In this document: in pieces, positions 1-64,000 of the stretch | Position numbering within the stretch: position 1 is the first letter of the stretch | Layout: each line of letters starts with the position of its first letter | NCBI GenBank assembly: GCA_947567625.1 | Contig: CANONN010000008.1 | Location: forward strand, 1-64,000 | From: an uncultured Roseburia sp. | GTDB taxonomy: Bacteria; Bacillota; Clostridia; Lachnospirales; Lachnospiraceae | Reading direction: 5' to 3' | Length of the DNA: 64,000 bases | Translations under genes and position numbers: made by a program | Notes under the pieces: model-generated | Told to the model about the DNA's origin: nothing | What the model saw: the letters and a program-made list of their open reading frames with translations, nothing else | The model's database searches: none

Positions 1-215
1 GTCATCCCGTCGATTCCCGGCGCTCCCTTATTTGCCTTCACTCTCTTATACGCTCTGTTGAAGTTATCTTTATGCAGTATCGCTTCCAGGAGTTTCGGCT
101 GTGCACTGTCTCTTTCTTTCCATATCCGATTGAATGACCTTGACGCTTCCGCATACCCTTCGTGTTCCGCACTATCTCTTTGCCGACAGCCATTGTTTTC
201 CAAGTTTTCTGTCAT
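1..215 (-). CDS. Group II intron reverse transcriptase/maturase, N-terminal 71 codons
   Basis: Starting at the ATG at 213-215, the frame reads MTENLENNGC and later LLEAILHKDNFNRAYKRV and GAPGIDGM. This is the RT0 region of LtrA-type intron-encoded proteins. A strong GGAGG site lies about 10 nt upstream (near 226-232). The product would splice the intron RNA and drive its retrohoming. Only the N-terminus is present because the gene runs off the left edge, so whether it is intact cannot be judged. A longer open frame (172-585) overlaps this gene and the intron RNA but has no protein-like features. Confidence 0.87.
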   Translation of the reverse strand, partial: MTENLENNGCRQRDSAEHEGYAEASRSFNRIWKERDSAQPKLLEAILHKDNFNRAYKRVKANKGAPGIDGM

Positions 216-666
216 AAATGGTCATTCCTCCTTTTTCGATCATACTTAAGACTCCTACTGATTCGGTCCTTTCTGATAATCTAAAAAACTCACTACTATG
301 AACTCTGCTGACTTCTGTGCGTTCAGCACTGCTTTGGGTAGTGGTTACCTCTTTCAAGACATACCGCACAGACCTCTCCGGGTACCACACGTTTCTTTCT
401 CTCCATCCATCTGCTACATCTATCATGCATGATTCCATGTAGTTATTGGGCTTCGGCTTGTATGGCAGTCTTACCCTCATGCATAACCTCATATGTGATT
501 TCTGTTCGTCAGACCAGAGATTTGCCCGCAGGTTTATATGTTCCCCACATCCGGCTTCCTTCAGATTCCACCTCACGATGGACACCCTTGCCTTCGGCTA
601 TATCCTTCCCACTACCGGGCGGATTCCAGACTTGCACTGGTTAGAAACGTGCGCCGCCGGGCGCAC
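1..666 (-). mobile_element. Group IIC-like intron, 5' part (cut by window edge)
   Basis: Read on the minus strand, the element begins at 666 with GTGCGCCCGG and is followed by blocks typical of group IIC (bacterial class C) intron RNA: GCAAGGGTGTCC with GTGGAATCTGAAGGAAGC, then GGTCTGACGAACAG, CACATATGAGG, ACCCGGAGAGGTCTG and CAGAAGTCAGCAGAGTTCATAGT. These correspond to domains I-III of the ribozyme. The reverse transcriptase reading frame begins at 215, as expected for an ORF in domain IV. The 5' end lies immediately after an intrinsic terminator (670-707), the known target preference of IIC introns. The 3' end, domains V/VI and the downstream exon are outside the window. Confidence 0.87.
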
Positions 667-669
667 TAT

Positions 670-707
670 AAAAAGTCCAGGACCGCAAAACCGATCCCGG
701 ACTTTTT
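670..707 (-). terminator. Intrinsic terminator behind the kdgK-like gene; intron target
   Basis: AAAAAGTCC (670-678) pairs with GGACTTTTT (699-707). The inner stem is imperfect and the loop contains TTTTG. On the minus strand the stem ends in a T tract 90-130 nt after the kinase stop codon. The A-rich other arm means it may work in both directions. The intron 5' end follows after only three bases. Confidence 0.8.
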
Positions 708-758
708 ATCTAGCGGCGTATCTTACTCACTCTACGCCGATCTCACTCACTCTCATAG

Positions 759-1856
759 TTATCTCTGCACTCTAGCTCCTGCGCCGCCCATAATGCCTTC
801 GACTTCTTTTCTGCTGGCCATCGTGGTATCGCCCGGCGTTGTCATCGCCAGCGCACCGTGCGCCGCACCGTAATTGACGGCTGCCTCCGCGTCCCCTGTT
901 GTCATCAGGCCATAGATCAGCCCCGATGCGAAAGAGTCGCCGCCGCCGACACGGTCCATAATCTCAAGGCCCTTATAGTCTTTCGCCTTGTACACTTCGC
1001 CGTCTGCCCAGCAGATCGCGCTCCAGTCATTGACCGTAGCGGTCTTCACCTCGCGGAGTGTCGTCGCTACCGCTTTAAAGTTCGGATATGCCTTCGCCGC
1101 CTCGTTGATCATCTTCTTGTAGCCGTCAAGATTCAGCTCTTTTAAGTCGGCATCATTGCCTTCGATCTCAAAACCAAGGCAAGCCGTAAAATCTTCCTCA
1201 TTGCCGATCATAACATCGACATATTTTGCGATCTCTTTGTTCACTTCCTGTGCTTTTGCCTGTCCGCCGATTGCGCTCCACATGGACGGGCGGTAATTCA
1301 GGTCATAAGATACGACCGTACCGTATTTTTTCGCAGCCTTAATCGCCGCGATCACAGTCTCACAGGACTGCTCCGACAGAGCGGCATAGATACCGCCGGT
1401 GTGCAGCCAGCGCGCGCCAAGCTCGCCAAAAATATAGTCAAAGTCAAAATCCTCCGGCGTCGCCTTGGAAATCGCCGTATTGGCACGGTCAGAGCAGCCC
1501 ACCGCGCCGCGGATACCAAAACCGCGCTCGGTAAAATTGATACCGTTGCGGCAGATTCTTCCGATGCCGTCCGTCTTCATCCATTTGATGAGGGAGGTGT
1601 CAACGCCGCCCTGAAGGATAAAATCCTCCATCAACATACCGACCTCGTTGTCGGCAAACGCAGTGATAACGCCGGTCTTCATGCCAAAGCATCTTCTCAG
1701 TCCACGAACGACATTATACTCTCCGCCGCCTTCCCATGCACGAAACGATCTCGCAGTGCGGATTCTGCCCTCACCCGGATCTAAGCGCAGCATTACCTCG
1801 CCCAACGATACCGCGTCAAATTTGCACTCTTCTGCCGGTCTTAAATTTAAATCCAT
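759..1856 (-). CDS. kdgK: PfkB-family sugar kinase, probably 2-dehydro-3-deoxygluconokinase
   Basis: The 365-residue protein starts with the N-terminal beta strand FDAVSLGEVMLRLDPGEG and carries the PfkB signature VGGGDSFASG near residues 303-311, with Asp307 as the expected catalytic base. This family phosphorylates ketosugars in the cytoplasm; KDG kinase feeds KDG-6-phosphate into the Entner-Doudoroff/hexuronate route. Length and motifs fit KdgK, but fructokinase or another PfkB specificity cannot be excluded. The start at 1856 was chosen for its GGAGGT site six bases upstream; an upstream in-frame ATG (1895) lacks one. The gene appears to be monocistronic, with its own promoter and terminator. 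Confidence 0.8.
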   Translation of the reverse strand: MDLNLRPAEECKFDAVSLGEVMLRLDPGEGRIRTARSFRAWEGGGEYNVVRGLRRCFGMKTGVITAFADNEVGMLMEDFILQGGVDTSLIKWMKTDGIGRICRNGINFTERGFGIRGAVGCSDRANTAISKATPEDFDFDYIFGELGARWLHTGGIYAALSEQSCETVIAAIKAAKKYGTVVSYDLNYRPSMWSAIGGQAKAQEVNKEIAKYVDVMIGNEEDFTACLGFEIEGNDADLKELNLDGYKKMINEAAKAYPNFKAVATTLREVKTATVNDWSAICWADGEVYKAKDYKGLEIMDRVGGGDSFASGLIYGLMTTGDAEAAVNYGAAHGALAMTTPGDTTMASRKEVEGIMGGAGARVQR

Positions 1857-1950
1857 ATGATACCTCCACTTTCCAGCCATCCGCAGATGACCCATTTATA
1901 GTATAGTTTGTGCACCTGCCATGAACCGATGCATAAATCCAATTTTTAAC

Positions 1951-1980
1951 ATTATAACACGAAAACGGACACACATTCAA
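1951..1980 (-). promoter_or_regulatory. Likely promoter of the kdgK-like gene
   Basis: On the minus strand TTGAAT (1975-1980) and TATAAT (1951-1956) are separated by 18 bp, about 95 bp before the start codon. A second TATACT-like block lies closer to the gene but has a poor -35. No operator palindrome was identified. Confidence 0.55.
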
Positions 1981-2098
1981 GCACTTTCTTGGACAAACCG
2001 TCGCGCACCGAAACATTCGTTACTTTTTACATCGACGCCAATCACTCCGCTGATCGGCGTGGAACCAATACAGTTATGGGGCCAAAGGGGCAGTCCCC

Positions 2099-2161
2099 GT
2101 TACAATTCGCACTTCATGGAACAAAAGCTTTATGAAATCTGGCGTGGGTGTGACTTGTAAC
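2099..2161 (+). repeat. Inverted-repeat element, copy A (63 bp, MITE-like)
   Basis: The ends GTTACAATTCGCAC (2099-2112) and GTGTGACTTGTAAC (2148-2161) are inverted repeats matching at 12 of 14 positions, with the core AAAGCTTTATGAAATCTGGC between them. The first 14 bases are identical to the outer end of copy C (54213-54276, opposite strand), and the core and right end match copy B (15093-15137). No transposase is nearby. A non-autonomous mobile element or a structured RNA repeat are both possible. Confidence 0.65.
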
Positions 2162-2162
2162 A

Positions 2163-2246
2163 AACATTCAGCCTTCGGATTCCCTGCTATTCGGTACTAC
2201 CGGCTGCCAACTGCGCAGCAAGTGCGCAGTTGCAGGCTGAAATGTT
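2163..2246. repeat. Nested hairpin next to copy A
   Basis: AACATTCAGCC (2163-2173) pairs with GGCTGAAATGTT (2235-2246) except for one bulge. Inside is a perfect 9-bp stem, AACTGCGCA (2209-2217) with TGCGCAGTT (2223-2231), and a five-base loop. The words TTGCAGGCTGAA also occur in the hairpin beside copy B near 15.07 kb, so the hairpin may belong to the same repeat system. It lacks a T tract on the plus strand, so a terminator role is unlikely. Confidence 0.5.
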
Positions 2247-2303
2247 ACTGTGCATCCATAGCCAATATCCCTATAGAATTTTGACGCATCTCCCAAAATA
2301 GGA

Positions 2304-2332
2304 TTGTGCTATCCCAGATTTTTCGCTATAAT
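2304..2332 (+). promoter_or_regulatory. Likely promoter of the GT2 gene
   Basis: TTGTGC (2304-2309) and a consensus TATAAT (2327-2332) are separated by 17 bp, and the start codon follows 41 bp later. A better -35 word, TTGACG at 2281, lies too far upstream to pair with this -10. Confidence 0.6.
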
Positions 2333-2373
2333 ATTCGTAGATTTTTGATTTTGTACAGCACAAGGAGACACAC

Positions 2374-3447
2374 ATGCCATCGATCAGTCTTTGTATGATT
2401 GTTAAAAATGAGGAAGAGGTTTTGGCGCGATGCCTCGACTGCATCGCCGATTTGATGGACGAAATTATCATCGTCGACACGGGCTCTACGGACGGCACCA
2501 AAGAGATCGCCGCCCGGTACACGCACAAGATCTATGATTACAAGTGGATCAATGACTTTTCCTCGGCGCGCAATTATTCGTTCTCGAAAGCCTCCAAGGA
2601 ATATATCTACGCGGCCGACGCCGACGAAATTTTAGACAAAGAAAACAGGGAGCGCTTTTTGCGGTTAAAACGCGTACTGCTGCCGGAAATTGAGATCGTG
2701 CAGATGAAATACACCACCGAATCCGACTTCGACGCGGCGCTTCCCTCCAAAACGGAATACCGCCCCAAACTGTTCAAACGTCTGCGCACGTTTACCTGGA
2801 TGGACCCTGTGCACGAGACGGTCCGCCTGACGCCGGTAATTTTTGACAGCGACATCGAAATTTTACATAAACCGCATAAGCAGCACAGCAAGCGGGATTT
2901 CTCCATCTTTATCAAGAGTTTTTGCAGCGACGGCTCGTTCACCCCCAAGATCAGGCGCATGTACGCCAAAGCCCTGTTAAAAGGCGGTGATTCCAAGGAT
3001 TTCGCCGACGCAAAACCGATCTTTTTGTCCATTTACCGCAATGACCCGGATGAACAGGCACGCAAGGAGGCCGCCTGCATCCTCGCGCATCTCTACCGGT
3101 TAAACGACAATAAAAATGAATTTTTTAAGATGACCATCAAAGACATGTTGACCGCGCCCTGCGCGGAGATCTGCTGTGAACTGGGCAGCTATTTCGCCAA
3201 GGAACAGGATTATCACGAGGCAATCCTGTGGTACTACAACGCCGCCTACGAAACCGAAAGCATCCTCGACATCCACACGAGCGGCGATCTTCCGCTAAAG
3301 GGCCTGACGGAATGTTACAGACAGTTGGCGGAGCTGGAAAAAGAAAAGATGCCCAACGATATCGTACTGCTCGAACAGTACCAGGCACTCTACGAGAAAT
3401 ACCGCACTGCGGCCCGCACCTGGCAGCCTCCCGAAGATGTCCTCTGA
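2374..3447 (+). CDS. Family 2 glycosyltransferase with helical (TPR-like) C-terminus
   Basis: The 357-residue product begins with ISLCMIVKNEEEVLARCL and DEIIIVDTGSTDGT, the nucleotide-sugar-binding start of a GT-A family 2 domain. The YAADADEIL stretch supplies the DxD-type metal-binding motif. This 'SunS/TPR' type of GT2 usually has about 220 catalytic residues followed by helical repeats, consistent with residues 200-350 here. It is cytoplasmic, with no membrane segment. AGGAG at 2363-2367 supports the start. It is the only plus-strand gene in the first 9 kb and is not linked to the main glycan locus. Donor and acceptor are unknown. Confidence 0.8.
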   Translation: MPSISLCMIVKNEEEVLARCLDCIADLMDEIIIVDTGSTDGTKEIAARYTHKIYDYKWINDFSSARNYSFSKASKEYIYAADADEILDKENRERFLRLKRVLLPEIEIVQMKYTTESDFDAALPSKTEYRPKLFKRLRTFTWMDPVHETVRLTPVIFDSDIEILHKPHKQHSKRDFSIFIKSFCSDGSFTPKIRRMYAKALLKGGDSKDFADAKPIFLSIYRNDPDEQARKEAACILAHLYRLNDNKNEFFKMTIKDMLTAPCAEICCELGSYFAKEQDYHEAILWYYNAAYETESILDIHTSGDLPLKGLTECYRQLAELEKEKMPNDIVLLEQYQALYEKYRTAARTWQPPEDVL

Positions 3448-3469
3448 TTTGCCGGCGCGAGGCTGCCCG

Positions 3470-4735
3470 CTATCGCCCGAGCGTTCCGGCGGCGAGCACG
3501 GAACAGGGGGCGTTGAGGGTAATGTCATCGCCCTCGACCGTGGTGACGCTTCCGCCGGCCTCCTCCACCATCAGCGCGCCCGCCGCATAATCCCACGGTG
3601 AGAGCCGCAGCTCAAAATAGAGCTCCGCTCTGCCGCAGGCGATACTGCACAGGTCAAGCGCGGCGGAACCGCTTCTTCTCACATCGAGCGCTTTCTCAAA
3701 ATAATCCGACGCCATCGCAAAGGATTTCTTTGCCAAATCCGTATGGTATGGCGACGTTCCAAACAATACCAGGCCGTTGGCAAGCGGCTGGCGGGAGACA
3801 AAAATCTGTTTCCCGTTTCGATAGGCGCCGCATCCCCGCTTCGCCAGAAACATTTCGTCCAGATACGGATTATAGACGACGCCAAGCTCCGCCTTTCCAT
3901 CCTGCGTCATGGCCACGGAAATGCAGCTGGCGCGGTAATCTTTCATAAAATTTGTCGTGCCGTCGATCGGGTCAACGATAAACGCTTTTCCTGTCGCCAC
4001 CGAAGCGTGCGCCTCCTCTTCCTCCCCGACAAACACTGCGTCCGGCGCCAATTGTAAGAGCCGCTCCCGCAGCTCGTTTTGTATCTTTCTGTCATATGTA
4101 GTGACGAAATTGGCATGTCCGCTTTTTTCGTCCACCATATCCTCCCTGCACACGGCATGCTTGATGATCTGCCCGCACTCATACACTTCAAACGCTATGC
4201 GGGCCAGCGGCGACTCGGTCAGCCGCTCAAGCACCCGTATTTCCCGCTCGAGCCAGGGAATCGACGTAAGCATCCCGGTCGTGATGTGCCTGCGCTCCCG
4301 CTCCAAAACCGCTCTGTTTTGCGCCAACGCCTCCGCCGGCGTCAAAAAAACCGCCTGCATTTCCAAATCACATTCATAATCATCCAGCTTTTGTTCTTCC
4401 CGCGCCTCGCTGCCAAGACGGCAGACGTAGTAATAGGACTGCATCTGAAAACAGTCTCCGGTGCCGAAGATATCGTCGTTCTGCTCAAAAACCGTTCCCA
4501 CACAGGGCCCGATCACAAGATCGGTATATCCGGTCTCCTCCCGCACCTCGCGTTTTAAGGCTTCCCGTTCCGACTCGCCCGGTTCCACGCCGCCGCCCGG
4601 GAACTTATAATCGCCCTGCCTGGAAGAAACCATCAATACACTCTGACCGCGAAACAAAATCGCGCGCACCGCTTTTCTGGCAATAATGCTACTGCTCTCT
4701 TTGTATGCATCCTGAATCAAGGAAAATTCAAACAT
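3470..4735 (-). CDS. NUDIX hydrolase - inositol monophosphatase fusion protein
   Basis: Residues 1-150 carry a complete Nudix box spanning G48-Y70 (ending REVREETGY), typical of pyrophosphohydrolases. Residues 180-421 form an inositol-monophosphatase-like domain with EEEEAHAS, the metal-binding DPIDGTTNF and WDYAAGALMVEEAGG. Both halves keep their catalytic residues, and no stop or frame change separates them. Such proteins act in the cytoplasm; a nucleotide-linked sugar or inositol substrate followed by dephosphorylation is a reasonable guess. The gene lies seven bases downstream of the LtaS-like gene, so the two are probably co-transcribed. I do not know a characterised member of this fusion. 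Confidence 0.85.
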   Translation of the reverse strand: MFEFSLIQDAYKESSSIIARKAVRAILFRGQSVLMVSSRQGDYKFPGGGVEPGESEREALKREVREETGYTDLVIGPCVGTVFEQNDDIFGTGDCFQMQSYYYVCRLGSEAREEQKLDDYECDLEMQAVFLTPAEALAQNRAVLERERRHITTGMLTSIPWLEREIRVLERLTESPLARIAFEVYECGQIIKHAVCREDMVDEKSGHANFVTTYDRKIQNELRERLLQLAPDAVFVGEEEEAHASVATGKAFIVDPIDGTTNFMKDYRASCISVAMTQDGKAELGVVYNPYLDEMFLAKRGCGAYRNGKQIFVSRQPLANGLVLFGTSPYHTDLAKKSFAMASDYFEKALDVRRSGSAALDLCSIACGRAELYFELRLSPWDYAAGALMVEEAGGSVTTVEGDDITLNAPCSVLAAGTLGR

Positions 4736-4742
4736 GATTTAA

Positions 4743-6941
4743 TTATAACTCCTTCTGCATGTTTCCTGAGGCCATATCCTGCATCCCCTCCTGGGATGTG
4801 CCGCCCGGCACAGTATCCTCCGCTCCCTCCCCGGCTGTATTGCCCGGCAGGCCGCCTTCCGTTCCTTCCTGGGATGTGATATCCGGCATCCTATGCTTTT
4901 CAGCGTCCGGGTCATCATAGACAAGGTCATTGGTACTCTCCCGCAAAATAATCCCCCGCGAACCGGTGATCTTCACCGTCACGCTGTCCCCGTCTGCGAC
5001 ATCCTCCAGGCTCACGGCGACAAGCGATGCATTGTAATACTTCGTGGGTATCTTTTCGCCGTTTACAAACACCCTGGTATTCTTTGTAAAATTCTTCCCC
5101 GCCACAAACAGCAGACCGCGCTCAGGGTCCCTGCGAAGCGACTGAACCGAGATATCCTCCACATCCATCACAAGCTCCGTGGCCGGATAAGGATTGCCGC
5201 CAGCGTAAGCATGGCGTTTGCCGTACAAAAGATCGTACTGGAGCATCTCAAGGCCCTCTTGATAATCGGCAAGCCCTGCGCAAACCTGATGGTAGCCCAA
5301 TATGGTTCCCTCATGAATACCCGCCTGGCCGGTGATATGCGCAAGCAACTGATAAGCAGACAAATCCGCCTCCTCGCGGGCCAGCCCCATATTATTCCAG
5401 GTAATATATTTTGTCTTAAATATATCGCCGGATTTCATGTCCTCATTCGCAAGCCCCATCGTGGGCAGATGATCGCCGAAAAATACGATGATCGTATCCT
5501 CTCCCAAACCGTTGACGGCGGTGATCAGGTCACCGATAAAATCGTCGACCTCGTGCATCATATTTACATAATATTCCCACTGATTATTCTGGCTTTCCGT
5601 GGGCGCGCCGGACACTCGAATGGCAGGATTTTGCAATACTTTCTCCTCCGGGTAATCGCCGTGCCCCTCCACCGTGATCGTGTACACAAAATCAGGCTGG
5701 TTTTCGGTCGCCGTCATCGTCTTTATCGTTTCCTTTACCAGCACATCGTCGGTCGGCCATCCGCCGTTTGGCGTGTACTCGGTTATATTCATCAATTCCT
5801 TGCTGGTAAAGCTGTCAAAGCCCATCATGGAAAACGCATTATTTCTGCTGTAAAATGTCGCCGTATTGTTGTGCACCACATGCGTGCCGTAACCGATGGC
5901 CGACAAATCAGACGCCGCGCTCTCGCAGTCTGTCTGTTTTAAAATGGTCTTATAGGGATATTCGCCCGTGCCAAAAAACTGCATGCTCATGCCGGTGAGA
6001 ACTTCAAATTCTGTGTTGGCCGTACCCGCGCCCACCACGGGCACCGTCAGATACCCGGTAGAATACGCCTTTTCCAACGCGTGGAAATTGGGAACCGGAT
6101 CTTCTGACATCTCAAGGAAATTCACCTCATAGGGGTCGCAGAAGGACTCTAACAGCACACAGATGATATTGGGCGCATTCTCGGCCGTCACCGTCGTCTG
6201 CTTTTTCTCCCCGGACACATGCGCCCCGATCTGTGCCACCGCCTCTTCGGAATAGTCCTCCGGCTTTGCCATCCCCCGGCCCACAACGCTTGTGGAAAAC
6301 CCGTATACGAAGCCGTAATCAGAGTATCCCTCGGCGATATTGGAAAAGTAGGAGGCAAGTATATTGGTATTCTGCGCCGCGTAGGTCGTCACCGGCAGAC
6401 CGATCAGCAGCAGAGCCGCCACGGACAGAGAAGTCGCCACGCTATGGCGCGGCCCCTGATATTTCGGTCCTTTCACAAAGAATATACCCAAAAAAATGCA
6501 AAAAGCGACAACCACAGACACGATCACCATCGCTTCCTGCGCGGTGAAATAGTTGGTATTCTGCATGGCAAACAGGTCTGAGATACATTTGAGATCCGTA
6601 TAACTAAACGGCGTCACGCGATTGGACAGTATCAGGCCGTTGATCACGCCCAAAAACAGCCAGAGTCCGCTGATGAGCACCCGCAGCTGCGCACGGCAGC
6701 GAAACAGGTAGACGACCGAGAGCGTGGCAAAAATAATCAACGCATTGTAGAAGTAGGCAAACGTATGATGGCCGATAAACGTCAGCGCGCTGATAAAGCT
6801 GCGTCTGGAAATAAGCTCGATCACAAAAATCAACAGACATCCTATCAAAAAATGAAAAATCAGCGAGTAGCGGTTAAAAAATGCTGCCGCTTTCGCACAT
6901 TTCTCCGAATCCGGTCGTTTTAAAGTAAGATGATATTTCAT
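4743..6941 (-). CDS. LtaS-family membrane phosphoglycerol transferase / sulfatase-fold protein
   Basis: The 732-residue protein has about five hydrophobic segments in residues 25-200, then an extracellular alkaline-phosphatase-fold domain. Visible motifs are IICVLLESF (metal-binding Glu), GTANTEFEVLTG (probable Thr nucleophile), TVEGHGDYP and FFGDHLP. Family members transfer glycerol-phosphate from phosphatidylglycerol or modify surface glycans. The tail is unusual: residues about 600-685 look like an IPT/TIG-type beta-sandwich (GLLFVAGKNFTKNTRVFVNG), followed by a Gly/Glu/Thr-rich low-complexity end with repeats of SQEGT/SQEGM type. It is the first gene of a two-gene operon with the NUDIX fusion. 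Confidence 0.85.
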   Translation of the reverse strand: MKYHLTLKRPDSEKCAKAAAFFNRYSLIFHFLIGCLLIFVIELISRRSFISALTFIGHHTFAYFYNALIIFATLSVVYLFRCRAQLRVLISGLWLFLGVINGLILSNRVTPFSYTDLKCISDLFAMQNTNYFTAQEAMVIVSVVVAFCIFLGIFFVKGPKYQGPRHSVATSLSVAALLLIGLPVTTYAAQNTNILASYFSNIAEGYSDYGFVYGFSTSVVGRGMAKPEDYSEEAVAQIGAHVSGEKKQTTVTAENAPNIICVLLESFCDPYEVNFLEMSEDPVPNFHALEKAYSTGYLTVPVVGAGTANTEFEVLTGMSMQFFGTGEYPYKTILKQTDCESAASDLSAIGYGTHVVHNNTATFYSRNNAFSMMGFDSFTSKELMNITEYTPNGGWPTDDVLVKETIKTMTATENQPDFVYTITVEGHGDYPEEKVLQNPAIRVSGAPTESQNNQWEYYVNMMHEVDDFIGDLITAVNGLGEDTIIVFFGDHLPTMGLANEDMKSGDIFKTKYITWNNMGLAREEADLSAYQLLAHITGQAGIHEGTILGYHQVCAGLADYQEGLEMLQYDLLYGKRHAYAGGNPYPATELVMDVEDISVQSLRRDPERGLLFVAGKNFTKNTRVFVNGEKIPTKYYNASLVAVSLEDVADGDSVTVKITGSRGIILRESTNDLVYDDPDAEKHRMPDITSQEGTEGGLPGNTAGEGAEDTVPGGTSQEGMQDMASGNMQKEL

Positions 6942-7067
6942 GGTCCTTCATCCCCCATTCTAACACAAATCGCACCATGACAGCCATTTTTGCTTTCCAT
7001 TATATGAAGCGGATGTTTCGTTCATGACTGTCCATGCTACGAATCTTAAACAATTTTACATGATGCC

Positions 7068-7095
7068 ATTATACCGCTGTCCTCTTCAAAATCAA
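7068..7095 (-). promoter_or_regulatory. Promoter of the LtaS-like operon
   Basis: On the minus strand TTGATT (7090-7095) and a perfect TATAAT (7068-7073) are spaced by 16 bp, about 125 bp upstream of the start codon. This implies a leader of roughly 120 nt. Confidence 0.65.
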
Positions 7096-7274
7096 TTGGG
7101 AAGATGAATAAAAAAATGCGGACAGAACATACATTTTGGGAAATTATGAATAAACGACACACTAAAATAGCCAAAAATAATGTCATATCAGGCAAAAACT
7201 TCCAAAAAAATGCATAATAAAAATCACTTCACGCTTCTTTTGGATGCGTCTGACGACGCAGTTTCCATTAAAGT

Positions 7275-7318
7275 AAAAAAGCAGAGCGGGCCTCCTCTCA
7301 GGGAATCAGCCGCTCTGC
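7275..7318 (-). terminator. Intrinsic terminator of the CoA-transferase gene
   Basis: GCAGAGCGG (7281-7289) pairs perfectly with CCGCTCTGC (7310-7318). On the minus strand the stem is followed by six T residues (7275-7280). It lies 26 bp after the stop codon. Confidence 0.88.
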
Positions 7319-7343
7319 CTGTTTGCAAAAATCAAATCAAGAT

Positions 7344-8687
7344 TTATTTTTTATTGCTACGTCTCCAGATATGCATCTTTTCTGCTTCTTTAATCAGATC
7401 ATCCCGAAAATCAGGATGTGCGACTGAGATAATCGCCTCCGTCTTCTGCCAAGTCGCCAGTCCTTTCAGGTTCACCTTGCCGTACTCCGTCACCAGATAA
7501 TGGATATTGGCACGGGTGTCGGTGACGATCGAGCCCGGATTGAGTGTGGGCAGGATGCGCGACTTTAATTCGCCGTCCTTATTTTTGAACGTGGAGGAAC
7601 AGCAGATAAAGCTCTTACCCCCTTTCGACAGATACGCGCCCAGCACAAAATCAAGCTGGCCGCCGGCGCCGCTGATATGTTTGACTCCGGCAGATTCTGC
7701 GTTGACCTGGCCGAACAAATCAATATCCACCGCATTGTTAATGGAGATAAAATTGTCGAGCGCTGAGATCGAGCGGATATCGTTGGTGTACTCCACCGGC
7801 GCGCTCATAAGCTCTGGATTTTCATCCAGATAATCGTACATCTTCTGCGTGCCTGCACCGAACGCATATGCCTGGCGGTAACGGTCAATATTTTTCCTGG
7901 AGCCGTTAATCTTACCGGCTTTTGCGATATCCACAAAAGCGTCCACATACATCTCTGTGTGCACGCCCAGATCTTTCAGATCTGACTCTGCGATCATAGA
8001 ACCTACCGTGTTGGGCATCCCGCCGATACCAAGCTGTAAGCAGGCGCCGTTTGGAATTTCTTCCACGATGAGCTTTGCCACAGCCTTATCCACATCGGTC
8101 GCCGGGCCGCCCGCTCCAAGCTCGCCGATCGGAGGATTGTCGCCCTCAACGATATAAGTAACGTCTGAAATATGTACGCCGCACTCCGTGCCGCCCAGAC
8201 AGCGCGGCATATTTTGATTGACCTCGACGATAATCTTGCCTGCGGTCTCGCACACGGCCCCCAGGTGAGAGGCGTTCGGGCCAAAGTTAAAGAAGCCGTG
8301 GGCGTCCATCGGCGCCACCTGGAACATTGCCACGTCGTCGGGCGTCGCAGACTCGCGATAATAGCGCGGCAGCTCCGAGTAGCGGATGGGCGCGTAATAC
8401 GCGCATCCGCGGTTGACCCATTTGCGCTCGATACCGGACATATGCCATGAATTCCATGTAAAATGATCCCCCGCGTCCTCGCGTTCAAACACTGCAAGCG
8501 GTTTTAACAGGATACCTCCGCGCAGCTTTACGTCCGTCAGCTCATCGGTGCGCTCTGCCAGCGCCCGGTCCAGTGCGTCCGGCGTGTTGGTACACCAGCC
8601 GTAATCCACCCAGTCGCCGGACTTAATCAGGGAAACTGCTTTTGGGGCGGAGACAAGCTTTTCTTTGTATTCCTTTTGGAAATCCAT
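7344..8687 (-). CDS. Acetyl-CoA hydrolase/transferase family; butyryl-CoA:acetate or 4-hydroxybutyrate CoA-transferase
   Basis: The 447-residue length is that of But/4-HB CoA-transferases. Key features are HTEM at residues 243-246, with Glu245 as the expected glutamyl-CoA-forming residue, [13 protein letters not shown] (about 218-229) and the GAGGQLDF loop further on. These cytoplasmic enzymes move CoA between acyl-CoA and acetate and are the last step of butyrate formation in many gut Clostridia. The neighbours give no pathway context, so But and 4-hydroxybutyrate/propionate versions cannot be separated. An AGGAGG site precedes the start, and a strong terminator follows. Confidence 0.85.
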
Positions 8688-8795
8688 TATAACAATACCT
8701 CCTTGTGATATATGAAATGATGTAACGTTCGGCCCGCCTGCATCATACGGATAGGATGCGGCTGCCGAATTGTATTGACCCGTTTGCTCGGCGTA

Positions 8796-9380
8796 TCAAT
8801 CTGACAATTTGCCAAAATGCGAAAATGGGAAATAGATGAGCACCGCCTCGCCCAGTATCTTGTCCTTGTCCACATATGTGTTGGACCAGTAACGCGCGTC
8901 CCAGGAATCGTTGCGGTTATCTCCCAGTACGAGATAGGAGTCGTCTGGCACCTCGAACAGATAGGGCCCCGTCTCCTCCGTCCACACCTCTTTGAGGTAT
9001 TCCTCCGGCAGCGCTTTTTCACTGCCGTCGATATAAATCTTTCCCTCCTCGATCACGACCGTCTCGCCCGGCAGGCCGATCACACGCTTGACAAACAGTT
9101 CTTCCTCGTTGTCCGGGTAATGAAAAATAATCACGTCCCCCCGCTGTGGGTCATCCCGCCAGTAAGCCAGGCGATTGCCCACCAGCCGATCTCCGGGCAT
9201 GATCGTGTTCTCCATCGATCCCGTGGGCACATCCGCGTTTATGATAAGATAGTGTTTGACAAAAAAAGCCGCCAGAAATGCAAGTGTAAAGGAAAAGACC
9301 CAGCTGAAAATTTCCTTTATCACAGATTCCGGCTTTCCCTGCTTCTCCCGGTCTTTTTCTTCCTGATTCTTCTCTCCCAT
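8796..9380 (-). CDS. lepB: Signal peptidase I
   Basis: A charged N-terminus is followed by one membrane helix (about residues 24-45) and then VPTGSMENTI with catalytic Ser55 and FVKRVIGLPG with the general base Lys98, as well as VLGDNRNDSWDARYW. It removes signal peptides from exported proteins at the outer face of the membrane. The 194-residue size matches Gram-positive SipS-type enzymes. The start at 9380 was chosen because GGAGG lies five to nine bases upstream; an in-frame ATG at 9392 overlaps that site. Confidence 0.95.
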   Translation of the reverse strand: MGEKNQEEKDREKQGKPESVIKEIFSWVFSFTLAFLAAFFVKHYLIINADVPTGSMENTIMPGDRLVGNRLAYWRDDPQRGDVIIFHYPDNEEELFVKRVIGLPGETVVIEEGKIYIDGSEKALPEEYLKEVWTEETGPYLFEVPDDSYLVLGDNRNDSWDARYWSNTYVDKDKILGEAVLIYFPFSHFGKLSD

Positions 9381-9521
9381 GCTATCCTCCATCCTGTCTT
9401 CTACTGCATACCCTGTTATTTTAGCATACTTTAAGAAAAAATGGTAGACTTATCATAAAAAATAGAACAGAAGCTCCGATATAGATTGTACACCATAAAT
9501 CGTTTCAGAACGGAGGATACT

Positions 9522-10100
9522 ATGTCGGAACAGATACAGCCAACCACGGTTTTGCACGAATCGTATCAATCATTGAAATCACAGCTTGCCGGCTATGCGG
9601 CCAGTTTTATTCAGAGCGGCGGCAAGGAGCTGTCGGAGGAAGACCGGCAGCAGATGGAAAGCCGCATACTGCAAAAATTAGAAGCCGGTAAGAAGCTGAC
9701 CGCAGAAGAGATCGACTTTCTGCGCAAGTATAATCCGACGCTCTATCAGCGGTATCTGCGGATTCAGCGGATGGCTGAGGCCATGAAGGAGCGCTTGAAT
9801 CACGCCAGGTCCAAAGAGGAAGCCAACGAAATCATCGGCCAGTCCTTAAGCACCGTATCCGACAAAGACCCTGATAAAAAGTACATCATTGCCGCCATGC
9901 AGGAAGCAGCCAAAGAATTTAAACAATCCTCCGCCTACGGAAGGCTCCCAAACACCAGGGAGGACGCCGAAAAAAAGAAAGGCCGCAATGACTCCTCCCA
10001 TTCCCACAGAGAAGAGGAGGAAGAATCATTCGACCCGTATGCCTGGAGCCCGCTGCAGGAAGTGCTCGATATGCAGCCGACTTTCCGTTCAAAAGCTTAA
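9522..10100 (+). CDS. Hypothetical helical, highly charged protein
   Basis: The 192-residue product is rich in Glu, Lys, Gln and Arg and is predicted by eye to be mostly helical (QQMESRILQKLEAGKKL, RYLRIQRMAEAMKERL), with a disordered Lys/Ser/Glu stretch at about 155-175. No membrane segment or known motif is seen. The start at 9522 has GGAGGA seven bases upstream; an earlier in-frame ATG (9486) does not. Divergent from lepB, and its TAA overlaps the cysK stop codon in the palindrome TTAA at 10097-10100, so the two genes converge without any spacer. Function unknown. Confidence 0.75.
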   Translation: MSEQIQPTTVLHESYQSLKSQLAGYAASFIQSGGKELSEEDRQQMESRILQKLEAGKKLTAEEIDFLRKYNPTLYQRYLRIQRMAEAMKERLNHARSKEEANEIIGQSLSTVSDKDPDKKYIIAAMQEAAKEFKQSSAYGRLPNTREDAEKKKGRNDSSHSHREEEEESFDPYAWSPLQEVLDMQPTFRSKA

Positions 10101-11035
10101 GGTGTATCCGAGAATAATGCGGTAGAATAGTAGCGGTCGCCGCTGTCCGGCAGCAGAACCACGATCGTTTTGCCTTGGTTTTGCGGACGGCTGGCAAGCG
10201 CAATCGCCGCATAAAGCGCCGCGCCGGAAGATATTCCCGTCAGTATCCCCTCTGTTTTTGCCAGAAGCCTGCCCGCGGCGAAAGCTTCTTCGTTTGACAC
10301 GGCAATCACTTCGTCATAAATGTCCTGGTTGAGCACTTCCGGCACAAATCCGGCGCCGATTCCCTGTATCTGGTGCGCACCCGCAGTCCCTTTCGACAAC
10401 ACCGGCGAGCTCTCCGGCTCCACCGCCACGATTCTGATCTGAGGATTCTTGGATTTTAGATACTCTCCGACTCCCGTAACGGTTCCGCCGGTGCCGACCC
10501 CGGCCACAAAGTAATCGACCGCACCCTTGGTATCCTCCCAGATCTCCGGGCCTGTCGTCTGCCTGTGCGCGTCGGCATTGGCCGGATTGGCAAACTGCGC
10601 GGGAATAAAGCTGCCCGGAATCTCCTCCGCCAGCTCCCTGGCCTTTGCGATCGCCCCTTTCATTCCCTTCGCCCCGTCCGTGAGAACAATCTTCGCGCCG
10701 TAAGCTTTCAAAATATTGCGGCGCTCCACGCTCATGGTCTCCGGCATCGTCAAAATTGCCTGATAGCCTCTGGCCGCGGCGATTGCCGCCAGCCCGATTC
10801 CCGTGTTTCCGGAAGTCGGTTCGATAATCACCGACCCTTTCCGAATCAGTCCGCGCTCCTCCGCGTCCTTAATCATATAGTAAGCCGCCCGGTCCTTGAC
10901 GCTGCCCGACGGATTCAAATACTCGAGCTTTGCCAAAATATTCGCTCCCAGCTCTTTCCTTTTCATCAGATTGCCAAGTTCCAACAGCGGTGTCCCGCCG
11001 ATCAGCTCTGTCGCGCTGTGATAAATCCCTGCCAT
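10097..11035 (-). CDS. cysK: Cysteine synthase A (O-acetylserine sulfhydrylase)
   Basis: Fold-type II PLP enzyme of 312 residues. NPSGSVKDRAA carries the PLP-binding Lys47, TSGNTG (about 73-78) is the substrate loop, GVGTGGTVTG binds the PLP phosphate and SSGAALYAA lies near the C-terminus. It makes L-cysteine from O-acetylserine and sulfide in the cytoplasm. The start at 11035 is supported by AGGAGG seven bases upstream; the open frame extends 34 codons further without conservation. No cysE or sulfate genes are adjacent. Confidence 0.93.
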   Translation of the reverse strand: MAGIYHSATELIGGTPLLELGNLMKRKELGANILAKLEYLNPSGSVKDRAAYYMIKDAEERGLIRKGSVIIEPTSGNTGIGLAAIAAARGYQAILTMPETMSVERRNILKAYGAKIVLTDGAKGMKGAIAKARELAEEIPGSFIPAQFANPANADAHRQTTGPEIWEDTKGAVDYFVAGVGTGGTVTGVGEYLKSKNPQIRIVAVEPESSPVLSKGTAGAHQIQGIGAGFVPEVLNQDIYDEVIAVSNEEAFAAGRLLAKTEGILTGISSGAALYAAIALASRPQNQGKTIVVLLPDSGDRYYSTALFSDTP

Positions 11036-11179
11036 TTTAAGTCCTCCTGCTACAATATATTTGCGACTAATAAGCCCTTCCAGCCTGTCAGCGTCATTTC
11101 CTTCCGCCAGGCATCTGGCCTCCGTAAACGGCGGCATCTTTGGGGCAGATACTGTCTCTATGATTCACTATCAATCCAG

Positions 11180-13258
11180 TCATTCCGTCTTAAAGACGGC
11201 AATCTCTGTCTTAAGTCCGTTCATATTCTCTCCAAGCCCCTCAGCCGTACCGTTTAAACTCTCCACATTCTCCTGGAGATTGGCCGCGACGTCGGCGACA
11301 ACCTGCGTGCTCTGTGCGGTGTTTTCGATAATTTTCGAGATATTGCGCACGGCCTCCACGGCCTCCTGTCTCTCCTTGTCGGCCCGCTCGGTGCTCACCA
11401 GGATATCTTTCAAACCCACAAAGAGCTGGGTCATGGCCTCGCGCATACTGCGAAAGACACCGTCAACCTCACGCACCGCCTGGGTCTGCAAGGCCACCAT
11501 ATTTCCCGCCTGCTTCGCGCTGTCCACGCTGATGGCGGTCTGCTGGTTGATATTCTCCACGTTGCGCTGGATTTCTCCCGCGGCGGCCGCGGAACTGTCC
11601 GCCAGCTTGCGGATTTCCTCTGCCACGACGGCAAAGCCTCTCCCCGCCGCCCCGGCGCGCGCCGCCTCGATCGAAGCGTTTAAAGACAGCAAATTGGTCT
11701 CCTCCGAGATCGCGTTGATCGTTGCCACAAACTCATTGATCGTCTCTGACTCTCGCTTGAGGTCTTGTATACTCTCCTCCACATGCGCGGTAACCGCCGT
11801 CGTCTCCGCCGCCCGCTCCTCAAGCGCCTGCACAAACGACATGCCCTGGGATATCATCTGTTCCGCATTTTGCACCAGTGCCTCAACCTGTCCGGCAATC
11901 TCGTTGACCTCCTGAATTTCCGTGGACAAAATATCGGTCTTTTGCACACATTCCTGTGCATGTCTCGACTGACGTTCCATGCCGTCCGTAATCTCGCCGA
12001 TTGCCCGGGCAATATGGTCGGAATATTCTTGTATCACGCCGGAAGCCTCTGTCACCTCGTTGGCCGACACGCCCAGCGTGTTCGTCGCCTGACTGACCTT
12101 CAGCACCAGCTTTTTATTGTTGGCAATCATGTTGTTGGCCGCCGCCGCCAGACTGCGGAATTCGTCTTTTCCCTTTACGGCCACCTCTGCGGTGAGATTA
12201 CCTTCCGCCACATACGCAAGCTGTCTAGATATCCGCCCCATATTCCTGCGGATGCCGCTGGCAATCGCGATACCGTTGAGCGTGGCAAGCACCGCCGCCA
12301 GAACAATGCCGATGATATTGAGCCGTTTGATCGCCTCCGCCTTGCCGGTGACAACGTGCATCGGCACCATGGCACATATGGAGGCGCCTGTCCGCTCACT
12401 CTTTTGGAAAAGATACAGATATCTGCCGCCTTTATATGTAATCTCCGACACGCCGGATAGCTCCTGTGTGTCCGTCTTATAGTATTCCTTATCGGCAAAA
12501 ACTACCTCTCCCTCCGTCAGCCCGGTCGTTTCGCCCTCTGGAAGCTGTTCTGCGATCACCTCTCTGCCGCCCGCTGTAATATAGCCAACGATACTGTTGT
12601 CTCCCAGGTTTAACCCTGCGAGGAATTCCAAAACCGCCTCCCGCCCAACGTCCACCACCACGACCGCCTTGCCCTTTTGTGTGCGTATCTGAAATGTGGA
12701 GATATAGTCCTCGGTGCGCACGCCGGTATATTCGTCGAGCGCCTCATGCATATCGGCCCACCGCTTCAGATTCTTGCCGTCCGACGACATCTGCTCCATG
12801 TAGGCATCATAGAATCCGTCCTGAAAACTGGTCTTGGTGTTGACCATCGTGCTGCCGGCCTGCGGGATGATATACATATTGCCGATAAATTTATTGCCGG
12901 CCTGCGACGTCATAATGCGAAGCCTGATATCTTTCAGCAGCGACTGCTGTTCTTTTTTATCGCTCATCAATCCCAGGATATACTTGGACAGATCACTGTC
13001 AGAGACATACTTGACCGCCTCCGTCTCGATATAGGCGTTATTCATATCAATATACTCCGACGCCATGGCAATCGTCTGTATCGTGGAATCGCGGAATGTC
13101 TGGTTGAGACTGCTTGCCGCTCTCCGATACGACAGGGTGCCGAGAATCAGCATAAAAACAATCGGCACCATAAAGCATATAAATATTTTATTCCGTATCC
13201 CCATAAACATGACACCCTGTTTACGATCTGTTCCAGACTGCTTTCTCGTATTTTTCAT
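11180..13258 (-). CDS. Methyl-accepting chemotaxis protein
   Basis: The 692-residue receptor has a first membrane helix near residues 22-42, an extracytoplasmic sensor region of about 270 residues (probably Cache-like), and a second helix ([20 protein letters not shown]). A HAMP linker follows ([13 protein letters not shown]). The signalling tip contains [21 protein letters not shown] and [17 protein letters not shown], the conserved CheA/CheW contact. It implies that the organism is chemotactic, although no che or flagellar gene is in the window. The start at 13258 has GGAGGTG eight bases upstream. The ligand is unknown. Confidence 0.93.
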
Positions 13259-13320
13259 GCTGCCCCACCTCCTGCCGCGCAAACGTTTTTTGATTCATAG
13301 ATCTTGTCATCATGCCGCCT

Positions 13321-14928
13321 TTACCGTAAAATCCCCTGTATCCCTTCCCGCAGAAAAACGTCTTTGTAATAACCGATCTCATCCTGTATCAATTCATCAA
13401 TAACCCGCATCCCCAAAAGCTCAACCGGCGCCCGATCGTCCGTCAAAATCCGGCCGCCGTCTTCATGGACAGCCAGTCGCTCTTTGACCTGCCCCATCAT
13501 CGCCCAGAGGGCCTCGTCTTCTATGTCCTGTGTCAGATCGGAAAACCTTCCCATCACGCCGGGCGCATCCCAGGCAAAAAGCTCCCGGTTGGTACTCCCA
13601 AGTACATCCGCCGTATAAACCTCTTTGAACACGCTGGCAATCGTGTCCGTCAAATAGGCGTTAATGCTGTCCTCGCCGTCGGAGCGCATGTTCATATTAA
13701 CCACCATCACACCGCCCGGCGTCAAGTGCTCTTTCACAAGTGAAAAAAACTCAGTGGAAGACATCTGAAACGGTATCGTGATATCCTGGTAGGCATCGAC
13801 CATGATCACATCATACTTTTTGTCAACCGCCTGCAAAAAGGCTCTGCCGTCATAGGTCGTTACCTTTATGTCCTCCGGCAGGTCAAAATACTCCCCTGCC
13901 AGATCGGTAATCTTTTGATCAATCTCCACACCCTCAACGGTGACATGAGGAAAGAAACGGCGGCACTGTCTTGCAAAAGTGCCGGTTCCCATGCCGAGCA
14001 CCAGAATATCCGCCTCCTGCCCGGCTTCAATCCCCGCCAAAAACGGAGCCGCCAGAGCGTAATCATAGTACATTCCGGTCAGCACGTCCTCTTTGTTCAT
14101 GACCGACTGCACGCCAAACAGCACATTGGTAGACAAAATCACGCTGTCCGCCGTCTCCTTGACCTGCAAATAATTGTAGACAGATTCTCCCTCGTAGATC
14201 ACCTGCTTCTCCCAAAAGGCAAAACTGCCCGAATGTCCGAATACGGCGCAAACCAAAAATAACAGCACCGACAGCGCGCACGCCCGTCTGCCGGTCCTTT
14301 TGCTGATAAAATAGAGTATACAGAGCAGCAGCAGAATACCCGCGAAAATCAAAAATGTAAGTGCTGTCCCAACCGCCGGAATCGTCACAAACGTGGGAAG
14401 AAATGTGCCGAGAATACTGCCGATGGTATTGAACGCCCCGAGCGTACCCACGATCTTACCACTGTCGTCCAAACTGTCAACCGTGTATTTGACCAGCGAC
14501 GGCGTCACGGTTCCCAGCAAAAACAGCGGGTATACAAACACGATCATACAGGTCAGAAATGCCGCAATAATCAAAAAATTGTGGCTGACCGTTACGACCA
14601 GCAGACCGGAAATCCCGAGTATGATATATTTGCCCACCAGCGGAATGGCGGCAATCCACACGGCTGCGACAAGCAGACGCGTATACAGTTTATCGGGATT
14701 GGGATTGCGGTCGGCACTTTTGCCGCCCCAGATATTGCCCAGCGCCATAGCGATCATAATGGTGCCGATAATAATCGTCCAGACAATCTGCGACGAACTG
14801 AAGTAGGGGGCCAGCAACCGGCTGGCGCCAAGCTCCACAGCCATCACCGACATGCCGGCAAAAAATTCGGTCACATACAGGTAGTATTTATTTTTTAAAA
14901 TAGAAGGCATTTGCTCTCTCTCTTCCAT
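13321..14928 (-). CDS. Membrane-fused spermidine synthase-like protein
   Basis: Residues 1-225 hold about seven hydrophobic segments; residues 240-500 form a Rossmann methyltransferase-like domain of the SpeE superfamily (ILVLGMGTGTFARQC, VEGVEIDQKI, VIMVDAYQDITIPFQMSS). Fused MFS/spermidine-synthase proteins are widespread in bacteria and mostly uncharacterised; true aminopropyltransferase activity is not assured. The start is uncertain: 14928 lacks a good ribosome site, and an ATG six codons later (14910) follows GGAAGAGAGAGAG. It lies 62 bp after the chemotaxis receptor gene start, in the same direction. Confidence 0.82.
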   Translation of the reverse strand: MEEREQMPSILKNKYYLYVTEFFAGMSVMAVELGASRLLAPYFSSSQIVWTIIIGTIMIAMALGNIWGGKSADRNPNPDKLYTRLLVAAVWIAAIPLVGKYIILGISGLLVVTVSHNFLIIAAFLTCMIVFVYPLFLLGTVTPSLVKYTVDSLDDSGKIVGTLGAFNTIGSILGTFLPTFVTIPAVGTALTFLIFAGILLLLCILYFISKRTGRRACALSVLLFLVCAVFGHSGSFAFWEKQVIYEGESVYNYLQVKETADSVILSTNVLFGVQSVMNKEDVLTGMYYDYALAAPFLAGIEAGQEADILVLGMGTGTFARQCRRFFPHVTVEGVEIDQKITDLAGEYFDLPEDIKVTTYDGRAFLQAVDKKYDVIMVDAYQDITIPFQMSSTEFFSLVKEHLTPGGVMVVNMNMRSDGEDSINAYLTDTIASVFKEVYTADVLGSTNRELFAWDAPGVMGRFSDLTQDIEDEALWAMMGQVKERLAVHEDGGRILTDDRAPVELLGMRVIDELIQDEIGYYKDVFLREGIQGILR

Positions 14929-15034
14929 ATATAATGCAAAGACGCCTGCTATCAGGAAGCCAGGTTCTTTTTCTCATTATAACAAAGTCTCTGTGCCTTT
15001 TCCACCATAAAAATTCTCAATTTGCACCTGCTGA

Positions 15035-15084
15035 AAAGTAAAAAATAAGTACCGTTCAACCTGCTTCACTGTTGCAGGCTGAAC
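15035..15084 (-). terminator. Possible terminator of the symporter gene
   Basis: GTTCAACCTGC (15054-15064) pairs with GCAGGCTGAAC (15074-15084) apart from one mismatch. On the minus strand a T-rich run (TTATTTTTTACTTTT, 15037-15051) follows after a few bases. The gap between stem and T run makes it weaker than the other terminators listed here. Confidence 0.5.
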
Positions 15085-15092
15085 ACAAAAAT

Positions 15093-15137
15093 AACAGCAA
15101 AAGCTCTATGAAATCTAGCGTGCGTGTGAATTGGAAC
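15093..15137 (+). repeat. Inverted-repeat element, copy B (partial)
   Basis: AACAGCAAAAGCTCTATGAAATCTAGCG and GTGTGAATTGGAAC (15124-15137) align with the core and right end of copy A at 2116-2161. The left end is not recognisable. The copy overlaps the last codons and stop of the sugar symporter gene. Confidence 0.6.
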
Positions 15138-16527
15138 GCTCACGCAGGCATGCAACGTTTTGCTCCACCTTCTTTTTATTGAGCGGATAGACAAACCAGA
15201 GTACCAGCGCCACAAGCAAAAAGCCGATGCCGGGCACGAGCGTTGCCGTTGTATAGATGCCCTGAATCACTGCGTCTGTCTGCACACGCACCCCGGACTG
15301 ATAGCCGATGATATCAAGCGCCCAGCCGCCGACTCCGCCGGCAAGCGCCTGTCCCACTTTTCTGGCAAACGAATACACCGCATATACCGTGCCGTCCTCC
15401 CGCTGCCCGTTTTTTACCTCCTCATCGTCAATGACATCCGTAATGTTGGCCCAAATCACCGTATTAAAGAAATTCATGCCCAGCAAGCCGACGCCGGAGA
15501 GCGCCATAAACACCCAAATATTATCCACGCGCAAAAAGTAGAGTATCAGCAGTACGGCTGCAGAAAGAATCATGCCAACCGTGGACGCTTCTTTCTTTCC
15601 CACCCGCTTGGAGATCGGTACGCTAAGAGGCGCTACCACCGCCAGCATGATTACGGTGTTGACAGCCGTATACACGGAGATGCCCGCGGCATTTTTAAAA
15701 TATTCCGGGTAGAGAAAATTGTTCATGCTATTGATCAATAGCTGGCTTAACATCAAGAATATTGCCGCGCATATGATGCCGAGCAGCGCGCGGCTTTTTA
15801 AAATCCCGCCGAACGTACTGATAAAATTGCGCTTTTCTTCCGCCGTATTTTTCTGGACCTTTACACGCTCTGTCGTGAGCGCATAGCATACCAGATAACA
15901 CAGGATCGCCAGCACGGAGAAGATACCCGCCACGATCGTAAATACGCCTCCGGGACGAATGATCTGATAGCCCTCCGCATCAGTCGTATAAATAAACAGC
16001 GGCGTCAACACGCCGATCACCAGTCCTGCCAGTGTCGCTCCGATGGAGCGCGCCGTGGAGAGCGCCGTCCGCTCATTAGGGTCTGCCGTGATCGCGGAAG
16101 CCATCGAGCCATAGGGAATATTGATGGAGGTGTAAAAAATACTGCCCCATAACAAGTACGTCACATACATATAGACAATTTTTAACCACATGGGAGCCCC
16201 GGCCAGCCCGCTCTGGTACATCAGGAAACTGGCAATCGCCACCGGAGCGCACATGCGCCGAATCCAGCAGCGGAACCTGCCGTCCTTGCCGGGCTTAAAT
16301 GAATCCACGATTCTGCCCATCGTCACATCCGTAAAGGCGTCCACAAAACGCGCCACCAGAAACAGCGTTCCCACCATACCGCCGCTGATTCCGAGTACCT
16401 TGGTGTAAAATACCATCAAAAAGGAGCTTGCAAAAATAAAGGTAAAATCATTTCCGAAATCTCCGAACATATAGCCGATTTTATCCCGCAGCCCAAAGGG
16501 ACGAACATTTTTGTTTTCCGTTTCCAT
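15115..16527 (-). CDS. GPH-family (glycoside-pentoside-hexuronide:cation) sugar symporter
   Basis: A 470-residue protein with about 12 hydrophobic segments. The N-terminus RPFGLRDKIGYMFGDFGNDFTF and the later DAFTDVTMGRIVD are hallmarks of GPH transporters (MelB/UidB/XynB type), which import glycosides with Na+ or H+. The substrate cannot be read from the sequence; a hexuronide or plant oligosaccharide would fit the KDG kinase upstream, but the two are far apart. The start at 16527 begins the conserved part; the frame stays open 34 codons upstream. The final residues NSHAR and the TAG are supplied by repeat copy B. Confidence 0.85.
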   Translation of the reverse strand: METENKNVRPFGLRDKIGYMFGDFGNDFTFIFASSFLMVFYTKVLGISGGMVGTLFLVARFVDAFTDVTMGRIVDSFKPGKDGRFRCWIRRMCAPVAIASFLMYQSGLAGAPMWLKIVYMYVTYLLWGSIFYTSINIPYGSMASAITADPNERTALSTARSIGATLAGLVIGVLTPLFIYTTDAEGYQIIRPGGVFTIVAGIFSVLAILCYLVCYALTTERVKVQKNTAEEKRNFISTFGGILKSRALLGIICAAIFLMLSQLLINSMNNFLYPEYFKNAAGISVYTAVNTVIMLAVVAPLSVPISKRVGKKEASTVGMILSAAVLLILYFLRVDNIWVFMALSGVGLLGMNFFNTVIWANITDVIDDEEVKNGQREDGTVYAVYSFARKVGQALAGGVGGWALDIIGYQSGVRVQTDAVIQGIYTTATLVPGIGFLLVALVLWFVYPLNKKKVEQNVACLRERSNSHAR

Positions 16528-16611
16528 AACAAACCTACACCTTTCTCTCCGCATTTCATACGTTTTTCTTTGCATATGGTTCATAGTATGCCACGGCTGC
16601 TTGGGATTTAT

Positions 16612-16645
16612 GCAAAATGAGCCGCGCAATGCACGCGCGGCTCAT
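16612..16645 (-). terminator. Intrinsic terminator of the feo operon
   Basis: ATGAGCCGCGC (16617-16627) and GCGCGGCTCAT (16635-16645) form a perfect 11-bp stem with a seven-base loop. TTTTGCATAAA follows on the minus strand. It lies 67 bp after the small Cys-rich gene. Confidence 0.82.
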
Positions 16646-16711
16646 CTCGTCTCATATGATCATTTTTTATGAAGATAATAACCCCTTATGGTTCCCCGGT
16701 CAGGATGCGGT

Positions 16712-16846
16712 TCAGTGGCATCCGCGGCAGCTGCCGCAGTCACCGCCGCAGCGGGCGGATTTTCCGTTTTTTTTCGCTTTTCTCATACTGCGGATGATTA
16801 AAACAACTGCCGCTGCCACGATTGCTCCTGTAATTAGTGTACCCAT
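16712..16846 (-). CDS. FeoB-associated Cys-rich membrane protein (44 aa)
   Basis: The small frame encodes MGTLITGAIVAAAVVLIIRS, a single membrane helix, then a basic linker (RKAKKNGKS) and the cysteine-rich end CGGDCGSCRGCH. This is the layout of the short proteins regularly encoded behind feoB in Firmicutes, thought to act with FeoB in Fe2+ uptake (a FeoC-like role). It begins 31 bp after the feoB stop, with GAGGTG just upstream of its ATG. It is followed by the operon terminator. Confidence 0.85.
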   Translation of the reverse strand: MGTLITGAIVAAAVVLIIRSMRKAKKNGKSARCGGDCGSCRGCH

Positions 16847-16877
16847 TTTTCACCTCATATTCTCAATTTTTGATACA

Positions 16878-19070
16878 TTATGCTCCTTTTTTCGCCATCG
16901 CACGGGACGCTCTCGTCCGCCTCTCCCTGTATGGCCGAAACAGCAGATACCCAAATGCAAGGACAATTGCCATGGCAATGATGACGCCGGCGCTAAATCC
17001 GCCGCCTGTACAGAAATTACCGATCTGATAGATGCACAGCGATACGAGATAGGCGAGCACACACTGATAGCCGATGGCAAACCAGAACCACTTGCCGTTA
17101 TTCATCTCGCGCTTGATCGCTCCCATCGCCGCAAAACACGGAGCACAGAGCAGATTGAACGTCAAAAATCCAAACGCCGCAACCGGCGTCATCGCCGTCG
17201 CAAGACTTCCCCAGATTTCCGTCCCATCCCCGGCCACTTCGGCATATCCGTAGAGCATACCAAATGTGGCGACGACATTTTCTTTGGCAATAAGACCGGT
17301 GACGGCGGCAACCGCCATTCTCCATCCCTCTCCGGTTTTTGTCCAGCCCAGCGGGGCAAAAATCCATGCGATTGCATTGCCGATCTTTGCCAGTATACTG
17401 CGGTCAAGCTGCTCGGCCTCCAGCATGCCAAATCCGCCGTCCGCCCAGCCAAAATTCATCAAAAACCACAGCACAATCGTAGAGAGGAAAATAATGGTGC
17501 CCGCTTTTTTGATAAAAGACCAGCCGCGCTCCCACATGCTGCGCAACACATTGCCCACGGTCGGCATATGGTACGCCGGAAGCTCCATGACAAACGGCGC
17601 AGCATCCCCCGCAAACATTGTTGTTTTTTTGAGGATAATCCCAGAGCAGATGACCGCCGCAATCCCGATAAAATATGCGCTCACAGACACCCAGCCCGCA
17701 TTTCCAAAAAACGCCCCGGCGATCAGGGCAATGATCGGCAGCTTGGCGCCGCAGGGAATAAAGGTAGTCGTCATAATCGTCATTTTGCGGTCCCTGTCGC
17801 TCTCAATCGTCCGGGATGCCATAATACCCGGGACGCCGCAGCCACTGCCGATCAGCATCGGGATAAAGGATTTGCCCGAAAGGCCGAACTTGCGGAAAAT
17901 GCGGTCCATAATAAACGCCACGCGCGCCATATAACCGCACGACTCCAAAAATGCCAGGAATAAGAACAACACCAGCATCTGAGGGACAAAGCCGAGTACG
18001 GCGCCGACACCGGCCACGATACCGTCAAGAATCAGTCCCGCCAGCCATTCTGCGCACCCGATCGCCTCCAGTCCGTTTGCGATCAGCACCGGCACACCGG
18101 GCACCCACACGCCAAAGAGATTCCAGCCTTCTCCAAACACACCGTCGTTCGCCCAGTCCGTCGCCCAAGTGCCCACCGTAGTGACGGAAACATAGTAAAT
18201 GACAAACATAACCGCCGCAAATATAGGCAGCGCCGCAATACGGTTCGTCACGATCCTGTCAATCTTATCGGAGATACGAAGCGAACCCTCCCGGGCATTT
18301 TTCTGACAGCACACTTTGATGATCGAGGCGATAGATACATAGCGCTCGTTCGTGATAATACTCTCCGTGTCATCATCCCACGCTTCCTCCAACCGTGAAA
18401 TCTCCGCCGACACATCCGGGACGCGCGTCAATTGCGTACCGATCTTATCATCACGCTCCAACAGCTTAATTGCAAAAAAGCGTTTCTGTTCTTCCGGCAC
18501 CAGGGTAAGCTTTTGTTCCACAGCCCAAATAGCCTCCTCCACCCCGGGCGCAAACTTTTGTACGCCCGCGGGCGCTTTTTTCCTTTTTGCAGCCTGCACC
18601 GCCCGCTTTGCAGCCTCCCATACCCCGGTTCCCTTTAAAGCAGAAATCTCGACCACCTCACAGCCCAGCTTTTCTTTTAATGGTTCCAGGTGAATCACAT
18701 CCCCATTCTTCTTTACCAAATCCGTCATATTGACTGCCATCACGAGCGGGATACCGAGTTCCAATAATTGTGTCGACAGATAGAGATTGCGCTCCAAATT
18801 GGTTCCGTCCACGATATTTAAGATTGCGTCTGGCCGCTCGCCGATCAGGTAATTTCTCGCTACCACCTCCTCCAAAGTATAGGGGGAAAGCGAATAGATA
18901 CCCGGGAGGTCAATGACTACAACCTCTTTGTCCCCTTTTAATCTCCCCTCTTTTTTCTCCACCGTCACCCCGGGCCAGTTGCCCACGAACTGGTTAGAAC
19001 CGGTCAGGGCATTAAACATTGTGGTCTTACCACAGTTGGGATTTCCCGCCAAAGCTATTTTTATTGACAT
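16878..19070 (-). CDS. feoB: Ferrous iron transport protein B
   Basis: The 730-residue protein has an N-terminal G domain: GNPNCGKT (residues 9-16, G1), DLPG (G3) and NMTD (G4). A helical regulatory domain follows, then two Gate segments and a C-terminal membrane region of 8-10 helices, with the conserved CGVPGIMASRTIESDRDR. It takes up Fe2+ across the membrane. The start at 19070 has AGGAGG six bases upstream; a 25-codon upstream extension is not conserved. A 222-bp gap with hairpins and a GTTAGT-N4-ACTAAC palindrome separates it from feoA, so feoB may have extra control. Confidence 0.96.
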   Translation of the reverse strand: MSIKIALAGNPNCGKTTMFNALTGSNQFVGNWPGVTVEKKEGRLKGDKEVVVIDLPGIYSLSPYTLEEVVARNYLIGERPDAILNIVDGTNLERNLYLSTQLLELGIPLVMAVNMTDLVKKNGDVIHLEPLKEKLGCEVVEISALKGTGVWEAAKRAVQAAKRKKAPAGVQKFAPGVEEAIWAVEQKLTLVPEEQKRFFAIKLLERDDKIGTQLTRVPDVSAEISRLEEAWDDDTESIITNERYVSIASIIKVCCQKNAREGSLRISDKIDRIVTNRIAALPIFAAVMFVIYYVSVTTVGTWATDWANDGVFGEGWNLFGVWVPGVPVLIANGLEAIGCAEWLAGLILDGIVAGVGAVLGFVPQMLVLFLFLAFLESCGYMARVAFIMDRIFRKFGLSGKSFIPMLIGSGCGVPGIMASRTIESDRDRKMTIMTTTFIPCGAKLPIIALIAGAFFGNAGWVSVSAYFIGIAAVICSGIILKKTTMFAGDAAPFVMELPAYHMPTVGNVLRSMWERGWSFIKKAGTIIFLSTIVLWFLMNFGWADGGFGMLEAEQLDRSILAKIGNAIAWIFAPLGWTKTGEGWRMAVAAVTGLIAKENVVATFGMLYGYAEVAGDGTEIWGSLATAMTPVAAFGFLTFNLLCAPCFAAMGAIKREMNNGKWFWFAIGYQCVLAYLVSLCIYQIGNFCTGGGFSAGVIIAMAIVLAFGYLLFRPYRERRTRASRAMAKKGA

Positions 19071-19197
19071 ATTCTCCTCCTGACGCTTTTTTTGTTTTCT
19101 CCAAAGCCGTAGCTTGGCTGTGACTTGAATCCGGCCGAAAAACACCTGCCGCTTTGTACTATCCTGTATGATTCCACGCTGTGGAACCTGAAATCTG

Positions 19198-19260
19198 CAT
19201 GAAAAAATCCAACGCCTCCCACCGCATCGGCGCGGTGCCGCCTCCCTGATAGGCGGCTTC
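19198..19260 (-). promoter_or_regulatory. Two hairpins in the feoA-feoB spacer
   Basis: On the minus strand GCCGCCT and AGGCGGC form a perfect stem (19239-19259 region), followed by CACCGC/GCGGTG (19220-19237 region) and then, about 12 bases later, GGATTTTTTC. The pair could be an attenuator or mRNA-processing site between feoA and feoB. The distance between the second stem and its T run argues against a simple terminator. Confidence 0.4.
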
Positions 19261-19262
19261 TT

Positions 19263-19278
19263 GTTAGTTTTAACTAAC
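19263..19278. promoter_or_regulatory. GTTAGT-TTTA-ACTAAC palindrome upstream of feoB
   Basis: Six-base half-sites GTTAGT (19263-19268) and ACTAAC (19273-19278) are separated by four bases, exactly the spacing used in the feo promoter at 19965-19980. They resemble the half-sites of DtxR/IdeR-type iron-dependent repressors (GTTAG...CTAAC). It lies 14 bp past the feoA stop and 190 bp upstream of feoB. Confidence 0.6.
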
Positions 19279-19292
19279 CATTGGGCAATATT

Positions 19293-19514
19293 TTACTTCA
19301 CGCAGACCATCGCCGCATCCGCCTTGCGCAGAGACAGCTCATACCCTCTGACAGTGACCTCTACCGGGTCCCCCAGGGGCGCAACTTTTCTTACCATAAC
19401 CTCCACACCTTTTGTGATGCCCATATCCATGATTCTTCTCTTTACCGCTCCCCCGCCGGTCAGCTCTGCCACCGTCACGGTCTCACCGACCTTGATATCC
19501 CTCAATGTTTTCAT
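19293..19514 (-). CDS. feoA: FeoA-type SH3-like protein (second copy in operon)
   Basis: 73 residues beginning MKTLRDIKVGETVTVAELTG, with the family's GGAVKRRIMDMGITKGVEV and the C-terminal VTVRGYELSLRKADAAMV. FeoA is a small cytoplasmic beta-barrel that helps FeoB. The start at 19514 begins the conserved domain. The reading frame overlaps the end of the first feoA gene by 32 bp, indicating translational coupling. Confidence 0.9.
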   Translation of the reverse strand: MKTLRDIKVGETVTVAELTGGGAVKRRIMDMGITKGVEVMVRKVAPLGDPVEVTVRGYELSLRKADAAMVCVK

Positions 19515-19749
19515 CTTCCCTGTCTTCCTTTCTCCGCCTTTCAATCATAATCCTGTTTGCCATGTCACTGCCGATTGCCACACGGGAATCTTTGACATTG
19601 ACAATCAGACTGCCGCAATTTTTGGAAATCACCGAAACCGTACCTCCCGGCACGAAACCGAGTTTCTCCAAAAACCGTCTCGTCTCCTCCCTGCCGACTA
19701 TCTTTTTGATCATATTGGGCTCTCCCGCCGCTGCCATTGTTAAAGGCAT
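19483..19749 (-). CDS. feoA: FeoA-type protein (first gene of the feo operon)
   Basis: 88 residues: MPLTMAAAGEPNMIKKIVG, then RRFLEKLGFVPGGTVSVIS and the terminal IGSDMANRIMI, a second and more divergent FeoA domain with a charged tail. The start at 19749 follows AGGAGG by six bases. The frame is open upstream through the 40-bp tandem repeats, but those codons are not FeoA-like. Two FeoA proteins before FeoB are common in Clostridia. Confidence 0.88.
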   Translation of the reverse strand: MPLTMAAAGEPNMIKKIVGREETRRFLEKLGFVPGGTVSVISKNCGSLIVNVKDSRVAIGSDMANRIMIERRRKEDREDENIEGYQGR

Positions 19750-19775
19750 AACAACCTCCTCTCTCCTGCCAACGT

Positions 19776-19891
19776 CATTGTGTTCGGCATTTTCCTGCCT
19801 CTTCAATCCCATTGCCATTGTGATCAGCACTTTCCTGCCTCTTCAATCCCACTGTCATTGTGTTCGGCACTTTTTGCCTCTACAATGCCCG
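19776..19891. repeat. Three tandem 40-bp repeats in the feo leader
   Basis: Units start at 19776, 19816 and 19856 with CATTGTG(T/A)TC(G/A)GCA and continue TTTCCTGCCTCTTCAATCCC. The first two differ at about six positions; the third is truncated and more divergent. Units are contiguous without spacers. On the mRNA each carries AGAGGCAGGAAA(A/G)TG, a purine-rich, ribosome-site-like word before an ATG or GTG. Confidence 0.75.
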
Positions 19892-19964
19892 ATTACATGT
19901 TAAACGCGCTGGCCAAGCACTTAGATGCGAATCGAAAAATACATGCTTCACATCTGTTTTCAAG

Positions 19965-19996
19965 GTTAGTATACACTAACTTGAGTTAGTTGTCAA
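19965..19996 (-). promoter_or_regulatory. feo promoter overlapped by three alternating half-sites
   Basis: On the minus strand a perfect TTGACA (19991-19996) and TATACT (19968-19973) are 17 bp apart. Half-sites GTTAGT (19965-19970), ACTAAC (19975-19980) and GTTAGT (19985-19990) fill the spacer and cover the -10, each four bases apart, forming two overlapping palindromes. The words match the DtxR/IdeR/MntR-type half-site. Repression by Fe2+ or Mn2+ is the obvious expectation, since the genes are for iron uptake. Confidence 0.8.
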
Positions 19997-20099
19997 TAAC
20001 TTTATTACAAACGATATCATTAGATTTTTGAAAAATCCGCATCCGTTTAGGAAACCGCCCCATTTTCAAAATCCTGCGCAATCTCAAATTCACACATAA

Positions 20100-20975
20100 T
20101 CACACAAGCCCTCTTTGAAAATCAGCGATAAATCTTTCCGCAATCGGCGAGAGCATCTGCTGCTTTTTCCATACCAAAAACATGGGAGAAGTCAAATACG
20201 GCTTTAAGGGAATTGCGATTAAGCCGCTGTCTTTGCCGGTGTCTATCAATCGGTCAAATGTCAACAGACATCCCAAGCCTTTTTGCACGAAAAGAGACGC
20301 GTTATATGCGAGTCTGAAACTGCCCTCTAAATGAAGTTTGGAAAACGTGCTGCCGGCCCAACGGGGAATATCTTTTTCCCATGCCTGTTCCGAACAGAAT
20401 AATGGTTTACCGATTAAATCTGTGGGCGTGAGAAAGGCTTTTGCTGCGAGTTCATCCGCTGTCGAAACAATGGCAACCCATTTGTCAGACGCGGGAAAAG
20501 GGGCAACATAATATTTATTATAGTCGGGAGATTCCACGATAGCGGCAAAATCCAAAAGCCCTTTTTCAAGTTTCTCAAGAACCTGTTCCGAATCACCGCT
20601 TGTAATATGATATTTGAGATTGGGGTATTTGATTTTGAATTCTTTGATAAACTCTGCAAGGAAACCGATCTGATAGCTCTCGGCAAGACCAAAATAAAGG
20701 TCGCCGCCTGTAATATCGTTCATGGAATGAAAGCTCTCCGCAATCTTATCGGCCATGGAAAGAATGTCCTGCGCCTGATTGCAGAGAAAGACACCGGCTT
20801 CCGTCAATTCAATATGAAAGCTGTGACGGATAAAAAGCTTTTGCCCAAGCTCATCCTCCAGAGACTTGATCTGCCTGGAAAGCGCAGGCTGTGAGACATG
20901 CAAAATCCCCGCCGCTTTTGTCATATTTCCTTCCCGTGCAATTGCTAAGAAATTTTGTAATGTTTTCAATTCCAT
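20100..20975 (-). CDS. LysR-family transcriptional regulator
   Basis: 291 residues with the standard N-terminal winged helix-turn-helix (MELKTLQNFLAIAREGNMTKAAGILHVSQPALSRQIKSLEDELG split over residues 1-44) and a C-terminal effector-binding domain starting at about residue 90 (GDLYFGLAES). It is divergent from the alpha/beta hydrolase remnant at 21279-22510, which was probably its target gene. The target is now inactive, while the regulator frame is intact. The inducer is unknown. Confidence 0.9.
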   Translation of the reverse strand: MELKTLQNFLAIAREGNMTKAAGILHVSQPALSRQIKSLEDELGQKLFIRHSFHIELTEAGVFLCNQAQDILSMADKIAESFHSMNDITGGDLYFGLAESYQIGFLAEFIKEFKIKYPNLKYHITSGDSEQVLEKLEKGLLDFAAIVESPDYNKYYVAPFPASDKWVAIVSTADELAAKAFLTPTDLIGKPLFCSEQAWEKDIPRWAGSTFSKLHLEGSFRLAYNASLFVQKGLGCLLTFDRLIDTGKDSGLIAIPLKPYLTSPMFLVWKKQQMLSPIAERFIADFQRGLV

Positions 20976-20987
20976 TTTAATCCCCCT

Positions 20988-21100
20988 GCCGCCTTTGGCG
21001 GCTCAAATAGGTATGAAAAACGCCGCTTTTGCGTTTTTCTTGTGTGAAATTAATACTTCTTAGGCAGTGTTTTTTGCTGCCTTAGATGTATTTTTCACAC
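20988..21100. repeat. Chain of hairpins between lysR and the hydrolase remnant
   Basis: Three stems follow one another: GCCGCC-TTT-GGCGGC (20988-21002), AAAAACGC with GCGTTTTT (21016-21023/21031-21038), and GTGTGAAA (21042-21049) with TTTCACAC (21093-21100) enclosing AGGCAG/CTGCCT. The middle hairpin could terminate transcription, but no gene ends here: it lies in the lysR 5' region. It resembles in design the inserts in the neighbouring pseudogene. The 303-bp gap holds nothing else recognisable. Confidence 0.55.
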
Positions 21101-21431
21101 TATGCCCCTTTCCTATAGCCGTACTATTATATCATGATATGCAAAATTTAAATAGCAAGAAATGTAAAATTAGCATTAGCAAATAGCAAGACACGCAACT
21201 ATACTATTCCTATGATCTGCCGGAGCGTCTCCGTCGGAAAGGTGCCTGCACGATCAACTGTTATGATAAGGAGAATATTTGAAAATGATGAAAACGGAGA
21301 AACTTAATCTAGTGACGGAATGGGATAAGACATTTGCCAAGAGTGAAAAAGTCGACCATCGGAAAGTGACATTCGTAAACCGTTACGGCATTACGCTTGC
21401 AGCCGATTTGTATTGTCCAAAGATCTTAGAA

Positions 21432-21528
21432 TCAATTAGGGAAGCGCCATCTTCCCCAACTCGTCGCGCGCCCCTTGCGCCGCATAGCGGCATGTTTCCG
21501 CCGCACGGAGCTGTGCATAAAAAAGCCG
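21432..21528 (+). repeat. Hairpin-rich insert 1 in the hydrolase remnant
   Basis: The segment encodes Pro/Ala/His-rich residues (REAPSSPTRRAPLAPHSG) that do not belong to the hydrolase fold and interrupts the CPK...GKLPALAV junction. It contains GGGAAG-CGCCAT-CTTCCC (21439-21456) and further GC-rich stems (GCGGC/GCCGC, GCAC/GTGC). Its length keeps the reading frame. The boundaries are estimates. Confidence 0.55.
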
Positions 21529-22025
21529 GAAAACTTCCCGCACTTGCAGTCAGCGGACCATTTGGCGCAGTAAAGGAACAGTGCTCGGGACTATATGCAC
21601 AGACAATGGCAGAAAAAGGCTATCTTACCATTGCGTTTGACCCCTCTTACACCGGTGAAAGCGGCGGCTTGCCAAGATTTATGGCATCGCCTGATATCAA
21701 CACGGAGGATTTTCAGGCGGCTGTAGATTTTTTGTCCGTTCAGGACAATGTCGACGCGGAAAAAATCGGTATCATCGGTATCTGCGGGTGGGGCGGAATG
21801 GCTCTCAATGCCGCTGCCCTGGATACAAGAATTAAGGCAACGGTTGTCTCCATTATGTATGATATGGCAAGGGTCAACGCCAACGGATATTTCGATGCCG
21901 CCGATTCCAAGGACGCCAGATATGAGACAAAGAAATCCTTAAATGCCACAAGGACAAAAGAGTACAAAAACGGAATCTACCAACGAGCAGGCGGATGTCT
22001 GCCGCTTCCTGTTCCCGCAGAGATA

Positions 22026-22157
22026 CCTTACTGTGAAAAATCATCTTGATCGCTGATTTTTCACAGACAGATTTGTGCCGAAGCGTCACAAATTTAAATC
22101 GCATTGCCGAATCTGACATTCGGCTTGCGTTCCTGCGCGATAAATCGCTTCGCAATG
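22026..22157 (+). repeat. Hairpin-chain insert 2 in the hydrolase remnant
   Basis: Four perfect stems follow each other: CTGTGAAAAATCA/TGATTTTTCACAG (22031-22043/22054-22066), ATTTGTG/CACAAAT (22071-22077/22087-22093), GCCGAAT/ATTCGGC (22106-22112/22118-22124) and GCGAT-AA-ATCGC (22137-22148). The borders share GAGAT...TGTGAAA, an imperfect direct repeat. The insert breaks the hydrolase frame. It has no coding content of its own. Confidence 0.65.
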
Positions 22158-22552
22158 GAGATTTCTATGTGAAAGATTACAGCGAATACTACAAGGGCCG
22201 GGCCTATCATGAGAGAAGCCTTAATTCCAATGAGGGTTGGAATACCCTGGGCTGCCTGTCATTTACAAATCAGCCGATTTTAGCATACAGCAATGAAATC
22301 CGAAGCGCGGTTCTCATGATACATGGCGAAAAGGCACATAGCTGCTATTTCGGCAAAGATGCCTGCGAAGCCATGGTAAAAGACAGCAGCTATACGCACA
22401 ATAAGGAGCTCCTCATCATTCCCGATGCCGTCCACACCGACTTGTATGATAATTGAAATGTCATCCCGTTCGACAAGATGGCTGATTTCTTCATGAAAAA
22501 CTTGACCTAATTAAGAGAAAACGAACAGAACGAAGCAGCGCCGTTTTGTTTG

Positions 22553-23620
22553 CTATTCCGCAGTCATCATAATTTTAATGTAATCCTGGGTCTTATCCCG
22601 CATGATCTGAAATCCCTGCCAAAGTTCTTCGATCGAGAATGTATGGGTGATCAGCTTCTTGGGAGCAACACGCTTTGATGCCAGCTTCTGTATGACATAC
22701 TGCCAGTCGTCAAGCGCTCCGTTATCCGGCTCTGTGCCGGAAAACGAAGAGTTCCAGGTCCCTGTCACGCGAAGCTGGTGTCGAAGAATCTTCCAGTAAG
22801 TATTTTGCTCTAAATTCATACCGGAATACGGATTGCCGACCAGACAGATCTTTCCTGCGGGAGCCGCCAGATCAATCGCCTGTGAGACCGTCTGATTCTT
22901 TCCCACACATTCAAAGAAAACATCCGCACCGTACGCATCTGTATGACGCATGATAAAGTCCCGCACATCCTCACTCCTGCTGTCACAATACCGCGCACCG
23001 CACACGCCAAGCCGCTGTGCCGTCTGCTTCTGAAACTCCTTATTTCCGATCACTAAAATATTTTGTATTCCCCGCTCGAGCAAAAACATCGTCAGCAACT
23101 GACCGATCGTGCCCAACCCAGCCACGACAACCGTATCATTCGGCGCAATCTCCACACGCCGCATGGCATGTACCGCCACCGCCATCGGCTCAAGCATCGC
23201 GGCCTCCTCAAACGACACCTGCTCCGGCAGCCGCAGCAGGTTCCACGTTGGCACCGCGACATACTCCGCGAACCCGCCGTCCTTTCGCGAACCCAGATAA
23301 CTATAATTCCGGCACATCTCATACGCCCCGTCCTGACATGGCCTGCATGTCCTGCACGGAATCAGCGGAAACACCCCAACCCGGCTGCCCAGCCACTGCC
23401 CGTCAACCTGACTGCCCGTTTTTACAACCTCTCCCGCAAATTCATGTCCGGGAACGAGCGGCATCCGATGGGCGCCATTTTCGTAGATGCGGGGGATATC
23501 AGAGCCGCAGATCCCGGCTGCTTTTACAGATACCAATACCTCATCTTCCGCCAGGTGCGGCTCGCCTACCTCCTCAAAACGAAAATCGCCAATTCCATGT
23601 AATACCCATGCCTTCATCAT
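22553..23620 (-). CDS. Zinc-dependent medium-chain dehydrogenase, polyol-phosphate type (TarJ/GatD-like)
   Basis: 355 residues. The N-terminal half has AAGICGSDI (catalytic zinc Cys), PGHEFAGEV (zinc His) and the structural-zinc cysteines in PCRTCRPCQDGAYEMC; the Rossmann part has VVAGLGTIGQLLTMFLLERG. Closest by eye are galactitol-1-phosphate 5-dehydrogenases and the ribulose-5-phosphate reductase TarJ. Because it sits next to a TarI-like cytidylyltransferase, reduction of a ketose-phosphate to a polyol-phosphate for a CDP-polyol is the likely job. Last gene of the glycan locus. Confidence 0.75.
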   Translation of the reverse strand: MMKAWVLHGIGDFRFEEVGEPHLAEDEVLVSVKAAGICGSDIPRIYENGAHRMPLVPGHEFAGEVVKTGSQVDGQWLGSRVGVFPLIPCRTCRPCQDGAYEMCRNYSYLGSRKDGGFAEYVAVPTWNLLRLPEQVSFEEAAMLEPMAVAVHAMRRVEIAPNDTVVVAGLGTIGQLLTMFLLERGIQNILVIGNKEFQKQTAQRLGVCGARYCDSRSEDVRDFIMRHTDAYGADVFFECVGKNQTVSQAIDLAAPAGKICLVGNPYSGMNLEQNTYWKILRHQLRVTGTWNSSFSGTEPDNGALDDWQYVIQKLASKRVAPKKLITHTFSIEELWQGFQIMRDKTQDYIKIMMTAE

Positions 23621-23649
23621 CTAACCCCCATGTTACGGCTCTGCCGCAC

Positions 23650-24348
23650 TCAAATCATTGTGGACGCGATCTCCAAAAAACGCTCCAAGTCCGCCTGCGT
23701 CGTGATCTTAAAATTGCCCTCGTCGCCCGGTATCATGGCAATGTCCATCCCGGCGAGTATCGCAGGCTCGGTGGAACCGTTGATCGCCAAAATGCGCTCC
23801 GGCAAAAGTCTTTGATTTGCCTCATAATATTTGCCGTAGACAAATACCTCCGGCGCCTGACCCGCAAATATCTTTGTGCGCTCTAACAGTCTGGCAACCG
23901 TATTCCCGTCGTCACTTTCGTACACAGTATCTTTCATCGCAAGCACCGGCATTGCCCCCTCGTGTTTTGAGGCCGCATTGATACAGTCCTCCACCTGCCG
24001 CTCTGACAGAAGCGGCCTCGCCGCGTCATGGATAAATACATAATCCGCGTCCGCCGCAACCTCCCTGATATCACAAAGCGCGTGGTAAATCGACATCTGC
24101 CGATTCTCTCCCGGCACAGAAAAGCCATGAAACTTACCATGGAGATCATATTGATTTAACTGTTCCCCGATATACTGCTGCCAACTCTCTGCCGCAACAA
24201 TCTGAATCTGATCAATATGGCCGCTGTCACAGAGGCGTTTGAGGCCAAACGCTATCACTGGCCTGCCGTAGACTTCGATATACTGTTTTGGTATCTCTCC
24301 CCCAAGCCTTGTCCCGAATCCGCCGGACAAAAGTATCGCTATGTTCAT
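23650..24348 (-). CDS. IspD/TarI-family cytidylyltransferase
   Basis: 232 residues. The nucleotide-binding loop is LLSGGFGTRLGGEIPKQY, followed by FIHDAARPLL and the C-terminal GNFKITTQADLERF. IspD makes CDP-methylerythritol; the close relative TarI makes CDP-ribitol for wall teichoic acid. The glycan-locus context and the partner dehydrogenase favour a CDP-polyol over isoprenoid synthesis. The loop reads GGFGTRLG rather than the usual A-rich IspD loop (AAGxGxRMG), which also favours a TarI-like role. It lies 29 bp upstream of the dehydrogenase gene and is surely co-transcribed with it. Confidence 0.75.
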   Translation of the reverse strand: MNIAILLSGGFGTRLGGEIPKQYIEVYGRPVIAFGLKRLCDSGHIDQIQIVAAESWQQYIGEQLNQYDLHGKFHGFSVPGENRQMSIYHALCDIREVAADADYVFIHDAARPLLSERQVEDCINAASKHEGAMPVLAMKDTVYESDDGNTVARLLERTKIFAGQAPEVFVYGKYYEANQRLLPERILAINGSTEPAILAGMDIAMIPGDEGNFKITTQADLERFLEIASTMI

Positions 24349-24397
24349 CGCATCTCCGATCTATCGCTCACTGTTAGAAACATCTGTACCTCTTATC

Positions 24398-25372
24398 TTA
24401 CTTGCAATACTGGTCAACATAAACGCTCGCCTGCTGTATTGTCATGGAAAATTTATCCTGCAATCGTTGGAGCACTTCCTCTTTCGTTTGTCCCACTTCT
24501 ATACACAGCGCAACGAACGCATGAATTCCCTCTTTTAATCCTTCTTCCAGTCCTTCTTTTCTTCCCTCTTTTAATCCTTCTTCCAGTCCTTCTTTTCTTC
24601 CCTCTTTTAGTCCTTCTTCTAACCCTTCCTCTCTTGCTTCGGCTCTACATATCTGTCTGTATTTTTCTTCATCGAATTCAGTAAGGCACATATTTTTTAC
24701 CTCCTTTTGATTCTTTTCGAGCAAATCCTTAAGCACACCGTCTCTGATACATTCCCGCATCGCCATCTCAATCGCTTCCGCCATCGGCATAAACCGACTG
24801 TGTTCGCGGATGCGGCCGGTAAAAATAGAATATTCTTTCAGACTTTTGCATTTTTCCAATAACCACTTGTTATGTCCTATATTAACATTCATCATGGTTG
24901 CTGTCCACTCAAATTCGTGAGACATTTCCGGTTTTTCAAATGCATCTGATAATTTTAGCTTTATCATGTCCCCCGGCATATCCCGTTCATTTCCGTTATA
25001 TAGTACAATATACTTTGGCGTCGGTATTCTTACCAGCTTTCTTCCGTATATGGATTCGTTTTCAGGCAGCAGCTGACGGTACAAATCTGCAAAATAGAAC
25101 AATCCCCGCAGCGGCATATTCGGGTTGTATGTGCTCTGCTGCTCATAAAGATTAAGCTCTGTAAAGCAAATCAAAAAAGACAGATCATTTTTCATCTTCA
25201 TATACACCACATCCTCTAATGTCGTGTATTGCAAATCCTCTAATTGTGTATAATTACTTCTATTTAACGCATTGTACAAACTTAACGCATTCTCTTTGTC
25301 CGTTCCAAAAATCCGCCGAAACAACGAATCCTTTACGTTCCGATTCACTTTTACGCCTACATTCGTATTCAT
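24398..25372 (-). CDS. Rpn-family / PD-(D/E)XK nuclease-like putative transposase
   Basis: 324 residues. The front part (FRRIFGTDKENALSLYNAL, NDLSFLICFTELNLYEQQST with YNPNMPLRGLFYFADLY, then PKYIVLYNG) is the common Clostridial form of the Rpn/PDDEXK transposase family. Members are nucleases that promote recombination or act in defence. The C-terminus contains three 12-residue Glu/Lys/Gly/Leu repeats. The start at 25372 has GGAGG eight bases upstream; the frame opens eight codons earlier. It has its own promoter and interrupts the glycan locus, so it may be a late arrival. Confidence 0.8.
   Translation of the reverse strand: MNTNVGVKVNRNVKDSLFRRIFGTDKENALSLYNALNRSNYTQLEDLQYTTLEDVVYMKMKNDLSFLICFTELNLYEQQSTYNPNMPLRGLFYFADLYRQLLPENESIYGRKLVRIPTPKYIVLYNGNERDMPGDMIKLKLSDAFEKPEMSHEFEWTATMMNVNIGHNKWLLEKCKSLKEYSIFTGRIREHSRFMPMAEAIEMAMRECIRDGVLKDLLEKNQKEVKNMCLTEFDEEKYRQICRAEAREEGLEEGLKEGRKEGLEEGLKEGRKEGLEEGLKEGIHAFVALCIEVGQTKEEVLQRLQDKFSMTIQQASVYVDQYCK
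24528..24635. repeat. Three 36-bp tandem repeats within the Rpn-like gene
   Basis: Units begin at 24528, 24564 and 24600. The first two are identical, and the third has diverged. Each encodes 12 residues of the type KEGRKEGLEEGL. This DNA is prone to unit gain or loss without frame shift, which is typical of the linker of this family. Confidence 0.85.
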
Positions 25373-25458
25373 CTTAACCACCTCCACATCAGTCACATCG
25401 GCCTCTCATCTTTTAATCGGGCAGGGAAGATTATTGCCCTCCTAATTAAGTATAAATT

Positions 25459-25487
25459 ATCATAACAGATTGTGGAAAATTAGTAAA
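25459..25487 (-). promoter_or_regulatory. Promoter of the Rpn-like gene
   Basis: On the minus strand TTTACT (25482-25487) and TATGAT (25459-25464) are 17 bp apart, about 85 bp upstream of the ATG. The surrounding 240-bp gap is very AT-rich compared with the genes on both sides. Confidence 0.55.
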
Positions 25488-25633
25488 ATTGATCGTATTT
25501 CTTTGTGAAATTTGTACAAATTATTCACAAATTATCCGGCGTGTTTTTGACATGTCCTGGCGAAATATGGAAAATCAATTTGTAAACAATGCAGCTTTTA
25601 CCTGCCAGTACCCGTTTTTCCCCACATACGCAC

Positions 25634-26296
25634 CTAAAACTTCAATCGGCGAATATTCCCCAGCGTTTCCCCGTAGGGTTTTTCCTTGCCAAACAAGAGC
25701 GTGGTGCCAAGCACAAATCCCCGCACGCCTTTCGGCGCATATTCGAGTATTTTATCAGCGCTGCAGGCCCCGTCCCAGTAGATTTCAAAATCCATATCCT
25801 CTTTCATTGCCAGCAGTTTGGTAATCTTTTTACCGACATACGGCAGGTACATCTGCCCGGCATTTCCGGGATTAACTGACATCACCAGAACCTTTTTTAC
25901 GATGCGCAGCATTTCCATGATCGTCTCCACCGATGTGCCCGGATTAATGGCGATGCCCGGCGTCATGCCCGCATTGATGATATATTGCAGCGTGGTGGAC
26001 GGGTGATATTCCGCTTCCGGATGGATGTAGACGGTATCGCCCGGGCGCAGGCTGCTCAAAAACAGGCCGATATGATTATTCGGGTGCTCAATCATCAAGT
26101 GCACATCCAATGGCTTTGCCGTCGCTCCCGCGATATAGCGCATATCGTTTAGGGACATGGCAAAATTCGGCACATAGCGCCCATCCATAATATCGATATG
26201 AAACGAGTCAATACCGCCCTCCTCCAAGCTTTTTACTTCCTGCTCCAGATTGCCGTAATTGGCACACATCATGGAGGCTGTCAATTCAAAATCCAT
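25634..26296 (-). CDS. Ribulose-phosphate 3-epimerase-family protein
   Basis: 220 residues of TIM-barrel type: LTASMMCANYGNLEQEV at the start, SFHIDIMDGRYVPNFAM (metal and catalytic Asp region), LDVHLMIEHP, then SVNPGNAGQMYLP and the phosphate-binding end GFVLGTT. The family interconverts ribulose-5-phosphate and xylulose-5-phosphate or related ketose phosphates. As a member of a glycan locus with TarI/TarJ-like genes, it probably supplies the ketose-phosphate precursor of the polyol, rather than serving the pentose phosphate pathway. Confidence 0.82.
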   Translation of the reverse strand: MDFELTASMMCANYGNLEQEVKSLEEGGIDSFHIDIMDGRYVPNFAMSLNDMRYIAGATAKPLDVHLMIEHPNNHIGLFLSSLRPGDTVYIHPEAEYHPSTTLQYIINAGMTPGIAINPGTSVETIMEMLRIVKKVLVMSVNPGNAGQMYLPYVGKKITKLLAMKEDMDFEIYWDGACSADKILEYAPKGVRGFVLGTTLLFGKEKPYGETLGNIRRLKF

Positions 26297-26327
26297 CTAT
26301 GTACTCTCCCTGTCAAAATCATTCTTT

Positions 26328-27422
26328 TTAGACTAAAAATCTACACCCGGCATGTACGATATTCAGCACATCGCGATTTACCATAAAGTATAATGTAGAC
26401 AGCGTTTCCCCCACATATCCGATATAGCGGTCCGCACGCACATCTCCTTTGGGGGCAATCTGCTCCACTCTCTCCAAAATGGGAAACAGCCAACTGCAAT
26501 AATCCGCCAGAACCTTTTTGCGCGCCACTACAATATTATAATTGTATAAATACCGCTGCCGCAGGATTCCTTGAAACCGCGCTGCATACTCCGGCCGCAG
26601 TTCCCGCAGCGCGGTCCAGACGGCGTTCCAGTCCTCCTCTTTCAAATATCGCTCATGATGCGCTTCAATATCCGGTTCATAGGGCATCGGATAGGGTAGA
26701 ACCACATCCACGCCATTATCCGTCAGACGGTACACATCATCCTCCGACAAATCCAGAATCCTCCGATAATGTACCAGCCCATAGTAATCGCCGCCATCCG
26801 AAACGCCATCCTCCAACAGCCAATGTTTCCACATCCAGTAGAGCGCCGTCAATTCGGAATAATTAATATTTTTCTCCGATATATTTTCACCGTCACAATC
26901 CAAAAGATCCGCTACCCGCTCCTTACACAGCGCGGCCCCAACCTGAATCGGCGTAATCCAGTCCGGCGTGCCATACGGAGCAGACAGCGGCTTGTCTCTG
27001 TAAAATTTGGCCATCAACACACGAAGCTTTGCCCTGTGGTATCCGACCGGCAGCGATGCGAGCGGCAGATAACTTTTATCGGACGCGTAGTGATAGCCCA
27101 TAAGCATCGCCCAGCGCTCAGAGGTCAGACGAACATGTGCGCGCAGTCCGTGTTCCTCCAGGCTTCTTTCGATTTCCGGCATCACATTCTCCGGCGTCGC
27201 AATCAAAACCTCGATCTCGTTTTTTTCATCCTCTGAAAGGCTCTCTGCAAACGCGTCCAATGTATTGACCGGCACCCCAAACACCGTTCCCGCATTGATC
27301 TTGCGCTCCGTCACCAGAAAACAGCGGACCGTTCTCTGTGGATACAAATTGCTGATCGCCTCGCACGCGCCAAGAGCCATGCCCTGCGCTCCATAAATCA
27401 CTAAATCCATTTCCGCCCCCAT
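26328..27422 (-). CDS. DUF4422-type glycosyltransferase with N-terminal Rossmann-like domain
   Basis: 364 residues. Residues 5-110 form a Rossmann-like unit (DLVIYGAQGMALG, CFLVTERK, VLIATPENVMPEIE). Residues 150-360 are DUF4422: TPIQVGAALCKERVADL, NISEKNINYSELTALYWMWKH, YYGLVHYRRILDL and NIVVARKKVLADYC. DUF4422 proteins occur in capsule and exopolysaccharide clusters and are likely glycosyltransferases. It follows the sialyltransferase-like gene closely. A second ATG (27410) behind GGGGGCGG may be the true start. Confidence 0.75.
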   Translation of the reverse strand: MGAEMDLVIYGAQGMALGACEAISNLYPQRTVRCFLVTERKINAGTVFGVPVNTLDAFAESLSEDEKNEIEVLIATPENVMPEIERSLEEHGLRAHVRLTSERWAMLMGYHYASDKSYLPLASLPVGYHRAKLRVLMAKFYRDKPLSAPYGTPDWITPIQVGAALCKERVADLLDCDGENISEKNINYSELTALYWMWKHWLLEDGVSDGGDYYGLVHYRRILDLSEDDVYRLTDNGVDVVLPYPMPYEPDIEAHHERYLKEEDWNAVWTALRELRPEYAARFQGILRQRYLYNYNIVVARKKVLADYCSWLFPILERVEQIAPKGDVRADRYIGYVGETLSTLYFMVNRDVLNIVHAGCRFLV

Positions 27423-27429
27423 TCTTTTC

Positions 27430-28806
27430 TCATGTCAGTATCCCATACCGATAGAGAATGTCCTTATGCACATCCACCTCGTACCCATCCGAAAAGATAT
27501 GCATACATGTGGTGCCCCACATAACGATAATCTTTTTCAGAGCAATGCCCGTCCAGGTGAGCATCTGAATCGGAAACTGTTTCGGCAGTATCTTGTACTC
27601 CGGCATCATCCTGCCGTAGTCCACATGGTCCGACGGGTGCGGTTTGATCAGGATGCGGCCGCTGTCATATTGGGACAGCAGTTCACGGTACATTTCTACC
27701 TGCTTTTGATCGGAAATAACGTCGTCGCCATTCATAAAAGAGTAGGCTTCCGTCAAAAACAAGAAATCCCTCCCCTCCTCCACCAGCGTTAAAATCTCGT
27801 CATAGGGGAAAGAATACAAATCGGCAATCATTCTCTTTTCCGGTTCGCTCTTACCGCTCCACAGCGCAGACGGCTCGATGCACACCGCTTTTTTTGTAAG
27901 CTCCGGCGGCACACTCATAAGTCCAGTCAAAATCACCTTATGCACCAGACGGTCAAACCCAAACGGATAGTAGACACGTCTGTCGTCCAACATCGTCTGA
28001 TAGGTGACTGCATGGCGAAACGCATAATTCGCATCGCCGTCCTCAATCACTGTAACGGAATTTTCCAAAAAAGCCCGCGCGAGGAACATATGGTCATGTC
28101 CGTACACCGGAATATCATGCGCCCTGGCATAGGCGGCGATCAGATAACAGATATCGTAAAATTCTCCGGCAGACTGCTCATAAAGACACGGGATACCATA
28201 CGCCGTCATCTTTTCCGCAACCGCGGCAGGGAAAAAATGTTCGGCTATGTATAAGGCATCCTGCCAGTCCGGCAGCGCCAGGAAACTAAGTAACTGCGTG
28301 TAGGAGGTTCCCACCAGCACGATCTTTCCAATCTCTGCCGGCTCATTCGCCGTCATCTTTTTGACAAGCTCCAGCGCAGGCGGCTGTATGCGCCGCACAA
28401 AATCCACATGATGCAGTTTACAGGCGGCAGTCAGCGCATAGACGGATACCGGCGCGGCATTTTTGAATCTCTGGCGAATCCCCCCGGCGATATTGTTCCA
28501 ATCCGATAAAACCACCACCAGCACTTTTACTTCCCGATAACTGCCGAGCAACGGCGGCAGCGCGGCATTGTCCATCCCATACACCGGCAGCCGGTCGAAC
28601 TGCTCCATATCGTGGGAGCGGTCGATAAAACAGAGGACATTGACCCACTCTTTGAGCTCAAAATAAAGCTCCCTGCCCAAAAAATCCAGGCCATAGATAA
28701 TCAGCGGTTCCCCCTGCGCAAAACATTCTCTAACCGACCATTCGCTCCGCCTAAACTGCAGCAGGTCAAATGCAATATTTCTCTGATGTTCTGTGCTGTA
28801 TCTCAT
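27430..28806 (-). CDS. Sialyltransferase-like (GT52 / polysialyltransferase-type) protein with N-terminal Rossmann-like domain
   Basis: 458 residues. Residues 32-125 are a Rossmann-like unit (EPLIIYGLDFLGRELYFEL, LCFIDRSHD, VLVVVLSDWNN). The rest resembles bacterial CMP-sialic-acid-dependent transferases of the GT52/GT38 type: KIVLVGTSYTQLLSF, YGHDHMFL, and the C-terminal KPHPSD with a distal WGTTCMH stretch. In this locus the natural donor would be the CMP-nonulosonate made by the Leg-type enzymes. Its ATG overlaps the stop codon of the CMP-transferase gene (TCATGA, four bases), which couples donor synthesis and transfer. Confidence 0.65.
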   Translation of the reverse strand: MRYSTEHQRNIAFDLLQFRRSEWSVRECFAQGEPLIIYGLDFLGRELYFELKEWVNVLCFIDRSHDMEQFDRLPVYGMDNAALPPLLGSYREVKVLVVVLSDWNNIAGGIRQRFKNAAPVSVYALTAACKLHHVDFVRRIQPPALELVKKMTANEPAEIGKIVLVGTSYTQLLSFLALPDWQDALYIAEHFFPAAVAEKMTAYGIPCLYEQSAGEFYDICYLIAAYARAHDIPVYGHDHMFLARAFLENSVTVIEDGDANYAFRHAVTYQTMLDDRRVYYPFGFDRLVHKVILTGLMSVPPELTKKAVCIEPSALWSGKSEPEKRMIADLYSFPYDEILTLVEEGRDFLFLTEAYSFMNGDDVISDQKQVEMYRELLSQYDSGRILIKPHPSDHVDYGRMMPEYKILPKQFPIQMLTWTGIALKKIIVMWGTTCMHIFSDGYEVDVHKDILYRYGILT

Positions 28807-29582
28807 GACACCACCCGCTGCTTTCCCGCAGCAACCTGATAGACGGCCGCAAGCGCCGCGTCCTGCCTGCAATAATAGGGATGAAGATGCTCCATCATCA
28901 GAAAATCTTCTTCCGAATCAATATCCAGCACCAGATAATCCGACATCACCGCGATACCGCATCTGTAATCCAAAATGGTTTTTTGTATCTCTGACTCCAA
29001 AAATCGCGGGCGGTACGCGTAGATGCTGGCGTTCAATTCATAGGCCGCCGGCGCCTGCTGCCTCGCGGTATAAGCTGCCCCGCAGATTTTCTCGTAATAA
29101 CCGCTCTCTTTCTTTTCCACCATATTAAAATACGGACTGCGTCTCGCCGGGACGACGCTGTAGACCAAATCATATGCCTCGTTGGACCGATACTCTGCCA
29201 GCACCTGTTCCACGTCTAAGACGCGGCGCATCGGAGACGTAATGTCGAGATCTACGACAACATCAATGCGCTTTTCCTGTTTCAGGGCAAGGTATGTGTC
29301 TTTTATCACATCCACCTTTGGCGTGATGTCCCCCGCCAGTTCGGCTTTCCGCTCCACCACATGAATTTCAGGAAAAATAGCCTGCCTTTGTGCTTGCCCG
29401 ATCAGTTCCCCGCTGTCGGTATTGAGCGCCACTGACACATGATCATCCTGATGTGCTTCCTGATAAAGGCGGATGGCAGCCAGTGTATAGTAAAGCAGCG
29501 GCACCCCGCGCAATTGTTTCAGATTCTTATTTTGAAATCCCTTTGAGCCTGCCCGCCCGCAGACGGTAAACAGTACATTCAT
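28803..29582 (-). CDS. CMP-nonulosonate synthetase (LegF/NeuA-like)
   Basis: 259 residues beginning VLFTVCGRAGSKGFQNKNLKQL, the CTP-binding loop of acylneuraminate cytidylyltransferases. It continues with VALNTDSGELIGQA, VVDLDITSPMRR and a C-terminal LVLDIDSEEDF with conserved Asp residues. It activates a nonulosonic acid as its CMP derivative in the cytoplasm. Given LegB, LegC and PtmE homologues in the same operon, CMP-legionaminic acid is more likely than CMP-Neu5Ac. The start at 29582 has AGGAGG nine bases upstream; the open frame extends 30 codons into the previous gene. Confidence 0.85.
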   Translation of the reverse strand: MNVLFTVCGRAGSKGFQNKNLKQLRGVPLLYYTLAAIRLYQEAHQDDHVSVALNTDSGELIGQAQRQAIFPEIHVVERKAELAGDITPKVDVIKDTYLALKQEKRIDVVVDLDITSPMRRVLDVEQVLAEYRSNEAYDLVYSVVPARRSPYFNMVEKKESGYYEKICGAAYTARQQAPAAYELNASIYAYRPRFLESEIQKTILDYRCGIAVMSDYLVLDIDSEEDFLMMEHLHPYYCRQDAALAAVYQVAAGKQRVVS

Positions 29583-29596
29583 CTCTGCCTCCTGTA

Positions 29597-30529
29597 TCAT
29601 AAACATACATTTTTTCCCCTTGTGATGCGCAGAACCTCGCACGCCTCCCCGATACCGTGATCGCAAGCGCACGTTCCCGCGGCAATCTGAAGAAAATGCC
29701 CCAGCTCCCTTTTTTGAAATTCATCCCTCTGCTGCGACAAATCCATCACTTTCCCCTGCCTGGCCCATTCTATTTTTTGATGATGCAGATCTGCATAGAT
29801 CGTGTCCTCCTCACCGAAAAGCTCAATCTTTCGGACCGTCTCTCTGCCAAAATAGTCCAGATGCAGTTCCACAACCTTATCTGGGTAATCGGCGATATAA
29901 ACTGCGATATCGTCCGCATCTATTTCCAGGCGCGATTTTTTCTCGATCAAACTTTTCACCTCTCTTGGCGCCCCGGCCAGGTAGTAGATATAATCCCACT
30001 CGTGCACCAAATCCACGGAGACGCCGCCGCCCATACTGCGGTGCGCGCTGTAGGTATCACGGTAATCTGTTCCCGGACGCCAGTCCGGCAGATAGCTTGA
30101 CGAGATACAGCGCATCGCATAGATCTTGGAAAAGTCAATCTGTTCTTTCAGATAGCGTATCACGTTCGTATAGCGCAGCGGACAGGCGACATAGTACGCT
30201 TTCTTCGGCAGTAAAAAGGGGCTGATGTCCTCCTCACCTGTTGCAAACACGGGCTTCTCGATGAAAAAGCAATCACTCTTATCCTGACAGGCAAGCAGCG
30301 TATCATAATGCAGCGCGGTCGGATTGGTGATAAATACCGCGTCATAGCGGCTCAAAAGCTCACAGGAATGGTATATAGTACGATCAATTCTCCCTGCCGT
30401 CTCCCGATCCGGCTCTGCCCCGTTACCGCTGCGCAGCACCGTGATATGGACGTTGTCCTGGCACAGCGCTCTTAAATTTCTGATGTGGCGCCTAGCGATC
30501 GAACCAAGCCCTATAAACAAAACTTTCAT
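29597..30529 (-). CDS. Gfo/Idh/MocA-family NAD(P)-dependent oxidoreductase (1)
   Basis: 310 residues: KVLFIGLGSIARRHIRNL as the dinucleotide-binding turn, AVFITNPTALHYDT, FFIEKPVF with the conserved EKP motif, and SMGGGVSVDLVHEWDYIYYL. These enzymes oxidise or reduce hydroxyls of sugars and nucleotide sugars. Relatives accompany nonulosonate genes in several bacteria (PtmF/LegX-type contexts). It overlaps the start of the preceding reductase gene by four bases. The two reductases share only the general fold, so they probably act on different steps. Confidence 0.8.
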   Translation of the reverse strand: MKVLFIGLGSIARRHIRNLRALCQDNVHITVLRSGNGAEPDRETAGRIDRTIYHSCELLSRYDAVFITNPTALHYDTLLACQDKSDCFFIEKPVFATGEEDISPFLLPKKAYYVACPLRYTNVIRYLKEQIDFSKIYAMRCISSSYLPDWRPGTDYRDTYSAHRSMGGGVSVDLVHEWDYIYYLAGAPREVKSLIEKKSRLEIDADDIAVYIADYPDKVVELHLDYFGRETVRKIELFGEEDTIYADLHHQKIEWARQGKVMDLSQQRDEFQKRELGHFLQIAAGTCACDHGIGEACEVLRITRGKNVCL

Positions 30530-31503
30530 CTGCGTCCCTCAATCTCATCAATGATCGTTAATGTATACTGATCGTCCAAAAGAGAGTAGCGCGGCGTCTT
30601 GTTCTGATACACCATAGCAAGAAAATCGGCGATCTCGTCCGCATAGCGGTTTTCAATAATAAAATCGGCGTAACCGTCCACATGCTCAGCGGCGTCGTAA
30701 GTCTCCACCGGACACATCGTCGCCGTTTCCACATCATACACACAAAGATCATCATTGTGGCCGTCCCACAGTAAATGCATATCCTCGCCGATAATCTCCA
30801 GATGCACCGCCGCCTTTCTCGAGACCGTGTCGGCAACAAATACGCCGACCGCACCGCTCTCATGACGAAACGTTACCGCCACGCTGTCATCGAAATCAAT
30901 TTCCAGCTGCGTACATCTGTGCGACATTACAGACAATTCTTCTATCTTGCCGAACGTGTGCAAAAGCCACGGCAGCTGAATCGCCAAAATCTCCCGGACG
31001 CCGTTGGTCTCCTTTTTGCCGATAAAGAAATCCTGATAGCTCTCCCAGGGATGCCAGTCCGGCAGATACTGCCCCACATGGTACAGATAAGTCAGCGGCT
31101 TTTTCTGCGCTTTCACCATACGGTCAATTGTCTCGATTCTCTTGTCATAGAGCATGGTGCTCGACATAAATACCGCGGTATTTCTCTCCTCTGCCAGAGC
31201 CATGATGCGGTCATAATCATCGTCGACCAGATTGAGTTCCGTAAAGACATGTATCCCGGCATCCACCAGCTTTAAGATCAGCCCGGCATGATTGCCGGGC
31301 GATGTACAGACAAACGCAAGGTCCGGTTTCTCTTCGAGCGCCTGCGCCAAATCTTCATATGCCCGCAGTCCCTGTGCGCCGGCCTGCTCAAGGCGTGACG
31401 GATTTTTGTCCACACAGAGAATCTCTGCGGCGCCCTCCAACTGTTGCAGCAGACGTATCCTGCGTTTCCCCATAGAGCCGTAGCCGACAATCAAAACTTT
31501 CAC
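30526..31503 (-). CDS. Gfo/Idh/MocA-family NAD(P)-dependent oxidoreductase (2)
   Basis: 325 residues starting at a GTG (31503), with AGGAGG seven bases upstream. Motifs are KVLIVGYGSMGKRRIRLL (cofactor turn), FVCTSPGNHAGL, and HVFTELNLVDDD, where the usual EKP is replaced by ELN, so the catalytic lysine position differs from the family norm. The companion gene downstream keeps EKP. Role is unknown; modification of a sugar in this locus is likely. Confidence 0.78.
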   Translation of the reverse strand: MKVLIVGYGSMGKRRIRLLQQLEGAAEILCVDKNPSRLEQAGAQGLRAYEDLAQALEEKPDLAFVCTSPGNHAGLILKLVDAGIHVFTELNLVDDDYDRIMALAEERNTAVFMSSTMLYDKRIETIDRMVKAQKKPLTYLYHVGQYLPDWHPWESYQDFFIGKKETNGVREILAIQLPWLLHTFGKIEELSVMSHRCTQLEIDFDDSVAVTFRHESGAVGVFVADTVSRKAAVHLEIIGEDMHLLWDGHNDDLCVYDVETATMCPVETYDAAEHVDGYADFIIENRYADEIADFLAMVYQNKTPRYSLLDDQYTLTIIDEIEGRR

Positions 31504-31515
31504 TTCGCATCCTCC

Positions 31516-32316
31516 TCATCCTAAGTCGCACATGCTCGCTTCATTGGTCTTCGCCTTCCAGGTGTCGGAATACGCATCCGCAAACTTTTCAAATGTGACA
31601 TCAACATGCTGTTTCTTTTCGAGAACAAGCGCCCACTCATAAAACCGCTCCGGCATCACCTCCGTATAGCGGTCGTTGGCAAAATCGCCCCGGTACGCAT
31701 AATACCGCCGCTGTTTAAACGTGACGTAAGGCTTAAGCTGCGCCTCCATATCACTGACATCCGTAAAATAATTGGGATGCCCCTTGCCCCTGGCCGCCTC
31801 CTCGGCAATATACGCCTGCTCGTCGTTTGTATGATAACGCGTATTCTTTCCCGTAATCAGAATCGTGCCTCCCTCTTTGCAGACGCGCAGCATCTGGGAA
31901 AGCGCGCTCTCCTGATAACAGGCGTCAAATACGCCGAAGCAGATGATCTTATCAAAAGAATTGTCCGCAAACGGAAGTTCTTCCCCCTCACCCACGGTAA
32001 ATTTACCGGCGTTCTCAGGGAATCTTCTCACACATTCGTCAATCATGCTCTGCGAGATATCAATCCCGTAATAATCGGTGCGCGACCCAAAAAACGGATA
32101 AAAACGTCCAAAACCGCACCCGTAATCCAAAAGCCGGTCCGTTTTCTCATAATGCAGCGTCTCAAAAAAGCGAATCATCACTTCCTCGCCCGGCGTCTTA
32201 TAATCTCCCTCCGTCGTTTTCTTGATGTGGCTTACGGCTCCCTCGCTGTTGGCTTCCGTCGTCGCCTCCCTCCAGTATTTCGTATATTCTTGATTCCAGT
32301 ACTCTTTTCTGTCCAT
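31516..32316 (-). CDS. Class I SAM-dependent methyltransferase
   Basis: 266 residues; LLDYGCGFGRFYPFF is motif I, YYGIDISQSMIDEC the acidic loop and LPFADNSFDKIICFGVFD the post-I region. No membrane segment. Sugar O- or N-methylation is likely from context, for example of the nonulosonate, but the acceptor is not visible. The start at 32316 follows GGAGG by seven bases and lies inside the end of the epimerase gene: the two frames overlap by 119 bp. Confidence 0.82.
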   Translation of the reverse strand: MDRKEYWNQEYTKYWREATTEANSEGAVSHIKKTTEGDYKTPGEEVMIRFFETLHYEKTDRLLDYGCGFGRFYPFFGSRTDYYGIDISQSMIDECVRRFPENAGKFTVGEGEELPFADNSFDKIICFGVFDACYQESALSQMLRVCKEGGTILITGKNTRYHTNDEQAYIAEEAARGKGHPNYFTDVSDMEAQLKPYVTFKQRRYYAYRGDFANDRYTEVMPERFYEWALVLEKKQHVDVTFEKFADAYSDTWKAKTNEASMCDLG

Positions 32317-33472
32317 CCGCTTCCTCCATGACATCATAAAACCCTTTTTTGAGCTCAATTTCCCCCCGCAGCAGAAACCTTTTCATGATCTCTACGATCT
32401 TCTGCGACGTGCTGCCGTCCCCATACAGTAAAACAGGCTTATGTTCCATATCCGCCGCCCTTTGCATCGCGTCCTTTATATTCCCGCACTCCGGTTCACA
32501 ACAGATGACAGTCCCCGGCATCCATCTGCCCTTCTGCCTGTCGCCGATATTCACCGTAGGCGTTTGGAGCACCGGAGCCTCAATGATTCCGCTCGATGAA
32601 TTGCCAAGCACAAACGAAGCATATTTCACCGCACTCAGATAACGTTGCATCCCAAGATTGGAAACCATCTTTACATGTTCCGTGTGATCTTGCGCAAAAC
32701 TGCGGAATAATCGATTGATACTGTCGCCGCCGACATCTGCGTTTGCCATGGTAATCAGATAAAAGATATCCGCCCTGCTCTCCATAGCCAGACACAGCTC
32801 TCTCACCTGCTGCTCCGCCGTAAATGCCTCCAGCGTTACCGGGTGAAACGTCACCGCCGCATAGGGCATATGCTCAGGAATCGACAAAAGCTCCCTGATT
32901 TCCCGCTCTGACATAAGCTTTGTATGTAAGATATTCTCTGCCCCAAGCGCCCCGACGTTAAATACCCGCTCTGGGCTCTCGCCCAGCTGAATCACTCTTC
33001 TGCGGTAAATCTCCGTCGAAGTAAAATGCAGGTAGCTCATCTTGCTGAGCGCGTGCCGGATGCAGTCGTCCACCGCTCCCTCCGTGACCTCGCCGCCGTG
33101 GATATGCGCGATCGGTATGCGCTCATTTACCGCCGCCGCGGCGACGCCAAGCATTTCAGTGCGATCACCCAGCAGCACCAGCAGATCGGGTCTATCGTCC
33201 GCAAAGCTTTGCGCAAATCCACACAGCGCATTTGCCATCATAATGGAGATATCGCACGGCAGGTTTCCCTCCACCATAATCGGTACCCGGCAGGCAATCG
33301 CAAAACCGTCCTCCTCAATCATCGAAACGGTATTGCCAAACGCCTCCGACAAATGCGTGCCCGTCACCATCAATCTCAGTTCCAGTTCTTTCTCTTCGCT
33401 CACGGCGCGAATCAACGGTGTCAGTATCCCGTAATCGGCCCTCGTGGAAGTCACTATCGCGATCTTTTTCAT
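32198..33472 (-). CDS. Hydrolysing NDP-N-acetyl sugar 2-epimerase (LegG/NeuC-like)
   Basis: 424 residues. Start KKIAIVTSTRADYGIL is diagnostic of NeuC/LegG; LLGDRTEMLGVAAAA, IAHIHGGEVTEGA, VLGNSSSGIIEAP and the C-terminal GDGSTSQKIVE follow. It removes the nucleotide and inverts C2, giving the 6-deoxy-2,4-diamino-mannose-type sugar used by the synthase. Family members normally end near residue 385; here about 39 extra residues of low-similarity text (GDDGSQQRGSRKPHQ) run into the methyltransferase gene. The original stop codon may have been lost. Confidence 0.87.
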   Translation of the reverse strand: MKKIAIVTSTRADYGILTPLIRAVSEEKELELRLMVTGTHLSEAFGNTVSMIEEDGFAIACRVPIMVEGNLPCDISIMMANALCGFAQSFADDRPDLLVLLGDRTEMLGVAAAAVNERIPIAHIHGGEVTEGAVDDCIRHALSKMSYLHFTSTEIYRRRVIQLGESPERVFNVGALGAENILHTKLMSEREIRELLSIPEHMPYAAVTFHPVTLEAFTAEQQVRELCLAMESRADIFYLITMANADVGGDSINRLFRSFAQDHTEHVKMVSNLGMQRYLSAVKYASFVLGNSSSGIIEAPVLQTPTVNIGDRQKGRWMPGTVICCEPECGNIKDAMQRAADMEHKPVLLYGDGSTSQKIVEIMKRFLLRGEIELKKGFYDVMEEADGQKRVLESRIYEILEGGDDGSQQRGSRKPHQENDGGRL

Positions 33473-34464
33473 AATTCGATCAAATCATCCTCCATAAAAT
33501 CCCGCACGGCGCAAGTTCCCAGCACCTCTCGCCATCTCATCGGCGATATCCCGCTTCCCGGCCTCTTCGTCGTCAGGTTTTCTTCCGTCAGCCGTTCCCC
33601 CTTTGCGATCGCTTTCGCCGCGACAATACTCTTGCGGGCAACTTCCCTGTTTTTTTGCTCCGACGCCGTCGGCGCTTTCACCTCCGCCCCCAGAGCCAGC
33701 TCAATCGCACGGATGCCGTCCACCATATTTTTAAACTCGTGCGGTTCCAGGCTCGCCCTATGGTCAGGACCCGGCAGACTGCAATCCAGCGTAAAATGTT
33801 TCTCGATCACCTCCGCCCCCCTGGCCGCCGCGGCCAGGGCGACCGCAATCCCCTGCGTATGATCGGAATAGCCGACCGGACAGTCAAATTCCTTTCGCAT
33901 AGCTTCCATGGCGCGCAGGTTTACCTCTGGAAGCGGCGCAGGATATTCGCTCGTGCAGTGCAAAAGCGTGATCTCTGGCGTCCCGTACTCCCGCAGGATG
34001 TCCACCGCCTGTCTTATCTCACCGCAGTCGCTCATACCGGTGGATAAGAGCACGCGCTTTCCCGTCTGCCCGATCTTTGCCAGATATGGAAAGTTCGTGA
34101 TCTCACCCGACGGAATTTTCCACATTTCGACCATATCATCCAAAAAATCAATACTCTCCAAATCAAACGGAGTGGAGAGAAATTGTATGTCGTTTTCCAG
34201 ACAGCAGGCGAAAAGACGGGTAAAATCCGCAAACGGCAAAAGAAGCTTTTTTAGCATTTCCTTTTGCGACTGTTCACAGCCTGTATTTTTTTTCTGGTAA
34301 TCCGCCATCTCTGCCCGCTTCGACACCAGCGCGTCCAGCTTTGCCGTCTGAAATTTCACGATATCCGCGCCGCAGTCTTTGGCCGCCCGAATCATCTCCT
34401 CCGCCATTTTCAAATCGCCGTTATGGTTGACGCCCGCCTCCGCGATAATCAATATCCTGCTCAT
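33469..34464 (-). CDS. Nonulosonic acid synthase (LegI/NeuB-like)
   Basis: 331 residues. The TIM-barrel part has ILIIAEAGVNHNGDLKMA, DIVKFQTAK, FLSTPFDLESIDFL, WKIPSGEI, LLHCTSEYP and GYSDHTQG with VIEKHFTLD; the C-terminal SAF (antifreeze-like) domain holds KRPGSGI. It condenses the amino-sugar with phosphoenolpyruvate. Translation may start at GTG 34470 (overlapping the acetyltransferase stop) or ATG 34464; GAAGTGAGG precedes the latter. The TAA overlaps the epimerase start by four bases. Confidence 0.9.
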   Translation of the reverse strand: MSRILIIAEAGVNHNGDLKMAEEMIRAAKDCGADIVKFQTAKLDALVSKRAEMADYQKKNTGCEQSQKEMLKKLLLPFADFTRLFACCLENDIQFLSTPFDLESIDFLDDMVEMWKIPSGEITNFPYLAKIGQTGKRVLLSTGMSDCGEIRQAVDILREYGTPEITLLHCTSEYPAPLPEVNLRAMEAMRKEFDCPVGYSDHTQGIAVALAAAARGAEVIEKHFTLDCSLPGPDHRASLEPHEFKNMVDGIRAIELALGAEVKAPTASEQKNREVARKSIVAAKAIAKGERLTEENLTTKRPGSGISPMRWREVLGTCAVRDFMEDDLIEL

Positions 34465-34466
34465 CC

Positions 34467-35090
34467 TCACTTCACCAGTCCCTTTACATTTTGACGCGCA
34501 CTAACGCTACGCACCACCGTGCTTCCGGCGCCCACGACCGCGCCGTCGCCTACGCCAATCCCTTGAATGACCGTAGCCCCCGCTCCGATCAGCACATCGC
34601 TTCCGACGCTCACGCCCCCGCATAAAACCGCGCCAACTGCGACATGCGCAAAATCTCCGACCACGCAGTCGTGCTCCACGATCGCCCCCGTATTGATGAT
34701 CGCCATCCGGCCAATCTTAGCGTCCGCATTGACCACAGCTCTTTTGGCGACAAATACGCCCTCGGCCAGTTTCGCATACGGTGAAACACATGCCAACGGG
34801 TCAACGATAGCCGGCAGTGTAAAACCGTATTCTTTTAACTGTAGAAACAAGGAGCGCCGAACCGCCGTGCTCTTTACGCTGCCCACCGCGACAAACGCTT
34901 CGGCAAATCCCGCTTTTTTCAGCTCCGGCAGCGCCGCATCATCACCTGCAACTTTTACATCGAGCACGTTTCGGCAGTCAGGATACGCCGCGTCGACAAT
35001 GATGATCTCGTCATATTGCTGCATCCGCCGCAGCGTATCGATCACGGATTTGCAGTGGCCTCCGCCGCCGACAAGAATTAATTTTTTCAC
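34467..35090 (-). CDS. NeuD/PglD-type N-acetyltransferase (LegH-like)
   Basis: 207 residues from a GTG start behind GAGGATAAG. An N-terminal PglD-type Rossmann unit (KKLILVGGGGHCKSVID, IIIVDAAYP, AFVAVGSVKS) precedes a left-handed beta-helix of hexapeptide repeats (INTGAIVEHDCVVGDFAHV, LIGAGATVIQGI). EHDCVVGD contains the catalytic His. It acetylates the 4-amino group of the UDP- or GDP-linked sugar made by the dehydratase and aminotransferase encoded upstream, completing the di-N-acetylated intermediate. Confidence 0.85.
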   Translation of the reverse strand: MKKLILVGGGGHCKSVIDTLRRMQQYDEIIIVDAAYPDCRNVLDVKVAGDDAALPELKKAGFAEAFVAVGSVKSTAVRRSLFLQLKEYGFTLPAIVDPLACVSPYAKLAEGVFVAKRAVVNADAKIGRMAIINTGAIVEHDCVVGDFAHVAVGAVLCGGVSVGSDVLIGAGATVIQGIGVGDGAVVGAGSTVVRSVSARQNVKGLVK

Positions 35091-35153
35091 ACTTATCCTC
35101 GTTCCAGAGCATCCGCTCTTACAAAAATAAAACTTATGTTGATTTCCCTGCTC

Positions 35154-36506
35154 CTAAGCTTCTCTCATTTGATGAACATACGTTTCCTTGCGGCCGTCCC
35201 GCAGCAAAACCACCCGGGTAATCCCACAGGCATGATTGGCCGCCACGCCGATCGTATCAATCTCCTGCAATGCGATCGTATTGGAGTCAAATGTATAGCT
35301 CCACTCCCGCTTTGGGACGGACACATCAAAATTCTCCCATATATAGCGCCCATCTTTCGTTTTCAGCGCCAAAAACGGCTGCGGGCCAAAAATATCCTCA
35401 TCCACCCTTACGACAAGCCGCCCGGATACTTCGTCCTCCACCGTGTATGCGTCCAGGGAAAAGTCCCGATACGGCAGCTTTAACGCCCTTCGCATCGCCT
35501 CCACCGCATTGCAGTACACAAAACGTACCTCAGGGTACTTCGCGGCAGACGCCGCGATCATGTCTCTGACCCGGTCAATCTCAAACGCCATATCTTTATA
35601 ATCATGATCCGTAAAAGACAGTATCGTATCATCCCCCGCAGACGCCGCCGCAAACGCCGCATCGACGTCCTGCTGTCTGATCTGTCTGGTTCTCGCATAC
35701 ATATTCAGGCAGCGCGCAATCCATCTCCTGCAGCCGCCTTTCCTCTGATAGTCATCGTGCGACGGGTGATAGGGATACCATTCCAGCGGCGCATACCTCC
35801 AATCGCCAAATCTTCCGTTTTCCAGATCGGTCTGCCCCGTCTCATTTGCTTCGCAGCCCTGATTTCCGTAATCAAACGGTATCCACTGTTCCAAAAACCA
35901 GTGGGAATCGGGCCGCTCGGTGTGAAATCCCGGGCGAAACGCACTCGGGAACCAGGCTCGGTCAATGATCTTCCTCGTCAGTATCTGATTGAGATTTTCA
36001 CCGCCCCAGTAGGAGGTCCCGGAATCATTGTAGTTGCCGGATATGGGAAGCGGATGATAGTGAAAACCGATAAAATCGCCCGCATTTTGCCTTTTTATCA
36101 GCGCTGCGTAATGGTCAAATATATGGTGATACCCGGCGTCTCTCCTGCGCGGATTGCTGCCGGTAAAGCCGGCATGGTCCATACAAAACCAGTTAAACAC
36201 CCACCCATTATGATTGGAATCCGGCAGCTGATTGCGGTACGCTTCACACGTCACCTGCGCCAGCATCGCATCGATCTCCTCCCAGTTTCCCCGCGTCGTG
36301 ATTCTGTGCAGATCGACCAGATTTTTTACGGCCTCCTCTTTTCCTCCCAGGTCAAGCTCTCCCTTTTGCAGCTTCAGCAGATTTTCCCGCGAAGGCTCTA
36401 TGTCGATGCCAAAAATGTTTTTGATCTGTTCAAAGGGCACGACGGGCGTCTCGTACAGCGGCCCCTCCGTATCCACACAGTGTACAATATATACCGTCCG
36501 GCTCAT
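35154..36506 (-). CDS. NodB-like (polysaccharide-deacetylase-fold) protein, unassigned
   Basis: 450 residues. YIVHCVDTEGPLYETP near the start, FIGFHYHPLPISGN, FRPGFHTERPDSHWF and ILSFTDHDYKDM are spaced like the Asp, His/His, Arg-Pro and C-terminal motifs of NodB-fold enzymes, although sequence similarity is faint. No signal peptide or membrane helix, so it is cytoplasmic, unlike wall deacetylases. It lies between the nucleotidyltransferase and acetyltransferase genes of the nonulosonate pathway, suggesting a sugar-modifying role. The start at 36506 has AGGAG eight bases upstream. Confidence 0.5.
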   Translation of the reverse strand: MSRTVYIVHCVDTEGPLYETPVVPFEQIKNIFGIDIEPSRENLLKLQKGELDLGGKEEAVKNLVDLHRITTRGNWEEIDAMLAQVTCEAYRNQLPDSNHNGWVFNWFCMDHAGFTGSNPRRRDAGYHHIFDHYAALIKRQNAGDFIGFHYHPLPISGNYNDSGTSYWGGENLNQILTRKIIDRAWFPSAFRPGFHTERPDSHWFLEQWIPFDYGNQGCEANETGQTDLENGRFGDWRYAPLEWYPYHPSHDDYQRKGGCRRWIARCLNMYARTRQIRQQDVDAAFAAASAGDDTILSFTDHDYKDMAFEIDRVRDMIAASAAKYPEVRFVYCNAVEAMRRALKLPYRDFSLDAYTVEDEVSGRLVVRVDEDIFGPQPFLALKTKDGRYIWENFDVSVPKREWSYTFDSNTIALQEIDTIGVAANHACGITRVVLLRDGRKETYVHQMREA

Positions 36507-36520
36507 AGCGCACGCTCCTT

Positions 36521-37603
36521 TCACCCGCGGACAAACCCGTGATTGATTCTGTCTTCCATCTTTTTCATCTCTTTAAACTCTCCCATATCCCAAAACGAAT
36601 TTTCGCTGATGGGATACATGCCGACTTTGCACCCGTCCGCGATCAACGCCTCCGCGAGATCTGTCATATGGTAGACGCGCCCTTTGGGGATTCTCTTTAT
36701 GTACTCCGGGCAGATGACGTACATTCCGGTGTTGATAAAATAGGACATGCAGGGCTTTTCTTCCATGGAGGCCACAAGCCCCTGTTCTTTGGAGTGTATC
36801 ACACCGTAGGGGATCGTTGTGTTTTTCAACGCCGCCACGATCGTCAGGGCGTTATGGGATTCTCTATGATAAGCCAGCACCTTTTCATAGTCCGCTTCGA
36901 TCAGTGTATCGCAGTTGCTGATGATAACGGGAACCTTAAATTCTTCCTCGATCAGGCGAAGGCTTCCCGCCGTGCCGAGCGGAAGCTCCTCCTCGACATA
37001 GCGCAGCCCATAAGCGGGGGCAAGCTCACTGAAATAAGATTTGATCATTTCTTTTTTATAATTTACGGTCAGATAAAACAAATCGGCGCCGTAGGCGCAG
37101 AAGCGCTCGATAATCCGCTCTATGATCGGGATATCCCCGATCGGAATCAGGGGCTTGGGCAAAATCTTGGTAAACGGATAAAGCCTCGTCCCCTTTCCCC
37201 CAGCCATAATCACGACCGGTATTCCAAAGAGGGCCGTACCGCTCTCCCGCTCATCCGCTCTCCCGCTTTCATCGAGGAAAAGGATATCCGTAATCCTCCT
37301 GTCGGCGTCAAGAATCGGGACGGATGACAGATTTTCGGCCAGCATAAACTCTCCGGCCCGCTCGCGCTCGTTTTCCGTCAGATATTTTGTCTTGGCAAAC
37401 ATCACCTGTTCCACACAGCCGTCGAGCTTTCCCGTCCTTATAATCCACCTGCGGATATCCCCGTCCGTCAGGCTGCCGAGCAGCTTAGCGCTCTCCCCGA
37501 CGATATATAAGATGCCTCGATTATTTTGGTCAATCTTTTGCATGGCCTCGATGATATTTAATTTGGCGCTTCCCAGATATTTCTTCCGTTCTTCAAATTC
37601 CAT
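36521..37603 (-). CDS. ptmE: CBS-domain nucleotidyltransferase (PtmE-like, GDP-glucosamine-type)
   Basis: 360 residues. Residues 10-115 contain two CBS motifs (KLLGSLTDGDIRRWI, LSSVPILDADRRITD); the rest is a sugar-1-phosphate nucleotidyltransferase with VVIMAGGKGTRLYPFTKILPKP-type loop (residues 128-149), SNCDTLI and a metal-binding FWDMGE end. In Campylobacter legionaminate synthesis PtmE makes GDP-glucosamine, the pathway entry point. The start ATG lies inside the end of the aminotransferase gene (11-bp overlap), so translation is coupled. Confidence 0.83.
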   Translation of the reverse strand: MEFEERKKYLGSAKLNIIEAMQKIDQNNRGILYIVGESAKLLGSLTDGDIRRWIIRTGKLDGCVEQVMFAKTKYLTENERERAGEFMLAENLSSVPILDADRRITDILFLDESGRADERESGTALFGIPVVIMAGGKGTRLYPFTKILPKPLIPIGDIPIIERIIERFCAYGADLFYLTVNYKKEMIKSYFSELAPAYGLRYVEEELPLGTAGSLRLIEEEFKVPVIISNCDTLIEADYEKVLAYHRESHNALTIVAALKNTTIPYGVIHSKEQGLVASMEEKPCMSYFINTGMYVICPEYIKRIPKGRVYHMTDLAEALIADGCKVGMYPISENSFWDMGEFKEMKKMEDRINHGFVRG

Positions 37604-38780
37604 CGGCAAGTTTTCGCAACAGCTGCTTGATCGTGTCCGCAGCATATGCGATCTCCTTTTCTGTGATATTGGTACTGCACGGTATATTTAAAATGCAGTC
37701 TGCATAGTACGGCGCCCGCTCAAGCTGATAAACCGTCTCATGTTCATATGGCCTCTGGTCCGAGATCAGGCCCCAGACAGCACGCGTCTGCACGCCCTGT
37801 TGCTGCAAAGCATCAATCATCTGGCTCATCGGCGCTTGTATGCGCTCCCTGTCAATCTCTAACGCATAGAACCATCGGTTCGATGCGGTTTTCTCACGAA
37901 ACGGCAGCAGCCTGCACAGGTTACAATCCGAAAACAGGCGCGCATAGAGATCGTAGTTCTTTTGCTTTCTCCCGATAAAATCCGGCAGCTCTTCCATCTG
38001 GGCCACGCCTAACGCTGCCTGCAGGTTCGTCATCCTGTAGTTATATCCGACCTCATGGTGAATATAGTACTGCGCATCGTCCTTGGCCTGCGTCGAAAGA
38101 TAGCGGATATGTGCGAGCGCCCGCGGCTCTGCCGCCGTGACTGCGCCTCCGCCCCCGGTGGTGATAATCTTATTGCCGTTAAAAGAAAACGCCCCGTAAT
38201 CGCCGATCGTCCCCGCGTATTTTCCCCGCAGCGCTCCGTCCGTGTAATAGGTTCCAAGCGCCTCCGTGGCGTCCTCAATCACGGTCAAATGATAGGCTCC
38301 GGCGATCTCCATAATCGCTTCCATATCCGCCATATTGCCAAAGACATGCACGACAACCAGCGCCCTGACCGTCCTTTTACTCTCCCGGTGCACAAGGGCG
38401 CCATCTGCGAGCGTACACTCTCTTTCACAAAACGCTTTCAGTTTGCAGGGGTCGATACACAGACTGTCGTCGCAGTCGATAAAGACCGGGTCCGCCCCCT
38501 GATAGCGGATGGGATTGACGGCCGCGATAAAGGTAAGCGGCGGCACAAGCACCAAATCGCCCGCTTTCACGCCCGCCTCAATCAGACAAAGGTGCAACGC
38601 CGCCGTACCGCTCTGGACGGCCACCGCCTGTTTTGTGTGGAGAAAAGCGGCAAGCTCCCGCTCCAACTGCTCGATATAAGCGCCGCCCGTGGACACCCAT
38701 GCCTGCGCAATCGCATCATCGACATATTTTCTTTCATTCCCCTCAAAATTGGGGACCGATAACGGTATCAACTGTCTCAT
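37593..38780 (-). CDS. DegT-family sugar aminotransferase (LegC-like)
   Basis: 395 residues. SVPNFEGNERKYVDDAI starts the domain; AVQSGTAALHL, VIEDATEALGT (Asp binding PLP) and FSFNGNKIITTGGGG with the Schiff-base lysine are intact. It transfers an amino group to the 4-keto sugar made by the dehydratase; LegC and PseC belong here. GGAGG precedes the ATG at 38780 by six bases. It lies 28 bp after the dehydratase gene. Confidence 0.87.
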   Translation of the reverse strand: MRQLIPLSVPNFEGNERKYVDDAIAQAWVSTGGAYIEQLERELAAFLHTKQAVAVQSGTAALHLCLIEAGVKAGDLVLVPPLTFIAAVNPIRYQGADPVFIDCDDSLCIDPCKLKAFCERECTLADGALVHRESKRTVRALVVVHVFGNMADMEAIMEIAGAYHLTVIEDATEALGTYYTDGALRGKYAGTIGDYGAFSFNGNKIITTGGGGAVTAAEPRALAHIRYLSTQAKDDAQYYIHHEVGYNYRMTNLQAALGVAQMEELPDFIGRKQKNYDLYARLFSDCNLCRLLPFREKTASNRWFYALEIDRERIQAPMSQMIDALQQQGVQTRAVWGLISDQRPYEHETVYQLERAPYYADCILNIPCSTNITEKEIAYAADTIKQLLRKLADGI

Positions 38781-38808
38781 TCTGTCCTCCCGTATCCTGG
38801 CCAAACGC

Positions 38809-40029
38809 TCACATCTTGCCGTCCAAGGACTTTCCCGTCTCGATATGATGAAAGTCCGGCAGGTAACGGCACAAAACGCCTACGATGTCCTCCTTTTGCA
38901 CATCGTGCCGCTCCAAAACTTCGCCCAGCTCACATAGGAACTGTTCTATCCTATCCCGGCCTGGTATCTCCTTGCCGGTGATCACGCCAAGCGATGCAAA
39001 GCGTCCCATATCAATGGTCTCCGACGCCACATAGAATTCCTCAAACGCTTTTTCCCCCGACGTATCAGAAATCGAATAGTGCACCGGATAACTTTTCGCG
39101 CCTTCTTCTAAGTCCGCGGCTATCCTTACGGCCTCCTCGTCGGAGCTGCAAAACAGCGGTTCATATCCGTGCGCGCGCAATAGCGCCGTCGCGATGCCGT
39201 CAAACGTCATCATCTGCGCCTGCTCCAGTTTCGGGAAAAAGATCTCTCTGTTTTCGCCAAGCATACAGGCCAGCATACAGATCTGTCCGCTCTCCGACGG
39301 AGACACGAAGTATCGTCTGACATCCGACGGCGCGCCAAGCGGCTGCCGCTTGGCAATCCTCGCAAGAAAACCGGCCGGAAGGGAACCGTTGGAAAAAGCT
39401 ACGTTGGCGAACCTGGCCGTCTTGACCGGGAAGCGGTCGGAATACGCAAAGATCAAATCTTCCATAATCCGCTTGCTCGCCCCCATGATATTGACCGGGT
39501 TGGCCGCCTTATCGGTGGACACGCAAAAGTATGCCTGCGGCGGGTACTCCGCAATCAAATCCAGCAGTTTCTTCGCGTGAAGCACGTTGTTGGCGAGCAG
39601 CGCTTCGATCGAATAGATATCTTTCTCACTTCGCACATGTTTGTGCGCGGAAAAATTCGCCACAATATCGAATCCTCCCCTGCCGGTGAACATTTTCTGA
39701 AACACCGCAGAGGCATAATCCATCGGGTAGGTCACATAATCGTCGGGCACCTTAAGCTCCTTAGAACTGCGCAAATCCCTGGTGAGCTCAGTCAGCGCAT
39801 TTTCGTTGAGATCGACAACCACCAGCGCGCGCGGCCCATACGGCAGGATGGCGCGGATAAACGAGGAGCCTATGCTGCCCGCTCCGCCTATGACAAGCAC
39901 GGTCCGATCGGCAATCCTGCCCGACAGCTCGTCCTTGTAACGGTCTATATCCGGCAAAAACATACTCTCCTTGCGCTTTATCACATATTCCGCTATAAAA
40001 TTGTCCAGATGAAATAGAGTTTCTTTCAC
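38809..40029 (-). CDS. NDP-GlcNAc 4,6-dehydratase (LegB-like)
   Basis: 406 residues, starting at GTG 40029 behind GGAGGCGGAG. The SDR core has VLVIGGAGSIGSSFIRAI, VVVDLNENAL, FSAHKHVRSEKD, CVSTDKAANP and MGASKRIME (MxxxK variant of the YxxxK motif), all characteristic of the LegB/PglF/CapD-type dehydratases. It removes water to give the 6-deoxy-4-keto sugar. With PtmE present, the GDP-linked route is likely. First gene of the nonulosonate block. Confidence 0.87.
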   Translation of the reverse strand: MKETLFHLDNFIAEYVIKRKESMFLPDIDRYKDELSGRIADRTVLVIGGAGSIGSSFIRAILPYGPRALVVVDLNENALTELTRDLRSSKELKVPDDYVTYPMDYASAVFQKMFTGRGGFDIVANFSAHKHVRSEKDIYSIEALLANNVLHAKKLLDLIAEYPPQAYFCVSTDKAANPVNIMGASKRIMEDLIFAYSDRFPVKTARFANVAFSNGSLPAGFLARIAKRQPLGAPSDVRRYFVSPSESGQICMLACMLGENREIFFPKLEQAQMMTFDGIATALLRAHGYEPLFCSSDEEAVRIAADLEEGAKSYPVHYSISDTSGEKAFEEFYVASETIDMGRFASLGVITGKEIPGRDRIEQFLCELGEVLERHDVQKEDIVGVLCRYLPDFHHIETGKSLDGKM

Positions 40030-40098
40030 GCTCCGCCTCCTTCACAAAATTGTCTTATGTTACAGCCCTTGCCATAAGCGTCAGCATCTCTTAGCGCT

Positions 40099-41259
40099 CT
40101 AAACATCATGCCACACGATTTTATCATCGGGGATTCCCCGCTGTTTCAGTTGTTCGGCGATCGCGTCCTTCACGGCCTTGGAATAGATGGCGATCACGAT
40201 ATAATCAAACTCCAGATGCAAGTCCACGATCTCCGTATTCTGCACGCCAAGCGCGCCGTATGCGCGATCGTTGCTGTCGACCCAGGCAACAACATCACAG
40301 TAATGAAGACGCTCTATCTGTCCGCGGTAGATACGCCCGACTTTTCCCGCTCCCCAGAGCACAATTTTACTCCCGGCCGATACCAGCTCAAACGGAAACA
40401 TATACTCGCCCTGCACCGCGATATCCCCGTAATAGTCTTTTCTCGCCTCCGCCAGATAAAGATAGAGATACTCGATCTGTTTTCTTGCCCCGGGGATTTC
40501 AGTGACATGGGCCGTCAAATGGCGATACCAGATATAGAGCTTATCAAAAAAATCGTCGTTGCGCAGATAGGCCGGCAGCTCGTCTGTTTCTTTGCGGTAA
40601 TGGTAGGGGTTTTCTTCCATGATATACACAGACTGCGCCCACTGCATCAGCGGATACAAGATCAGCGGGTCCTCGCCGTAATGAAGTTTTCCGATCTTTT
40701 CCGTCAGAGCATAACTGGCAAGCAGCAGCTCACGCTTGATGATTTTGTCACACAGCGACTGCGTGATTCCTGTTCTGCTGTTTTTGACGTCCCATATCAG
40801 CGTGGGATAAAGATTCTGTTCGATCTGCGCCCGGCTGTACGCGCCGAACGCATAATTTGATTTGGGAAACGTCCGGCCGCGCTCGCCTCTCTCGAGGATT
40901 TTGCCAAACACAATCACGTCGACGCCGTTCTCCCTGTGACATGCTGTCCTCTCATAGGCGTCGGCGTCCAGCCAGTCATCCGCATCCACAAACGTCACAT
41001 AGGTACTGTCACATGCCAGTAATCCGTTGTGCCTTGCCCGCAGAACGCCCAAATTCTCCTGATGCAACACTCGCACGCGCCGATCGCGTCCGGCATATTC
41101 TTCACAGATCGCCCCGCTGCCGTCGGTCGAACCGTCGTCCACCAGCACGATCTCAAGGTCTGCATCGGTCTGCGCGCAGATACTGTCCAAACATTCCCTG
41201 ATATGCGCTGCCATATTGTAAACGGGAACAATCACCGAAAGGCTCTTCCTACTACTCAC
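40099..41259 (-). CDS. Family 2 glycosyltransferase with C-terminal Rossmann-like domain
   Basis: 386 residues. Residues 8-230 are a GT2 domain: LSVIVPVYNMAAHIRECL, EIVLVDDGSTDGSG, and VTFVDADDWLDA (DxD). Residues about 290-386 form a separate Rossmann-like unit (KIVLWGAGKVGRIY, VVAWVDSND, FDYIVIAIYSKAV). No membrane segment. The start is a GTG at 41259, only one base after the upstream stop codon. Donor unknown; one of the sugars made in this locus is likely. Confidence 0.82.
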   Translation of the reverse strand: MSSRKSLSVIVPVYNMAAHIRECLDSICAQTDADLEIVLVDDGSTDGSGAICEEYAGRDRRVRVLHQENLGVLRARHNGLLACDSTYVTFVDADDWLDADAYERTACHRENGVDVIVFGKILERGERGRTFPKSNYAFGAYSRAQIEQNLYPTLIWDVKNSRTGITQSLCDKIIKRELLLASYALTEKIGKLHYGEDPLILYPLMQWAQSVYIMEENPYHYRKETDELPAYLRNDDFFDKLYIWYRHLTAHVTEIPGARKQIEYLYLYLAEARKDYYGDIAVQGEYMFPFELVSAGSKIVLWGAGKVGRIYRGQIERLHYCDVVAWVDSNDRAYGALGVQNTEIVDLHLEFDYIVIAIYSKAVKDAIAEQLKQRGIPDDKIVWHDV

Positions 41260-41260
41260 G

Positions 41261-42784
41261 CTAACTCCAAACCACTTCTTCGAGCGAGAGAATCGGACAG
41301 CTCACCCGCCCCCGAAGTACATGATAAATATTGTCAAAATCATAAATAGCCGTTACCACAACGGCTGATATATCGTAAAATTCTTCCCGAAACTCGTCGA
41401 CGGAAACGGTTTTGCCGTCCGGCTTGGCACAGCGGTCGATGATGCACACGACTTCAATCTCCGCCTCCTTTAGCTCCTCGCAGAGACGTTTTCCCAGTTC
41501 GCCCCAGCCGTAGACGGCTATCCTGTTATAGCTGCGTTCCGATAAATACTGCGAAATACTCCTGCCCTGCCCCTTTAACTTGAGCCAGTGATTCAACAGC
41601 TCATAATTTTTCCGAAACTGCGCGATTCGCTTTCTCATGTCGGCAGTCTCGGGCGATACGCGCCCCGGCTCCTCAAGCGGCTCCCCGGTGCAGCTCTCTA
41701 AGCGTTCGACGCTCCGCTTGACTGCTTCCAGATACCGAAAGCCGTTTCTCTCGTCCGGCTCCAGATACATTCCCTCGCCCCACTCGTTCCAGGCGTTGAG
41801 AAACAAAAATTGATTGCCGGCGGCCGCGCTCTTTTCTAGCATACGGTCGAGACACGCCGCAAACAGCTCCGGCGTCCTGCCCTCGACCAGACAGCCGCCG
41901 TTTCCCCGGCGCGGCGTATCGTCGTACCCGGCGACGACGCTAAAATACGTCGTCGTGCCGTCAATCTCCGGGGCCTTTGCTCCCGCATTACAGAGCTGTC
42001 CGTACGGTTCCACCGTGACGCCCTCTTTCCGGCAGGTATGATTCAAGCGGCCTGACAGTTCGACATCCCGGTACGCCGACGGTCCCAATAGCAAAACCGC
42101 GTCAACGCCTCTTATGGCATGGTTGATGTTGACGCCTACGATATAGGGCCGCGGTATCCCCTCGCGCTTCGCCAGATTGTCCCAACATTCCAGCATCCTC
42201 TGAAGACAGAAGATTTTTTCCGGTTTATACAGGAGAAACACCGGACGTCCCTCGCAGGTGATATAGCGCCGGTCCGTAAAATAGGGAAGCAGCTCATAAA
42301 AATGCTTTTCCCAGGCGTCCTCCTCCCCATAATCCTGCTCTAACAGGACGCCGCTGCCCGCGTGCTCATTGGCCCTTTCCGTCTCAAACTTATCGCCCCA
42401 GCTGTTTTTGTCGCCCACATTGCTCCACGTCCTCGCCCACGTCTCGTTGGCCCAGCAAAAGCAAAACGGCATATCAATGTCTTTCCATTGCAGCAGCTGC
42501 TGGGCCGGTTTTTCGAGAATTTTGCGCCCGTTTTTAAAATAATAGTGATAAAAGCAAAATCCGTCTAACCTATATTTCTTAGCGAGCGCGGCCTGCCATT
42601 CCATCGTGCTTTTCTCGGAGAGATCATAATAGTACGCTCCATACGGCACATTGGGCTGCATGTGGCCCGCAAACAGCGGTTTCGCCGCTTTTACGGCGGT
42701 CCACTCCGTAAAGCCCTCTCCCCACCAGGCGTCATTTTCCGGTATTCTATGAAATTGGGGTAAATACATCGCGATTGTCTTCAT
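41261..42784 (-). CDS. WbsX-type (GH99-like) glycan protein with C-terminal Rossmann-like domain
   Basis: 507 residues. MKTIAMYLPQFHRIPENDAWW, GFTEWTAVKAAKPLFAGH, FCFYHYYF, PFCFCWANETW and the C-terminal FLNAWNEWGEGMYLEPDE define the WbsX/GH99-like TIM-barrel family, found in O-antigen and capsule loci and annotated as glycosyltransferase or endo-mannosidase-like. After a helical linker (NYELLNHWLKLKGQ), residues 415-507 are a Rossmann-like unit (RIAVYGWGELGKRLCEEL). The tail closely resembles the stand-alone membrane protein at 50944-51459. Confidence 0.8.
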   Translation of the reverse strand: MKTIAMYLPQFHRIPENDAWWGEGFTEWTAVKAAKPLFAGHMQPNVPYGAYYYDLSEKSTMEWQAALAKKYRLDGFCFYHYYFKNGRKILEKPAQQLLQWKDIDMPFCFCWANETWARTWSNVGDKNSWGDKFETERANEHAGSGVLLEQDYGEEDAWEKHFYELLPYFTDRRYITCEGRPVFLLYKPEKIFCLQRMLECWDNLAKREGIPRPYIVGVNINHAIRGVDAVLLLGPSAYRDVELSGRLNHTCRKEGVTVEPYGQLCNAGAKAPEIDGTTTYFSVVAGYDDTPRRGNGGCLVEGRTPELFAACLDRMLEKSAAAGNQFLFLNAWNEWGEGMYLEPDERNGFRYLEAVKRSVERLESCTGEPLEEPGRVSPETADMRKRIAQFRKNYELLNHWLKLKGQGRSISQYLSERSYNRIAVYGWGELGKRLCEELKEAEIEVVCIIDRCAKPDGKTVSVDEFREEFYDISAVVVTAIYDFDNIYHVLRGRVSCPILSLEEVVWS

Positions 42785-42804
42785 ATGTCCCCTCATGTTT
42801 TACG

Positions 42805-43899
42805 CTAATCATTCGCGGCAAAGTCTTCCAGAGCCGGCTTTGCCTTACAATTTTCCCACTCGATCTCACAGGCGACACAGTGCCCACAAAGCGGCACCTC
42901 TTTTGCCAATTCTTCCAACAGCTTAGCCCCCGACGGGCAGTTTGCAAGCTCCATAATGCCCTGGTTGGGCAAATTGGTGCCGAATGTCTCATTAAATTTG
43001 TCGATGTACATTAAGGTCGGGCATCTGGCGATCTTGCCCTCCCAGATATTGACGCATCCGTTGGAGATACACTTGTGCGGATGAACGGTGTGCTCGCTTA
43101 AGGTGAGCGGCCTTAAAAATTTTTCTTTGCTCGCAAACGGGCGTATGATATAGTCAATGCCGTTGGCTTCCAAGGTATCGCGTATCTGATCAATCATCTT
43201 ATGGGTCGGTTTATACTCCGAGATACTCACCACGACGCGGTTTGTTCGGATGCTGTCTAAGACTGCCCCGTCCAGCGACGGTATCAATAGACCGTTCGTC
43301 ACGATCTGCAAATAGGTGTCCGGCAAAATCTCGCGCAGCTTTGTCACATAGCGGGCGATCTCCTGATTTAAAAACGGTTCTCCGCCTAAAATAGAAAAAT
43401 GCAGGATATAGCTGAACTTTTCTTTCAGCCGCCGCACATCCGCAAGCCGCCCCTTAAAATCGGGCAGTGTCTTCTCAAAAATCGGCGAAAAATGCGTACA
43501 ACCTTTGCAGTTTAAATTACAGTAATCCGCTATATGCATCTCGACCTGCGGCAGGATACAGTCCCCCCATCCCGCGGCTGACAAACACTCTTTCTGAAGA
43601 AAATCATCATATGTCTTCTCGCCGCTCCTGCGGTTTAAGAAACAATAAATGTTGGAAAAACCGCGCTTTTTGAGCAAATAATAGATCTCGGCCGCTGCAT
43701 AGGGGTCTTCCACCGTTATTACAAAAGCTGTGTCTTTGTCGGCAACATCCCCGATCGGCAGGATTGGCCTGCCGCAGTAGCTTCCCGTCTTTCGGTTGTC
43801 TGCAAAACCGATGACCTCGTCGGCCGTCTTGTTCTCCGTCTCAAATAGCTCCAGCGCTTCGCGGCCTAGTTTCCCTGCGCCAAAAAATATAATCTTCAT
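42805..43899 (-). CDS. Radical SAM protein with N-terminal Rossmann-like domain
   Basis: 364 residues. Residues 1-95 are a Rossmann-like unit (KIIFFGAGKLGREALELFE, VIGFADNRKTG, AFVITVEDPYAAAE). The radical SAM motif CNLNCKGC has Cys127, Cys131 and Cys134, followed by LHFSILGGEPFLN. The C-terminus holds further cysteines (CISNGC, ARCPT, CGHCVACEIEWENC), as in SPASM/twitch proteins with auxiliary Fe-S clusters. It sits between glycosyl-modifying genes, so a radical modification of a sugar or a protein acceptor is possible. Substrate unknown. Confidence 0.82.
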   Translation of the reverse strand: MKIIFFGAGKLGREALELFETENKTADEVIGFADNRKTGSYCGRPILPIGDVADKDTAFVITVEDPYAAAEIYYLLKKRGFSNIYCFLNRRSGEKTYDDFLQKECLSAAGWGDCILPQVEMHIADYCNLNCKGCTHFSPIFEKTLPDFKGRLADVRRLKEKFSYILHFSILGGEPFLNQEIARYVTKLREILPDTYLQIVTNGLLIPSLDGAVLDSIRTNRVVVSISEYKPTHKMIDQIRDTLEANGIDYIIRPFASKEKFLRPLTLSEHTVHPHKCISNGCVNIWEGKIARCPTLMYIDKFNETFGTNLPNQGIMELANCPSGAKLLEELAKEVPLCGHCVACEIEWENCKAKPALEDFAAND

Positions 43900-43980
43900 A
43901 TATTCTGTGATACGCCTGCTTTCGCGTTGCGGCAGACATATGTCCTCCTAATTTAAGTTCTGCATCATCCCCGGAGCAAT

Positions 43981-45063
43981 TTACACACAGCCCTCTTGTT
44001 GTGCACGATCAGAATAAAATTCTTTGATCTGCTTCTCCATACATCTGCGTACACTTTTATCCTGCACCCAGCATTTCGTCCACTCCACTGTTTTTTGCAC
44101 AGCTGTCTGTAGATTCCAGTGCGGTTTCCAGTCAAACGCCGCTTTCAACTTTGAGCAGTCCAGTCTGAGATAACCTGCTTCATGAGGGCCGTCGTCACAC
44201 TGGTTGACCCAGCGCAATCCTTCCCCCCAATACTGTACAAACAAGTCAACCAGCTTACCTGTCGCAAAACAATCCGTCTCATCCGGCCCAACATTATAGC
44301 AGTCTGCATAGCGAATGTTTTCATATTGCCTGGCCGCAATGACAAGATAGGCATGCAAGGGTTCAAGCACATGCTGATACGGCCTGACGGAATATGGATT
44401 CCGCACCACAATCTCTTTTTTAGCGATCGCGGCCCGCACACAATCTGGAATGATACGGTCATTGGCAAAATCACCGCCGCCGATTACGTTCCCAGCTCGC
44501 GCTGTCGAAACAGCAACGCCGCCCGTACTTTTATCTCCCAGGGCAAAGGCGTTTTTATAGCAGTTTGTAACTAACTCTGAACAGGATTTTGAATTGGAAT
44601 ACGGATCATAACCGTCTAACTCTTCATTTTCACGATAGCCCCAGACCCACTCCCTATTTTTGTATACCTTGTCTGTCGTCACATTCACAAAGGAACGGAC
44701 ATATTCACTCTGTCGGATACACTCTAAAATATTGACTGTCCCCAACACATTCGTCTCATATGTATAAGCGGGCTGCTGATAGCTGTCACGCACAATGGGC
44801 TGCGCCGCCAGGTGAAACACAATTTCCGGTTTTACCTCATCAAAAACCTTCTTGAGTAAATCCCTATCACGAATGTCTCCCTCATAGGAATGAATTTCAC
44901 GCTGCAAACCCGCGATCTCATAGAGTGCCGGATCAGTCGGCAGCCCGGATGCATAACCTGTTACGTCCGCTCCCGCCTCCAACAATAATTCACATAGCCA
45001 CGAGCCTTTAAAACCAGTGTGTCCCGTCACAAAAACCTTTTTTCCTCTATAAAATTCCAGCAT
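43981..45063 (-). CDS. rfbG: CDP-glucose 4,6-dehydratase
   Basis: 360 residues, extended SDR type: VFVTGHTGFKGSWLCELL, PEIVFHLAAQPIV, VNVTTDKVY, YDPYSNSKSCSELV (YxxxK) and STARAGNVIGGGDFANDRIIPD. It converts CDP-glucose to CDP-4-keto-6-deoxyglucose. The ATG at 45063 follows GGAG by about nine bases, and the gene directly abuts rfbH (stop at 45065). An ATG four codons upstream is possible. Confidence 0.93.
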   Translation of the reverse strand: MLEFYRGKKVFVTGHTGFKGSWLCELLLEAGADVTGYASGLPTDPALYEIAGLQREIHSYEGDIRDRDLLKKVFDEVKPEIVFHLAAQPIVRDSYQQPAYTYETNVLGTVNILECIRQSEYVRSFVNVTTDKVYKNREWVWGYRENEELDGYDPYSNSKSCSELVTNCYKNAFALGDKSTGGVAVSTARAGNVIGGGDFANDRIIPDCVRAAIAKKEIVVRNPYSVRPYQHVLEPLHAYLVIAARQYENIRYADCYNVGPDETDCFATGKLVDLFVQYWGEGLRWVNQCDDGPHEAGYLRLDCSKLKAAFDWKPHWNLQTAVQKTVEWTKCWVQDKSVRRCMEKQIKEFYSDRAQQEGCV

Positions 45064-45064
45064 A

Positions 45065-46414
45065 TCATTCTCCATCCCTGTGCTGTTTCAAAAACTCTTT
45101 TATCACTTTAACCATATAAGCCAGCTTCTCCTCCGTCATCCCCGGATAAACGCCAACCCAAAATGTGCGTTCCATAATCGTATCCGTATTGCATAGCTCT
45201 CCAACCACCCGGTATCCCTCGTTCGTCTGGCGCATCTCATCAAAACACGGATGTCTTAAAATATTCCCGGCGAACAAATTTCTGGTCTGCACATTTTGAC
45301 GCTCCAAATATTCAGTCAGTTCCGTCCTTGTAAACGGTGCGTCATCCGTCAAAGAAATTACAAACCCAAACCAACTGGGTTTCGCATCTTTCTTTGCTGT
45401 CGGCAAAATAAAGTACGGCGATACATGCTCCAGCTGATGGTAAAGATATTCCCAGTTCGCCCGCCTCTTTGCAGTAAACACATCAATCTTTTCTATTTGC
45501 GCACATCCGACTGCCGCCTGCATGTCTGTAGCTTTCAGATTATACCCAAAATGCGAATAGACATATTTATGGTCATATCCCTTTGGTAAAGTTCCATATT
45601 GGCCATCATAACGGTGGCCGCAAGTTCCGTCTCTTCCCGGTTCACACCAGCAGTCCCTTCCCCAGTCACGATAAGAACGAACCAGACGATGTAACAGAGG
45701 ATCATTCGTGTAAACGGCGCCACCCTCTCCCATCGTCAGATGATGCGGCGGATAAAAACTTGAAGTCCCAATGTGACCGATTGTTCCGGTCTTACACCAT
45801 TTGCCATTGATGAAATACTCTGACCCCAATGCATCGCAGTTATCTTCAATCATCCACAATCCATTCTCGTCACAAAACTCCCTCACTTCCCGCAGCGCAA
45901 ACGGGTTCCCCAGGGTATGTGCTATCATCACCGCTTTGGTCTTATCCGATAACGCCTCGCGAAGCATCGATACATCTATATTGTAATCGGGAATCGTCAC
46001 ATCGACAAAGACAGGTACTGCCCCATACTGTATGATCGGCGCAATCGTAGTCGGAAATCCTGCCGCCACGGTAATTACCTCATCGCCTTTTTTTATTCTC
46101 CTGTCATTTAACTTGCCGGATGTCAGCGCCATAAACGCCAACAAGTTTGCGGAAGACCCGGAATTGACCAGAGAACAATATTTTACATCTAAATAATTTG
46201 AAAGCTTTCGTTCAAATTCTAATGTATATCTTCCCGCCGTCAGCCAGAATTCCAGAGAGGAATCCACTAAATTCACCATTTCCGCCTCGTCATAAACTCT
46301 TCCCGCATAATTAACGCGTATCTTTTCCTGCGCCTGGCTCTTCTCCTGAACTGACTCCTTATAATATTCTCTTGTCAGTTCTAAAATCCTCCGCCTTATT
46401 TCTTCTGCTGCCAT
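45065..46414 (-). CDS. rfbH: CDP-4-keto-6-deoxyglucose 3-dehydrase (E1)
   Basis: 449 residues. It is a PLP/PMP and [2Fe-2S] enzyme. SSFYPPHHLTMGEGG carries His in place of the usual PLP-binding Lys, the signature of E1/ColD-type dehydrases. DWGRDCWCEPGRDGTC supplies the Fe-S cysteines. It removes the C3 hydroxyl on the way to 3,6-dideoxyhexoses and needs an electron-donating reductase (E3; AscD/RfbI), which I do not find in this window. Confidence 0.93.
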   Translation of the reverse strand: MAAEEIRRRILELTREYYKESVQEKSQAQEKIRVNYAGRVYDEAEMVNLVDSSLEFWLTAGRYTLEFERKLSNYLDVKYCSLVNSGSSANLLAFMALTSGKLNDRRIKKGDEVITVAAGFPTTIAPIIQYGAVPVFVDVTIPDYNIDVSMLREALSDKTKAVMIAHTLGNPFALREVREFCDENGLWMIEDNCDALGSEYFINGKWCKTGTIGHIGTSSFYPPHHLTMGEGGAVYTNDPLLHRLVRSYRDWGRDCWCEPGRDGTCGHRYDGQYGTLPKGYDHKYVYSHFGYNLKATDMQAAVGCAQIEKIDVFTAKRRANWEYLYHQLEHVSPYFILPTAKKDAKPSWFGFVISLTDDAPFTRTELTEYLERQNVQTRNLFAGNILRHPCFDEMRQTNEGYRVVGELCNTDTIMERTFWVGVYPGMTEEKLAYMVKVIKEFLKQHRDGE

Positions 46415-46427
46415 GCTACCCTCCCGT

Positions 46428-47204
46428 TTAAGCTTCCCATATTTTCCACGGCGCCTGTCCGTTCTGCCACATGGTTTCCAATTGTTCCTTGTCTCTTTTG
46501 GTATCTACGCATTGCCAAAATCCGTGATGCTTATAGCTGATAAGCTCTCCTTCTCTAGCTAAAGTCTCCAGCGGTTCCTGCTCGAATACCGTGCTATCAT
46601 CCTTCAAATATCGAAAAACTTCCGGTCCGACTACCATAAACCCACCGTTAATCCAGCCCGTATCCGCTTTACTCTTTTCCCGAAATGACAGTACCCGATC
46701 CCCGTCCAAATCCATTACGCCAAATCTTCCTTCCGGCTGAACTGCTGTCAATGTGATCATCTTGCCATGGCTTGTATGAAATGCGATCAATTTGTTTATG
46801 TCAACATCAGACACCCCGTCCCCATAAGTGAGACAAAACGGTTCATTATCTATGTATTTTTGAATTCGCTTAATTCTGCCGCCCGTCATAGTATCCAGTC
46901 CGGTATCGATCACCGTCACTTTCCACGGTTCTATATATCGGTTATGCACCTGGATCTGTTGTCCGTCTGTAAAATCAAACGTGATATCGCTGTTGTGAAT
47001 AAAAGCATCTGCAAACCATTGCTTAATCACATGCTGTTTATAGCCGGCACAAATGATAAATTCATTGATTCCGTAATGAGAATAAATCTTCATAATATGC
47101 CACAAAATCGGCTTTTCTCCTATCTCAATCATTGGTTTCGGCCGCAGATGAGACTCCTCTGATATTCTACTCCCGTACCCACCCGCCAAAAGAACTGCTT
47201 TCAT
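46428..47204 (-). CDS. rfbF: Glucose-1-phosphate cytidylyltransferase
   Basis: 258 residues. MKAVLLAGGYGSRISEES with LRPKPMIEIGEKPILWHI is the nucleotide and metal loop; LTYGDGVSDVDI and the C-terminal FWQCVDTKRDKEQLE are family-specific. It makes CDP-glucose, the entry of the dideoxyhexose route. 13-16 bp gaps to its neighbours show that the four dideoxyhexose genes are one transcription unit. Confidence 0.93.
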   Translation of the reverse strand: MKAVLLAGGYGSRISEESHLRPKPMIEIGEKPILWHIMKIYSHYGINEFIICAGYKQHVIKQWFADAFIHNSDITFDFTDGQQIQVHNRYIEPWKVTVIDTGLDTMTGGRIKRIQKYIDNEPFCLTYGDGVSDVDINKLIAFHTSHGKMITLTAVQPEGRFGVMDLDGDRVLSFREKSKADTGWINGGFMVVGPEVFRYLKDDSTVFEQEPLETLAREGELISYKHHGFWQCVDTKRDKEQLETMWQNGQAPWKIWEA

Positions 47205-47220
47205 ACTTACTTAACCTCCG

Positions 47221-48141
47221 TTAAAATTCGCCGTTTCGTTTACACTCCTCAAACAGCTTTCTCACGCCTTCCTCAAAAGAAATCTCCGGCCTGAAATCAA
47301 AATCCTCATAGAAACTATTGACGTCAAACTCATCATAGCGCAACGCGATTCCCATAAAAGGAACCGCCCCAAAATTGAGCTTTCCTTTATAATCGAGTAT
47401 TGTTTTCATGCGCAGTACAAATTCTTTTAAGGGATACTGTTTTTGATTTCCGATATAGTACTTTTTGTACGGCCGCCCCGCTTCTGCGATCTGTATCACC
47501 ATTTCGACGGCGTCTGTGATATAAATAAAATCGTAGAGCTGGCTGCCTTCCGTCAGGTCAACGCTTTCACATGTACCCATTTTGCGCACCATACTGTTGA
47601 TGAAACGAGGCGTTTTCTCTCCCTCCCCATAAATATTCGATATGATTACAGGCAAAAACTCTAACTGATACGATTTCGCAAACAATTCCGTCATCATATG
47701 CGCCGTCAATTTGGAAGCGCTATAGATATTTTGTATGCCAAACTCCGCCGCATTGTCCCCGATGAGATTATTGAGACAGTCAAATTCCATAATGCTGCCA
47801 AAATACACAAATCTGGGAATCTTTAATTCTTGCGTCAGCTTTACATAATCACAGGATACGCGCACATTTTCCAGCTGAACCCCGATATCGGACCGCAAAC
47901 TGCCGGAGGTTCCGCTCCAAGCGAGATCGAAAAAGACATCGGGCGGCATCTGTATTGCCCTAAGAAGCTCTTGCGTCGACCCGCACAATTCTCGGTAGCT
48001 GGGATGTCGGAACACAGCCTGCTTATTTTTTGTGATATTATAAACAAAACACCCCTTTTCCAGTAAACGCTTTACCAGCGCTTGTCCAAGAAAACCATTT
48101 CCTCCCGCGACAACTGCGCACTGCACGATATCATCTCCCAT
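47221..48141 (-). CDS. NAD-dependent epimerase/dehydratase-family SDR (CDP-sugar reductase candidate)
   Basis: 306 residues: AVVAGGNGFLGQALVKRL cofactor loop, PRFVYFGSIMEFDC, IYSASKLTAHM (YxxxK) and IISNIYGEGEK. SDRs in this position of dideoxyhexose clusters (AscF/RfbJ/RfbS) reduce the C4 ketone to give ascarylose, abequose or paratose. Sequence alone does not tell which product; the neighbouring epimerase argues for an L-sugar. It might alternatively epimerise an unrelated nucleotide sugar. Confidence 0.72.
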   Translation of the reverse strand: MGDDIVQCAVVAGGNGFLGQALVKRLLEKGCFVYNITKNKQAVFRHPSYRELCGSTQELLRAIQMPPDVFFDLAWSGTSGSLRSDIGVQLENVRVSCDYVKLTQELKIPRFVYFGSIMEFDCLNNLIGDNAAEFGIQNIYSASKLTAHMMTELFAKSYQLEFLPVIISNIYGEGEKTPRFINSMVRKMGTCESVDLTEGSQLYDFIYITDAVEMVIQIAEAGRPYKKYYIGNQKQYPLKEFVLRMKTILDYKGKLNFGAVPFMGIALRYDEFDVNSFYEDFDFRPEISFEEGVRKLFEECKRNGEF

Positions 48142-48174
48142 CCTGTTTTTATCCTTGCTGCAATTTCCAAAAAA

Positions 48175-48711
48175 CTACAGATAAAACGGCGATTGAAAAT
48201 CCGCAAACTTCACAAATGTTTGGTCTCTCTCCGAAAGAATCGGCGTTTTCGTATTCCAATCATAGCCTATACTGTCCCAGCGTATGCCCGTATCACTCTG
48301 CGGGGCATAGCCGGAGGAGACATAGTAAAGCATTAGCGTATCATCGCACAGAGTGCGAAATCCATGCGCAAAGCCGCAGGGAATATATAATGCTTTTGCC
48401 TCTTCGCCGCACAGACGGATAGAGAAGCATTTCCCGTATGTTTCGCTGCCTTTTCTTAAATCCAATATAACGTCCACAATCTCGCCGCGAAGTACATGGA
48501 CAATTTTTTCATGTTCATGCGGCGGAAGCTGAAAATGCATGCCGCGAATGACATCCTTTTGCGAAACCGAGTAATAGGATTCCTCAATCCGCGTATGGAT
48601 ACCAAATCGTTCCAGATTATCCCTGTTATAAATCTTCGTAAAGCTTCCCCTCGCATCGCCGTTATGAAACAGGTCAAGCACCTGCACACCCTTAAAATCT
48701 TCTATTGCCAT
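48175..48711 (-). CDS. RmlC-like (dTDP-4-dehydrorhamnose 3,5-epimerase family) epimerase
   Basis: 178 residues of cupin type: ARGSFTKIYNRDNLERFG, YYSVSQKDVIRGMHFQLPPHEH split over residues 47-68, IVHVLRGEIVDVILDLRKGS, and YIPCGFAHGF with the catalytic and metal-like His residues. AscE, the C5 epimerase of CDP-ascarylose synthesis, belongs to this family. Located next to rfbF/G/H, it suggests inversion of a CDP-4-keto sugar. ATG at 48711 with GGGGAG upstream. Confidence 0.85.
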   Translation of the reverse strand: MAIEDFKGVQVLDLFHNGDARGSFTKIYNRDNLERFGIHTRIEESYYSVSQKDVIRGMHFQLPPHEHEKIVHVLRGEIVDVILDLRKGSETYGKCFSIRLCGEEAKALYIPCGFAHGFRTLCDDTLMLYYVSSGYAPQSDTGIRWDSIGYDWNTKTPILSERDQTFVKFADFQSPFYL

Positions 48712-48725
48712 AGCTCCCCTCATTT

Positions 48726-49805
48726 CTAATCCGGCACAGCCTGTTTCCATTTTTTGATAAACTTTTCTTTATTTCTCAGATAAACGCGATCAGCGCCCGG
48801 TACTACGCCGTAGGTCACATTCTCATAATGGACAAACCGAAACCGCGCGTCCAAAACTACCCGATAGCCTCTTTTTTTCACTTCACAATAGAGATCTAAA
48901 TCCTCAAACCACGCCGGAATATAGCGTTCGTCATAACCGCCAATCTCTTCCCACAGGCTTCTTCTGACTGCCATACATGCAGCGCAGTTATAATCAATAT
49001 CAAAAACGCCCTCCTGGTAAGTATCGTTACCGCGAAGCTCCCCAACCTCCGTCATAAAACAGCCGTACGATAATCCGCCGATATCCCAGCCGTAACACGC
49101 GCCTCCAATATTGCCGACCGTTGCGTCATGCTCAAAATCCTCGACCAAAAAGTCCAGCCAATAATCGGTAACGATACGCACGTCATTCGATAGAAGGATA
49201 AGATATTCCCCGCGCGCCTGCTTTGCGGTTTCGTTACAGTTGCGCAGATAACCGATATCTGTCGGGTTATGTATCACTTTCACATTTTCTACATACGCCT
49301 CCATATTGCGCGTCTCGTCCTGCGACACGTTGTCACCGACAATCAGCTCATAGGCAATATTGGTCTTACACGCCAACAGGGATTTTAAACATTCATAGGT
49401 GTATTTCCAGCCATTGTGCGTTGTGAGAATAATTGACACTTTCGGCTGATCTGCTTTCGGAAAAATCAGCCTGTCATAGGTGTCATTTTTCTTTAAAAAG
49501 AGGTCTTTAAAAAGTACGACATTACAAAATCCCATTTCACCGAGTTGTGCGCTCATCTCTTTAAAAAAGTTGCTGGCAGCTACAACAACCGTATCCTGTG
49601 GGTCACACTCCCGCAGTTTCTCCGGTGAAATTATTTCATATCCCCCTACCTTTTGCCCGTCCTTCTCTTTATCATTATCGCAAAGGCACGCTATGCCAAC
49701 TTCATGCTCCCGCAAAATATCAATCACTTTTTTACCGATATAACCCGCTCCAAATATTACAATTTTTTTGCCGGTATCAGCTTGCTCTTTCAAATAATTC
49801 AACAT
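48726..49805 (-). CDS. Family 2 glycosyltransferase with N-terminal Rossmann-like domain
   Basis: 359 residues. Residues 12-105 are a Rossmann-like unit (KKIVIFGAGYIGKKVIDIL, IACLCDNDKEKDG, TVVVAASNFFKEM). Residues 120-340 are a GT2 domain with KVSIILTTHNGW, LIVGDNVSQDET, LLSNDVRIVTDYWL and YIPAWFEDLDLYCEVKKRG, similar to rhamnosyltransferase-like GT2 proteins. No membrane helix. Its stop region lies 14 bp upstream of the epimerase gene start, and its start overlaps the WbsX gene end by seven bases. Confidence 0.83.
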   Translation of the reverse strand: MLNYLKEQADTGKKIVIFGAGYIGKKVIDILREHEVGIACLCDNDKEKDGQKVGGYEIISPEKLRECDPQDTVVVAASNFFKEMSAQLGEMGFCNVVLFKDLFLKKNDTYDRLIFPKADQPKVSIILTTHNGWKYTYECLKSLLACKTNIAYELIVGDNVSQDETRNMEAYVENVKVIHNPTDIGYLRNCNETAKQARGEYLILLSNDVRIVTDYWLDFLVEDFEHDATVGNIGGACYGWDIGGLSYGCFMTEVGELRGNDTYQEGVFDIDYNCAACMAVRRSLWEEIGGYDERYIPAWFEDLDLYCEVKKRGYRVVLDARFRFVHYENVTYGVVPGADRVYLRNKEKFIKKWKQAVPD

Positions 49806-50896
49806 GTGCCCGTTTCCTCTCCAATAGCTTTTTTTACCGCTTTCAGATAGCCGTATCCATTTTTTTCATCCGGTTCGAGATAGGTGCCCTCTCCCCATTC
49901 ATTCCAGGCGTTGATAAATATAAATTCATTTCCCAATTTTCTGCTATTTTTCACTTGCCTCTCAAAATAAGCGCCAAATCCTTTTGGCGAGGCGCCGGCA
50001 AACACCAGCGTAGGATCTTTTTTGCGCCTAGCGGTATTATCCCAATCCACAAAAGCTCCCAAATATCTCGGTTTATCTGCGGCGGCGTAATGCTTGGTGC
50101 GCTCTGTCATATTCCGATAAAACCTCCGATAATCATAGATTGGCAAACGGCAACAAAGCGGCGCATGTCGCCAGCTCTTTATGATTTCTCCCGCGGTCAC
50201 GGGATAACGGTCATGATAACAGTCCATGCTGTAAAACGGTTCAAATTCAAACGACGCATCAAAGCCCATGATATCCCGCTGACCCACATAATGTCTGGTA
50301 TCAATAAAAAAAATTCCCTTCAGTCCGTTTTGGCGGGCCTGACCATTCATGAATTCCATCATGGCCGCACATCTTGGTATATCCATGGACCGATAAATCA
50401 AAAACAAGGGTTTTCCGTCTTTTTTTATGTATCTTGGGTCGCGAAAATACGGCAGCAAATACTCAAAATGCGCCCTCCAGTCGTCTTCTCCTCCATAGTT
50501 CTGGCGCATAATAATGGTCTTTCCCTCCTGATCACCCAACCACTTCTTGGACCAGGAACCATTCGCCCAGGAAAAACAATAATGAAAATTTTTATCCGGC
50601 AGATTTAAAATGTTTTCCACCGGTTTTTCCAGCAATTTTTTCCCGCAAAACCAATAGTGGTAGATACAGAATCCATAGATGCCGTATGCCTTTGCCAACT
50701 TCATCTGCGCCGACATCACTCCTTGTTCCAATAAATTATAGTAATGATGGCCGAGCGGAACCCTTGGCTGGTTGTGTCCCCAAAACAACGGTTGGGCTGT
50801 TTTTACATTGGTCCACTCGGTAAAACCTTTTCCCCAAAAACGATTATTTTCCGGTATCTCGTGATATTGCGGCAGATAAAACGCTAAAGCTTTCAT
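49799..50896 (-). CDS. WbsX-type (GH99-like) glycan protein (2)
   Basis: 365 residues. MKALAFYLPQYHEIPENNRFW, GFTEWTNVKTAQPLFWGH, FCIYHYWFCGKKLLEKP and FIFINAWNEWGEGTYLEPDE match the WbsX protein at 41261-42784 over the whole catalytic part, but this copy lacks the Rossmann tail. The tail-like domain is encoded separately by the gene immediately upstream (50944-51459). The start at 50896 has GAGGAAG nine bases upstream. Confidence 0.82.
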   Translation of the reverse strand: MKALAFYLPQYHEIPENNRFWGKGFTEWTNVKTAQPLFWGHNQPRVPLGHHYYNLLEQGVMSAQMKLAKAYGIYGFCIYHYWFCGKKLLEKPVENILNLPDKNFHYCFSWANGSWSKKWLGDQEGKTIIMRQNYGGEDDWRAHFEYLLPYFRDPRYIKKDGKPLFLIYRSMDIPRCAAMMEFMNGQARQNGLKGIFFIDTRHYVGQRDIMGFDASFEFEPFYSMDCYHDRYPVTAGEIIKSWRHAPLCCRLPIYDYRRFYRNMTERTKHYAAADKPRYLGAFVDWDNTARRKKDPTLVFAGASPKGFGAYFERQVKNSRKLGNEFIFINAWNEWGEGTYLEPDEKNGYGYLKAVKKAIGEETGTC

Positions 50897-50943
50897 GTGA
50901 TTTCTTCCTCGCTCTTTGATCGACAAACATTTGGCAGCGCCGA

Positions 50944-51459
50944 TTACAGATAATAGACAACATCGGACAGGGACAGGATATCGGCCTTTGTCCTCCCGCG
51001 CAACAGCTCGTAAATCTCTTCATATGCCTGCAGTACTGTCACGACAATAACATCCACCTCCGTATCGATCTCCTCCACGTTTAAAACCGGAATTCCCAGG
51101 ATTTCTCCCCCTTCTTCCTGATCAATAAAAAATTTTACCGAAAGTCCGGCGCCGCACAATTCTTCGCATAATCTCTGCCCAAAATTGCCGCCGCCGTAGA
51201 TCGCGATTGTTTTCCAGTTTCTCATGCGAAAAAAATCGCCTAAATCCTTATGGTGATTTTTCAAAAATATCCACTGACATGCCAGCTCATAGTAGCTCTG
51301 CATCTTTTTTAGTTCTCTCTTCGTATGGGAAAGTTTACCGGACAATGCCCGATAAAATGTCTTTGCACATAAAACCCCGCACAAATTTAGCAATAGCAGC
51401 AGGACAACTGCACTATAGGATGGTTTTCGTTTTTCATATTCCGTATCCGGCTTTTTCAT
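50944..51459 (-). CDS. Membrane-anchored stand-alone Rossmann-like protein
   Basis: 171 residues. A basic N-terminus is followed by one membrane helix (about 15-33, YSAVVLLLLLNLCGVLCA), a helical linker (YYELACQWIFLKNHHKDLGDFF) and a Rossmann-like domain (TIAIYGGGNFGQRLCEELC, VKFFIDQEEGGEILG, DVIVVTVLQAYEEIYELL). The linker plus domain correspond residue by residue to the C-terminal part of the WbsX protein at 41261-42784. The cytoplasmic domain would be tethered to the membrane, perhaps as a docking partner for the tail-less WbsX protein encoded next. Confidence 0.7.
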   Translation of the reverse strand: MKKPDTEYEKRKPSYSAVVLLLLLNLCGVLCAKTFYRALSGKLSHTKRELKKMQSYYELACQWIFLKNHHKDLGDFFRMRNWKTIAIYGGGNFGQRLCEELCGAGLSVKFFIDQEEGGEILGIPVLNVEEIDTEVDVIVVTVLQAYEEIYELLRGRTKADILSLSDVVYYL

Positions 51460-51463
51460 GTAT

Positions 51464-54022
51464 TTACTCTGCCTCCTGTTTCAGGCTGCGGTAGATCAGA
51501 TCTCCACGGTTCTCTCCGCTCACATCACATGATACCTTTTGCCCAGATTGCACCATTCTCAGAAAATAAGACAATCGAAGATACGCGATCTCCATTTCCG
51601 GGAAAGCGCCTTTCAGCCAATCTTTTTGCTTTTCCAGGCATTTTTTTGTATAATCCATGGGCAGGCCATCCAACGCGATATCGTATTTTTTCATGGTTTC
51701 CGTTTGCAGATTCAACGCAAAAAAGTATTGTTCTACCGTATGAAAACCGAAAGCGTAATCCCCGTCCTGTTCCAAGACGGAGACTGCGGTGCCTGCTTTA
51801 TAATCCCCGCTTTCTTTATAATCTTCAAAATTTTGATAGAACTTTTTTCTTTCCACGAATCTATGGTCTGCGCCCAGTCCAAACATCCGTATACCTTGAC
51901 CGGGAAAAAAGTAAGTAGTGTCCCGATCATATATGGCGCAAATCACGCTGGGCTCCTGATCGGTCCACTCACGGCCGCTGCTATCCGCTTCCAAAATAAC
52001 AGCGGTTTCAGAGCCTGTCTGAGCCCTTTTGCAGATAAAGCTTTCTCCCTTTTGATTCATCAGCCACAGCTTTTCGTCTGTCATCCGGCAAATCGCTATA
52101 TACCGTTCCTCCTGTTCTCCACAATGGACGATTCTGATCGATTCCGCTGCCAGATCACATTCCATAAAACCATTGTCTGACGCCAGTAAGAGATATGCCA
52201 TATGGCCATACTGATAACATTGTCTCCCCAAAATATTGCCTCCGACCGCATAGCTGCAATTCTTCGCCCAATCATCCATGTATCTGACCCGGTCATTTTT
52301 CAGATCTACACATAACACCAGAGGCGCGCACAGGGGAAACAGATAGACTTTATCCCCGTATACCGCGCTATTTAAAAACTTATTCATCCGCACTTCCATC
52401 GCAGGGAGAGGATAGGTGCGGAATATTCTGCGTTCGGTGTCAAAAACGCATATCTGGGAAGCGCTTCCCGGTATCAGAACGATATCGTTGCCGGCTTTCA
52501 CCAGGTTATGATACAGGCCCTCAACCGCATCCTCCTGCGGTATTTCGATCTGATATTCCATTTTTTGATTTCTTAGCGAATAGCAGCACAACAGATTATG
52601 CCAGTATGGCACAAACCAGATCAAATCCCCCTCCATAGCAACGCCATACGACCAGACATGCTCAAAGCTGCCCAATACTGACACATTCTGTTTCATGCAC
52701 AGCTTCCCTGTTTTTTCATAGAGCGCTACCAGTGAGCTGCCGTCTCCATAATAGGCGTCGCTGAGCGCCAGCGCCCGGTTCATGTCCGCGCTGTCGTCAT
52801 AAATCCCCCACCCATCGGCGATATACGAATCACGAATCTTTTGATACTGCTCCCACAGCATCGGCCGCATGGATGTCAGCGTGCTCTCGATCAGCGGGTG
52901 CGGCCGCCAGAGCAGCGCGACTTCCTCTCGTTTTTCCCAAAATACCCGTAACACGTCCTGTATTTTGACAAGCATCTGCTCATTGTGCTCCAGCAATGCG
53001 GCAATACTTGTATTGTAGAAAATAATTTTTTTCCTCGTCCCGTCCGGTCTCTGTATGATCCTCTTCCACGCGGCCGGAACTTCCAAATCTTCTTTTCGGG
53101 TATGTAAAATCCTGTCTACCTTCGGCGAGCCAAGCCCCCGTATTTTTTGCTCCCAGTACTGTCTGCCGGCCTCGTCGGCGCCGGTCATCTCTGTCAAAAC
53201 ATTGATATAGATGTTGCGCATATCCTCCGACTGCACAATGACCCGATCCGCATGTATCACGGCCGGAGTGGTAATAAAGTGTTTGATGCTCTCGATGTCC
53301 GCCTGACTGTTCGGGCTGATTTCATCCGTAATATAATATGGTATATACACTAATAAATCTGTATACTGTTTGAGATGGTCCGAATAAAAAAACGGGTGCA
53401 CGCTGGTCACATAATTGTTATTATCATATGGATTATGTATAAAAATCAGATCGGGATGCATTTGTCCAAAATCAAACGCATCGTATCTTGTGATCGGCAC
53501 ATCAGCGGGAAATAAATCCGCCTCATCATGTATTTCCCGAAAGCTGCCGTCCACATTTTTATCGTAGTAGGGAATCGGTATCACATAGGTCTCACAATCC
53601 GAATCTTTGCAGGCCGCGCGCCAAACGCTCTCCAGAGAGTCCCACATCGACGCTTTATAGGGAAGAAATACGGCAACGATACGCTCTTTTATATCGTTTT
53701 TGACACTGTTCTCAATCTGAATCAGGCATCTTTTCAAGTCTCTGTTTATCCTGACGGCATCGGCGGACGGCTCGTCTCTTAACTTTTCATGTATCTGATA
53801 CGTCAACTCACAGTATCGCTCCAGGAAAGAGACGGTCACAAACCCTTCGCCCTCCTCCTGCTCGATCATAGTGCCAAGCTCTATGGCCCCGCACTGGCAT
53901 TGCTCTAACAAATCCAGGGCGGCGGGAATATTTTTGCTCTCTATGGACTTTTTGATTTGGTGATGCGCCTTGGCCAAAAGCTGGATAAAGCTCTCCGCTT
54001 CGCGCTTTTTTGCTTTTCTCAT
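51464..54022 (-). CDS. TagF-like (CDP-glycerol/ribitol phosphotransferase family) protein with C-terminal beta-propeller
   Basis: 852 residues. Residues 1-110 are helical. Residues 115-470 resemble the GT-B-like CDP-glycerol phosphotransferase family (AVFLPYKASMWDSLESVW, KKIIFYNTSIAALLE, LLWRPHPLIEST and the C-terminal DAYYGDGSSLVALYEKTGK). Residues 480-800 are a run of about 40-residue beta units (WFVPYWHNLLCCYSL, KVYLFPLCAPLVLCVDL, LWLMNQKGESFICK) that suggest a beta-propeller. No membrane helix. First gene of the locus; a CDP-polyol made by the TarI/TarJ-like pair could be its donor. Confidence 0.65.
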   Translation of the reverse strand: MRKAKKREAESFIQLLAKAHHQIKKSIESKNIPAALDLLEQCQCGAIELGTMIEQEEGEGFVTVSFLERYCELTYQIHEKLRDEPSADAVRINRDLKRCLIQIENSVKNDIKERIVAVFLPYKASMWDSLESVWRAACKDSDCETYVIPIPYYDKNVDGSFREIHDEADLFPADVPITRYDAFDFGQMHPDLIFIHNPYDNNNYVTSVHPFFYSDHLKQYTDLLVYIPYYITDEISPNSQADIESIKHFITTPAVIHADRVIVQSEDMRNIYINVLTEMTGADEAGRQYWEQKIRGLGSPKVDRILHTRKEDLEVPAAWKRIIQRPDGTRKKIIFYNTSIAALLEHNEQMLVKIQDVLRVFWEKREEVALLWRPHPLIESTLTSMRPMLWEQYQKIRDSYIADGWGIYDDSADMNRALALSDAYYGDGSSLVALYEKTGKLCMKQNVSVLGSFEHVWSYGVAMEGDLIWFVPYWHNLLCCYSLRNQKMEYQIEIPQEDAVEGLYHNLVKAGNDIVLIPGSASQICVFDTERRIFRTYPLPAMEVRMNKFLNSAVYGDKVYLFPLCAPLVLCVDLKNDRVRYMDDWAKNCSYAVGGNILGRQCYQYGHMAYLLLASDNGFMECDLAAESIRIVHCGEQEERYIAICRMTDEKLWLMNQKGESFICKRAQTGSETAVILEADSSGREWTDQEPSVICAIYDRDTTYFFPGQGIRMFGLGADHRFVERKKFYQNFEDYKESGDYKAGTAVSVLEQDGDYAFGFHTVEQYFFALNLQTETMKKYDIALDGLPMDYTKKCLEKQKDWLKGAFPEMEIAYLRLSYFLRMVQSGQKVSCDVSGENRGDLIYRSLKQEAE

Positions 54023-54152
54023 GGTCCCTTCCTCTGTCCTGTGAAATCATCCCGCTTTGCCGCATCGTTCTGTGGTCATGTTTATGCAATCATATATAAT
54101 ATGATATATATACCTTATTTAATAAGCTAAAAGTTTCGATATTAATTCTACT

Positions 54153-54180
54153 ATTATATCGACGAAAAAGCAATATGAAA
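54153..54180 (-). promoter_or_regulatory. Candidate promoter of the glycan locus
   Basis: TTTCAT (54175-54180) and a perfect TATAAT (54153-54158) are 16 bp apart on the minus strand. About 130 bp of AT-rich leader separates them from the first start codon at 54022. The -35 is weak, suggesting an activator or alternative sigma factor could be involved. Confidence 0.45.
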
Positions 54181-54212
54181 TTAGTGGTTCTTAACAAATC
54201 GTGGCGGGAACG

Positions 54213-54276
54213 GCTACATTTTACACCTATGCCAGATTTCCTAAGATTTTTACTTTATGTAGGTGCGAATTGTAAC
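54213..54276 (-). repeat. Inverted-repeat element, copy C (64 bp)
   Basis: On the minus strand it runs from GTTACAATTCGCACCTA (54276-54260) to TAGGTGTAAAATGTAGC (54229-54213), inverted repeats matching at 13 of 17 positions. The outer 14 bases equal those of copy A exactly, and the core GGAAATCTGGC is shared. It overlaps the end of the ANT(6)-like gene and supplies its last residues and stop. Confidence 0.65.
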
Positions 54277-55152
54277 AGGGAACGTTTCGGCGTTTGCACC
54301 CGCGGGCAGATCTTTCACATGTTTTAAAAAAGCTGCCGCCGCCTTTCCCTCCTCAATATTATAGGTATATCCCAGTCCGTTGGCCACATAGACCGTTGTG
54401 CGGTCAAACAGATCGCACATGGATAAGACGGCGCTCCACGCCTCTTTGACACTGCCGCCAAAATAGGTTTGCAAATAAGACTGGTATTCCCCCGCTTCCA
54501 GCCAGCGGTACAGGTATTTGGCCGACTTGCCGACGCTGACGCCAAAATCCGTCTTTATACCAACTTTCCATGAGAGCATCTTCTCCAATTCCTTGCGCAC
54601 AACAAAATTGGCCATATCCTGCACATACGGTATCTCCCGGCGCCACAGCCCCTTGGCCAGGTTATTGGTACACCACCAGAATTCATTGACACACGCCCGA
54701 AACTGCTGCACGGACGGCCTCTTGACACGGTAGTCCTCATCGGTCGCCTCCGGGATTTGAGGCAATATATGACGCTTGTCCAGCAAAATCCTGCACAGCT
54801 TGTCATCGTGGATGTGCTCTTTGGCGTGCGCGGCTGATTCCACATGAAGATCAATCCTCACACCGTCGTCAAACTGCATCAGCCACCCATAGAAATTGTC
54901 CTTGTCAGCCGGAAAATCCGGGTTTTCGTCGGGATACTGCATGTAAAGGACCGTTCCAAACTTCGATATCCAGTCTTTCTCCTCGATAAAAGGCTTTGTC
55001 TCTGCCACCACATACACGACGTCATAATCCTGAAAGATATCCTTTGGCACATTTTTATTGGTTCTCGACCCGTTCATATACACTGCCAAAATCCTGTCGT
55101 CCGCTTCTGCTATATCGAGCAGTAACTGATATATAACCGCTTCGCTGCGCAT
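54250..55152 (-). CDS. Aminoglycoside 6-nucleotidyltransferase-like protein (ANT(6)/AadK family)
   Basis: 300 residues. The nucleotidyltransferase motif appears as AVYMNGSRTNKNVP and QDYDVVYVV (metal-binding acidic pair), with the family's later WLMQFDDGVRIDLHV, FWWCTNNLAKGLWR and YFGGSVKEAW. AadK-type enzymes adenylylate streptomycin, but chromosomal homologues in Clostridia are common and many have unknown substrates, so resistance is not shown by sequence. The C-terminal VTIRTYIK is encoded by repeat copy C. Confidence 0.83.
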   Translation of the reverse strand: MRSEAVIYQLLLDIAEADDRILAVYMNGSRTNKNVPKDIFQDYDVVYVVAETKPFIEEKDWISKFGTVLYMQYPDENPDFPADKDNFYGWLMQFDDGVRIDLHVESAAHAKEHIHDDKLCRILLDKRHILPQIPEATDEDYRVKRPSVQQFRACVNEFWWCTNNLAKGLWRREIPYVQDMANFVVRKELEKMLSWKVGIKTDFGVSVGKSAKYLYRWLEAGEYQSYLQTYFGGSVKEAWSAVLSMCDLFDRTTVYVANGLGYTYNIEEGKAAAAFLKHVKDLPAGANAETFPVTIRTYIK

Positions 55153-55249
55153 AGGCTATACCCTCCTCTCGCTTATCGCCCCGAAAAACTCTCACTGCCA
55201 TATAGGACAGTATAACACAATGGGCCGCACCGCTCAAGCGGCCAGGCAG

Positions 55250-55960
55250 TTATGAGGGCGACTGCATCATTCTCTGCGGACAAAGCGCCGCAATCTGCCG
55301 CTTTACTTCGTTATATGTTCTCGCCGGAATGGGCAGAATGTCGCCGTTGTCGATGACAAGCTCGCGCTCCTTTAGACTTTTGATATGATTGACATTGACA
55401 ATATAGCCGCGCTGCATACGAAAAAAATGACGCGGCAGTCCCTCTTCCAGAGATTTGAGCGTCCCTCTCCCACGCACTTCCATGTCGCGGCAATGCCAGA
55501 TCAGATAGTTGTGATTCGATTCTATGTATAAGATTTCGGATTCCCTGAGCATATAAAGATGATCTTCATCACTTTTGACCACGCAAAATACAGGCTCGTC
55601 CCGATCGCCGTGTAATATAATGCGTTCTGCCATGCCGTTTTTCATAATCACGCTGATCTCATAGGGATATCCATACACACCGCTGCGGTGGTTTCTTCCT
55701 ATGACACGAAAGTTGCCATACACCATGCAGCTGATCTTGTCGATGACCTGCACGGCATACTTTCCATGTTCGACCGCGTCCTCTCCCCAAAAATGTTGTT
55801 TCAACTTCTTGTGCACCAATTTCTTTTCCGCTTTTTTCGCATAAAACTTATTAATCTGCCAGCCGGTAATCGCAGAGCAAAATGGTAACTCGTCCACACG
55901 CCCTGCCACCAGCCTGTCGACCATCAGTTTTACCCTGCGCACCATTTCCATCTCATCCAT
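55250..55960 (-). CDS. LytTR-domain transcriptional regulator without a receiver domain
   Basis: 236 residues. The C-terminal 95 residues are a LytTR DNA-binding domain (ILYIESNHNYLIWHC, LKSLEEGLPRHFFRMQRGYIVNVNHIKSL divided between residues 170-205). Residues 25-125 form a SnoaL/PAS-like fold candidate (VIGRNHRSGVYG, ISVIMKNGMAERIIL). The phospho-acceptor receiver domain is absent, so it is not a classical response regulator. It lies between the ANT(6)-like gene and the division operon; its target might be the glycan locus, but no binding site was recognised. Confidence 0.82.
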   Translation of the reverse strand: MDEMEMVRRVKLMVDRLVAGRVDELPFCSAITGWQINKFYAKKAEKKLVHKKLKQHFWGEDAVEHGKYAVQVIDKISCMVYGNFRVIGRNHRSGVYGYPYEISVIMKNGMAERIILHGDRDEPVFCVVKSDEDHLYMLRESEILYIESNHNYLIWHCRDMEVRGRGTLKSLEEGLPRHFFRMQRGYIVNVNHIKSLKERELVIDNGDILPIPARTYNEVKRQIAALCPQRMMQSPS

Positions 55961-56133
55961 CCTCTTTTCTCCCCTTTAATCTGCCAGCGTATGAGCTTAC
56001 AACATTACACTATACAAAAATCAGAAAACTTTCTGCAATTTGGGACAAACGTAGCATCGTGGCGGGATAATTGTCGAATTTTGTCGAATTTTATCCTAAA
56101 AAAAATCAAAAAATGCTCGTGCGGCTTGCGCAC

Positions 56134-56175
56134 AAAAAACACCGGAGCGCAGGAATGATACCCATGTTCCGGTGT
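56134..56175 (-). terminator. Intrinsic terminator of the hup-divIC operon
   Basis: ACACCGGA (56139-56146) pairs perfectly with TCCGGTGT (56168-56175). On the minus strand the stem ends in TTTTTT (56134-56139). It lies 28 bp past the divIC stop. Confidence 0.85.
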
Positions 56176-56202
56176 AAAACCGTATAACGATTCAATTGTC
56201 TT

Positions 56203-56505
56203 CTATTTCTGTTCTTTAAAAATGATCTCGTTGTCATAGGCAAGTCCCAGCTTAGATCTCGCCACATCCTCGATGTATTCCTGCGTCCTAGTATAGCTCT
56301 CGAGCTCGGAAAGCTCCTGTTGACGCTCCTGCTGCTGCAATAGCTGCTCCTCCAAGTCAGCCTGCCGCAGCATATATTCTTTATCCTTCTGATACAAATG
56401 AAAGATCTGCACCGAAATCACAGCCGCAAACACAAAGACAATGACGCTGATACACATCTTTCCGATATAATTGTTGTCTTTTCTTCTTCTCCTTTTGGCT
56501 GCCAT
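56203..56505 (-). CDS. divIC: Septum formation initiator protein DivIC/FtsB family
   Basis: 100 residues: basic cytoplasmic start AAKRRRRKDNN, one membrane helix (about 14-33), a long coiled coil (LEEQLLQQQERQQEL) and the family end YIEDVARSKLGLAYDNEIIF. It joins FtsL and DivIB at the division site. The ATG at 56505 has GGGAGGA upstream. The position behind yabQ is standard in Clostridia and Bacillus. Confidence 0.92.
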   Translation of the reverse strand: MAAKRRRRKDNNYIGKMCISVIVFVFAAVISVQIFHLYQKDKEYMLRQADLEEQLLQQQERQQELSELESYTRTQEYIEDVARSKLGLAYDNEIIFKEQK

Positions 56506-56534
56506 AGATTCCTCCCTGAGATACACTGCGCAGA

Positions 56535-57008
56535 TCAATGCTTGCTGATACCTATTTTAAACGCTTTTACCGCTTTTTTCAATTGTTTTTTCAAAAAACC
56601 CCCGCCTTTCTTGCCCACACGGCAGAAAGGACGAAACAGGAACGAAAAAATCTTATAGAAAAAGCCAAAAATTTTGCGAAGCACACCGAGTACAGCCCGC
56701 AGAACGGCCACATGCAGCCGAATCACCAGTCGACTGAGCAGGCAATAATAGCACAGCATGCCAAGCACGATGCCGCCCAGCGCAAAGCCCCGCACCATGC
56801 CGTCATTTTCCTGGTAGAGCATGACAAACACTGCCGCCGTGCACACCATCCAATAGCAGATATCTTCCAACGCAATCCAGACATTTCCGTGCGGGACGAT
56901 TCTCCGAAATATGCGGAAAATATCATACAAAAAGAACAGGCCGACACCAAGAAGCAGGGAAATCCCCAAAAATACAGCCTCCTGTGTGATGGAAGGATTG
57001 ATCTGCAC
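56535..57008 (-). CDS. yabQ: Spore cortex biosynthesis protein YabQ
   Basis: 157 residues, with three to four hydrophobic segments (EAVFLGISLLLGVGLFFLYDIFRIFRR-type start and VCTAAVFVMLYQENDGMVRG). YabQ is a forespore membrane protein needed for cortex formation. It starts at GTG 57008, which overlaps the yabP stop (TAGTG). The tail is basic and Phe-rich. Confidence 0.9.
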   Translation of the reverse strand: MQINPSITQEAVFLGISLLLGVGLFFLYDIFRIFRRIVPHGNVWIALEDICYWMVCTAAVFVMLYQENDGMVRGFALGGIVLGMLCYYCLLSRLVIRLHVAVLRAVLGVLRKIFGFFYKIFSFLFRPFCRVGKKGGGFLKKQLKKAVKAFKIGISKH

Positions 57009-57298
57009 TATTTAAACAATCTCCCGAAGAAAGATTCCGCCTGTTTGCCCGCACTCTTGACCTCCGAATAGACCAGGGAATCGATGCGCCCTTCGATATC
57101 AACCTCCCCTTTCTCCAGGCTCAGACGGTTGACATGCAGGTCCTGTCCCTTGATCAAAAGCATGCCCAGTTCCGTCTCCAATAAGATCTCCGCCACATCA
57201 AAAGACAACACGTCGACCACACCGGAAAACGCGCCGCAGCAGCGATTGACCAAAAGCACCTTGTGCGACTTTGAGGTGGTGTTTTGCCGTTCATCCAT
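57008..57298 (-). CDS. yabP: Sporulation protein YabP
   Basis: 96 residues: SHKVLLVNRCCGAFSGVVDVLSFD and LLIKGQDLHVNRLSLEKGEVDIEG (split) followed by IDSLVYSE. YabP is a small sporulation protein of the same operon in Bacillus and Clostridia. GGGAGGAA lies seven bases before the ATG. Its presence implies that the organism can form endospores. Confidence 0.92.
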   Translation of the reverse strand: MDERQNTTSKSHKVLLVNRCCGAFSGVVDVLSFDVAEILLETELGMLLIKGQDLHVNRLSLEKGEVDIEGRIDSLVYSEVKSAGKQAESFFGRLFK

Positions 57299-57374
57299 AA
57301 AAAATTCCTCCCGCCCATATTAATATCTGCAATGCTTCCATTGCCAACACTAATCTATGCGGAAGGATTTTATG

Positions 57375-57617
57375 TTATGACAAGTATTCAAATAAATCCT
57401 TTGCTTCGTCCTTTTTCGTGGTATCCATTATATTTAACACGCGAACGGTCACCGTCTTTGTCCCAAAACCGATCGCTATGATATCGCCCACTTTTACATT
57501 TGTGGATGCCTTTGCCGGTTTGTCGTTCACCGTCACGCGTCCCGCGTCACAAGCCTCATTCGCTACCGTTCTGCGCTTAATCAGGCGGGACACTTTCAAA
57601 AATTTATCTAATCTCAT
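57375..57617 (-). CDS. rqcP: S4-domain RNA-binding protein (RqcP/Hsp15 family)
   Basis: 80 residues: MRLDKFLKVSRLIKRRTVANEAC is the S4 RNA-binding helix-loop-helix, continuing DAGRVTVNDKPAKAS and the beta tail VGDIIAIGFG. RqcP binds stalled 50S-tRNA complexes and helps RqcH add alanine tails. It lies five bases downstream of hup, the usual order in Firmicutes. Confidence 0.9.
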   Translation of the reverse strand: MRLDKFLKVSRLIKRRTVANEACDAGRVTVNDKPAKASTNVKVGDIIAIGFGTKTVTVRVLNIMDTTKKDEAKDLFEYLS

Positions 57618-57622
57618 TGTTA

Positions 57623-57898
57623 TTATTCATTAATCATATCTTTCAATGCTTTGCCTGCTTTAAACTTCGGAGCCTTAGAAGCCGGAATCACCATCTCAGC
57701 GCCAGTCTGCGGATTTCTTCCTGTCCGCTCCGCTCTCTCGGATACTTCAAATGTGCCAAATCCGACTAACTGGATCTTCTCGCCTTTCTTTAATTCCTCT
57801 GTAACCACGTCTGTAAACGCCTTTAATGCCGCCTCAGCATCCTTTTTACTTAATTCAGTCTTCTCAGCCATAGCTGCTACTAACTCTGCTTTGTTCAT
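57623..57898 (-). CDS. hup: HU-type DNA-binding protein
   Basis: 91 residues: [41 protein letters not shown]-type arm (GFGTFE and [19 protein letters not shown]) are diagnostic of HU. It is a nucleoid protein that bends DNA. First gene of the sporulation/division operon with a near-consensus promoter upstream. Confidence 0.96.
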
Positions 57899-57963
57899 GT
57901 TAAAAATTCCTCCTCTGGATTTTCAAAATAGTTTTTGAGGCTCTCGTAAAACCTACTTCATTA

Positions 57964-57992
57964 TTTATACTTGTTTTCGGCCTGTTTGTCAA
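57964..57992 (-). promoter_or_regulatory. Promoter of the hup operon
   Basis: On the minus strand TTGACA (57987-57992) and TATAAA (57964-57969) are 17 bp apart, about 65 bp upstream of the hup start. Confidence 0.8.
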
Positions 57993-58049
57993 GAAAAATC
58001 CCCACAAATGCTGGAAATATAGGATTTTTTTTGTTTTTTTATTTTTTGG

Positions 58050-58078
58050 TCCACAGTTTAAAAAAATTATGCTATACT
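58050..58078 (+). promoter_or_regulatory. Candidate promoter of the FKBP-like gene
   Basis: TCCACA (58050-58055) and TATACT (58073-58078) are spaced by 17 bp. The -35 is weak. The leader downstream (about 110 nt) contains TGGCGGGAACC and a TACAAATTGTA palindrome (58083-58093). Confidence 0.45.
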
Positions 58079-58196
58079 TAGGTACAAATTGTACGAACCA
58101 ACGCATGGCGGGAACCATTTTTGCCGGATATTTCCGACGCGCGAACCGTACATTCTAAACTACAAACGCGCATCACGCGTATACACATGGGGGAAG

Positions 58197-58742
58197 ATGA
58201 TGAAAAAGGAAAACAAAGAACTTGCCAGACAACGGCGCGCGGCTGAGCGCGAAAAAGCGGCCAAACGCGCGGCCATCAAACGCAGCCTGATGATTTGGAT
58301 ACCGATCGTGCTGGCGGCAGCCGCCGTCGTAATCACTATCGTCGCCATCGCGACCTCGGGAAACAACGCTTCCACGGGTGACGCCAAGGATGCCAATGGC
58401 GGCGATTACGACACAGAGCTTTCTTCCGACGGGGCAGAGGGCAGCGATGCTACTTTAAACAACACGCCGGGAACCGTGGTCTCTGACGGGGATATCGTAA
58501 ATATCGACTACACCGGCTACATCGACGGCGAAGAGTTCTCCGGCGGCAGCACCAGCGGCTTTGGCACTGATTTGGAGATTGGCTCCGGCAGCTATATCGA
58601 AGGCTTCGAGGAGGGCATCATCGGCCATGAAGTCGGAGAAACATTCGATCTCAACCTGAAGTTCCCCGACGACTATTGGAGCGAAGAATTTGCCGGCAAA
58701 AACGTAGTGTTCAACACGACGATAAACGGCATCTACGAATAG
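58197..58742 (+). CDS. Membrane-anchored FKBP-type peptidyl-prolyl isomerase
   Basis: 181 residues. A Lys/Arg-rich coiled start (RQRRAAEREKAAKRAAIKR) precedes one membrane helix (about 31-54), an acidic Ser/Gly/Asp linker (60-90) and an FKBP domain (VNIDYTGYIDGEEFSGG, EIGSGSYIEGFEEGIIGHEVG-type core, VFNTTINGIYE). It would act outside the membrane, aiding folding of exported proteins. The start may be ATG 58197 or 58200, both after GGGGGAAG; the open frame upstream (from 58089) is not conserved. Confidence 0.85.
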   Translation: MMKKENKELARQRRAAEREKAAKRAAIKRSLMIWIPIVLAAAAVVITIVAIATSGNNASTGDAKDANGGDYDTELSSDGAEGSDATLNNTPGTVVSDGDIVNIDYTGYIDGEEFSGGSTSGFGTDLEIGSGSYIEGFEEGIIGHEVGETFDLNLKFPDDYWSEEFAGKNVVFNTTINGIYE

Positions 58743-58758
58743 AAGCCAGCCTCGGTAT

Positions 58759-61521
58759 CTACGGCGCAGCGCCTTTAGGCTTCGCTGCGCAGCGGCGGAC
58801 GGCCCATGGCAGCAAGAGCAATAACAGGCCGACAGCCGAAAGAGCGATGCCGGCCTTTAACCCCGGCGTCAGATAGGACAGCGCAATCCGATGGCTTCCG
58901 GCGTCGAGCGGTATCGCCAGATACATTTTGTTGCCTTTTAACGCCTTCGTCTTTTGCCCGTCTACATAGACGCTCCACCCCTTGGAGTAGGGCAGGGAGA
59001 TACAGAGGATTTTGGGCTCTGGCAAATCGATTGTGCCGCTGATCTCATCCGTGCCGATCAGGACATCGCGCAGTACATCCTCCCCGAGCGCTGCGATTTT
59101 TTCCCCGTAGCGCTCCATGGGGCGGCAGGAGATGAGGATATCATCAAAAGAGTAGGTTCCTTTTGCCGGAAACGTGATCTCGATCTGTTTCTTCGCCCGC
59201 TCGTCATAGCCAAAATTAATCAAGAAATCATGGCGGTTGTTATAGTTTTTATGCTGCGGCGTATAAAACGTAAGATTTTTGGAGATCGCCTCATATTCCG
59301 TATTTAAAGCCTTGCATCCAATCACGATCTTCGTGTTATTCTTGCTTTCAAAGTGAAGATTCCGAAACGTCATGCTGGTCTCAGCGCCTGAAAGCCCTTC
59401 CAATGTCAACGTCACTTTGGCGTGATTCTTTTTTACGACAAACGTATTCTTTTCTTGCTTCACATTTTTCCCACAGGTAATCTCAAAAGGCACATTCTGT
59501 GCGACAGGCTTTAATTCCGCTTCTTGAAAGCCTGCGGGGATTTCGTCCAACACAATGCCGTCAAGCAGGGCGTCTTCTTTTTGCGCAGGCGCAAGCGCGT
59601 CAAACGTACCGGCGTCAATCACGCCGCTGTAGGTGTAGCCGAGCGGCAGTGCATACTGGTTTTCATAGACAATATAATTCCCGTGCCGGGACGTTTCCAC
59701 AAATCCATAAGGACAGAGGGAGTGGCTGGCATCGGCATCCTGTTCCGTGACAAAATACCGGACGCAGGCAAGCGCGTTTAACGCAGTGCGCTCGTCAAGC
59801 TCTCTGTAGTTGTATGCAGAATTTGTCAGCAGCGAAAGGCTCGCGCGGTAATCGGTAATGGCGCCATTGTCCAGGCTCCACTGATAATCGGTGGAGGAGA
59901 TGCCTGCGTTTAGGGAGGCATTGTGGAAAAAAGCGGTAAAATTGGCCGAATAGCGGTAATAATCGTTCTCATCCTTTGGCGCCGCGCGCAATACCGCAGC
60001 CGTCTCCCCGGAGAGGAACTGCTTGTTGGCCAGCTTCTTTTGGTCAACCGTTGAGTAAATACTGATATCCGAGATCAGATGATAGTCAATAAAACCGTTG
60101 CACCCGATATTGAGCACGATCAGCAAGAGAAAAAGCTGCTGCATCCTCCGAGCGCCAAAACGCGCGCCTGCATCCCCGCTCTGCGCCCGGCGCCGGCGGA
60201 TGTACAATGCCGCCACGCCCGCATAGGCAAACAACAGGATACCGATCAGCAACAACGCGTTTTTGCGGTCAAACGAGACTGCCAGGATACCGTAGGCGGC
60301 CAAAAGCGCGGCCAATGCGAGCAGCGTTTTTCGTCCGGCAGCAAAAAGATCATCCCAGACGGCGACTAAGATATAGGCGATGAGAAAGCTGTAGCCCCAT
60401 ACCCAGCGGTTACTCGGGTAGGCAAACCCGTTGAGCGCATAACCGGCCGCCGGGAACAGCAAAAAAAAGGTTGCCATAAGGACGCCTATTTTTAAAGCGG
60501 TATATTTTTTGCGCAGCAGGAACAAAAAAAACATCGCCAAAAGGGCAATGGAGACGTATTCCAAATAAGTCCAGGAGGGCGCGGCGGAATTAACCTTACG
60601 CAGCAAAAAGTTGGACAGGCAGGTTTTATAAAATTCCATGTTGTACAACAGGTTCAAGCTGAACTGACTGTCGGCGCGCTTGTCGCTTGCGAGCAGCAAA
60701 AGCACCGGCAGCAGGATCGCAGCGCTTATCAGCAAGCCGTAGGCGGAATAGACAAAAAGGCGCACAATCGCACCGGCAATTTCTTTTATTTGCCTCCAGC
60801 CGTAGATGGCAAAGACGCGGAACACAACATAGATCACCGCCAGCACCACTAACATGTAAAAAAAGTAAAAATTGCTGACCGCACTCAAGGCCACAGTGGC
60901 AATCAACAGTCCCGGCTTTTGTTTTTTCAGTACTTTCTCGATGCCAAGAAGCAAAAGGGGAAAGTAAATCATGGGCATGACAAAAAACGGATGGCGGTAG
61001 GCCGCTATCATGGCATAACCGCTAAACGCATAAACGATCGAGCCGGCCAAAACGGCACAGGCATTTTTCTGTTTCATGCCAAAACAATAGCAGGAAAATG
61101 ATAGCCCTGCCAGATAGATGCGAAAGACACAGAGAAAATTGTAAAAATATCCCATGAACTTGTCGGGCACAAACACAGACAGCAGCGTGAGCGGCTCCCC
61201 GATCGCATAATAGTGAAGCGTCGAGAGTATGTCGCTACCGTAGCCAAGGCTGTAGCTGTAGAGCGGTATCTCCAGCCTGTGCTCAAAAATCAAGGTCTTG
61301 ACAATATCCTGCAAATAATTGGAATAGTACAGCAGCGCCGTGTAGTGCTGTTTTAATCCGTCCACCTTCCAAACCAGGGATTTGCCATGCAGGACAAAAT
61401 AACCAAAAGTGACGCCGAATAAAAAGAGCGCCACTATCGTATAAATCAGAACATATTTTGGATAGGACAGCCGGCCGGATTCTCCCTCCCGACTGTCCCG
61501 GCAAGTCAGAAAATGCTTCAT
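58759..61521 (-). CDS. YfhO-family membrane protein (GT-C-like)
   Basis: 920 residues with about 13 hydrophobic segments, then a C-terminal extracytoplasmic beta-rich part. Family text includes FGYFVLHGKSLVWKVDG, LYYYSNYLQD-like LLYYSNYLQDIV, GYGSDILSTLHYYAIGEP and VYAFSGYAMIAAYRHPFF, and near the end SLPYSKGWSVYVDGQ with KALKGNKMYLAIPL. YfhO proteins glycosylate lipoteichoic acid in Listeria and Bacillus. The start at 61521 follows AAAGG by seven bases. It ends 16 bp from the convergent FKBP gene. Confidence 0.88.
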   Translation of the reverse strand: MKHFLTCRDSREGESGRLSYPKYVLIYTIVALFLFGVTFGYFVLHGKSLVWKVDGLKQHYTALLYYSNYLQDIVKTLIFEHRLEIPLYSYSLGYGSDILSTLHYYAIGEPLTLLSVFVPDKFMGYFYNFLCVFRIYLAGLSFSCYCFGMKQKNACAVLAGSIVYAFSGYAMIAAYRHPFFVMPMIYFPLLLLGIEKVLKKQKPGLLIATVALSAVSNFYFFYMLVVLAVIYVVFRVFAIYGWRQIKEIAGAIVRLFVYSAYGLLISAAILLPVLLLLASDKRADSQFSLNLLYNMEFYKTCLSNFLLRKVNSAAPSWTYLEYVSIALLAMFFLFLLRKKYTALKIGVLMATFFLLFPAAGYALNGFAYPSNRWVWGYSFLIAYILVAVWDDLFAAGRKTLLALAALLAAYGILAVSFDRKNALLLIGILLFAYAGVAALYIRRRRAQSGDAGARFGARRMQQLFLLLIVLNIGCNGFIDYHLISDISIYSTVDQKKLANKQFLSGETAAVLRAAPKDENDYYRYSANFTAFFHNASLNAGISSTDYQWSLDNGAITDYRASLSLLTNSAYNYRELDERTALNALACVRYFVTEQDADASHSLCPYGFVETSRHGNYIVYENQYALPLGYTYSGVIDAGTFDALAPAQKEDALLDGIVLDEIPAGFQEAELKPVAQNVPFEITCGKNVKQEKNTFVVKKNHAKVTLTLEGLSGAETSMTFRNLHFESKNNTKIVIGCKALNTEYEAISKNLTFYTPQHKNYNNRHDFLINFGYDERAKKQIEITFPAKGTYSFDDILISCRPMERYGEKIAALGEDVLRDVLIGTDEISGTIDLPEPKILCISLPYSKGWSVYVDGQKTKALKGNKMYLAIPLDAGSHRIALSYLTPGLKAGIALSAVGLLLLLLPWAVRRCAAKPKGAAP

Positions 61522-61552
61522 AATCATCCTTTCACCCGGTGCACGGTATCAC

Positions 61553-62692
61553 TCACGCTTCGTCACTGCCGCCGGAAAACTTTTTGCAAATCTGCGAGGT
61601 GACCGCGCGGGCAGGATGCTTCAACTTGGACTTTAAGTCTCTGACTTCCTTTTTGAGCTTATTGTTTTCTTTCATCAGATGCATGCCCAGCACCCCGGCA
61701 AAGCGGATGACGTCCTCGAGCATATAAGCATTGTTCGGCTCCCATTTGCCGCGGTCCTCCATGGTCATGTCAAACAGCTCGTCCTCGCCGAAAAACTCCT
61801 GCGCAACCTTGCGGTTGCAGTCTTCATAGTCTTTCATAAACAAACGCGCCTCGTCCGGCGTGAGCACTTCGCTCGAATACAGCGACGCGCTCGGCGTATC
61901 GGAGCACTCAAGCAGCACGTCCCGCAAAATCTTCTGGTACTCCACATTGTTGGTTTTGGAAAGCCCGTTTAAAATGCGCTTGATCTCCACCGCATTGCCG
62001 GACAATCTGGTGTTGCGCACCTCCTCGGTTATCACATAGTCGTCGCTCCACGGTATCCCGGTCGCGTAAAAGAAATCCTGAAAAATATTGCCGCCATAGA
62101 AGTTCTGCGGCTCAAAACGGCGCACAATGACATTCTCGCGCCCCACCTCCTGCACAATCTTGTCCAGCTTTTTGTCGTAGGCAAGCCAGGCGTCCATTTT
62201 CATATTCTTGCAGAAGTCCTCGAAATTGTAAGGCGTCACCATCTGCGGCGCCTTCACATACTGGTTCCAAATGGAAACGGCCATCAAATCCTGCCGCCTC
62301 AAATAGACGACCACTTTGACCACAAATCCCGCCTCTTTGGCCTCGCGGGTAACTTTTTGCAAAACATCCTTGTGGCCCAAAGACAGATCTCTCCAAATCG
62401 CCTCATCCGAGAGAATCACGGTGTCATATGTCTCAAATTGTTTCTTTATCATGGCAATACATGCCTGAAAATCCTTCTCCTCCTCTTCGAGCAGGCGATT
62501 GCCGTCCTTATCCCGAATCGTGGCTTCGAGCATATGCCCGTTTTTGGCCTTTGAGACGAACGGATACGCCTTTGGGCTCTTGGGATAACAATATCCGCGC
62601 TGCTTTAACAGCTCTTCATTTTCCCGGCAGAAGAACTGGATGGAAGTCGTACCTGTCTTCGCCGTCCCGATATGCAAAAAAAGTGTTTTCAT
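61553..62692 (-). CDS. Sulfotransferase-like P-loop protein with C-terminal coiled coil
   Basis: 379 residues. The start KTLFLHIGTAKTGTTSIQFF matches the 5'-phosphosulfate-binding loop of sulfotransferases; VILSDEAIWRDLS and VVYLRRQDLMAVSIWNQYV resemble the 3'-phosphate-binding Ser/Arg region. The last 50 residues are a coiled coil (LMKENNKLKKEVRDLKSKL). Proteins of this class occur in bacterial polysaccharide loci as putative sulfotransferases. It lies 31 bp upstream of the YfhO gene, so surface-glycan modification is plausible, but no PAPS synthesis genes are visible. Confidence 0.65.
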   Translation of the reverse strand: MKTLFLHIGTAKTGTTSIQFFCRENEELLKQRGYCYPKSPKAYPFVSKAKNGHMLEATIRDKDGNRLLEEEEKDFQACIAMIKKQFETYDTVILSDEAIWRDLSLGHKDVLQKVTREAKEAGFVVKVVVYLRRQDLMAVSIWNQYVKAPQMVTPYNFEDFCKNMKMDAWLAYDKKLDKIVQEVGRENVIVRRFEPQNFYGGNIFQDFFYATGIPWSDDYVITEEVRNTRLSGNAVEIKRILNGLSKTNNVEYQKILRDVLLECSDTPSASLYSSEVLTPDEARLFMKDYEDCNRKVAQEFFGEDELFDMTMEDRGKWEPNNAYMLEDVIRFAGVLGMHLMKENNKLKKEVRDLKSKLKHPARAVTSQICKKFSGGSDEA

Positions 62693-62749
62693 AGTTTATT
62701 TTTCCTTTCGCTTATTGTATACGATCATTATTACACCAAAATAGTCCCT

Positions 62750-63415
62750 TTATTCCGCCGGCAGATCGCCCAAGAGCCCGGGCGGCAGCAGCGAACCCAT
62801 TGTCACGGTCAAGTCAGGCGAGGGCTTCAACCACTCAAAAATGCTGGTGAGCTGTTTTTGGAACTGCTCTTCGTTCTGCGTCAGCTGATAGAGCTTCGCC
62901 GTGTTGATCGCATCGCTGTTGGCCCGGTGCTGCATACCGTCAAAGGTAAGTCCGGCGCCCGTGAGCGCCTTGTCCAAGGCGATACTCTGCTCGATGCCGA
63001 TCAACTCGCCAAATACTTTTTGGAAATCAATCCAGTGTGTCAGCAGATCTTCCACGCGCTGACTGATGCAGGATTTCAGGCGACATTCCTTCTCGAGCTG
63101 CGCGTGGTCGGACATACTCCAGGAATATACCGTCGTCTCCTCATCCCCAATCCAAGCCAAGAATTCCGCCATCACTTCCGCAAACGGCCTGGCCTCGGCC
63201 ACATCCTCGTTGGTGATATGGGTCAGTTCACTGATCTCTTTCTCAATACTTCCATAAGCCGGGTGAATGTAGGAATCATATTCGTCCACAATTTCATCTC
63301 TGTCGTTTAACTTCACTGCACCGATTTCTATGATCTCAAATGGGGTGATTTTACGCACCGCCTCATTTTGCTTGTCAATCCCACAAAACTCAAGATCTAT
63401 AAATATTTTGTTCAT
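62750..63415 (-). CDS. DEDD-type 3'-5' exonuclease
   Basis: 221 residues: KIFIDLEFCGID (ExoI, Asp-x-Glu), FAEVMAEFLAWIGD with YSWSMSDHAQLEKE (ExoII) and AGLTFDGMQHRANSDAINTAKLYQL (ExoIII, His and Asp) are the DnaQ-like catalytic motifs. It degrades RNA or DNA from the 3' end; relatives are annotated as KapD-like or RNase T-like. Substrate is unknown. The ATG at 63415 lacks a strong ribosome site. Monocistronic. Confidence 0.85.
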   Translation of the reverse strand: MNKIFIDLEFCGIDKQNEAVRKITPFEIIEIGAVKLNDRDEIVDEYDSYIHPAYGSIEKEISELTHITNEDVAEARPFAEVMAEFLAWIGDEETTVYSWSMSDHAQLEKECRLKSCISQRVEDLLTHWIDFQKVFGELIGIEQSIALDKALTGAGLTFDGMQHRANSDAINTAKLYQLTQNEEQFQKQLTSIFEWLKPSPDLTVTMGSLLPPGLLGDLPAE

Positions 63416-63542
63416 GCGCCATTCACCCATCCTGTTTCTTCCAATTCTTAATATAATGTCATTGTAGCATGTTTTGGGCTTGCGTGCAATGCTTAGGCAA
63501 TGCGGCGCTGCATCAGCAAAGCTGCACCATCAAATCAATGAT

Positions 63543-64000
63543 TCATGATTGCTCGCCGCGCACCGTGATCTTTGTTAAATCAGGATTTATTTTGTCTTTT
63601 TCAAGTATCAGCTCGCCGATGCTATCCGCCGTGATCGTGCCGCCGCCAGGATTCATCACACTGCGGATGCCGGAACAGATATCCGCCTCCACGGTTGAGT
63701 ATTCAAACGCCAGCGTCGTGTTTAAGAGCTTACAATTGATCATACGCAGGTTATTGATGTAGCACATCCCCTGCAGGCTCTCGACCGTGCAGTCAACCAA
63801 TGTCAGATTCTTTGAATTCCAGCCAAGGTATTCGCCGGATATCATGGAATCGTAAACTGTGACATTCTCCGTATTCCAGAACGCGTCGCGCGACAAAAGC
63901 GTTGCGTGGTGTATCTCCATATTTTTAACGCCGTCAAAAGAATAATTTCCGGCCAGCTTGAAATCGTTCAGTTTCATGTTTTCGCAATTCATCGCAAAAT
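63543..64000 (-). CDS. DUF3737-family right-handed beta-helix protein, 3' part
   Basis: The frame is open to the window edge, so the gene begins beyond 64000. The visible 150 residues (LAGNYSFDGVKNMEIHHATLL, VTVYDSMISGEYLGWNSKN, LVDCTVESLQGMCYINNL and LLNTTLAFEYSTVEADI) are typical of DUF3737, a family of single-domain beta-helix proteins common in gut Firmicutes and lactobacilli, with unknown function. An internal ATG at 63992 is unlikely to be the true start because DUF3737 proteins are about 280 residues long. Confidence 0.85.
   Translation of the reverse strand, partial: FAMNCENMKLNDFKLAGNYSFDGVKNMEIHHATLLSRDAFWNTENVTVYDSMISGEYLGWNSKNLTLVDCTVESLQGMCYINNLRMINCKLLNTTLAFEYSTVEADICSGIRSVMNPGGGTITADSIGELILEKDKINPDLTKITVRGEQS

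Follow-up and report, generated by a model that had tools for sequence, protein, structure and literature searches.

Seven proteins encoded in the stretch of DNA analysed here (the window, 64,000 nucleotides) carry one and the same Rossmann module of ~90 residues, as found by profile searches and a hold-out test. The module sites and the related features are as follows.

27111 to 27413, minus strand: N-terminal module of the DUF4422 protein 26328-27422; degenerate, with a GAQGMA turn and the Asp lost; 18.0 bits
28429 to 28713, minus strand: N-terminal module of the GT52-like protein 27430-28806; lacks the second Gly but retains the Asp; 25.4 bits
34467 to 35090, minus strand: NeuD/PglD-type acetyltransferase, whose N-terminal fold is related but which the module profile does not class as a copy
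40102 to 40374, minus strand: C-terminal module of the GT2 glycosyltransferase 40099-41259 (host by Pfam GT2); 41.7 bits
41264 to 41530, minus strand: C-terminal module of the WbsX protein 41261-42784 (host by Pfam WbsX); 39.1 bits
43624 to 43899, minus strand: N-terminal module of the radical SAM protein 42805-43899 (host by Pfam Radical_SAM); 44.2 bits
49488 to 49772, minus strand: N-terminal module of the GT2 protein 48726-49805; 78.3 bits
49799 to 50926, minus strand: second WbsX protein (Pfam), module-free, directly adjoining the stand-alone gene
50947 to 51216, minus strand: module of the stand-alone protein 50944-51459; 60.5 bits; AlphaFold2 pLDDT 91.2
51364 to 51414, minus strand: predicted transmembrane segment of the stand-alone protein 50944, residues 16-32, mean hydropathy 2.54

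Within the window, an iterated profile found exactly these seven copies and, as a weak match of generic Rossmann type, the Gfo/Idh protein at 30526 (13.3 bits). An earlier note on this DNA had described a common unit in the seven proteins, placed N-terminally, C-terminally or alone and attached to unrelated catalytic folds. All seven copies lie where it had put them, with the placement it had given, and Pfam assigns the hosts to DUF4422, GT52, radical SAM, GT2 and WbsX. Training for the hold-out test excluded the window's genome, modules of at least 35% identity and modules of the same fused host cluster (the last for all but the stand-alone protein 50944). Each query was then ranked in a set of 763, made up of itself and 762 open reading frames without a module of at least 25 bits, true Rossmann enzymes included. 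Every one of the seven proteins ranked 1/763, and five scored 39-78 bits with matches covering nearly the entire profile and not just the glycine turn; a similarity limited to that turn was what the earlier note had named as speaking against its proposal.

The other two copies, those of 26328 and 27430, are degenerate, and both were missed in their own genome by a 12-row profile built without them (E up to 0.01). The hold-out match of 27430 was limited to profile positions 4-55, half its length. That of 26328 stood only just above the best negative (17.1 bits), and its membership is marginal by sequence alone. The call is strengthened by DUF4422 relatives, which carry an N-terminal module at the same position (34-62 bits, 9/30 loci). 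AlphaFold2 models of the stand-alone protein and of the 27430 segment (pLDDT 83.5) are both Rossmann folds, as the earlier note would have it, and share top PDB relatives, e.g., 3nkl and Rex. The likeness to PglD/NeuD proteins that it drew holds for the fold, while the domains of Rex, the FlaA1 type and 2g6t resemble the module at least as closely. NeuD 34467 was considered as an eighth copy and rejected: the module profile did not match it at E < 0.01, and its scores of 5-12 bits were mostly under the Gfo/Idh control (8-13 bits).

The stand-alone protein 50944 consists of a predicted transmembrane helix, a linker and the module, with one long helix spanning residues 15-68 (AlphaFold2, hydropathy). 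Its W..LK linker is also present ahead of the 41261 module. Stand-alones of this build are recurrent: among proteins under 260 aa we counted 16 of the linker type, which were chosen by reading the linker and with a hydropathy limit (1.39) set after the values had been seen.

Beyond the window, the same genome holds a second cluster with ten further full copies. The module was found in 151/234 genes of 29 stretches, which were fetched for holding modules and are thus not a random sample; a few overlap genes are counted twice, and L062, L063, L064, L071, L120, L122 and stretches with fewer than two module genes are excluded. The module occurs on more than 12 unrelated enzyme families, and its hosts and neighbours are enzymes of glycan building and decoration, among them glycosyltransferases, WbsX proteins, methyltransferases, radical SAM enzymes, phosphotransferases and deacetylases. 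The Pfam tally of hosts covers 136/138 (L071 and L103:3353 are not included), and the family lists give the first 25 of 35, 40 and 83 families, single members being possible beyond these. In phmmer searches, sugar-nucleotide enzymes made up 1/138 module-bearing vs 18/83 module-free genes (p 8e-8), and 1/132 vs 5/68 (p 0.018) when the window, the source of the queries, was left out. The single module-bearing case is L071, an EpsC-type dehydratase outside the 136 hosts. The module thus appears to be mostly absent from enzymes that make sugar nucleotides.

For pocket, placement and tree analyses we used 162 modules, after dropping 7/169 matches below 25 bits; before counting we had also taken out L120, which duplicates L061, L122, which duplicates L102, and five genes from stretches that overlap. 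The most conserved non-hydrophobic positions are those of a nucleotide-type pocket, namely an aromatic-G-x-G turn and an Asp after strand 2, and they are conserved over modules from 32 genome labels. The Asp is present in 83% of the modules, and the third Gly is missing in 38%. All four letters (G-x-G-x-x-G plus the acid) occur in 73/162. The module has the classical mononucleotide Rossmann features (beta-alpha-beta, G-x-G-x-x-G, acid after strand 2), with models predicted for 50944 and 27430. The pocket is compatible with the ligand sensing that the earlier note proposed. However, G-x-G plus Asp is kept in only 109/162 modules, so one ligand common to all copies is unlikely, and the note's suggestion of a common nucleotide sugar was not upheld.

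A FastTree phylogeny of the 162 modules, based on about 90 columns, grouped them by partner enzyme (49 changes vs 79.3 when shuffled, z -16.3) and not by genome (129 changes vs 132.2 ± 2.7, z -1.2). The nearest neighbour fell within the same partner cluster for 76/162 modules (9.1 expected) and within the same genome for 20/162 (7.3 expected), a small excess. Since sharing a genome makes modules no more similar on the tree than chance would, a locus-specific handshake is disfavoured, and a docking code private to each locus was rejected.

We then compared the gene neighbourhoods of three enzyme families at a limit of 20 bits and 1.5 kb on each side. The samples were all 22 WbsX loci from 18 genomes (including the contig-end piece L148 and the broken copy L149), 30 of the 47 DUF4422 matches listed (one per genome, 30 of 31 genomes), and one FkbM locus per genome from the best 30 of 65 genomes (the target open reading frame of L215 is uncertain). 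Pooled over the families, a module-bearing neighbour lay beside 21/31 module-bearing vs 2/51 module-free loci, with near-duplicates (L137/L138, L146/L153 in one genome, L174/L175, L180/L181, L212/L213) making the p-values of these tests optimistic. No module-bearing neighbour was found beside 12/14 module-free WbsX, 21/21 DUF4422 and 16/16 FkbM genes, or within 1.5 kb of 7/14 module-bearing FkbM loci. The earlier note's link between the module and enzymes that work together is supported by these counts. The module-free WbsX gene beside a stand-alone gene (49799; also L123) raised the idea of a split gene, which fails as a rule, since only 1/14 module-free WbsX genes, the window's own 49799, has a stand-alone neighbour.

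Taken together, the analysis suggests that the module-bearing enzymes of one cluster are assembled or controlled together through the module. Our tentative preference, held with slightly less than even confidence, is that it is a nucleotide-responsive assembly or regulatory module, similar to the WbaP domain and used across the glycan locus. This reading is based on homology, predicted fold, placement, pocket conservation, neighbour co-occurrence and the predicted membrane helix. As reported for the WbaP domain, the module would pair with other modules and bind a small nucleotide. The probable ligand is a uridine nucleotide or UDP-sugar, with NAD(H) as a possibility, and its candidate pocket is made up of the glycine turn and of the Asp that follows strand 2. 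The state of the pathway would then control the activity or joint assembly of the enzymes of one locus, with the stand-alone protein 50944 as a putative membrane-tethered member of the assembly. Simple product feedback would be insufficient, because many of the partners, such as methyltransferase, radical SAM and deacetylase enzymes, do not have UDP or UMP among their products. The incomplete pockets, the distance to WbaP, the hit in L071, the FkbM loci without module-bearing neighbours and the unlikeness of modules from one genome speak against the preferred reading. A bolder version, in which nucleotide-gated pairing modules sit on most acceptor-acting enzymes in many clostridial glycan loci, transmembrane stand-alones recruit them to the membrane and uridine nucleotide levels switch the whole complex on or off, seems rather improbable to us.

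The module might instead be a pure docking tag, a protein-protein domain that holds the enzymes of a locus around a membrane-anchored stand-alone hub, the pocket being a relic. The co-occurrence of module-bearing neighbours, the existence of membrane-anchored stand-alones, the chemical diversity of the partners and the free placement of the module (81 at the N-end, 51 at the C-end, 23 in proteins under 210 aa and 7 internal among 162) all fit such a tag. There is also a precedent, as excerpts of PMC11231755 describe a coiled-coil protein as the membrane-associated scaffold of a glycan enzyme complex. However, judged by alignment columns, the strongest non-hydrophobic positions are those of the pocket, with only two others conserved outside it, a Gly in 68% and the Asp that precedes strand 4 in 61%, and the tree does not bring together modules from the same genome; we regard a pure tag as rather unlikely. 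Unlikelier still is an enzyme-specific substrate domain, with each module binding the donor or acceptor of the enzyme that carries it and the enzymes being unlinked. The grouping by partner enzyme would then be expected. PglD-type N-terminal domains bind their own enzyme's substrate in this way, and PglD_N matches 12/54 modules at E up to 0.01. However, the same families have module-free members, almost never beside module-bearing genes, so the module is seemingly unneeded for the chemistry.

Were the module a Rex-like redox sensor, binding NAD(H) and linking redox state to glycan synthesis, this would account for the strong Rex matches in structure and sequence and for the widely kept Asp after strand 2. 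At 85-95 residues, however, the module is shorter than a full dinucleotide-binding domain, and the third Gly is often missing. Its relative in WbaP is moreover reported, in the excerpts of PMC10942596, to respond to uridine nucleotides, and such a sensor appears very unlikely. Least probable of all, and hardly to be expected, is neutral hitch-hiking, in which the module is an old domain, prone to fusion, that was carried along with glycan genes and has no common role. Identity between modules is low (mean 20%) and some copies are degenerate, yet the pocket residues are conserved across genomes and possession of the module tracks the neighbours in three enzyme families.

It is still largely an open question by what means the enzymes of a glycan pathway find their partners and come under joint control. 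Here a single small domain, which also has a membrane-anchored form, marks many assembly enzymes of whole loci on more than 12 unrelated folds. The excerpts of PMC10942596 suggest that such domains control flux beyond the phosphoglycosyl transferases (PGTs). If the module is truly a nucleotide sensor like that of WbaP, this idea would extend to methyltransferases, radical SAM enzymes and many glycosyltransferases, and the nucleotide-sensing reading is approachable with small soluble proteins.

Full-text searches of the open-licence literature brought up no publication that describes this module in glycan loci. Judged by sequence profiles and predicted models, it falls in one group with the WbaP cytosolic domain, the N-terminal part of FlaA1/EpsC-type dehydratases, Clostridium 2g6t and the NADH domain of Rex, and PerB is a further relative. 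Rex, which has an N-terminal winged helix followed by an NAD(H) domain, gave the best Foldseek match (6.8e-5) and a sequence match of 8.7e-8. The module aligns to Rex only in the second domain, from about residue 79, and its partners here are glycan enzymes. Among the window proteins only 48726 matched the Rex family, in the second part of Rex models and at E 5e-4 or weaker. 48726 was also the sole one of the seven over any Pfam cut-off at the module in the full-protein scan: it alone reached that of Methyltransf_14 (PF08484; 30.4 bits, cut-off 23.5), the C-terminal domain of C-methyltransferases, which matches 6/54 modules at E up to 0.01, whereas the window partners are not C-methyltransferases. 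For PglD_N (PF17836; cut-off 23.4), 48726 scored 22.8 bits in the full-protein scan, 24.8 in the genome search and 25.9 as a segment, whereas at the other six sites there was no match or one of at most 18.5 bits. In contrast to PglD, NeuD and PerB, no left-handed beta-helix acetyltransferase follows the module here, the partners being DUF4422, GT52, GT2, WbsX, radical SAM or none. The C2185-like N-terminal domain (PF22674), which, to judge by the names, is presumably based on the Clostridium acetobutylicum structure 2g6t, has a cut-off of 27 bits that none of the seven reached, only 40099 being listed (10.7 bits); in the window's own genome a single open frame, on contig C7, passed it, twice. 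The structure 3nkl, titled UDP-D-quinovosamine 4-dehydrogenase, represents what we take to be the FlaA1/EpsC-type UDP-sugar dehydratases, whose N-terminal domain is confined to that one family and has another context. The WbaP domain (PF13727, CoA_binding_3) is a distant relative: the module profile picks up WbaP chains at about 5e-4, and PF13727 matched none of the seven window proteins at E up to 1 in the Pfam scan. It is reported in the excerpts of PMC10942596 to sense uridine nucleotides and to make a dimer. The WbaP domain occurs in one kind of enzyme, where it is flanked by the membrane bundle on one side and the catalytic PGT domain on the other, whereas the module described here is found on more than 12 other enzyme families and on a separate membrane-anchored protein.

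The earlier note proposed that seven window proteins, named here by their starts (26328, 27430, 40099, 41261, 42805, 48726 and 50944), share one module attached to unrelated catalytic folds. The corresponding ORF segments are present at all seven sites, and Pfam and NCBIfam found the catalytic partners DUF4422, GT52, radical SAM, GT2 (twice) and WbsX. Unlike these catalytic parts, the module itself was barely detected by the two databases in the window proteins: only 48726 passed the Pfam cut-off (Methyltransf_14, 30.4 bits), and the other sites gave sub-threshold matches to PglD_N, CoA_binding or TrkA_N, or nothing over the module part. Parts of the module family are covered by Pfam (PglD_N, Methyltransf_14 and C2185-like_N), and the fold and kind of the module are therefore already known. 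In the open-licence full-text literature, we found no published account of locus-wide module use and no report of a neighbour rule in three enzyme families or of a membrane-anchored stand-alone module.

In a leave-one-out profile analysis of 15 modules, with shuffles and true Rossmann enzymes as controls, all left-out copies scored higher than their own shuffles. Sites 26328 (18.2 bits) and 27430 (16.7 bits) exceeded the best Rossmann control (~13 bits) only somewhat; level with this control, at 13.5 bits, was another copy, L009:16794 on contig C7 of the same genome. A strict hold-out used many more relatives and excluded the own genome, modules of at least 35% identity and, for fused copies, the same host cluster. 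Each of the seven then ranked first of 763 sequences, which bears out the proposal of a common module. Their scores were 78.3, 60.5, 44.2, 41.7, 39.1, 25.4 and 18.0 bits, against a top negative over all runs of 20.3 bits; 26328, at 18.0 bits, is a marginal copy by its sequence.

A 332-aa protein (24398-25396) beside the glycan locus carries tandem EGLKEGRKEGLEEG repeats. At 21279-22456, a pair of ORFs that overlap but differ in frame jointly resemble one alpha/beta hydrolase gene, which is probably broken.

The second glycan locus of the genome, on C7, contains ten full module copies and one fragment. It encodes three module-bearing FkbM methyltransferases, an open frame of 771 aa with the module twice and a stand-alone module protein; the remaining module ORFs look like glycan enzymes, GT2- and GT32-type ones among them. 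A 12-row profile found 16 matches in this genome. All but one lie on C7 or on C8, the contig of the window; sites 26328 and 27430, neither of which was among the profile's rows, were missed. At L009:4656-5867 on C7, a 76-aa module ORF is terminated by an in-frame TAG, and 36 bases further on a same-frame ORF begins that appears sulfotransferase-like; this may be a broken gene, a split gene or an assembly error. A third WbsX domain of the genome (G000:C62:4611-5639) lies inside an open frame of 1621 aa, and a search of a 1343-aa piece of this frame found no module.

A survey of 60 genomes of the family, the window's own among them, gave a match at E ≤1e-3 in 23; many of these matches were single and weak, with some dense clusters (e.g., 11 in 16 kb in genome G042). 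The phylum survey gave 189 of 299 genomes with a match at 1e-5, which overstates the spread of the module because many matches are single ORFs of 206-243 aa (Rex size) or ~640 aa (EpsC-type size), candidate Rex and EpsC-type enzymes by size alone. Clear module clusters also occurred outside the family.

The partners are diverse. Among the families listed in a Pfam tally of 136 long module hosts, made in two halves, GT2 (13+13), radical SAM (5+2), GT1 (4+3), TylF (4+3), WbsX (3+4), CDP-glycerol transferase (2+4), DUF4422 (1+4), GT32-type (1+4) and LicD (2+1) occurred in both; FkbM (8) and MptE-like (3) were counted in the first half and Caps_synth (4) and deacetylase (2) in the second, with further families besides in the tally. 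In 29 stretches with at least two module genes, window included, 151 of the 234 genes from the first to the last module gene had the module (7/22 in the window). The 83 module-free genes included, among the families listed, GT1-type (10), Epimerase (7), GT2 (4), Epimerase_2 (3), NTP_transferase (3), CTP_transf_3 (3) and WbsX (2). Taken together, the two tallies show that the module is found more with enzymes whose substrate is the growing glycan than with those that make donors, a contrast clearest in the window and weaker in other loci.

The stand-alone protein (50944-51459) has one long predicted helix at residues 15-68, hydrophobic at 16-32, and a W..LK linker motif, and then the module. 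We counted 16 distinct linker-type module proteins of <260 aa in the fetched stretches, so this architecture is a recurrent kind as judged from sequence; 15 of them are hydrophobic near the N-terminus (mean hydropathy ≥1.39 over 17 residues). Of the 9 WbsX proteins in these stretches, 7 have this linker and module at their C-terminus, and the linker-plus-module profile matched 24/246 genomes of the order at 1e-8. The charges flanking the predicted membrane helix of 50944-51459 do not fix the module's side of the membrane. Candidatus Galacturonibacter soehngenii has a tandem pair of distinct stand-alone module genes (L123:9378-10366), both encoding hydrophobic N-ends, that adjoins a module-free WbsX, and another locus (L103:3353-11497) has three linker-type proteins with hydrophobic N-terminal stretches and other genes between them. 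The window stand-alone adjoins an 852-aa protein (51464-54022) that reads as CDP-glycerol-transferase-like and has no NCBIfam match at E ≤0.1; a relative (L009:2020) lies ~5 kb upstream of the C7 stand-alone.

In loci sampled from 246 genomes of the order, a module-bearing neighbour lay within 1.5 kb of 8/8 WbsX genes with the module vs 2/14 without (p 1.4e-4), 6/9 vs 0/21 for DUF4422 (p 1.4e-4) and 7/14 vs 0/16 for FkbM (p 1.7e-3), p-values that are optimistic owing to relatedness among loci. Module possession is a locus trait in these three families. The module tree was grouped by partner enzyme (49 changes; shuffled 79.3 ± 1.9, 108 rows) and by position in the protein (42; shuffled 68.7 ± 3.2), with no grouping by genome (129; shuffled 132.2 ± 2.7, 162 rows). 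We take this to mean that every enzyme class has an old module-bearing lineage of its own and that loci are put together from lineages of this kind. The pattern agrees more with a generic function common to the modules, be it a shared signal or an all-purpose pairing surface, than with a handshake that arose separately in each locus.

The best reading, by analogy, is that the module may be a nucleotide-responsive pairing module, placed first because the WbaP domain is reported to respond to nucleotides and to form dimers (PMC10942596, PMC12802240). Behind it rank a pure docking tag and, after that, a substrate domain specific to each enzyme. Under the preferred nucleotide-responsive pairing, the module would bind a ligand and pair, and the stand-alone protein might serve as a membrane hub. 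Of the relatives found for which a role in glycan synthesis is reported, the WbaP cytosolic domain is the closest. According to PMC10942596, this domain is stabilised by UMP, UDP and UTP, is destabilised by UDP-Gal and provides most dimer contacts; WbaP is inhibited by UMP (apparent IC50 4.1 uM), and domains of this kind may influence flux on a broader scale. PMC12802240 describes dimer models, for WbaP and for EpsZ together with its regulator, in which the WbaP-type domain pairs sheet to sheet.
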